Part shown: one piece after another, positions 1 through 21,393 of the stretch
How positions within the stretch are numbered: the first letter of the stretch is position 1
Layout: every line of letters begins with the position of its first letter
Virus record (IMG/VR): IMGVR_UViG_3300010430_000517
Location: 1-21,393 of that record
Reading direction: 5' to 3' (one strand)
Origin: a virus
DNA: 21,393 nt
Program-made: the position numbers and the translations under genes
The notes under the pieces: generated by a model
Databases searched by the model: none
What the model was told of the DNA's origin: nothing
What the model saw: the letters and a program-made list of their open reading frames with translations, nothing else

Positions 1-1
1 G

Positions 2-460
2 CAGGCTGAAGGTTTTGCTGGTCTGCTGGCCTCTATTGAGGATGCTAACCTCCGCTCATCTTCTGCCGAGGATGCGCAGTATATACGCGGTAAGCTCGCG
101 CCTATGGCGCAAGCGTCGGACAGAGCTTCCCGCATAGAATACCTCGCTATAAACCTGGCCATAGCGGAGGCCAAAGCGAGCGATCCGGGTGGGCGTTTGT
201 CAAACATGGACGTACAGGTTCAGGAACGTGCGCAGCAGATAAACACGGCGCTCTCCAGTGGGACTAATATACTCGCGGTTCTTGACGAAATCGATAGACG
301 AGCAGACGCTACTCTATCTCGCATAAAAGCCCGTAGAGGCGAAACGGCGGCCCCGCGAACAGGCGACCCGCAGCGGGTAACGTCGGACGCAGAGTATAAC
401 GCACTGCAGCCGGGGGAGGCGTATATCGCACCGGACGGAAAAGTAAGGGTTAAGCAGTAA
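2..460 (+). CDS. Phage protein, 5'-truncated by the window edge
   Basis: The reading frame is open back to base 2, so the ATG at 104 is probably internal and the true start lies outside the window. About 152 residues are visible. They look largely helical and charged, then finish with a short tail containing DAEYNALQPGEAYIAPDG. Tails of this form (AEYNAL-P-G-Y-PDG-R) are common at the C-termini of phage structural or DNA-transfer proteins, from general knowledge. The stop codon overlaps the next start by one base (TAATG), implying translational coupling with the 946-residue protein. A role as a virion or internal head protein is inferred from this tail and from the neighbour. No catalytic motif is visible. 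Confidence 0.75.
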   Translation, partial: QAEGFAGLLASIEDANLRSSSAEDAQYIRGKLAPMAQASDRASRIEYLAINLAIAEAKASDPGGRLSNMDVQVQERAQQINTALSSGTNILAVLDEIDRRADATLSRIKARRGETAAPRTGDPQRVTSDAEYNALQPGEAYIAPDGKVRVKQ

Positions 461-3300
461 TGGGCTGGAGAGACGACCCCATTTTATCCGCCCCGTGGCA
501 GAATGATCCTGTTGTCGGGCCAGCCCCGCACCAAGCGGAGATCGGCCCCGCTACAGGCCAGGTAACGCCAATCCCCCAAGAGGAAGAAAGCTCTTGGTTA
601 GAGGATCTTTGGCGCTGGGGCACGCTCGGCTCTCAGGGGTTCAACCAGGGCCTTACCCAGTTGGTAGAGTTGCCTTACGACGCGCTGAACAACGCGCCGC
701 GGCTGGGGAATCTGTTCACAGATGAACCTAAATTCGGCAAGATCAGCGAGATGGCGCGCGGTGTCCCTATCCTGGGCGATATGTTCCAGACGGACGACCC
801 TTACATGGGTATGGCCGACAGCGCCGGGCTCACGCATGTCGTCGAGCCGGAAACGAAAGCCGAGCGTATCTTTGAGCGCGGTTTCGAGGAAGTAGGCGCG
901 TCGGCGATACCTGCAGCCGGGGTTATCGGCCGCGCGGGAAGCCTAGCCCGCAAGGGCGTGCCCACCTCTCAAATGAACCTGCTCGACCGGTCCTTCGTCG
1001 CGCCAATAATGAACTCCCCCGGTAAGACCACGGCGATGGAGACGGCTTCCGCTTTCGGCGCCGGCGCTGGCGCAGAGTCAGCTTCCGGTTTAGGCCCGCT
1101 GGCGGAAACCATCGGCGGCATCGCCGGCGGGGTGATAGCCCCGTTCGGGCTGGGAGGGCTAACTAATCTTAAAGGTGCGGTGACAGGCTCACTGGGCGCG
1201 CGAGGCGACGCGGAGTTGGAGGTGGGCAGATTGCTTACGGAAGGCGCCACCGACCCCGACGTACTTCGCCAAAACCGGCTCATGGATATGGTAGAGGAAG
1301 CCGATGTCGCGGGCATAGAACCGACGGTCGGGCAAGCCACGAACGACCCAGGCATAAAGGCGCTCGAATATGGAAGACTCGCCCGCCCAGGGTCGAGCGG
1401 TGTTTTCGCCGCCAAACGCGCGCAGCAGAACCAAAAACTGTCGGAATCACTGAACGAGCATATCCCGGCGCACGCTACAGATGAAGGCATTTTGGGCGAC
1501 ATAGACGCTAACGAACGCATTCGGCAGGCGGAATTCGACGACGCGCAGACGCAGGCTATCCTCGACGCTGAAATGTGGCAGAGAGAAGGCCGCATATCCG
1601 CCGAAGAAGCGCAGGCCATGATTGATGAAGCGCTTGAGTCTTTACCCGGGAACCCGTCGGTCGCCCGCGAAACGGCGTCGAACCAGGCGGCGGATCGCGT
1701 CTTCGGCGACGCGGAAGACAGCGTTTTGAGCCGGGAGCGTGCGCGCCGGAACGAATTGTACGGCCAAGTTCCAGACGACATCATGATCCCGACCGAGCGG
1801 GCGCGTTCCGCGGCGAGAGATATCACGAGCGACGTAGGCCGCGCCGGCGACCCGCCGAAAAGCGTATCGCGGATCGCGAATTACGGCGCGCCGGAACCTG
1901 AGAGTATATATCCCTACGCAGAGATTCCGCCGCCCCCGCCGAAAGCGGTTAAGATGCCGATGCAGCAGATCCGCGATGATCTCACTCAACTGGGCGATGA
2001 CGCGCAGGCGGCGAAGCTGGCGGGGCGCCCGGGCGAAGCTCGCAAGATCGCCGAAGTTAAGAAGGGCGTCCGTGCTGACCTCGCGACAGCGAGTGAGGCG
2101 AACGAGCCCCTTGCGCGCGCCAACCGCAACGACTCCGAGAACTATGCGCCGCGCTTCCGTGAAGGCGTTCCGGCCGACGTGCGCGCCGGCAAGGTGACGA
2201 ACGACAAGTATCTCGGCAAGGCGCTGAAAGACCCGGTTGAAGCCGACCGGCTCGCCATGACGATCGAGGGTGATGAAGCCGCCCAGACGGCGGTTCGAGA
2301 TTGGCTGATCGCCGATCTAGGCTCCGGCGGCGCCGAGAACATGACGCCCGCCCGGGCCGACAAATGGTTGCGGGACAACGGCGCAGTGCTTGAGCGGTTC
2401 CCGGAAGTGCGCGATGAGGTTCAGCGCTTGCGAAACCAACTTGCATCCGGCGGCGACGAGATGGCCCGGGCGCAAGAGATTATCGAAGACGGCGTGCGGC
2501 TCCGCAGAGAGGCGAACGATATGTCTTTGGGAGAGATGTCTGGCGCCACTAAGCTATTCTCGTCGAGAGAAGGATCCGCGGCGCGTATGCGGGCAGTTCT
2601 GGACTCGAACAAGAGCCGGGAAAACTTGAAAGAACTGGTGGAGTTGACCTCCACCAAGGAGCACCTGGACGGGTTCAAAAAGAGCTTTTCCGAAGTTCTC
2701 CTGGGAACGGACGGCAAAGGTGGGATGCTATCCCGCACGGGGGATGGTGTAAACTTCCTGCCGGCCAAAGCGAAAGAATACCTGCAAAAATACAGCGATC
2801 ACATCGATATCCTGTACGCCGACGCGCCGGAGCACGGGGAGAATATCAAGAAGATATTGCAATCCATCGCGGTAATGGATCGCGTCAGTTCGTCTCGCCC
2901 GGCCGGGACGACCGGTACTACCATGTCTTCCACGCCGGAAATTGCGGGTCTGCCGATAACGAGCGTCCTCTCGCGCGCTTTCGCTGCGAAAAGCGGGCGC
3001 ACCAGTTTCCGGTTCATCGGCGGCGAAATGTTTGGGCAGATCGTGGCCCGACAGTTCGGGAAGAACCGCGCGGCGGCCGTGGAGAGTATTCTGGATGACG
3101 CACTCCTGAACCCGGAATTGGCCGCGGCGCTTTCAGCCCGATACACCAAGGAGAACGAGCGCCAAGCTGCGAATATATGGGAAGCGATCCTGACACGAGG
3201 CGCGGCCAGAGCCGGGCGCACCGGGCGGCTGTCTTATGGCGACCAGGAAGAAGATGAGGACGAACCCCTGCGCATCGAAGTGCGCCCGAACCCCGAATAG
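460..3300 (+). CDS. Large probable internal virion / DNA-ejection protein
   Basis: A 946-residue protein with no recognised enzyme motif. An Ala/Gly-rich, weakly hydrophobic stretch at about residues 185-240 could interact with membrane. The middle (about 315-420 and 560-690) is rich in charged helices with coiled-coil character. The acidic C-terminus contains a run of alternating Asp and Glu. A large helical protein with one Gly/Ala-rich segment, placed after structural genes and before lysis genes, is typical of podophage or siphophage internal or ejection proteins. That function is inferred from size, composition and position only. Start: the ATG overlaps the upstream stop (TAATG). A hairpin follows the stop directly. 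Confidence 0.7.
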   Translation: MGWRDDPILSAPWQNDPVVGPAPHQAEIGPATGQVTPIPQEEESSWLEDLWRWGTLGSQGFNQGLTQLVELPYDALNNAPRLGNLFTDEPKFGKISEMARGVPILGDMFQTDDPYMGMADSAGLTHVVEPETKAERIFERGFEEVGASAIPAAGVIGRAGSLARKGVPTSQMNLLDRSFVAPIMNSPGKTTAMETASAFGAGAGAESASGLGPLAETIGGIAGGVIAPFGLGGLTNLKGAVTGSLGARGDAELEVGRLLTEGATDPDVLRQNRLMDMVEEADVAGIEPTVGQATNDPGIKALEYGRLARPGSSGVFAAKRAQQNQKLSESLNEHIPAHATDEGILGDIDANERIRQAEFDDAQTQAILDAEMWQREGRISAEEAQAMIDEALESLPGNPSVARETASNQAADRVFGDAEDSVLSRERARRNELYGQVPDDIMIPTERARSAARDITSDVGRAGDPPKSVSRIANYGAPEPESIYPYAEIPPPPPKAVKMPMQQIRDDLTQLGDDAQAAKLAGRPGEARKIAEVKKGVRADLATASEANEPLARANRNDSENYAPRFREGVPADVRAGKVTNDKYLGKALKDPVEADRLAMTIEGDEAAQTAVRDWLIADLGSGGAENMTPARADKWLRDNGAVLERFPEVRDEVQRLRNQLASGGDEMARAQEIIEDGVRLRREANDMSLGEMSGATKLFSSREGSAARMRAVLDSNKSRENLKELVELTSTKEHLDGFKKSFSEVLLGTDGKGGMLSRTGDGVNFLPAKAKEYLQKYSDHIDILYADAPEHGENIKKILQSIAVMDRVSSSRPAGTTGTTMSSTPEIAGLPITSVLSRAFAAKSGRTSFRFIGGEMFGQIVARQFGKNRAAAVESILDDALLNPELAAALSARYTKENERQAANIWEAILTRGAARAGRTGRLSYGDQEEDEDEPLRIEVRPNPE

Positions 3301-3306
3301 AAAAGA

Positions 3307-3330
3307 CCCGCCGGTTGTTACGCCGGCGGG
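3307..3330 (+). terminator. Hairpin after the virion gene block
   Basis: Perfect 8-bp stem CCCGCCGG / CCGGCGGG with an 8-base loop, starting seven bases after the stop of the 946-residue gene. No T-run follows on the plus strand; on the minus strand the stem is followed by TCTTTT. It may act as an end-of-operon hairpin or as a terminator for leftward transcripts. Confidence 0.55.
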
Positions 3331-3378
3331 CCGAGTTTGAAACGAGAGGGGGTTTACACATGATCGGTGGATCACGAC

Positions 3379-3407
3379 TTGAATATGGGGGATACTTCGG
3401 TTATTGT
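3379..3407 (+). promoter_or_regulatory. Candidate promoter of the lysis cassette
   Basis: TTGAAT (3379-3384) and TATTGT (3402-3407) are separated by exactly 17 bases, each matching the sigma-70 consensus at four of six positions. The -10 element overlaps the palindromic operator at 3403-3418, as expected for repression by blocking polymerase. Confidence 0.4.
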
Positions 3408-3418
3408 CAAGCGACAAT
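3403..3418. promoter_or_regulatory. Palindromic operator O1 (TTGTC-N4-GACAA type)
   Basis: ATTGTC-AAGC-GACAAT, a perfect palindrome with 6-bp arms and a 4-bp spacer. It sits 19 bp upstream of the endolysin start and overlaps the candidate -10. Two further copies of the TTGTC-N4-GACAA core lie at 5616 and 18938. A half-site, ACCCGACA, follows at 3429-3436, next to the endolysin ATG. Confidence 0.65.
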
Positions 3419-3437
3419 TTAACGGAGAACCCGACAA

Positions 3438-4088
3438 ATGGAACAGCCTCGCGGCATTCGCAATCACAACCCCGGGAATATCGAGTACAACGGAACGCCG
3501 TGGCAGGGCCTTGCCGAGCCCAAGTCGGACGGCCGGTTCTGCCGGTTCGAAGGCCCGACATGGGGCATCCGCGCCATCGCCCGAACGCTCATCACCTATC
3601 AAGACAAGCACGGGCTGGAGAATGTCTATCAGATGATCTCCCGGTGGGCGCCGCCGGTCGAAAATAACGTGCAAGCGTATTCCGCCCACGCCGAGAAGGC
3701 GCTCGGCGTCGGGCCGAGCACGCCGATCAACGTTCACCGCTACGCCGTCATGCGGCCGCTGGTGGAGACGATCATCACGCATGAAAACGGCGTGATGCCG
3801 TACAGCGACGCGCAGCTCGACAAAGGTTTGCTGCTCGCCGGTATCGAGGCGCCACAGAAGCCGCTCACGCAGTCACGCACCGTTCGGGGCGGCCAGGTCG
3901 CCGGAACGGCCGGCACCGTCGCCGCGGTGGCTGGCGCCGTCGCGCAGGTTCAGCCCGCGCTGCCGGTCGTGGAGTGGATGCGGGACAATCTCGGCGTTGC
4001 GTTGATTATCCTCGGCGCGGCGGCGGTCGCCGGCGTCGGCTACATGATCTGGGCTCGCCTGGACGACCGGAACAAGGGGTTGCGGTGA
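3438..4088 (+). CDS. Endolysin / virion lysozyme-like protein (P5-type) with C-terminal membrane anchor
   Basis: A 216-residue protein opening with RGIRNHNPGNIEYNG followed by PWQGL and later ISRWAPPVENN. This is the signature of the phage 'structural protein P5' / lysozyme-like family that cleaves peptidoglycan. The catalytic-type domain spans about residues 3-135. An Ala/Gly/Val-rich linker follows, then a hydrophobic segment at about 186-205 and a basic end, suggesting a C-terminal anchor in the inner membrane. It is first in a cassette that contains spanins, so a lysis role is likely. The family also includes virion-associated lysins, so entry rather than exit cannot be excluded. GGAG at 3424-3427 is the ribosome binding site. 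Confidence 0.8.
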   Translation: MEQPRGIRNHNPGNIEYNGTPWQGLAEPKSDGRFCRFEGPTWGIRAIARTLITYQDKHGLENVYQMISRWAPPVENNVQAYSAHAEKALGVGPSTPINVHRYAVMRPLVETIITHENGVMPYSDAQLDKGLLLAGIEAPQKPLTQSRTVRGGQVAGTAGTVAAVAGAVAQVQPALPVVEWMRDNLGVALIILGAAAVAGVGYMIWARLDDRNKGLR

Positions 4089-4114
4089 TAAATTAACGCC
4101 AGGAGTAATATGCC

Positions 4115-5224
4115 ATGAGTTTTATTAAGTCCGTATATGCTTGGGTGATTGACGCAATCGGTTGGTCTAAGCCCGACAGGGGGACCACCCCCACGGTAAA
4201 CATACCTGCCAAGCGCCCCCGGCGGAGCCTCCGTTTTAAAAACGACATACTTGACCAGCTCCCCCGCCACATGAGCGTGGCTAGGCGTTTGAAAAAGTTA
4301 GACCACGACGCCTACGCAAGATTCGCCCGAATAGGCGCCGTAATATGCGGCGAAGACACCAAAGCGCTGGCGAACAGGCTGGACGTACAGGTTGGGTGCA
4401 TACCTGCTTTTGGGGCGGTCTTCCTTGACCCGGAGGAAAAGGATGACACGTTCAAGATGGACTTCTTGTCGTTTACCAGAGTTGCCCCAACTGATCGCGC
4501 GGGCGTAGAGCCGTTTGGCGGGGACGTGTTTCTTGTATCAGCGCTGTACACTTGCAAAGGGTCGTCGCCTTACCCCGCGCAGTTTGCGGTCGGGGTCGCT
4601 CCCGGCGGGAAGATAAAAGCGCTAAAATGCAAGATAGAGCATAAAATTCGGCTACACCATCGAAACAGGAAAAAAGGGGATTCCGCGTTTTCCACTATAA
4701 CCAAGAGCGAGTACGGGTACCCCCCTTTGTTGTGCGAGCCCTTGGGTAAGGACACCCGGAGCGACCTGTTTAAGAAGGGGAGCCCCGACGAAAGGGCCAC
4801 GTATTTGTTTAGCGTAGCGGTTAACTTTTACGTTACAGCAGCTATTTCGGGGCTTCGGGTGACAGCCAAAAAAGGTAACACGCTGGCGAGTTTCTTCGTC
4901 CCGATGACGGATACGGCGTATTTTTTCCAGGACAGAACGAAAGCGGCCGATCCTTCGACCGGGAAGACAAAGAGGATATTCCATATCGTCAGGGCGCATT
5001 CCAGGACGACGGAAGAAGGCGTGTCTTTCGTGAAGTCCCATTTCAGGGGGCTGCGTAAGTTTAGCTGGAACGGGTACGAAATTACGGTGTCCCAGCAGGG
5101 GCTTCATCATGCAGATCTTCTGCAGTTCGGAGGGTCCGCTATTATGGGCGACAACGCTCCCCGGAAAGGAACTATGTCCTCCGAGGAACTAACTTCGGAG
5201 CTAGAAAGGCACCTGGCCGCATGA
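4115..5224 (+). CDS. Unrecognised 369-residue protein inside the lysis cassette
   Basis: I do not recognise this protein. It starts after a good AGGAG (4101-4105) and ends in an ATGA overlap with the i-spanin, so it is integrated into the cassette's translation. The N-terminus has a short hydrophobic/aromatic stretch (about residues 3-17, SFIKSVYAWVIDAIGW) then a basic region. The remainder looks like a mixed alpha/beta soluble protein with scattered Cys but no zinc-finger spacing. Codon use appears more AT-rich than its neighbours, with more ATA, AAA and TTT codons, resembling the gene at the left edge. This suggests separate acquisition. Possible roles are a moron, an exclusion factor or an unusual lysis factor; none is shown. 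Confidence 0.75.
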   Translation: MSFIKSVYAWVIDAIGWSKPDRGTTPTVNIPAKRPRRSLRFKNDILDQLPRHMSVARRLKKLDHDAYARFARIGAVICGEDTKALANRLDVQVGCIPAFGAVFLDPEEKDDTFKMDFLSFTRVAPTDRAGVEPFGGDVFLVSALYTCKGSSPYPAQFAVGVAPGGKIKALKCKIEHKIRLHHRNRKKGDSAFSTITKSEYGYPPLLCEPLGKDTRSDLFKKGSPDERATYLFSVAVNFYVTAAISGLRVTAKKGNTLASFFVPMTDTAYFFQDRTKAADPSTGKTKRIFHIVRAHSRTTEEGVSFVKSHFRGLRKFSWNGYEITVSQQGLHHADLLQFGGSAIMGDNAPRKGTMSSEELTSELERHLAA

Positions 5225-5466
5225 CATTCATCTCTTCCCTGCTCTCCGGCGTCGGCCTGAAGATCGCCGGCGTAGCGGCAGCCATCATCGCCGTTCTCGC
5301 GGTTTTATCCGGCGCGAAATCCGCCGGCCGCAAAGCCGAGCGCGTCGACGCGATGCGCAGATCCCTTAAATCCGTGGAGGTTCGCAATGAAGTGGAACGT
5401 GAAGTGCAGCGTATTGGCGGCGACGATGCTCGCCAGCGCCTGCTCGACCGCTGGTCCCGCGATTGA
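5221..5466 (+). CDS. i-spanin-like (Rz-type) inner membrane protein
   Basis: An 81-residue protein with one N-terminal membrane segment (about residues 13-30, IKIAGV-type, Ala/Ile/Val-rich). A charged helical periplasmic domain follows and ends in DARQRLLDRWSRD. The ending and topology match small i-spanins of rhizobial and other alphaproteobacterial phages. Such proteins span the periplasm together with an outer-membrane lipoprotein to fuse the two membranes at lysis. The start ATG overlaps the preceding stop by four bases (ATGA). The o-spanin gene begins inside this gene in another frame, the classic Rz/Rz1 architecture. Confidence 0.8.
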   Translation: MTFISSLLSGVGLKIAGVAAAIIAVLAVLSGAKSAGRKAERVDAMRRSLKSVEVRNEVEREVQRIGGDDARQRLLDRWSRD

Positions 5467-5602
5467 TTCATCCTGCGCCTGGGTGAAACCTATTTTTGTC
5501 AGTAAATCCGACACTTTGACGGACGAGACGGCGCGCTCTATTCTGACGCACAATGCGGCCTGGGAGCGCAATTGTGACGGAGGGCATAGCCCTTCTGGAT
5601 AA
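5387..5602 (+). CDS. o-spanin-like (Rz1-type) lipoprotein, overlapping the i-spanin gene
   Basis: A 71-residue protein with a lysine-containing N-region, a short hydrophobic core and the lipobox LASA-C, which would put the lipidated Cys at residue 19. The mature part is short. The gene starts inside the i-spanin gene in a different frame, behind a near-perfect GGAGG (5376-5380) six bases from the ATG, and runs 136 bases beyond the i-spanin stop. It would be exported, lipidated and anchored in the outer membrane, pairing with the i-spanin. The mature domain carries two further Cys residues. Confidence 0.8.
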   Translation: MKWNVKCSVLAATMLASACSTAGPAIDSSCAWVKPIFVSKSDTLTDETARSILTHNAAWERNCDGGHSPSG

Positions 5603-5607
5603 TTTTT
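5579..5607 (+). terminator. Probable terminator of the lysis cassette
   Basis: The stem GGAGGGC / GCCCTTC (one G-U pair) with an ATA loop at 5579-5595 is followed by a T5 run at 5603-5607. It overlaps the end of the o-spanin gene and precedes the immunity operon promoter region. Confidence 0.45.
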
Positions 5608-5615
5608 CATCCTAG

Positions 5616-5629
5616 TTGTCGATTGACAA
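5616..5629. promoter_or_regulatory. Palindromic operator O2 upstream of the repressor operon
   Basis: TTGTC-GATT-GACAA, the same arrangement as O1 and O3. A perfect -35 hexamer TTGACA (5623-5628) overlaps its right arm, but no convincing -10 is found (CATATC at 5645-5650 is the best, at 16 bp). Binding here would allow the repressor to control its own operon. Confidence 0.6.
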
Positions 5630-5649
5630 TACCCTACGCGTTCCCATAT

Positions 5650-5682
5650 CCGTTAGGTCAGTATAGGAGTTTTATCTAACGG
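5650..5682. repeat. Inverted repeat in the repressor leader
   Basis: Perfect 7-bp arms CCGTTAG (5650-5656) and CTAACGG (5676-5682), 19 bases apart. The right arm runs into the GGGGAA that would be the ribosome binding site of the repressor. This could be a second operator or an RNA hairpin that hides the start region. Confidence 0.4.
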
Positions 5683-5691
5683 GGAACCAAG

Positions 5692-6120
5692 ATGCCTAAA
5701 CACCAACCGTTTCACAATGGACCGCCTACGGAAGAACCGGCCTTTTCGCCCGAAGATGTTCGAGCGGAATTCGCACGCCGGCTGAGCGCGTACCTGGACG
5801 AGAGGGGTTGGAACCAGAGTGAACTGTCTCGCCGCGCATCGGAGAGATTGCAAGACGGCGAAGTCAGCCGGGACAACATCAGCAGCTACGTTCGCGGCAA
5901 ATCCTTGCCCGGGCCGCGCTTCCTGGGAGCCATTTGCAGGGCTCTCGGCGTCAAGGCGGAAGACCTGATACCGAAGCGCATGACGCGCCAGGTCGACTCC
6001 CGCAACGCCAAGGTGGAGTTCCGGGCCGTAGGCGACGGCAAAGCGTGGTTGCGCGTCAACCAGGCCGTCTCCTGGGACACCGGTACGAAGATCCTGCAGC
6101 TCTTGCAGGACGAGAAGTAA
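5692..6120 (+). CDS. XRE-family HTH transcriptional regulator, probable phage repressor
   Basis: A 142-residue protein with a Cro/CI-type helix-turn-helix at about residues 27-90. LSAYLDERGWNQSELSRRAS is followed by ISSYVRGKSLPGPRFLGAI and the LGVKAEDL ending typical of XRE domains. The C-terminal part (about 95-142) has no serine-lysine peptidase motif, so RecA-stimulated self-cleavage as in lambda CI is not supported. It is the first gene of an operon with excisionase and integrase, which suggests it controls lysogeny. The three TTGTC-N4-GACAA palindromes are its most likely targets, by inference. The stop overlaps the excisionase start (TAATG). Confidence 0.8.
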   Translation: MPKHQPFHNGPPTEEPAFSPEDVRAEFARRLSAYLDERGWNQSELSRRASERLQDGEVSRDNISSYVRGKSLPGPRFLGAICRALGVKAEDLIPKRMTRQVDSRNAKVEFRAVGDGKAWLRVNQAVSWDTGTKILQLLQDEK

Positions 6121-6410
6121 TGTTCAGCACCGGCCGCGCCGCTACGGCTCTCGGGGTATCCCCTAAGACAATAGAGCGATGGCGCGCGGCCGGGACGATC
6201 AAACCGGCCTATACCACGCCCGGCGGGCACGCACGCTACGAGGAGTCCGAAATATGCCGCGTCCAGAAAGAGGCGTCCCTGATCTCCAGCGGCGCACTAA
6301 CGGATATTTCTATGCCACATGGTACGACGGCGCCAGCCGACGTTCAAAGGCACTCTCCCTTCGTACAAAGTCTGCTACGGAAGCGCAGGCTCGCTTCGCC
6401 GCCTTCCTAG
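6120..6410 (+). CDS. MerR-type HTH excisionase-like protein
   Basis: A 96-residue frame starting at the ATG that overlaps the repressor stop. Residues 1-45 form a MerR/Xis-type winged helix: STGRAATALGVSPKTIERW, then a G-T-I-K turn and PGGHARYEESEI. Such small proteins bend attachment-site DNA and direct the integrase toward excision. Residues 46-96 overlap the integrase gene for 157 bases in another frame and have no recognisable domain, so the functional part is the N-terminal half. The overlap puts the integrase ribosome binding site inside the coding part of this gene. The domain call is fairly sure; the recombination role is inferred from position. Confidence 0.75.
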   Translation: MFSTGRAATALGVSPKTIERWRAAGTIKPAYTTPGGHARYEESEICRVQKEASLISSGALTDISMPHGTTAPADVQRHSPFVQSLLRKRRLASPPS

Positions 6411-7300
6411 CCCAAGGCGCCGACTTCTACGACAACTCGGCCCAGGGGGTCAGCGTCAAGGCGGTTATAGAGAGCTATCGCCGTGGGCACGTTCATCCGA
6501 ATGTGGTCGATACCGAGCGCTTCGAATACGCCGCGACGCAGATCGTCGGGTTCTTCGGCGACACGCCGGTAAGGGATATCGATATCGACGCCGGCGAGCG
6601 GTATATCGAGCACCGGCTGGACGAGGGGATAGCGAAAAGCACCATCAAGCGCGAGATGTCGACGCTCGTCGCCGCGGCGAATTTCTGCGTGAAGCGCCGC
6701 GTGATAAAGCCCGACGAGATCCCGACGATCGAATACCCGAACGTCGATACGAACCGGGAAATATGGCTTTTTAAAGACGAGTTCAGGATTTATCGCGACA
6801 CGAAAAACGCCGATATCCGAGACTTCATAGACACGATGTATTTCACGGGCTCCCGCCGCCGGGCGGTTGAGCAGTTATCGTGGAACCAGGTCGACCTTGG
6901 CAACGGGCTGATCCGGCTCGCCAAAGACGGCGAGAAGAAGACGAAGAAGCGCCGGCCGACGGTGCCGATCGTGCCCGCCCTGCGTGAGATACTGGAGCGG
7001 CGGGAGATGCTGGCGGATACGGATTACGTGTTCGGGCACAGCGGGTCGCGCTACAAGTCGCTGGTGCGCCGGGCGAGCAATGCAGGGCTGCTCTATCTGA
7101 AGGCGCGCGACGGGCGGCCGGAGGGGCGCTTTTGCCCCCATACGATCCGGCACACCCGCGCGACGCATCTGTTGCAGGATGGCGTCGATATCTACGCCGT
7201 GGCGAAGCTGCTGGGCGATACCATCCGAACCGTCGAAACGACGTATGGGCACGCCGCTGCGGGGCTCACCGCGGATGCCGTTTTGAAGAGTGGGTTTTAG
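6254..7300 (+). CDS. int: Tyrosine-type site-specific integrase
   Basis: A 348-residue phage integrase. An arm-binding N-terminal domain (about residues 15-55, GYFYATWYDG) is followed by a SAM-like core-binding domain (about 65-150) and a C-terminal catalytic domain. Catalytic residues visible are Arg201 in FTGSRRR, a Lys in the beta-hairpin near 224-235, His296-x-x-Arg299 in HTIRH, and Tyr331 in TTYGH. The usual second His/Trp position (LGH) reads LGD, with Asp322. The start at 6254 is preferred over the upstream in-frame ATG at 6179 because AGGAG lies at 6241-6245. The gene converges on the methyltransferase gene, overlapping it by four bases. The likely att site is 0.87 kb downstream. Confidence 0.9.
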   Translation: MPRPERGVPDLQRRTNGYFYATWYDGASRRSKALSLRTKSATEAQARFAAFLAQGADFYDNSAQGVSVKAVIESYRRGHVHPNVVDTERFEYAATQIVGFFGDTPVRDIDIDAGERYIEHRLDEGIAKSTIKREMSTLVAAANFCVKRRVIKPDEIPTIEYPNVDTNREIWLFKDEFRIYRDTKNADIRDFIDTMYFTGSRRRAVEQLSWNQVDLGNGLIRLAKDGEKKTKKRRPTVPIVPALREILERREMLADTDYVFGHSGSRYKSLVRRASNAGLLYLKARDGRPEGRFCPHTIRHTRATHLLQDGVDIYAVAKLLGDTIRTVETTYGHAAAGLTADAVLKSGF

Positions 7301-8055
7301 GCGAACATCGCGCTAACCGAAGCGCGAAATACCCTCGTTTTCGCTATCTCGTAATAATTGGCGTCAAGCTCAATGCCGATGAACGCGCGGCCTAATTTGG
7401 CGCACGCTTCGCCAGTCGTGCCGCTGCCCATCGTGAAATCCAGCACCAAATCCCCCGGGCGGCTGTACGTTTTTACGAAGAACTCCATCAGCGCCAAAGG
7501 CTTCTGCGTTGGGTGGAGGTTGGACGTCTGCTTGTCGCTCGGAAAAACCTGAACGCTGCGCGGATAGCGGCTGGTGCTGTCGTACTTCGTCACACCAGAC
7601 TCGTCCCCATAGCACTCGCTGCCGTTTTTGGCCCGGTCAGCGACGGCTGTTTTCCTGGCGTGCCCGTGGGTCATTTGAGGGTCAAAGAAAGGCGCTTTGC
7701 GGTAGAAAACGAGAGCGTTTTCATGAGCTTTCATCGGCATCTTCTTGGCGTTCAGATGGCCGGTAGCGGATGTTTTTTCCCAAATCCACTCGTATTTTAG
7801 CTCAGCAAGATTACTACACCCTAGAACCTTATCGAATGGTGTCTGTGAAAAGAGAACAACTGCGGTATTGTCTTTCCGGGGGAGTGCGGCCCACATACGA
7901 TCTAGATCGATTGGAGAATCCCACCGGCACTGCGTTGTTCCGTATGGCATATCAGCCAGGACAAGATTCGCAGCCGGGAGCCCGCGCAGAACGTCTAGGC
8001 AGTCTGCGTTGTAAAGCGATATATCGCCAAACTGGAGACAAGGTTTTTGTGTCAT
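7297..8055 (-). CDS. DNA methyltransferase, probable N6-adenine, beta class
   Basis: A 252-residue protein with the catalytic motif ADMPYGTTQ (about residues 34-42, a DPPY variant). The AdoMet-binding motif near the C-terminus, DFTMGSGTTGEA (about 206-217), is followed by GIELD. Catalytic motif first and AdoMet motif last is the beta-class order shared by N6-adenine and N4-cytosine enzymes; the GTTxCxWD context favours adenine. No restriction enzyme lies nearby, so it is an orphan, likely for self-protection or regulation. The start at 8055 (MTQKPCLQF) is chosen; 8097 is an alternative. The frame stays open to 8235, but that extension reads antisense through the tRNA fragment and is not credible. 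Confidence 0.85.
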   Translation of the reverse strand: MTQKPCLQFGDISLYNADCLDVLRGLPAANLVLADMPYGTTQCRWDSPIDLDRMWAALPRKDNTAVVLFSQTPFDKVLGCSNLAELKYEWIWEKTSATGHLNAKKMPMKAHENALVFYRKAPFFDPQMTHGHARKTAVADRAKNGSECYGDESGVTKYDSTSRYPRSVQVFPSDKQTSNLHPTQKPLALMEFFVKTYSRPGDLVLDFTMGSGTTGEACAKLGRAFIGIELDANYYEIAKTRVFRASVSAMFA

Positions 8056-8103
8056 TTTTGCAGCGTTACGCGCCAATTCGTGTCGTATATGTCGCATTGT
8101 GTC

Positions 8104-8144
8104 GGAGTTTCTGGCATTTAACTTACTGTTATCGCAGAAACTCC
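8104..8144. repeat. Perfect 10-bp inverted repeat left of the attachment core
   Basis: GGAGTTTCTG (8104-8113) and CAGAAACTCC (8135-8144), 21 bases apart, just upstream of the methyltransferase and left of the tRNA-like core. It could be a pair of integrase or excisionase arm sites, or an operator of the methyltransferase gene. Confidence 0.5.
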
Positions 8145-8148
8145 ATCC

Positions 8149-8163
8149 ACCCGACACCCGACA
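8149..8163 (+). repeat. Tandem ACCCGACA direct repeat and its inverted partner
   Basis: ACCCGACA occurs twice with a 7-base period at 8149-8156 and 8156-8163. CCCGACAA at 8157-8164 is mirrored by TTGTCGGG at 8246-8253, so the pair brackets the tRNA-like core. The arrangement resembles arm sites around a phage attP; the word is also the half-site of the operators. Confidence 0.5.
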
Positions 8164-8166
8164 ATA

Positions 8167-8216
8167 CTGTCTTCGGGAGGCAGGGGCCGCAAGTTCAAAT
8201 CTTGCCACTCCGACCA
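8167..8216 (+). other. attP: Probable attP core: 3' half of a tRNA-Pro(CGG) gene
   Basis: These 50 bases fold as the 3' half of a tRNA. They comprise an anticodon stem CTGTC / GGCAG (one G-U pair) around TTCGGGA (anticodon CGG), a variable loop, T-stem GCAAG / CTTGC with loop TTCAAAT, acceptor strand CACTCCG, discriminator A and encoded CCA (8214-8216). Position 72 is G, implying the C1-G72 start typical of tRNA-Pro. The 5' half (acceptor strand, D-arm) is absent upstream. Tyrosine integrases commonly recombine within the anticodon-to-3'-end half of a tRNA and restore it. Phage genes lie on both sides, so this is attP of a free phage rather than attL or attR. Confidence 0.8.
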
Positions 8217-8238
8217 AACAACCCCTTGAAAACACTAG

Positions 8239-8514
8239 TTAAATGTTGTCGGGCGAGTGTCGAAAACCGTCATCCGACACCGGCTTTGAGTCGCTATGTG
8301 CGGCGCTACGGTAGCTTCTTATCCCCCGAGCCAGTTCCTCGTCGGCGCATTGCAGTTGGTGGCAATCCTCGGCCAACGCGATGTTCTCCAGCATATCAAG
8401 CTGAGAGTTATGTATCGCGAGAAGGTCCATATACATCCGGGCCAATTCGCGTTTCGACTTGTTTTCCAGATACCGCATAGTGATCGGCCCGCCGTGAAAT
8501 TCCACAATGCTCAT
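8239..8514 (-). CDS. Small helical phage protein, unknown function
   Basis: A 91-residue protein, probably helical, with a charged N-terminal half (NKSKRELARMYMDLL) and an Asp/Ser-rich C-terminus. It starts in an ATGA overlap with the DNA polymerase stop, so it is the last gene of the leftward replication operon. It ends 22 bases to the right of the tRNA-like core. No motif is recognised. Its 3' end doubles as repeat-rich att DNA, so its C-terminal sequence may be constrained by DNA function. Confidence 0.65.
   Translation of the reverse strand: MSIVEFHGGPITMRYLENKSKRELARMYMDLLAIHNSQLDMLENIALAEDCHQLQCADEELARGIRSYRSAAHSDSKPVSDDGFRHSPDNI
8257..8280. repeat. Inverted repeat right of the attachment core
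   Basis: GTGTCG (8257-8262) and CGACAC (8275-8280), 12 bases apart, overlapping the 3' end of the 91-residue gene. The arms contain the TGTCG / CGACA word seen elsewhere around the att region. Confidence 0.35.
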
Positions 8515-10577
8515 TTCCTATACCTTTCTTCGCAGAAACCGTCGGCCGCGATCGGCAGCCCCGGCGCCCATTTGGGCTGTTGAACCATGAGTTCCAGAAA
8601 CTTGTCGTAATCCTGATCGGGCCGGATCTCGCCCACGACCTCATCGTGGATCGTCACCGTCACTTCGAAACCTGCGGTTTCGACCCGCAGCATCGCTTCG
8701 GCCATGATGTCGCGCGCGACCGCCTGCGTGATGTTTTCGGCGAATAGCCCGCCATATGCCGATTTGACTGCCCACTTCTTCGTGAAGCTGTCGACGCCCT
8801 CATAGACGATGGCGTCCTCCGTGCCCCACGGCTTCTTCATGGGCTCGATCCGCGGGTACGCATAGGCGATGCACCGGCCGCTCGGCAGCCGGCAGAATAG
8901 GAAAGAGCCGTTCTTGAGATAGACGACGTTCCCGACCGCTACCTTCATGCCGGGGTTCTCGACCGCCAGCCACGCGCCGCTTGCCGGGCGGTAATCACCC
9001 ATCGGCTTGCCTTCAAGCGCCCACCAGTATTCGACCGTCTTTTGGTTGGCGTCGCGCCATGCGAGTTTAACCGTCTCGCCGGCGCCCCACGCCTTTTTCG
9101 TCATGCCGGATCGAACCCCGCGCTCGTCCCAGCTCTTGCGAACCTTCTCTTTGTGCGTATCGGTCGCATTCCGCCAGACGAGATCGAACACCTCTTCGAG
9201 ATCGACGCCGTAATTGGCCGCCATCGCGCCATAGGCCGACGCGCCGCCGCCGAAGCCCAGCGCGAGTTCCGACACCTTGCCCACTTGGCGCTCGGTCGGA
9301 TGATCTTTCTTGTTGATCGGTTTTCCGAAGATGCCGCTCGCCGCTTGGCAGTAGATATCCTCGTCACGGCGAAAGACGCCCAGCTTCGCCTCGTCGCCAG
9401 CGAGCCACGGCAGCACGCGCGCTTCGATCTGGCTGAAATCAGCCGCGATGACCTTCCGGCCCGGCGGCGCGGCGATCAGCCCGCGAATGCTATCGGCGGC
9501 GGCCTGCATCGGGTTTCCGTGCATCATCTCGACGATATCGACGTTCCCGGTCGACATCGCCTTGATGACATCCGGGATGTCGTCGAATACCGGCCTGGGC
9601 AAGTTCTGCAACTGCGCGCCCCGCGCCGCCCAGCGGCCAGTGTTGGCGCCGTGGTACTGCAAGTTGCCGCGCATCCGCCCATCGTCGCAGCGCATCGCCA
9701 GCATCTTGTCGATCTTCGCCGTCGATGATTTCGCGCCCTCTTTCCGCAGATCAAGAGCGCGCCGGCAGCTGGCCGGCAGGTCGAGCGCGAGCAGATCGTC
9801 AAGCTGGTCTTTGGCGAGCGAGCGCGCCGGAACGCCTTGCAGGACGAGCCACGATTTCAACTGCCCCGGGTTCGAGACGGCGCTCACTTCGCCGTCCGTC
9901 ACGTCGTACATTTCTTCGTTCAGCCGTTCGGTTGCGTCTGCAACTACTTTGCGGGCGGCAGGCGCCAATTCCTCATCGATGAAGACGCCGCGATCGTTGA
10001 TGCGTTGATCCATGAACCAGATTTGCTGTTCCAGCGGGCGCAGCGGCAGAAGGCGCTCGGCCAAGGCGCGTTCGACAACCACGTCTTGTTTGCAATAGGC
10101 GTAGAGACGTTCTTTCTTCTCTTCGGTGTCCCACCAAACCGGCTCGTCACCCTCCATGCGACGCGGCTTGCTCATCTGCAGCATGAGTCTATGACCGGGC
10201 TGGTCTTTGCGGTAATCCAGCCCAAGGGCGACCGCCGCGTCGTCTAGCTTCCCGGGGAGCGCCATAGCGTACCCCATCGCCATCGTGCAGCGGAACTTCT
10301 CAAGCGGCGGAACGGGAAACCCGTAGCGCGGCCCGAGAATATGGATGAAATCGAGCCGTTCAAAATTCGCGTTGTGGGCGAATATGAACTCGGCCTCTTT
10401 GATCGCGTGTTTGATGTCGCGATCGTCCAGATCCGGGTGCCACAACTTCACCTCTTCGTCATCGGCGCCGAAGGCGGCGCACCAGTTATCGGTGTGCCGG
10501 TCTTCGAAATACTTGTAGGCGCCTATTTTCACCAAATCGAGGACGGCCATCGTCTCGACATCGAAGTGGAGGTGCAT
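8511..10577 (-). CDS. Family A DNA polymerase with 3'-5' proofreading exonuclease
   Basis: A 688-residue phage replicative polymerase of the PolA family. The exonuclease domain shows ExoI D6-V-E8, ExoII HNANFE (68-73) and ExoIII YCKQDV (161-166). The polymerase domain shows motif A ADFSQIEAR with catalytic Asp380, motif B with Arg430 and Lys434 before a GFGGG turn, and motif C His-Asp-Glu (644-646). There is no 5'-3' exonuclease domain, as usual for phage polymerases of this size. All catalytic residues are present. The start overlaps the stop of the upstream small gene by one base (TGATG). It lies near the end of the leftward operon encoding helicase, nuclease and SSB-like protein. Confidence 0.95.
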   Translation of the reverse strand: MHLHFDVETMAVLDLVKIGAYKYFEDRHTDNWCAAFGADDEEVKLWHPDLDDRDIKHAIKEAEFIFAHNANFERLDFIHILGPRYGFPVPPLEKFRCTMAMGYAMALPGKLDDAAVALGLDYRKDQPGHRLMLQMSKPRRMEGDEPVWWDTEEKKERLYAYCKQDVVVERALAERLLPLRPLEQQIWFMDQRINDRGVFIDEELAPAARKVVADATERLNEEMYDVTDGEVSAVSNPGQLKSWLVLQGVPARSLAKDQLDDLLALDLPASCRRALDLRKEGAKSSTAKIDKMLAMRCDDGRMRGNLQYHGANTGRWAARGAQLQNLPRPVFDDIPDVIKAMSTGNVDIVEMMHGNPMQAAADSIRGLIAAPPGRKVIAADFSQIEARVLPWLAGDEAKLGVFRRDEDIYCQAASGIFGKPINKKDHPTERQVGKVSELALGFGGGASAYGAMAANYGVDLEEVFDLVWRNATDTHKEKVRKSWDERGVRSGMTKKAWGAGETVKLAWRDANQKTVEYWWALEGKPMGDYRPASGAWLAVENPGMKVAVGNVVYLKNGSFLFCRLPSGRCIAYAYPRIEPMKKPWGTEDAIVYEGVDSFTKKWAVKSAYGGLFAENITQAVARDIMAEAMLRVETAGFEVTVTIHDEVVGEIRPDQDYDKFLELMVQQPKWAPGLPIAADGFCEERYRK

Positions 10578-10771
10578 CAGTTGTGCATCCCGTGAATCGC
10601 GTCACGGACTTCGAGGAAGTGCTCCGTCTCTTCCTTCGTGATGGTGTTCGCCGGCTCGTTTTCCAGCCGCTCGGCCATGATGAAGTATTCCGTCAAGAGG
10701 TTGTGGCGCGTCTCCAGCTTCTCGATATAGGCTTTGGTTTCGGCGGGAATGAACCCGATCACGATTGGCAT
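10577..10771 (-). CDS. Small phage protein preceding the polymerase
   Basis: A 64-residue acidic, helical protein with many Glu residues (ETKAYIEKLETRHNLLTEYF). No family is recognised. It has a strong AGGAG ribosome binding site seven to eight bases before its ATG and is coupled to the polymerase by a one-base overlap. It might be a small partner of the replication machinery, but nothing in the sequence shows this. Confidence 0.65.
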   Translation of the reverse strand: MPIVIGFIPAETKAYIEKLETRHNLLTEYFIMAERLENEPANTITKEETEHFLEVRDAIHGMHN

Positions 10772-10782
10772 CGTTTATCTCC

Positions 10783-10974
10783 TTATTTGAAGTTGTATTC
10801 CGGCCTCGCATACCAGCCGACGCCGCTCGCCGCCCGGTGGGCGGTCGCTATCGAACAATCGTAGCGATCCGCCAGCACGCGCAGCGGCGTTCCGATCCTC
10901 CGCGCCCGCCTGATACGGCGAACGATTTTTGGCTCCAGTGGTATCTTCCCGCCGCGCCCGTAGTGTTTTGGCAT
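10783..10974 (-). CDS. Small HTH DNA-binding protein (resolvase/transposase-type HTH)
   Basis: A 63-residue basic protein. Residues about 15-50 (VRRIRRARRIGTPLRVLADRY, then CSIATAHRAASG) form a helix-turn-helix of the Hin/transposase or sigma region 4 type. The start at 10974 (MPKHYGRGG) is chosen because GGGAG stands nine bases upstream; the frame is open 17 codons further. Isolated HTH proteins of this type are common in phage replication operons and may act as local regulators. Its target is unknown. Confidence 0.7.
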   Translation of the reverse strand: MPKHYGRGGKIPLEPKIVRRIRRARRIGTPLRVLADRYDCSIATAHRAASGVGWYARPEYNFK

Positions 10975-10990
10975 CCTACAAACTCCCTCA

Positions 10991-11031
10991 AAAACCGACA
11001 CGGCGGGCGCAGAAACGCCCCACACCCGCCG
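10991..11031 (-). terminator. Hairpin with T-rich tail between two early genes
   Basis: On the minus strand, after the GapR-like gene, CGGCGGG (11031-11025) pairs with CCCGCCG (11007-11001). A competing inner stem GGGCG / CGCCC is also possible. It is followed by TGTCGG and TTTT. It may terminate or attenuate leftward transcription in the middle of the operon; the T-run is separated from the stem, so it may be weak. Confidence 0.4.
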
Positions 11032-11037
11032 CTCCGG

Positions 11038-11310
11038 TCAGTCCGACAAAAGTTCCTTCATCACCTCGTTCACGCGGTCTTCGTAGACGGCGATCAACGA
11101 GTCCTCTTCGGCGAGTTCCGCCTTATCGCGCTTCCGGCGAGCAATCACCTTCCGCATGATCTTCACGTCAAACCCGGCGGCCTTCGCTTCTGCGAAAACC
11201 TCCTTCCGGTCGTCTTTCAGCGCGTCAACTTGGTCGTCGATATTCTCGACACGCTGAACGAACTTGACCAGATCGGCGCCGGGTACGCTGTTGTGACCGA
11301 CGGTGGTCAT
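11038..11310 (-). CDS. DUF2312 / GapR-like DNA-binding protein
   Basis: A 90-residue protein matching the DUF2312 pattern. It has a coiled-coil helix FVQRVENIDDQVDALKDDRK, then EVFAEAKAAGFDVKIMRKVI and a basic segment, then a second acidic helix. GapR of Caulobacter is the characterised member: it forms a clamp on overtwisted, AT-rich DNA ahead of replication and stimulates type II topoisomerases. This copy is slightly longer at its N-terminus (TTVGHNSVPG). The start at 11310 is fixed by a four-base ATGA overlap with the upstream stop; the frame is open 14 codons further. In this operon it may relieve supercoiling during phage replication or displace host GapR, by inference. Confidence 0.85.
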   Translation of the reverse strand: MTTVGHNSVPGADLVKFVQRVENIDDQVDALKDDRKEVFAEAKAAGFDVKIMRKVIARRKRDKAELAEEDSLIAVYEDRVNEVMKELLSD

Positions 11311-11627
11311 AACGTTTCCACCTTGGTCGCGAGGATCGCGAACTTGTCGCACAGCACATCGATGTCGGGCAACGCGTCCTCGATCTTCCCCAGCTTGGTG
11401 TCAGGCGAGGCGTCTTCGCCTTTGTTGGATCTAACCGGCGTTTGAAATTCAGACGAAAGTCTGCAGAGACAATCGTCTATCCGGCCGGACGACCCGTCGA
11501 GTTGCGCCCGGATATCGCACAGACGGGAGAAAACGATATCGAGCTTTTTTACCTCGTCGCCCGCCTGACCCGAGAGCCCGGAGGAGCAGGGCTTATACTC
11601 CGCGAGCATTTCTTCGTTTAAAGACAT
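11307..11627 (-). CDS. Small phage protein, unknown
   Basis: A 106-residue, mostly helical protein with four Cys in the first two thirds (PCSSGL, SRLCDIRAQL, DDCLCRLS), not in a zinc-finger spacing. It has a good GGAGG ribosome binding site and is coupled to the GapR-like gene by ATGA. It lies between the SSB-like and GapR-like genes, so a replication accessory role is possible but not supported by any motif. Confidence 0.65.
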   Translation of the reverse strand: MSLNEEMLAEYKPCSSGLSGQAGDEVKKLDIVFSRLCDIRAQLDGSSGRIDDCLCRLSSEFQTPVRSNKGEDASPDTKLGKIEDALPDIDVLCDKFAILATKVETL

Positions 11628-11638
11628 ATCGCCCTCCC

Positions 11639-12268
11639 TTACGCGAACGGGTCTTCGTCGGAGCCAGACGCGCTATCGTCGAACATATCGTCCGGCGAGT
11701 CGGCGGCCCCTTCGACGGCTTCGAACTGATCGCTTGCCCGCGGCTTGGCGCCGCCGATCGGGTCGTCATGCCGCAAGAGCTGGACATTCTGCAGCCCGAC
11801 AGCAACGCCCTTGTTCGTTTTCACGTCGAACCAGAATGGGTCGGAGCTGACACGCGCCCAGCGTCCCGAGTAGATTTCCGTGTCGTAGTCATCCGACGAC
11901 ACGTCTTTCCCGTTGGCAAAGATGAACCCGGGCTTCTTCGCCGCCGTGAGCCGCAAAAGAGTCCATCCTTCGAATTCCGCGCCGGCATTTTTCTCGACCG
12001 GATCGAGAAACTTGTCCTCGACGTACTTTTTGGCCTTCGCCGTTTTCTCGGCATCGTCGCCGGAGACCTTGGTCATCGCGACGTCGAACATCTTCTTCTT
12101 CAACAGCTTCAAATCGCTGCCGGGCGGGAAAAGCATCGACAACGGATACCGCATCTCGCCTTTTTCGTTCTTCTTGCCTTTGTGGCAGTCGTCGGCGAAG
12201 CTCATCCGCCCTTCGGGTGTGATGATGTCACCGTTTGGCGCGACGGCGCATTTTTTCAAGTCAGCCAT
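11639..12268 (-). CDS. DUF2815 single-stranded-DNA-binding-like protein
   Basis: About 209 residues, of the DUF2815 family, found in many phages next to DUF2800 and PolA genes and often described as a single-stranded DNA-binding protein. Family-like segments are RMSFADDCHKGKKNEKGEMR, YPLSMLFPPG, and FEGWTLLRLTA followed by YSGRWARVS. The acidic tail ends DDSASGSDEDPFA, resembling the acidic aromatic-ended tails with which SSB and T7 gp2.5 contact partner proteins. It probably coats unwound template DNA. AGGAA is eight bases before the ATG at 12268; an ATG two codons earlier (12274) is too close to it. Confidence 0.85.
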   Translation of the reverse strand: MADLKKCAVAPNGDIITPEGRMSFADDCHKGKKNEKGEMRYPLSMLFPPGSDLKLLKKKMFDVAMTKVSGDDAEKTAKAKKYVEDKFLDPVEKNAGAEFEGWTLLRLTAAKKPGFIFANGKDVSSDDYDTEIYSGRWARVSSDPFWFDVKTNKGVAVGLQNVQLLRHDDPIGGAKPRASDQFEAVEGAADSPDDMFDDSASGSDEDPFA

Positions 12269-12279
12269 TTTCATGTTTC

Positions 12280-13416
12280 CTAGTTAACAGGGTCAAAGGT
12301 ATCGGCCGCGCTCAGCTTGGCCGGTGGACGCGGATCGTCGTCTGACACAAGCGTCAAACCACTGCTCCGCTTCTCGACAAGATCGTCGGCCAGCTCAGCT
12401 TCGAACTGTTTCTTGCCGTAGACCTTCTCGATCTGTGCCGGGCTCTTGAACGACATCGAATAGATATCCTTGTCGTCCATCCCGTGTTTCTTCAGCGACG
12501 CAACCGCGTTCGCCTCGTCTTTCCAGTAGCGCCGCGCCTTTCCCTCGACGACTTTCGTCCCCGGGGGCGGGTTGCCTTCCATAGCGAGCTGGAAGCCGCG
12601 TTCCTCGACGGCGCTTACGAACTGTTTGATGAGCGCCAGCTTGGGCCAGATCTCGCCGATCTTTTTCGCCCCCAGTTCGTCGACCACGCCGAAGGATTCC
12701 TGCGCCGTCTCGATCGAGAGCTTCTGCAGCTCGGGGCAATCCGCCCGCGCCTTGCACCACTGGCATTGCGCTTCGCCGGGTATGCGCTTGGCGTCGGGGT
12801 CGTGCGTCTTCTCAGCCGCCTCCTGGAAATCGAGAAGCCAATCGATGACATCGTGTCGGGGGAGATCCCAATCGCGGATCGCCTTCTTGCCGATGGCGTT
12901 GGGTTGAACGATCGTGACCCGCAGCGTATCCCACTCGCGGTTGTGGTAGCGCTTCGCCGCGCCGAGCCCATAGCAGATGCCCTGCTCGTTCTCGTCGGCG
13001 TCGACATAGCCGATGCCGTTCTTGTAATCGACGACCTCCAACACGCCGTCATGCAGCGCGCAAAAGTCAGCGGTGCCTTTCTCGCCTTCGCCCAGGAACG
13101 GCAGATCGAGTTTTTCCTCGACGAAATAGTCATCCGCCTTGGCGATCAGCTCGGCGCAGTAGTCGACGTAAATCTTGACGCCGGCGATCATGTCTTCGTC
13201 GACCGTGATATCGGGCCATTCGGTGAAGACATCGCCCAGGAACTCTTCCGGCTCCCGCCCGGTAAGAAGACATTGCTCGCCGACATGGTGCGCGACGGTG
13301 CCCTTCCGGCTGTGCGGGTTTTCCTTGTCCGGGTATTTCGCCTCCATCGCGCGACTGCCGGGGCAGAGCCGGCGCCGCTTGAAGGATGACGGGCTGTTTT
13401 GGCTATGCGCGCCCAT
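12280..13416 (-). CDS. DUF2800 PD-(D/E)XK nuclease with probable 4Fe-4S cluster
   Basis: A 378-residue RecB-like exonuclease-family protein. The nuclease core is visible as GTADF (Asp117) and VVDYKNG (Asp130, Lys132), the standard D...(D/E)xK arrangement. Cys18 near the N-terminus, together with Cys218, Cys221 and Cys227 (QCQWCKARADC), reproduces the Cys...CxxC...C pattern that holds an iron-sulfur cluster in AddB, Cas4 and other DUF2800/PDDEXK_1 proteins. It probably processes DNA ends for recombination-dependent replication with the SSB-like and SNF2 proteins. The start overlaps the upstream stop by one base (TAATG), and the downstream SSB-like gene follows within 12 bases. Confidence 0.88.
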   Translation of the reverse strand: MGAHSQNSPSSFKRRRLCPGSRAMEAKYPDKENPHSRKGTVAHHVGEQCLLTGREPEEFLGDVFTEWPDITVDEDMIAGVKIYVDYCAELIAKADDYFVEEKLDLPFLGEGEKGTADFCALHDGVLEVVDYKNGIGYVDADENEQGICYGLGAAKRYHNREWDTLRVTIVQPNAIGKKAIRDWDLPRHDVIDWLLDFQEAAEKTHDPDAKRIPGEAQCQWCKARADCPELQKLSIETAQESFGVVDELGAKKIGEIWPKLALIKQFVSAVEERGFQLAMEGNPPPGTKVVEGKARRYWKDEANAVASLKKHGMDDKDIYSMSFKSPAQIEKVYGKKQFEAELADDLVEKRSSGLTLVSDDDPRPPAKLSAADTFDPVN

Positions 13417-14126
13417 TACTCGGCATCCTCGTAGAACTCGGCGCGGATCTCCTTCAGCTTGGCGTAGCAGGCCGGGATATCCTCTTCAGCGACATCGGCG
13501 AACTTCTTGACGCCGAAGCCTTCGTTCAGGACGGTGCGAAGCCGGGACGAAATGGCGATCTGCATCGCCTGGTCGTCGTGGTCGTAAACCATGCTTTCGC
13601 CGTAACTCTTGAGGTCGCCGAGCGTGAGGGGTGCGTCGCCTTCTTCCGGCACGCTTTCCGGCGGTGCGGCGTCGGCTTCCTTGGTCTGTTCGGCGATCGC
13701 TTCCGTGCGGGGCTCAAGCGTCGCCTCGCGGATCGCGTCCTGGTGCTTCTTCGGCAGGCGGCCGTGCTGGCGCTCCCACCACCCCACGTCGTAGGGCTCG
13801 CCCGACGTGGCGATCTTCTGCAGCTCGTCGCGCAGCTTCTCGGCGTTCTTGCCGCGGACGACGGAGAGGTCTTCCGTTTCTTCGTTGGCCGGTTCTTCGC
13901 TAGGCATGGCGGAGTCGGCGACCTGTTCGGCTTCTTCCTTCGTCATCGGCGGGCCTTGCTGAGCGCACAGCTCAGCTTTCTCATAATCAACTTTGGTTAC
14001 GCTGCCGGCTTCATCCGAGACTAGTAGTTTCGGGCCGTCCCCGCCCGCGAACGACAGCAACATCGCCGCGACGCGCGAGACTGTCGCCTGCGAGTCTTTC
14101 TCGGTAAGTGTGATATTTATGTCCAT
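13416..14126 (-). CDS. Phage protein between helicase and nuclease, unknown
   Basis: A 236-residue acidic protein. The first 40 residues (DINITLTEKDSQATVSRVAA) look folded, residues about 75-110 and 155-175 are Glu/Pro/Ala-rich and probably disordered, and the C-terminal 60 residues look like a second folded, helical part. I do not recognise a family. The start at 14126 is preferred for its GGAG eight bases upstream. An alternative ATG at 14159 overlaps the helicase stop (TAATG), a coupling style used elsewhere in this phage, and would add 11 residues. Position between SNF2 helicase and exonuclease suggests a recombination or replication accessory role. Confidence 0.75.
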   Translation of the reverse strand: MDINITLTEKDSQATVSRVAAMLLSFAGGDGPKLLVSDEAGSVTKVDYEKAELCAQQGPPMTKEEAEQVADSAMPSEEPANEETEDLSVVRGKNAEKLRDELQKIATSGEPYDVGWWERQHGRLPKKHQDAIREATLEPRTEAIAEQTKEADAAPPESVPEEGDAPLTLGDLKSYGESMVYDHDDQAMQIAISSRLRTVLNEGFGVKKFADVAEEDIPACYAKLKEIRAEFYEDAE

Positions 14127-14158
14127 TTGTCTTTCTCCATTTCTCTCTAAAACCGACA

Positions 14159-15427
14159 TTAAAGGCCCAAAGCCGCGATATCCGCCGTCTTGCGCGCCAC
14201 GGCCGCCTGTATCTTCTCGTCGATCGAGCCCGGGATCGTCGCGAAGTAGGCGATGCACCCTTTATTCTGACCGATCCGATGAATGCGTTTGGCGGCTTGT
14301 TCGTTCTCGGCCGGCACCCATGACGACTCCACGAAGATAACCGTGTTCGCCGCCGTCAAGGTGAGTCCCGTTCCGGCCGCCTGCATCTGCCCGACGAAAT
14401 AATCCGCTCTGCCTTCCTGAAAATCGCGCACCGCCGTCTCGCGATCCGCCGGTTTCGTCGCGCCGGTAAGCTCTACACTTTTCGCTAAACCCGACATCAA
14501 GGCCACAATAACGCCGCGATGCTGGGCGAACAATACCGCTTTCTTGATTTCGCTCTCCCGCAACCACTCCAGCACGCCGTTTACCTTGGCGAGCCCGGTG
14601 ACGCGCCGGAGCGTGGCGACGTGCGGCGCGATCGCCCGCAGCGCGTCGAGCGTGTCGCCTCCTTTCGCCATCGCGCGCTCAACCTGTTCGCGCTCGTCAT
14701 CCGGCAGCCCAGCCAAATCGCCCGCGACCGGCAATGTGTCATAGCGCATAGGCGGCAGATCCTTGAGCACGGTCTTCACCTTCCGGCGCATCACATGCCC
14801 CTTCAAACTATCGCGCAGCTTGTCGAGGTTCTTGCCTTTGACGATTTCCAGCCCGAACCCGTTGTTCCGCGTCTCGCAATAGCGATTCACGAATTGCCAA
14901 TAGGTCATCACCTTGTCTTCGCGGAAGGTGATCGCGGCCGGAAAGAGCGTCTTCATCATCGCGTAAAGCTCGCTCGGGTTGTTGGGCATCGGCGTACCGG
15001 TCAGCGCCCAGGCCCCGCCGCTTTGCTTCGCTATCGGGCCGTAGACGGCTTTCGTGCGCGCCGCCTTCGGGTTCTTCAGAAAATGCGCTTCGTCGAGGAC
15101 CAACAAATCCCAATCGATCGCCGCCAGCTTCGTCTTATTGCGCGTCGCATAATCGTATGAGCAGACGTTGACCTTGCCGGCGACCGGCGAATCCTTACCT
15201 GTTTCCAGCACAACGCACTCGCCCGCTTCGCAGGCGCGCACCTCCTGCGGCCAGACCTGGCGCACCGACGCCGGGCAGATGACGAGGACGGACTTGTAGC
15301 CCTTCGCCCGCCACGCGAACGCCGCCTGCGTCGTCTTGCCCAGGCCCGGCTCGTCGAACAGCCCGGCGTAGCGGTTGCTCGCCAGGAAGGCGACGCCGGC
15401 CTTCTGGTAGGGGAAGAGTTGTCTCAT
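14159..15427 (-). CDS. SNF2/SMARCAL1-like DNA helicase-translocase
   Basis: A 422-residue superfamily 2 ATPase of the SNF2 type. Motif I is DEPGLGKT (25-32), motif II DEAH (112-115), motif III TGTP (143-146) and motif VI QAAKRIHRIGQ (377-387), with GTGLTLTAAN as motif V. HRIGQ is diagnostic of SNF2 proteins. At this size it is a bare motor without extra domains, like phage relatives of SMARCAL1 that remodel forks rather than nucleosomes. Such genes often accompany PolA, DUF2800 and DUF2815 genes in phages. The start overlaps the preceding stop (ATGA). Confidence 0.93.
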   Translation of the reverse strand: MRQLFPYQKAGVAFLASNRYAGLFDEPGLGKTTQAAFAWRAKGYKSVLVICPASVRQVWPQEVRACEAGECVVLETGKDSPVAGKVNVCSYDYATRNKTKLAAIDWDLLVLDEAHFLKNPKAARTKAVYGPIAKQSGGAWALTGTPMPNNPSELYAMMKTLFPAAITFREDKVMTYWQFVNRYCETRNNGFGLEIVKGKNLDKLRDSLKGHVMRRKVKTVLKDLPPMRYDTLPVAGDLAGLPDDEREQVERAMAKGGDTLDALRAIAPHVATLRRVTGLAKVNGVLEWLRESEIKKAVLFAQHRGVIVALMSGLAKSVELTGATKPADRETAVRDFQEGRADYFVGQMQAAGTGLTLTAANTVIFVESSWVPAENEQAAKRIHRIGQNKGCIAYFATIPGSIDEKIQAAVARKTADIAALGL

Positions 15428-15813
15428 TTCTTAAAGTACAGAACCGGTTCGATGTCTTCTTCGTAGCGGCTATACCCTACGAATTCACCCGGCCACTTTT
15501 CCAGGTATTGATCGATCCAATCGAAGAATTTTTCGATCTCGTCCCCGTAGTTTTTGAGGTCGGCGCGAACGACGAGACAGTACGCCTTACGTATCGCATC
15601 ATAGCGAAATTCCTGAGTCGAAAACGGGATGAAGTAATAAGAGCTACAGTTGAGAACGGAACCCCACCTATCGCACTTGAATAGATCGTGGTTCGGGGTT
15701 TTCTCCGGGGCGGATTCGCCTTCACCTATCATGTAGCGGATTATCTCAATAACATCGCCAGGCGTGTCACTCCGCAACGGCGCGGCGATTACAATTTCAG
15801 TATACATACCCAC
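15424..15813 (-). CDS. Conserved phage protein, MGMYTE family
   Basis: A 129-residue protein of a widespread but uncharacterised phage family that begins MGMYTE and contains an RYMIG stretch, a C-x-RWGSVL segment, SSYYF and LKNYGDEIEKFFDWI. The start is GTG at 15813, because GGAG lies nine bases upstream and the family's MGMYTE opening is kept. The ATG two codons later is too far from it. It sits between the resolvase and helicase genes and is coupled to the helicase by ATGA. Function unknown. Confidence 0.8.
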   Translation of the reverse strand: MGMYTEIVIAAPLRSDTPGDVIEIIRYMIGEGESAPEKTPNHDLFKCDRWGSVLNCSSYYFIPFSTQEFRYDAIRKAYCLVVRADLKNYGDEIEKFFDWIDQYLEKWPGEFVGYSRYEEDIEPVLYFKK

Positions 15814-15825
15814 GGCATTCTCTCC

Positions 15826-16269
15826 TTACTGCTCAAAACTCCAATACAGGATCGCCAAAGCGTCGGCCTCGTTATCGTCGACAACCTCATGCCCTCGCTC
15901 GATAGCCGAAGCGATCATCGCTTCCTTCGGCGCGTTGCCCTTGCCGGTCCAGAATTTCTTGATCGTGCCCACGGGCACGCCGGCGTAGGGTATCGCCTTC
16001 TCTTCGCAATAGGCGGTCAAACACGCCATCAGCCCGCCGTAGACATGCGCGGCGTCCGTGCCGCGGTGCCGGCGCACCTCTTCGAAGTAGACCTGGCTCA
16101 CGCCAAGCGAGTCGCTGATCTCGTCCAGCCACTTGCGGAACCGCACGTAGCGCATCCCGCCGCCGCTGTACCGGTCGTTCTTGAACGACTCGGCGCCGGA
16201 CAGAATGTTATCGTCGCTGGCAATCGCCCAGCCGGTCGTCGTCCCCAGATCGAGTGCTAGAATAGGCAT
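15826..16269 (-). CDS. RuvC-like Holliday junction resolvase
   Basis: A 146-residue RNase H-fold protein. The first strand LALDLGTTTGWA carries Asp7, VYFEEV carries Glu63/Glu64, and DDNEADALAI carries Asp132 and Asp136, giving the four-acid RuvC active site. The basic segment IKKFWTGKGNAPKEAM before the last acids is typical. It would resolve branched replication or recombination intermediates before packaging. The start at 16269 has AGGAG eight bases upstream; the frame is open ten codons further. It is slightly shorter than cellular RuvC, as usual for phage versions. Confidence 0.88.
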   Translation of the reverse strand: MPILALDLGTTTGWAIASDDNILSGAESFKNDRYSGGGMRYVRFRKWLDEISDSLGVSQVYFEEVRRHRGTDAAHVYGGLMACLTAYCEEKAIPYAGVPVGTIKKFWTGKGNAPKEAMIASAIERGHEVVDDNEADALAILYWSFEQ

Positions 16270-16327
16270 GTTACTGTCTCCTTGACCCTGGTTTCCCACC
16301 TTTGTTTCCGCCTAAAATGCGGCGTTC

Positions 16328-16888
16328 TTATGGCGCCTGGCGGTCGTGCCGGGGTACCGCAGCCCGCAAATCGGCGTAGAATTCCGTAAAACCCGACAGC
16401 GAATTGACCACGAGATTAGTGTTGTCTTCTAAAGGCAAGCCCTTTTCGCTCGAATGCCCGTCAAAAGTGCTATGACTCACGGTTGTGGAATCGACCTCGA
16501 TATGCACGCGAACGCCGCCGAGTTCCGTCGCGGCCGCCAGCTCGTTGGCGAACCGGCAATCGTCTGTGACGACGTTCACGCCGGCGCCGAGCAGCCGCTT
16601 CACTTTCGCGCGCCAGACCCCAACCCAGAAATCCTCGCCGATACAATCCCGGCCCCACTCAGTGCCGAGCGTCTGCATCGCGTGCCGCGGCGTGTTCCCG
16701 CAAAGCAGATCGCAGGGACGTTCTTTGTTATGCCCCTCGATCTCGGAATCGGTTAGCCCGATCGCGCGCAGCATGTTCTTGAGCGGAGCGGCGAACTTCA
16801 CGATCTCGTAGCCGTGATGCTGGGCGAGGTAGTTCGCGGCTGTCGACTTCCCGGCGCCGGCTTTGCCGGTGAGGATGATGAGAGTCAT
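16328..16888 (-). CDS. Deoxynucleoside monophosphate kinase-like P-loop protein
   Basis: A 186-residue protein with Walker A GKAGAGKST at residues 8-16 and the segment VVTDDCRFANE, the TDxRxxNE-type motif of phage dNMP kinases. HAMQTLGTEWGRDCIGEDFW is also typical (LGTEWGR...DFW). It likely phosphorylates dNMPs to feed the phage polymerase. Its start overlaps the stop of the Lar-like gene (ATGA). A 58-base gap follows before the resolvase start and contains only that gene's ribosome binding site. Confidence 0.85.
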   Translation of the reverse strand: MTLIILTGKAGAGKSTAANYLAQHHGYEIVKFAAPLKNMLRAIGLTDSEIEGHNKERPCDLLCGNTPRHAMQTLGTEWGRDCIGEDFWVGVWRAKVKRLLGAGVNVVTDDCRFANELAAATELGGVRVHIEVDSTTVSHSTFDGHSSEKGLPLEDNTNLVVNSLSGFTEFYADLRAAVPRHDRQAP

Positions 16889-17208
16889 TGGCTGCCACCG
16901 TGTTTGGAGAGAGCGACTTCGGCCTTGCGCGCAATCTCATGCAATGCGTCGCGAAAGGCATTGTTGGGCGCGCAGACGACGCTGGCCGACAGTTTCGCAT
17001 TGCCACCGATCTCCCGCAGCGCCCCCGCCAATTCCGCATTCGTGGCACGGAGGCGGTCTTCCTCGGGGCGGGTGTTCCAATCGCCACCAGCGTAGTGGCC
17101 CGGCCCGGTCGCACAGCAGTCCATGCAAAAGCAGAAAACAACCTTGTCACCGCCGCCGCTGTTGATGTCCTTGCTGCCGCAAAACGGACACGCCTTCAAC
17201 TCGCTCAT
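16885..17208 (-). CDS. Lar-like restriction alleviation zinc-ribbon protein
   Basis: A 107-residue protein. Its N-terminus ELKACPFCGS, followed by CFCMDC and then a WNTRP-like segment, is the Lar-family zinc ribbon (CPxCG...CxxC...WNxR). Rac-prophage Lar modulates type I restriction and modification in E. coli. The C-terminal half is helical and unrelated. It is coupled at both ends by ATGA overlaps. Anti-restriction activity is known for few members, so the role here is a family-level inference. Confidence 0.75.
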   Translation of the reverse strand: MSELKACPFCGSKDINSGGGDKVVFCFCMDCCATGPGHYAGGDWNTRPEEDRLRATNAELAGALREIGGNAKLSASVVCAPNNAFRDALHEIARKAEVALSKHGGSQ

Positions 17209-17444
17209 CGGTCTTCCCCCAGTGCTGCGCGCTTGTGAAATTCGCAGGCCGTGCAGTCAGGTGTGAAATGCCCCTTGCCGCCATTTTCTAGGCAGAAGCC
17301 TTCGCAAAGCTGATCTTCCAGCCATTTCTTCGCTTTGTGGAATTGCGCATTCTCAGCCTTGAGCCGGGCGTTTTCTTCCAGGACTGCCGGCATGTTCTCG
17401 ACAATCGCGGACACCGCGCCTTTGAATTTGTCCAACTCGCTCAT
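17205..17444 (-). CDS. Small coiled-coil and Cys-rich protein
   Basis: A 79-residue protein. A coiled-coil helix (EENARLKAENAQFHKAKKWL) is followed by a Cys cluster CEGFC, DCTACEFH that could bind one zinc ion. The ATG at 17444 is chosen over the adjacent one at 17447 because AGGAG stands six bases from it. Its first 12 bases are the same as those of the Lar-like gene (ATGAGCGAGTTG). Function unknown; helix plus zinc-binding tail suggests a small adaptor. Confidence 0.65.
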   Translation of the reverse strand: MSELDKFKGAVSAIVENMPAVLEENARLKAENAQFHKAKKWLEDQLCEGFCLENGGKGHFTPDCTACEFHKRAALGEDR

Positions 17445-17472
17445 CATAATCTCCTGTCCGGGCTATTCCGCT

Positions 17473-17712
17473 CTAGTACGGGATGTCCCAACTGGGCATG
17501 ACCTTCGTGATGTCCGCGCCCTTGTTCCTTCGTTTCGGCTTCTCGCCCTTTTTGCGAGGATCGGTGTATCCGCAAACTCGGCAGGTCTGTCCCGGCCAAA
17601 GCCGCGTGGCGTTCCGGTTGGGTGGGCACCCGGGGCACTCGATTGTGTGCTTGTCCCGTTCCTTTCGACGGTGCTCTTTCGCGTCCCGCCAGTAGTCGCC
17701 TACATCACCCAT
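17473..17712 (-). CDS. Small basic zinc-ribbon protein
   Basis: A 79-residue basic protein with two CxxC pairs, CPGC and CRVC, 16 residues apart, the spacing of a zinc ribbon. Lys/Arg-rich flanks follow (RKKGEKPKRRNKG). It may bind nucleic acid. It is preceded by AGGAG that belongs to the 28-bp repeat described at 17718. Confidence 0.65.
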   Translation of the reverse strand: MGDVGDYWRDAKEHRRKERDKHTIECPGCPPNRNATRLWPGQTCRVCGYTDPRKKGEKPKRRNKGADITKVMPSWDIPY

Positions 17713-17717
17713 CGTCT

Positions 17718-17745
17718 TCTCCTATTCCGCAGCCGCGCGGGCTAG
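17718..17745 (-). repeat. Gene-end / ribosome-binding-site repeat, copy 1
   Basis: A 28-bp sequence identical to 18045-18072. On the minus strand it encodes the last residues LARAAAE and stop of the upstream gene, and its TAGGAG contains the ribosome binding site of the next gene. A 22-bp part also occurs on the plus strand at 20774-20795. Confidence 0.85.
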
Positions 17746-18039
17746 CTTGTGCATCCGGCGAACGCACGAAAGACAAAGGTTGAACGTTCTGCCTAAGTCA
17801 CTATCGCCGCACTCAATCGAGTCCCCTATGGTGCGGTCACATTCATCGCATGTGCCGTGCGTCCAGGATTTGTTCCCGATAATCCGATCTACTTCGTCGG
17901 GGTCTGGGTTGGGTGGAAGGGCGTCCAGTTGTTCGCCGATAACGGCCTTTTCCGGGAACCGATCATACTTGCCGAAATATTGGCGTGCCCATCTGGACGC
18001 CGCCACATCCGCTAGTTCCTGCCGGGTGGTTAGCTTCAT
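17722..18039 (-). CDS. Zinc-finger-like phage protein
   Basis: A 105-residue protein. The N-terminal half is helical (RQELADVAASRWARQYFGKYDRF-like). Residues about 62-92 carry CDEC, a single Cys and CLSC, the layout of a treble-clef or DksA-like zinc finger. It ends in LARAAAE, encoded by the 28-bp repeat. Function unknown. Confidence 0.65.
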   Translation of the reverse strand: MKLTTRQELADVAASRWARQYFGKYDRFPEKAVIGEQLDALPPNPDPDEVDRIIGNKSWTHGTCDECDRTIGDSIECGDSDLGRTFNLCLSCVRRMHKLARAAAE

Positions 18040-18044
18040 CGTTC

Positions 18045-18072
18045 TCTCCTATTCCGCAGCCGCGCGGGCTAG
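18045..18072 (-). repeat. Gene-end / ribosome-binding-site repeat, copy 2, attached to a gene remnant
   Basis: Identical to 17718-17745, 327 bp away. Here the coding part (LENLARAAAE and stop) has no gene in front of it: the frame is stopped by the TAA of the HD-domain gene a few codons upstream. It looks like the leftover 3' end of a deleted or duplicated gene, kept as the ribosome binding site of the 105-residue gene. Confidence 0.8.
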
Positions 18073-18087
18073 ATTTTCCAGGCCATC

Positions 18088-18699
18088 TTATTCACCCCTC
18101 CGACGCGCTATCGCCGTCTGCAGCGCCGACCCGAAGTGCAGCCGCGCCAACGGCGCCAGCATCTCGGCCTCGGCGAATTCGAACAGCTCCGCGTCGAACT
18201 CGCCGTGCCGCGCGGGCGTGCATCCGGCCCAATCGCAGCGCCAATGCGGCGGCGCGACCGTCGCCAACTCGATCCGCATCGCGTTGAAGTCAGCCTCCTT
18301 GACGCAATCCGGCAGCTCTGGCGCGACCCCGAACTTCTCGGCAATCGCTTCGAAGATGGGTGTCTCGACGTGGGAGATCGCCGGAACGGCGCGTTTCATC
18401 GGCGACGTATTGTCTCCGATATATGCCTCCGCGGCGTCGTGGAGCAGCGCTTCCAGCCGGTATTCCGGTGGCACCAGCTTCGCGACCAGCACGCTATGCT
18501 GCGCGACGCTGTAATGCTCGCGTGACGGCGCGCTGTAGTGGCCGCCGTAGCGCACGATCCGGGACAGCGACGTGATGATGTCGCCGGCGTCGATGTCTTC
18601 CGGCTTGGGGTCGAGCGGGTAGAACGGCCTACCGCTGAACACCTGCATGTTCGGCCCGCGATCCGCGTCGTGGCCGACAGTATTTATTTCGAGTGGCAT
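18088..18699 (-). CDS. HD-domain 5'-deoxynucleotidase, YfbR-like
   Basis: A 203-residue HD-superfamily phosphohydrolase. The metal-binding residues appear as His68 in HYSVAQHS, His87-Asp88 in LLHDAAEAY and Asp137 in KEADFNAM. The N-terminal SGRPFYPLDPKPEDID and IVRYGGH segments are typical of the YfbR-like phage family. YfbR removes the 5'-phosphate from dNMPs. In a phage it may shape nucleotide pools together with the dNMP kinase in the same operon. Start 18699 has GGAGAG five bases upstream, overlapping the upstream stop; an internal Met18 is possible. Confidence 0.87.
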   Translation of the reverse strand: MPLEINTVGHDADRGPNMQVFSGRPFYPLDPKPEDIDAGDIITSLSRIVRYGGHYSAPSREHYSVAQHSVLVAKLVPPEYRLEALLHDAAEAYIGDNTSPMKRAVPAISHVETPIFEAIAEKFGVAPELPDCVKEADFNAMRIELATVAPPHWRCDWAGCTPARHGEFDAELFEFAEAEMLAPLARLHFGSALQTAIARRRGE

Positions 18700-18701
18700 C
18701 T

Positions 18702-18908
18702 CTACTCTCCATCGGTTTTCCCGTATCCCGCCATGTAGGCGTAGATCTTCCGTGTCACCCGAAGGGACGGCGAGCGGCCGCCTTCGAGCCTGTTCATGAG
18801 CCCGCTATCCCCGACCGCGGCGAGCCCGAAGGCGCTGATCGCAACGTCGTTGGTACGGCAGAACTCTCGGATATGACGGATCAGTGCGTCTTCGGTTGGT
18901 AGTTGCAT
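18702..18908 (-). CDS. Cro-like small HTH regulator, first gene of the leftward operon
   Basis: A 68-residue protein of a common alphaproteobacterial and phage HTH family. A first helix EDALIRHIREFC is followed by ISAFGLAAVGDSGLMNRLEGG and RSPSLRVTRKIYAYM. The ATG at 18908 lies directly after AAACCCGAC with no ribosome binding site, so a leaderless or very short leader is possible. A GTG at 18929 with AGG upstream would add seven residues. As the first gene next to the divergent control region it is well placed to act as Cro against the repressor encoded at 5692. Confidence 0.75.
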   Translation of the reverse strand: MQLPTEDALIRHIREFCRTNDVAISAFGLAAVGDSGLMNRLEGGRSPSLRVTRKIYAYMAGYGKTDGE

Positions 18909-18915
18909 GTCGGGT

Positions 18916-18944
18916 TTGTAAACCAGCACAGCTTACCTTGTCAA
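18916..18944 (-). promoter_or_regulatory. Candidate leftward early promoter
   Basis: A perfect -35 TTGACA reads leftward at 18944-18939, overlapping the left part of operator O3. The downstream -10 is unclear (TTACAA at 18921-18916 is poor). The call rests on the -35, the operator and the start of a gene-dense leftward operon. Confidence 0.35.
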
Positions 18945-18951
18945 CCGACAA
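18938..18951. promoter_or_regulatory. Palindromic operator O3 in the divergent early region
   Basis: TTGTC-AACC-GACAA, the third copy of the palindrome, lying between the leftward and rightward early transcription units and overlapping the leftward -35. Half-sites flank it: TGTCGGGT at 18908-18915 and ACCCGACA at 18963-18970. Confidence 0.65.
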
Positions 18952-18959
18952 TTTTTCTC

Positions 18960-18988
18960 TTGACCCGACAAAAAGCGACAGTCATATT
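18960..18988 (+). promoter_or_regulatory. Candidate rightward early promoter
   Basis: TTGACC (18960-18965, five of six) and CATATT (18983-18988, four of six) with a 17-bp spacer. An ACCCGACA half-site overlaps the start of the spacer. It would drive the micro-ORF, the hairpin and the rightward accessory genes. Confidence 0.45.
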
Positions 18989-19055
18989 CTAAGGCATCGT
19001 GATTAGCGAAGCAGGGGTAGCCCCCGTTTCAACTTCTTCGGAAAAGGAGGCAGTC

Positions 19056-19082
19056 ATGAGCCCGCGGCGGAAACGTCGCTAA
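19056..19082 (+). CDS. Eight-residue micro-ORF (MSPRRKRR), possible leader peptide
   Basis: A nine-codon frame encoding MSPRRKRR and stop TAA, directly behind the strongest ribosome binding site of the window (AAGGAGG at 19044-19050, five bases from the ATG). It is too short for a usual annotation but is placed like a leader peptide: candidate promoter upstream, very stable hairpin three bases downstream, membrane-protein gene after that. Four of eight codons are Arg. It could set ribosome position relative to the hairpin, or be a basic micropeptide. Confidence 0.5.
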   Translation: MSPRRKRR

Positions 19083-19084
19083 GT

Positions 19085-19114
19085 GCCGGGGCGGGGCGGA
19101 GCCCCGACCCCGGC
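19085..19114 (+). terminator. Very stable GC hairpin after the micro-ORF
   Basis: An outer stem GCCGGGG / CCCCGGC and inner stem GGGGC / GCCCC with a GGA loop give 12 G-C pairs, with a one-against-two internal bulge. No T-run follows (GCCTAAAA). It is not a simple intrinsic terminator; attenuation, RNA stability or translational control are possible. Confidence 0.55.
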
Positions 19115-19142
19115 GCCTAAAACCTCAACGGAGAAATGCCAG

Positions 19143-19295
19143 ATGACTTATTCAGCCCAGCAGATGCGCCGCGGCTTCGCCCGACAAAGACGCGACATAA
19201 AGTGGACGCCGGCCGACACGCTCGCGCTGCTCGCCGGGCTCGCGATCGCCGTCGTGCTTTTCGCGATGGCGTTTTTCGAAGCCGCTTCGGCGTGA
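19143..19295 (+). CDS. Small single-pass membrane protein
   Basis: A 50-residue protein with a basic N-terminus (QQMRRGFARQRRDIKW) and one hydrophobic helix at about residues 27-47 (LALLAGLAIAVVLFAMAFF), predicted N-terminus inside. The start at 19143 is chosen because GGAG (19130-19133) is nine bases away. The overlapping ATG at 19136, in another frame, is too close and gives an implausible Arg-rich protein. As the first full gene of the rightward early operon it could act at the host membrane, for example in superinfection exclusion; not shown. Confidence 0.6.
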   Translation: MTYSAQQMRRGFARQRRDIKWTPADTLALLAGLAIAVVLFAMAFFEAASA

Positions 19296-19351
19296 TGTCG
19301 GCAACGTCGCCTAATTGAGAGTTCACCAACCAGACAGCGAAAGGAAAAGCT

Positions 19352-19573
19352 ATGTCTGACAATGCGCCTAAGAGAGACCAAACCGAACCGCAAGAACCCA
19401 TCATGAAGTTCTTCGCGTTCGACCACCTGCCGGAGCATTTGCAGGGCGTCAGCCGCCCCTTCCACGCGACCGCGAATTGGGTTGTGCAGAACCTTCCGCG
19501 CAACGCCGAACGCACCGTCGCCCTTCGGAAACTTCTGGAAGGCAAGGACGCCGCCGTCCGCGCGGCCCTGTGA
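19352..19573 (+). CDS. Conserved small phage protein with ERTVALRKLLE signature
   Basis: A 73-residue protein. After a polar N-terminus it reads MKFFAFDHLPEHLQGVSRPF, then a helix and LPRNAERTVALRKLLEGKD, ending AAVRAAL. This pattern of two helices joined by a LP-x(1-4)-ERTVALRKLLE-x-KDAAVR turn is frequent in small proteins of many phages. I have a weak recollection that related two-helix hairpins fall in the Acb2/Tad1 cyclic-nucleotide sponge group, but cannot demonstrate that here. Ribosome binding site AAAGGAAA. It lies in the early accessory operon where anti-defence genes are often found. Confidence 0.75.
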   Translation: MSDNAPKRDQTEPQEPIMKFFAFDHLPEHLQGVSRPFHATANWVVQNLPRNAERTVALRKLLEGKDAAVRAAL

Positions 19574-19577
19574 TCCG

Positions 19578-19802
19578 ATGACTTGGTACACCGACTTTCG
19601 GCAGGAGTGGATTAAGGAAATGCTGGCCATATACGGCTTCATTAACCGCGCCCATATCTGCCGAAAGTTCGGTGTGTCGGAACCGCAGGCAGCCCTTGAT
19701 CTGCGCGCGTTCCAGAAGGCCAATCCCGGCGCGATGACCTACGACAATAGGCGGAAAACCTACGTCGCGACCCGGTCCGGCTATCGAGAGGTGGAGAAAT
19801 GA
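19578..19802 (+). CDS. Small winged-HTH protein (DeoR/WYL-like N-terminal domain)
   Basis: A 74-residue protein resembling the DNA-binding N-terminus of WYL or DeoR regulators: DFRQEWIKEMLAIYGFINRA, then ICRKFGVSEPQAALDLRAFQ and a wing ending YDNRRKTYV. There is no WYL or ligand domain, so it is a bare DNA-binding unit. The start at 19578 follows the previous stop by four bases, and its end overlaps the next gene (ATGA). It is probably a local regulator. Confidence 0.75.
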   Translation: MTWYTDFRQEWIKEMLAIYGFINRAHICRKFGVSEPQAALDLRAFQKANPGAMTYDNRRKTYVATRSGYREVEK

Positions 19803-20203
19803 GTGAGATTGTTGGGCACAAGACATTTTCGATTGGCGACGGCACCTTTCGGCACGAGCCGATTACCCGCGAAGAAGCAGACGCGATTTGGAATGCCGCA
19901 AAACAGCAGGAGCAAAAGCGGGCCGAAGATATGCCGACGGAGCAGGACGCGATCCGGCAAATGCGCGACGCACATCAACGGCTAAAGGAACTGGGTTGGC
20001 GGGACGCAATCTACTGCCCGAAGGACGGTTCTGTTTTCGAGGTCTTGGAGGCCGGAAGCAGCGGCATTCATGACTGCTTCTACACTGGCAAATGGCCGGA
20101 CGGGACATGGTGGATACCCGCCGAAGGCGATCTTTGGCCGTCCCGCCCGATCCTGTTTCGCCCGAAATCTTCCGTCCAGCGAGAGGAACAGAACAATGGT
20201 TAA
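19799..20203 (+). CDS. Conserved phage protein, unknown
   Basis: A 134-residue protein with a charged helical N-terminal half and a C-terminal half containing WRDAIYCPKDGSVFEVLEAG, SGIHDCFYTGKWPDG and WPSRPILFRP. This module recurs in phages of rhizobia and relatives as an uncharacterised small beta-rich domain, from general recollection. It starts in an ATGA overlap. The N-terminus (GDGTFRHEPITREEADAIW) resembles small helical phage segments. No function is known. Confidence 0.7.
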   Translation: MSEIVGHKTFSIGDGTFRHEPITREEADAIWNAAKQQEQKRAEDMPTEQDAIRQMRDAHQRLKELGWRDAIYCPKDGSVFEVLEAGSSGIHDCFYTGKWPDGTWWIPAEGDLWPSRPILFRPKSSVQREEQNNG

Positions 20204-20792
20204 TGGCATCAAAGCCCTACTTATCGGCGCCGAACCGGCTGGCGAAGGTGACGCCCTAGTGACCTTCCGCGTCCCTGCCGATGCGCGGCTTTACACCGGG
20301 GAATACCTTCTGGTGCAGGCGTTCGCGGTGGAACTGGCGAAGGCGCAATCCGTGGAATGCTCACGACAGCCCGAACCCGCCGCCGATCCGCAGGAAACCG
20401 CCGATCCTGGCCAGGGAATTGACATACCTGAGACTGTCAAATCGTCGGACGTGTCAGACGCACGGGAAACTAGGAGGTTGAGGCCCATAGAAAAGGCCGC
20501 AATCGCAAGCCTTTTGTACTTACCGGACACCCCTATCGACACTGCCAAAACCGCTATCCCGGAACCGGTCCCGGCGCGTACCTTGGAGGGTGATTCCGAC
20601 CCCTCCCATAACGGTACGCAATTGGCGGAGACCGTGACGCTGCCCGTGAAGCCGACACAGGCGATGCTGAATGCAGCAATCGACGTGGACGCATTCAAGC
20701 TGGGCGACATTAGCCCGCTCGGCTTTCGGTGTAGTCCCCAACAACTTTTCGAACAGTGCTACGCGGCCATGATCCGCGCGGCTGCGGAATAG
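20196..20792 (+). CDS. Phage protein with disordered middle, unknown
   Basis: A 198-residue protein starting at 20196, overlapping the previous gene by eight bases, with AGAGGA nine bases upstream. Residues 1-55 look folded, the middle (about 58-135) is rich in Pro, Glu, Asp and Thr and probably disordered. The C-terminal segment (VKPTQAMLNAA, GFRCSPQQLFEQCYAAMI) is a recurrent phage C-terminal module. Its last codons (RAAAE and stop) lie in the 22-bp copy of the gene-end repeat. The frame is open further upstream, but a start there would sit inside the neighbour. Confidence 0.65.
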   Translation: MVNGIKALLIGAEPAGEGDALVTFRVPADARLYTGEYLLVQAFAVELAKAQSVECSRQPEPAADPQETADPGQGIDIPETVKSSDVSDARETRRLRPIEKAAIASLLYLPDTPIDTAKTAIPEPVPARTLEGDSDPSHNGTQLAETVTLPVKPTQAMLNAAIDVDAFKLGDISPLGFRCSPQQLFEQCYAAMIRAAAE

Positions 20793-20795
20793 GAG
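20774..20795 (+). repeat. Gene-end / ribosome-binding-site repeat, copy 3
   Basis: 22 bp identical to part of the 28-bp repeats at 17718 and 18045 but on the other strand. Like them it encodes the C-terminal RAAAE and stop of one gene and supplies the TAGGAG ribosome binding site of the next. Confidence 0.8.
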
Positions 20796-20801
20796 GTTTT
20801 C

Positions 20802-21008
20802 GTGACTGTCATTCCATTTCCGAGCGTCCGCAACCTAACAACCAACTACCTAAAAAAGTGTTGGGACTACATGGCCAGCGAAGACGGCAGCTATGAGGAC
20901 GGCGCGTTCGTCGTCACGGACGGCGGGCACACAGTCAACGGCCTGTGGATTGATGACATCCACACCGAGATGAACCGACGCGGCGAAGGCCGATACGTCG
21001 CTGTCTGA
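20802..21008 (+). CDS. Small phage protein, unknown
   Basis: A 68-residue protein starting with GTG five bases after AGGAGG (20791-20796). Its sequence includes NYLKKCWDYMASEDGSYEDGAFVVTDGG and HTEMNRRGEGRYVAV. No motif is recognised. It is packed between two genes of the rightward operon, with the next ATG (21009) immediately after its stop. Confidence 0.6.
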   Translation: MTVIPFPSVRNLTTNYLKKCWDYMASEDGSYEDGAFVVTDGGHTVNGLWIDDIHTEMNRRGEGRYVAV

Positions 21009-21023
21009 ATGAAGGAGCCGCAT

Positions 21024-21272
21024 ATGAGCGAACTGAGAAAACGGATTAGAGAGGCTATCCTGCTTCCGGGGTCTACCGAGGGACCGCAGGGCGACCGCAC
21101 GGTGACGGAATGGCAGGCCGACGCGGTGCTGACTGCTTTGAAACCTCACGATGCCGTCGCAGACGCCGTGCCGGTGATCTGTTATTTCGCCAACCAAGAG
21201 GACGCCGACGGGTTCAAGGCTGCTGTGGAAGCGGCAGTCCCGACCATGCGCGCGTTCCCTGTCAAAGGGTAG
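21024..21272 (+). CDS. Small phage protein, unknown
   Basis: An 82-residue protein starting at 21024 (MSELRKRIREAI), with AAGGAG six bases upstream; an ATG at 21009 would place that site inside the gene. The N-terminal REAI, EWQADAVLTAL stretch resembles short segments found at the start of many small phage proteins. No function is assigned. Confidence 0.6.
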   Translation: MSELRKRIREAILLPGSTEGPQGDRTVTEWQADAVLTALKPHDAVADAVPVICYFANQEDADGFKAAVEAAVPTMRAFPVKG

Positions 21273-21283
21273 AGGTGATCGCG

Positions 21284-21393
21284 ATGCCGAAGCGCATTCA
21301 ATTGAGCCGCAAGAAAGGCTGGCGGAAGCCAGCCGGAGCCGTCGTGGTCGCGAGGCCGACGAAGTGGGGCAATCCATACGCCGGGGACGGCCC
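21284..21393 (+). CDS. DUF4326-like protein, truncated by the right edge
   Basis: 36 codons are visible, without a stop: MPKRIQLSRKKGWRKPAGAV, then VVARPTKWGNPYAGDG. The RIQLxRxKGWRxPxxxVxVxRPTKWGNP pattern is the characteristic N-terminus of DUF4326 proteins, small proteins found in many phages. Function is not established. AGAGGTGA lies just before the start, within the end of the intergenic gap. Confidence 0.75.
   Translation, partial: MPKRIQLSRKKGWRKPAGAVVVARPTKWGNPYAGDG

Follow-up and report, generated by a model that had tools for sequence, protein, structure and literature searches.

The window, as we call the whole stretch of 21,393 nucleotides analysed here, belongs to a temperate phage of an environmental sample and carries a lysis cassette and a regulatory and integration operon on its plus strand, followed by a long early operon on the minus strand. 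The first gene of the cassette encodes an endolysin (3438–4088; PHROG 873, E 1.3e-62), which together with an Rz-like spanin at 5221–5466 (PHROG 1026) identifies the cassette as real; an Rz1-like reading frame overlapping the spanin gene (5387–5602, plus strand) was assigned by its position and a look for a signal peptide only. The second operon encodes an XRE-family repressor candidate of 142 amino acids (5692–6120), a MerR/excisionase-like helix-turn-helix (HTH) protein (6120–6410) and a tyrosine integrase (6179–7300), all on the plus strand. The early leftward operon (7297–18699, minus strand) contains genes for replication and nucleotide enzymes, namely a nucleotidase, a dNMP kinase, RuvC, an SNF2 helicase, an exonuclease, a single-stranded DNA-binding protein, DNA polymerase A and a methyltransferase, and is headed by the gene of a 68-amino-acid HTH-like protein (18702–18908, minus strand; ATG start, with an alternative GTG at 18929) that is Cro-like by position. 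The early operon ends opposite the integrase end in the window as well as in G011 and, if its ends join, G007, and the repressor and early promoters of the window consequently lie 13 kb apart, with one site each of the kind described in the following.

A pattern scan of the window for the palindrome TTGTC-N4-GACAA gave exactly three copies. Site 1 (3404–3417; TTGTCGCTTGACAA on the minus strand) lies 20 bp upstream of the endolysin start codon, site 2 (5616–5629; TTGTCGATTGACAA on the plus strand) holds a candidate −35 box and lies 62 bp upstream of the XRE start codon, and site 3 (18938–18951; TTGTCGGTTGACAA on the minus strand) is found between the divergent early units. The preliminary description had placed the latter two correctly and the first one base off, at 3403, and its impression by eye that the palindrome occurs nowhere else in the 21 kb was borne out, as no fourth exact copy was found elsewhere in the window. 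This also held for a scan of the phage at large. An overlapping contig (L022/G003), representing the same phage with 99.95% identity across 3.9 kb, contributes 13.8 kb more with structural genes and not a single additional copy, giving three copies in 35,213 bases, with no copies inside genes and the join at the right end of the window not covered. All three copies are intergenic, with non-coding DNA making up 4.5% of the genome, and they occupy separate promoter regions 2–13 kb apart, which is the arrangement that characterizes dispersed operators.

Dinucleotide-shuffled windows would be expected to contain 0.02 copies each. Searches over many palindromes always yield some repeats, and we hence also asked how often any motif would occur three times, which was the case in one of 150 shuffles when restricted to 5-bp arms having at most two G/C and spacings of 0–12, with triplets of some motif being common when GC-rich arms were admitted. 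It is very improbable that the three sites arose by chance from a common −35 word whose flanks have nothing to do with one another, considering their rarity, their intergenic placement, their agreement in one orientation and the recurrence in relatives that is described below. A scan of viral contigs for TTGTCGNTTGACAATA gave 65 contigs, and since it revealed neighbouring genes in the same phage only, it was set aside as uninformative.

The palindrome cannot be separated from a −35 box, and it has a direction. All three sites fit TTGTCGnTTGACAA in one and the same orientation (13/14 bases), on the minus, plus and minus strands, respectively, and each can be read as TTGTCG-n-TTGACAA, i.e. a TTGTC half-site located two bases upstream of the −35 hexamer TTGACA. 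Among the nine TTGACA words of the phage only three are preceded by TTGTC-NN, a result obtained in none of 300 shuffles, and the half-site is no general feature of such words since two others, which share an intergenic region between structural genes, lack it. Site 2 is oriented toward the XRE-xis-int operon and site 3 toward the early leftward operon, in agreement with the promoter overlaps initially proposed for these two; next to site 3, at a distance of 9 bp, there is in addition a rightward promoter-like sequence, TTGACC-N17-CATATT (18960–18988, plus strand), with an extra CGACAA half-site inside it. This alignment of all three sites with −35 boxes could alternatively be read as an activator or extended-promoter box, with a TTGTC-NN-TTGAC direct repeat marking co-activated promoters, much as lambda CII uses TTGC repeats; the early promoters of the group of Rhizobium phage RHph_N65, further discussed below, likewise have TGTAGG-TTGACA in common. 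We nevertheless regard this as improbable, because the 5+5 dyad is perfect in three copies of three, the arrays of half-sites near the XRE promoter suit autorepression better, and the families to which the candidate regulator belongs (PHROG 3 and others) are of repressor type.

At site 1 the best promoter-like sequence, TTGACA-N17-CATATT (3382–3410, minus strand; 10/12 matches), overlaps the site and directs leftward, with the endolysin gene behind it and a strong minus-strand hairpin resembling an intrinsic terminator ahead (3305–3332), which could also be used on the plus strand. The overlap with a plus-strand −10 box, as first suggested for this site, relates to TTGAAT-N17-TATTGT, having 8/12 matches by manual count, and such a lysis promoter with its −10 within site 1 is possible but weak, with the minus-strand match being the better one. 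Control of lysis in the form originally stated was consequently not upheld, as it builds on proximity only while the clear promoter of site 1 faces away from the lysis genes, making direct lysis control the weakest claim. We found no such site in L010 and L011, which carry lysozyme relatives. The leftward promoter and the hairpin would delimit a candidate RNA of about 75–79 nt, from 3376 to 3298 and ending at the terminator at 3332–3305, which would be antisense to the leader that separates the endolysin gene from the last virion gene. Its predicted folding was better than that of 200 of 200 shuffles (z −4.2). It is conceivable, albeit improbable, that such a small RNA is transcribed leftward from site 1 under control of the repressor and tunes lysis in an OOP-like manner alongside promoter occlusion, and the hairpin at 3332–3305 may have no function other than terminating transcription of the upstream gene. 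An Rfam search gave zero family matches.

The best candidate for binding of the three sites is the XRE protein encoded at 5692. Its membership of the XRE family follows from matches to the Pfam profiles HTH_31 (34.7 bits, cut-off 27) and HTH_3 (31 bits, cut-off 23), with which a structure model and Foldseek concurred, and in the model its C-terminus forms a short strand-strand-helix unit. No peptidase domain, such as for S24-type autocleavage, and no profile match past the HTH were found for this protein. The main binder could instead be the 68-amino-acid protein, acting as a Cro-like early repressor either alone or in competition with the XRE protein, which we consider rather unlikely even though its gene is the first downstream of site 3, thereby paralleling cro of lambda. 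A single-sequence model of moderate confidence gave four helices, including an HTH-like pair at residues 24–32 and 35–42, and Foldseek returned weak, non-significant matches that included HipB, the 434 and P22 repressors and C-proteins. Against such a role of the protein, Pfam and PHROG searches gave no match and there were zero relatives among viral contigs or phages, while the recurrence of the site in phages having relatives of the XRE protein also disfavours it. No phage matched the region around site 3 when compared at the DNA level.

In lambda, the operators for CI and Cro overlap −35 boxes and are clustered as triplets, and the first gene of the early operon encodes a small HTH protein. 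The window resembles lambda in the overlap with −35 boxes and in the small HTH-like protein at the head of the early operon, but differs in having single, dispersed sites, with the XRE gene (5692) located 13 kb from the early promoter (18938). A switch of the lambda type, in which repressor gene and early operon diverge from a shared cluster of operators, is thus not present, and the C-terminal S24-type domain of the lambda type was not found in the XRE protein either.

Direct searches of viral contigs with the 5692 protein or the DNA polymerase gave zero relatives, whereas an alignment query with the 5692 family gave 67 viral loci and seven genome (bacterial contig) loci, and relatives of the protein were also found in RHph_N65 and a Microcystis phage. 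In the 200 bp upstream of 47 non-redundant XRE relatives there were 105 TTGTC/GACAA words, as compared with a mean of 18 and a maximum of 31 in shuffles. Across 20 genomes that encode XRE relatives, the complete module TTGTC-NN-TTGACA was found seven times, versus 0.45 expected and zero for the reversed pattern, in a set that was selected for XRE genes and with some matches reflecting the −35 hexamer. These seven were mostly located at the repressor promoter or in other regulated gaps, including the XRE promoter itself (L070 and L074) and an XRE-upstream or divergent gap (L046 and L048). The pile-up of half-sites and the recurrence of the module at regulated promoters both support the original proposal in that the sites very probably are promoter elements under repressor control, with the XRE protein as the best candidate binder, while their description as simple palindromes was not upheld in view of the close coupling to a directional −35 box. 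Among the proteins most closely related to that encoded at 5692 (L028–L032, L034 and L037), none was accompanied by an exact module.

A palindromic motif search at width 14, with the window excluded, gave tTGTCgatcGACAa with a likelihood of 74 as compared with 23–38 in 12 shuffled controls. This result was downgraded as independent proof of the exact dyad, because the opposite dyad, GACAA-N-TTGTC, was the strongest upstream motif at other widths and in an unconstrained model (likelihood 112–149), and TTGTC pairs were enriched at many spacings beyond N4 in a spacing scan. The notion of a single operator type must accordingly be modified, with GACAA-N-TTGTC being the commonest dyad of the family; good matches to it were absent from the window and from those relatives that share its RDN recognition-helix type. 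A co-variation between the base adjacent to ACAA and the recognition helix (18 T and 10 G for RDA; 16 G and two T for RDS) was suggestive, and was not counted since the groups are clades. Literature searches on the motif words gave nothing relevant.

Rhizobium phage RHph_N65 encodes a homologue of the 5692 protein (38% identity) with an adjoining integrase, annotated as a 'cro-like repressor' (EVC08_015; MN988536), and like the window it has related intergenic sites elsewhere in its genome. Unlike in the window, the repressor gene and the early operon diverge from one shared gap in relatives of this kind, and in RHph_N65 that gap contains dyads of the GGACA-N3-TGTCC type. In a scan of the RHph_N65 genome five of the ten best matches were intergenic, with 7.6% of the genome being non-coding (p 5e-4), when using a matrix that had N65 among its 46 training sequences. 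In G031, the orthologues of the genes that follow the matches at 20719 and 32017 are preceded by a similar site at a similar distance. The match at 36916 lies in a divergent gap adjoining a gene that likely encodes the small terminase subunit, the orthologue of which is preceded by similar sites in G023 and G016. On account of this recurrence before orthologues, scattered sites at several promoters are a property of the 5692 repressor family that extends beyond the window alone. A literature search found no paper on RHph_N65.

The type of control is most likely that of a dispersed-operator prophage repressor, as P1 C1, and would as such represent a new example of a known principle. The C1 repressor of P1 acts at 22 dispersed operators with an asymmetric 17-bp consensus and controls its own gene, replication and, via Lpa, late and lysis genes (PMC8546580). 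The predicted system resembles it in that a single repressor would act on operator copies dispersed along the genome, and differs in that the window has three copies with the dyad joined to the −35 box. As for the SPBRE element of SPbeta, an intergenic element that, like the P1 operators, is repeated at many promoters and was found by sequence and later proven to be the site of the master repressor MrpR, the element of the window was recognised first from its sequence, with the difference that MrpR has a tyrosine-recombinase fold and the candidate of the window is an XRE HTH protein (PMC10516654). The stoperators of Cluster A mycobacteriophages are also repressor sites spread over the genome with one at the repressor promoter, but they are asymmetric 13-bp sites that number up to about 30 per genome, are in many cases found within genes and mostly have one orientation relative to transcription (PMC6550527), whereas the window has three sites with a perfect 5+5 dyad, all being intergenic.

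Taking these results together, we consider it reasonably probable that a single promoter element under repressor control is present in these three copies, with the XRE protein at 5692 as the likeliest repressor; binding by that protein, repression instead of activation and any effect on lysis are what we infer. In the prophage, the 5692 protein, probably as a dimer, would bind to the TTGTC/GACAA arms covering the −35 box and thereby exclude RNA polymerase. Occupancy of site 2 would let the protein regulate its own XRE-xis-int operon, that of site 3 would keep the early replication operon shut, and that of site 1 would hinder transcription just upstream of the endolysin gene, with the 68-amino-acid protein possibly being a Cro-like competitor. 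As no peptidase domain was found, the repressor would have to be lost in some way that differs from classical autocleavage for induction to take place.

For the family of small, peptidase-less phage repressors, no operator was described in the literature searched. The comparison provides an operator prediction for this widespread family, consisting of GACAA-N-TTGTC dyads together with the TTGTC-NN-TTGACA module. If the interpretation is true, one type of site would tie the dormancy of this uncultivated temperate phage to its replication and possibly to its lysis.

Around the TTGTC-N4-GACAA copy upstream of the endolysin gene (site 1, 3404-3417), a candidate leftward RNA of ~75-79 nt was located at 3298-3376 on the minus strand, between site 1 and a terminator. 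Its predicted folding gave a z-score of -4.2, surpassing 200 of 200 shuffled sequences, with a hairpin at the 5' end. Within the lysis cassette, the 369-aa protein encoded at 4115-5224 had no match in either Pfam or PHROG.

To the right of site 3, the copy at 18938-18951 between the divergent early units, additional CGACAA and GCGACA half-sites are found at 18943-18985 in steps of ~10 and 20 bp, overlapping a rightward promoter-like match (TTGACC-N17-CATATT). The leftward early operon holds a 44-nt direct repeat (89%; 17710-17753 and 18037-18080, minus strand), each copy spanning the end of a gene together with the ribosome-binding site and start codon of the gene that follows; the repeat is a gene junction duplicated within the operon.

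TTGACA words also occur elsewhere in the phage. One inverted repeat, TTGACA-N10-TGTCAA (20419-20440), lies inside the ORF at 20187-20792, and two further words, 47 bp apart, are found among the structural genes of the overlapping contig L022, in an intergenic gap at ~13360-13790. Neither of this pair is preceded by TTGTC, and they are possibly late promoters outside the regulon.

Among loci carrying relatives of the candidate XRE-family repressor, those of the RHph_N65 group (G016, G023, W01, G012 and G019) have GGACA-N3-TGTCC dyads adjoining the repressor promoter, upstream of the XRE gene, with more copies elsewhere in the genome. Eight other loci (L062, L069, L070, L077, L081, L083, L084 and L100) share a recurrent TTGTYGATCGACAA-like palindrome that lies directly past the integrase gene, frequently in a convergent gap, with the repressor start ~1750 bp upstream of it; this palindrome is perhaps an attP site or a terminator.

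Follow-up and report, generated by a model that had tools for sequence, protein, structure and literature searches.

The window analyzed here, a 21,393-base IMG/VR virus record, carries the 3′ half of a tRNA-Pro(CGG) gene, and this half very probably serves as attP, the attachment site by which a temperate, RHph_N65-like phage would enter the chromosome of an alphaproteobacterial host. The first-pass annotation had placed the half at 8167-8216 and read it as a likely attP and host integration site. The first point is confirmed and the second supported here: the exact identity to host genes is one base longer than described (8166-8216, 51 bp), an integrase lies nearby, phage genes occur on both flanks, and an in silico exchange places a complete tRNA at attL. 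The features are summarized in Table 1.

Table 1. Features around the tRNA half of the window (coordinates as window positions).
Feature	Position	Strand	Evidence or remark
Cro/C1-type helix-turn-helix protein, candidate lysogeny repressor	5692..6120	+	Pfam HTH_31 2.2e-8
Excisionase-like HTH_17/MerR protein, overlaps integrase start	6120..6410	+	phrog_66 1.7e-7, HTH_17 1e-8
Tyrosine integrase	6254..7300	+	Pfam Phage_integrase 2e-17; phrog_1 1.5e-44; R, K, HxxR, Y motif in alignment
DNA methyltransferase	7297..8097	-	Pfam N6_N4_Mtase 1.4e-26; phrog_67 6.7e-68; start 8097 or 8055
Candidate P arm	8080..8163	.	TGTCG at 8081, 8090, 8100; CGACA at 8152, 8159
Core region by position	8164..8186	+	Equivalent of the 23-bp annotated core of phage 16-3, 8 + 7 + 8 bp round the loop
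attP/attB identity block	8166..8216	+	nt 27-77, anticodon stem to CCA, of tRNA-Pro(CGG); 51-bp exact identity in L002, L003, L004
Anticodon loop TTCGGGA, predicted 7-bp strand-exchange (overlap) region	8172..8178	+	Inferred from 16-3 core, 12 contigs, review
Candidate P′ arm	8237..8280	.	TGTCG at 8247, 8258; CGACA at 8275
91-residue ORF, directly right of attP	8239..8514	-	No family match
Family A DNA polymerase, phage replication module	8511..10577	-	Pfam DNA_pol_A 5e-21; phrog_17 2.4e-107

In the genome collection, an exact 45-base probe from the half matched three stretches. ARAGORN identified a complete tRNA-Pro(cgg) in all of them, and the reversed pattern, run as a control, had no matches in the genome scans; a chance match is thereby excluded. 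The carriers are Hwanghaeella grinnelliae (Rhodospirillales) and two uncultured alphaproteobacterial MAGs, so that the search for a host gene with the same 3′ half, proposed as a check, was successful. The identity covers 51 bases in every host stretch, with its left edge at the same base in each, and the source tRNA has a length of 77 nt. Read by hand, the half contains an anticodon stem CTGTC/GGCAG with one T-G pair around the loop TTCGGGA, followed on the 3′ side by a T arm (GCAAG/CTTGC), the acceptor strand CACTCCG, an A and the CCA. The description of the half as intact in fold thus holds for the stem, loop and T arm seen by eye, but not for the computed fold, where the isolated 50-mer did not outperform its shuffled versions (z -0.62) and the anticodon arm was missing from the minimum-energy structure. 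Since the fold is unremarkable and Rfam at E≤1 gave no match on the tRNA half region, the tRNA was identified by sequence identity and not by folding energy. A working half-tRNA RNA was rejected on the grounds that the fold does not exceed that of shuffles. The 5′ half is missing, as previously noted: ARAGORN found no complete tRNA in the window, and the 5′ half of the host tRNA-Pro gave no matches there at ≤3 mismatches, which leaves no D-arm or 5′ acceptor strand adjacent to the half and rules out a permuted or split tRNA gene.

The half lies between two sets of phage genes. To its left, endolysin-like, Rz-like, C1/Cro-type HTH, excisionase-like HTH_17 and tyrosine integrase genes are located on the plus strand, followed by a DNA methyltransferase gene on the minus strand; to its right, the minus strand encodes the 91-residue ORF, DNA polymerase A, a ssDNA-binding protein, an exonuclease, a helicase, a RuvC-like resolvase, a dNMP kinase and a dNMP phosphatase. 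The Pfam and PHROG matches on the two sides confirm the earlier observation of a nearby integrase with phage genes on both sides, and the genes identified on either side are those of a phage rather than a host. With phage DNA on both flanks, the arrangement is therefore that of an attP, neither attL nor attR. The position of the methyltransferase gene between the integrase and the attP counts against this assignment. At the attR of an integrated prophage, with phage DNA to the left and host DNA to the right, a 3′ half would likewise stand alone and have the integrase to its left, as it does in two cellular loci described below (L075 and L076). This reading is nevertheless very unlikely here, as the right-hand DNA encodes the phage replication and nucleotide-metabolism proteins listed above, and as the integrase is found together with polymerase, exonuclease and helicase in Rhizobium phage RHph_N65 and close to the polymerase in four related contigs (L105, L106, L107, and L113). 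The contig is in the unintegrated arrangement, compatible with a virion or an excised circle. Phage genes on both sides most simply suggest a free phage genome, excised or packaged, as the first-pass annotation had it. The contig may also derive from a tandem prophage, or from a prophage integrated elsewhere, and virion, excised circle and tandem prophage are all compatible with the sequence.

A second IMG/VR contig, G046 (L071), is 100% identical to window positions 1-3931, stops within the endolysin-like gene and has genes for terminase, portal and capsid proteins farther upstream, which suggests that the same phage was assembled twice. The integrase start was placed from the alignment to relatives. 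For the methyltransferase, a longer, 312-aa ORF extending to 8235 was rejected as a probable false start because its first residues are the antisense of the half, and the peptide of the long frame (8098-8235, minus strand), VGVARFELAAPASRRQ, is probably never made. In the phage collection, the window has a single near match, a methylase of Vibrio phage 11895-B1, which shares 80.6% DNA identity with part of the methyltransferase gene (7718-7840). Just upstream of the likely methyltransferase start, two 10-bp arms (8104-8113/8135-8144) form a perfect inverted repeat separated by 21 nt. Promoter and terminator scans of 7250-8550 returned 0 and 1 sites, respectively, not above shuffles. Elsewhere in the window, the palindrome TTGTCNNNNGACAA occurs in exactly three copies, ahead of the lysis genes (3404-3417), ahead of the HTH gene (5616-5629) and near the right-hand early region (18938-18951); two of them belong to a 35-nt repeat, and the palindromes are possible repressor operators. 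A 44-nt repeat is present in two copies that are 89% identical and ~330 bp apart (17710-17753 and 18037-18080), with a 22-nt perfect inverted copy ~2.7-3 kb off (20774-20795).

The crossover zone was placed in the anticodon loop on three grounds: the annotated 23-bp core of phage 16-3 has this loop of tRNA-Pro(CGG) at its centre, the identity in 12 other viral contigs begins on the 5′ side of the anticodon stem, and a review, in its available text, fits the 7-bp loop and the stems of tRNA genes to the overlap and core organization of such sites (PMC8371274). The exact cut positions within the loop are predicted by analogy. When an exchange at the start of the anticodon loop was made in silico between the host stretch L003 and the phage, ARAGORN found a tRNA-Pro(cgg) in attB and attL and no tRNA in attP or attR. 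The orientation of the half leads to the same layout, and the expectation that the restored tRNA would adjoin the 91-residue gene and polymerase side, with the integrase at the far end, is upheld.

The integrase alignment contains the R, K, HxxR and Y residues of the tyrosine integrase catalytic motif, with a D at the position where H or W is usual; LGD is found at this position also in the relatives L105, L106, L107, L113, and L116. On both sides of the core, TGTCG/CGACA repeats are candidate arm-type integrase sites. The stretch 8080-8279 holds eight copies, where 200 bp contain 0.81 on average; once many 5-mers and windows were counted in an all-5-mer scan, this cluster was the second most extreme of 1060 windows, and it is thus suggestive only. 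In addition, AGTTAAATG at 8237-8245, in the candidate P′ arm, is inverted relative to 8115-8123, and four perfect inverted 8-mers match across the core, where a mean of 0.29 was obtained and at least four occurred in 0.57% of 2115 placements.

The inverted matches also bear on a chimeric assembly, in which two molecules would have been joined at the 3′ half. Such halves are present in many genomes and phages, yet the repeats match across the core, related phages keep integrase, half and polymerase close together, and metagenome assemblers are seldom misled by repeats as short as 51 bp, all of which make a chimera highly improbable. If the half is the attP, the phage tyrosine integrase would bind the short repeats of the two arms flanking the core and pair the attP with the host tRNA-Pro(CGG) gene. 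Strands would be exchanged across the 7 bp of the anticodon loop, and the two stem halves beside it would act as inverted core-type sites. The host 5′ half and the phage-borne 3′ half would then form a working tRNA beside the 91-residue and polymerase end (attL), while the host's own 3′ half would be displaced to the methyltransferase and integrase end (attR), and the Xis-like protein would direct excision.

The same tRNA gene is used by other elements. The exact 45-mer gave no match in viral contigs, and a degenerate probe matched 12 IMG/VR viral contigs at 13 sites, comprising 12 halves and one complete gene (in L096). All 12 halves break off in the anticodon arm, their left edges of identity, judged by eye, lying 0-6 nt before the first base of the probe; halves broken further to the right would be missed, because the probe starts in the anticodon stem. 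Homologues of the window integrase were identified in eight of the 12 (phmmer E 1e-25 to 1e-5), upstream of the half in seven and downstream in L091, while the other four showed no homologous integrase at E<0.01 within the available stretch. Apart from the integrase and one phosphatase match in L096, no genes in common with the window phage were found in the available stretches of the 12 contigs. In L096, the half (10191-10236) lies beside the integrase, and the complete tRNA-Pro(CGG) (11076-11121) follows 885 bp on in the same direction. That the half is what remains of a tRNA gene once carried by a phage, and plays no part in integration, is scarcely credible: many phages do carry tRNA genes, including tRNA-Pro, but the retained bases match living host genes exactly, and these 12 contigs, eight of them with an integrase homologue, likewise break at the anticodon arm.

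Among 385 cellular genomes (class sample), 74 carry a tRNA-Pro(CGG) within two mismatches of the probe. Six sites from the three genomes with two matches comprised four complete genes and two halves, the latter being attR-like, integrase-bearing halves in cellular genomes that also hold an intact gene (L075 and L076). In L075 the integrase is located left of the half and the right-hand genes appear by eye to be ordinary chromosomal genes, and in L076 the C-terminal end of an integrase-like ORF ends ~70 bp from the half. Of the prophages with related integrases that had been expected to end at this tRNA, mobile elements ending there were thus found, but no prophage of this phage. The nearest cellular integrases (27-39% identity) were at nine places in eight of the 385 genomes, near tRNA-Gly, tRNA-Arg, tRNA-Thr or no tRNA, with tRNA-Pro at none of the nine. 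Relatives of the capsid protein were found in none of 372 alphaproteobacterial genomes, in a search run without a positive control, and related-locus searches gave 17 pattern matches and no relatives with the integrase alone and no matches with polA alone. As no integrated copy of the phage was found, we infer integration, as we do the actual recombination, the arm sites and the host genus.

Comparison with known systems places the attP among familiar ones. Phage 16-3 of Rhizobium/Sinorhizobium (DQ500118) carries a half tRNA-Pro(CGG) from the anticodon arm to the CCA and a 23-bp core centred on the loop TTCGGGA, and its int and xis overlap, as in the window; it differs in having an integrase that is 25% identical and located on the P′ side of the half, and in an annotated HK97-family capsid. 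The record of the Sinorhizobium prophage phi3LM21 (MF614628) likewise annotates an attachment site in tRNA-Pro(CGG), whereas its integrase is 26% identical over 291 aa and on the P′ side, and tail tape measure and minor tail genes are annotated. In the available text of one paper, phi3LM21 is reported as integrated at tRNA-Pro(CGG), restoring the gene, and 16-3 is tabled at the same tRNA (PMC5537653). The Islander paper, in the part available, gives 2083 of 3919 islands at the anticodon subsite (PMC4383910). Marine metagenomic phages, as described in the accessible part of another study, combine an integrase with an exact host tRNA match at attP and support the same host-prediction argument, with other tRNAs and hosts than those of the window (PMC3861242). 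The authors there warn that assignment of a host from a tRNA match is only broad, and the alphaproteobacterial host predicted here from the tRNA fragment is likewise only a broad prediction.

RHph_N65 (MN988536) belongs to the same broad lineage as the window phage. Its capsid and polymerase are each 37% identical, and homologues of capsid, tail, polymerase, exonuclease, helicase, repressor and integrase were identified at 28-38% identity (E 1e-9 to 1e-130). It also shares the order of integrase, one gene and tRNA half. Unlike the window, its half is a tRNA-Thr(CGT), exact over 46 nt and not annotated in the record, and the intervening gene is an HNH endonuclease on the int strand. This type of Thr half is exact in Sinorhizobium records and gave no match in the 385 genomes at ≤2 mismatches.

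Relatives of the polymerase gene were collected as the best 80 of 458 confirmed in viral contigs together with four phage records, and ten of these 84 loci showed an integrase match. A tRNA half was found ≤2 kb downstream of the integrase in four of the ten, namely Arg(CCG) in L106, Glu(TTC) in L113, Glu(CTC) in L105 and Thr(CGT) in L034, and the pattern search gave no half within that distance in the other six, including the close L107 and L116. One of the six, Microcystis phage Mae-Yong1326-1 (L104), has a Thr(GGT)-like half at ~15525, ~12 kb from its integrase. The Arg half of L106 equals Methylobacterium tRNA-Arg(CCG) over 49 exact bases, and the Glu halves of L105 and L113 were assigned by 84-88% matches to complete tRNA-Glu genes, plus their anticodons. 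Half-like structures outside complete tRNAs numbered ten in the real loci (some poor); when each locus was shuffled once by mononucleotides, none appeared. On a Methylocystis rosea plasmid (L186), a 3′ half resembling tRNA-Glu was also seen that is not part of a complete tRNA. Trees of int and polA (nine rows) agree on the pairs L105+L106 (supports 94/91 for int and 96/97 for polA) and L107+L113 (90/93 and 99/99), with the window's own place open in both; the paired L105 and L106 yet carry Glu(CTC)-like and Arg(CCG) halves. These hints of retargeting within the lineage come from a small sample in which L107 and L116 showed no half. It is conceivable, and tentatively proposed, that this is one lineage of alphaproteobacterial phages whose members kept the integrase with the replication genes by descent and yet moved among unrelated host tRNA genes (Pro CGG, Arg CCG, Glu TTC and Glu CTC, and, in a relative farther off, Thr CGT), with the cut invariably in the anticodon arm. 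What the integrase recognizes would in that case be the shape of the arm together with a changeable core that is replaced at each retargeting.

The attP described here is ordinary but clean, a known kind of docking site in a new phage. It marks an uncultured phage as temperate, points to the likely class of its host and to its site of integration, and predicts where the crossover would lie. Together with the other elements, it identifies tRNA-Pro(CGG) as a docking gene common to several otherwise unrelated alphaproteobacterial phages, and the related phages with different tRNA halves offer a natural series on how a tyrosine integrase changes its target.
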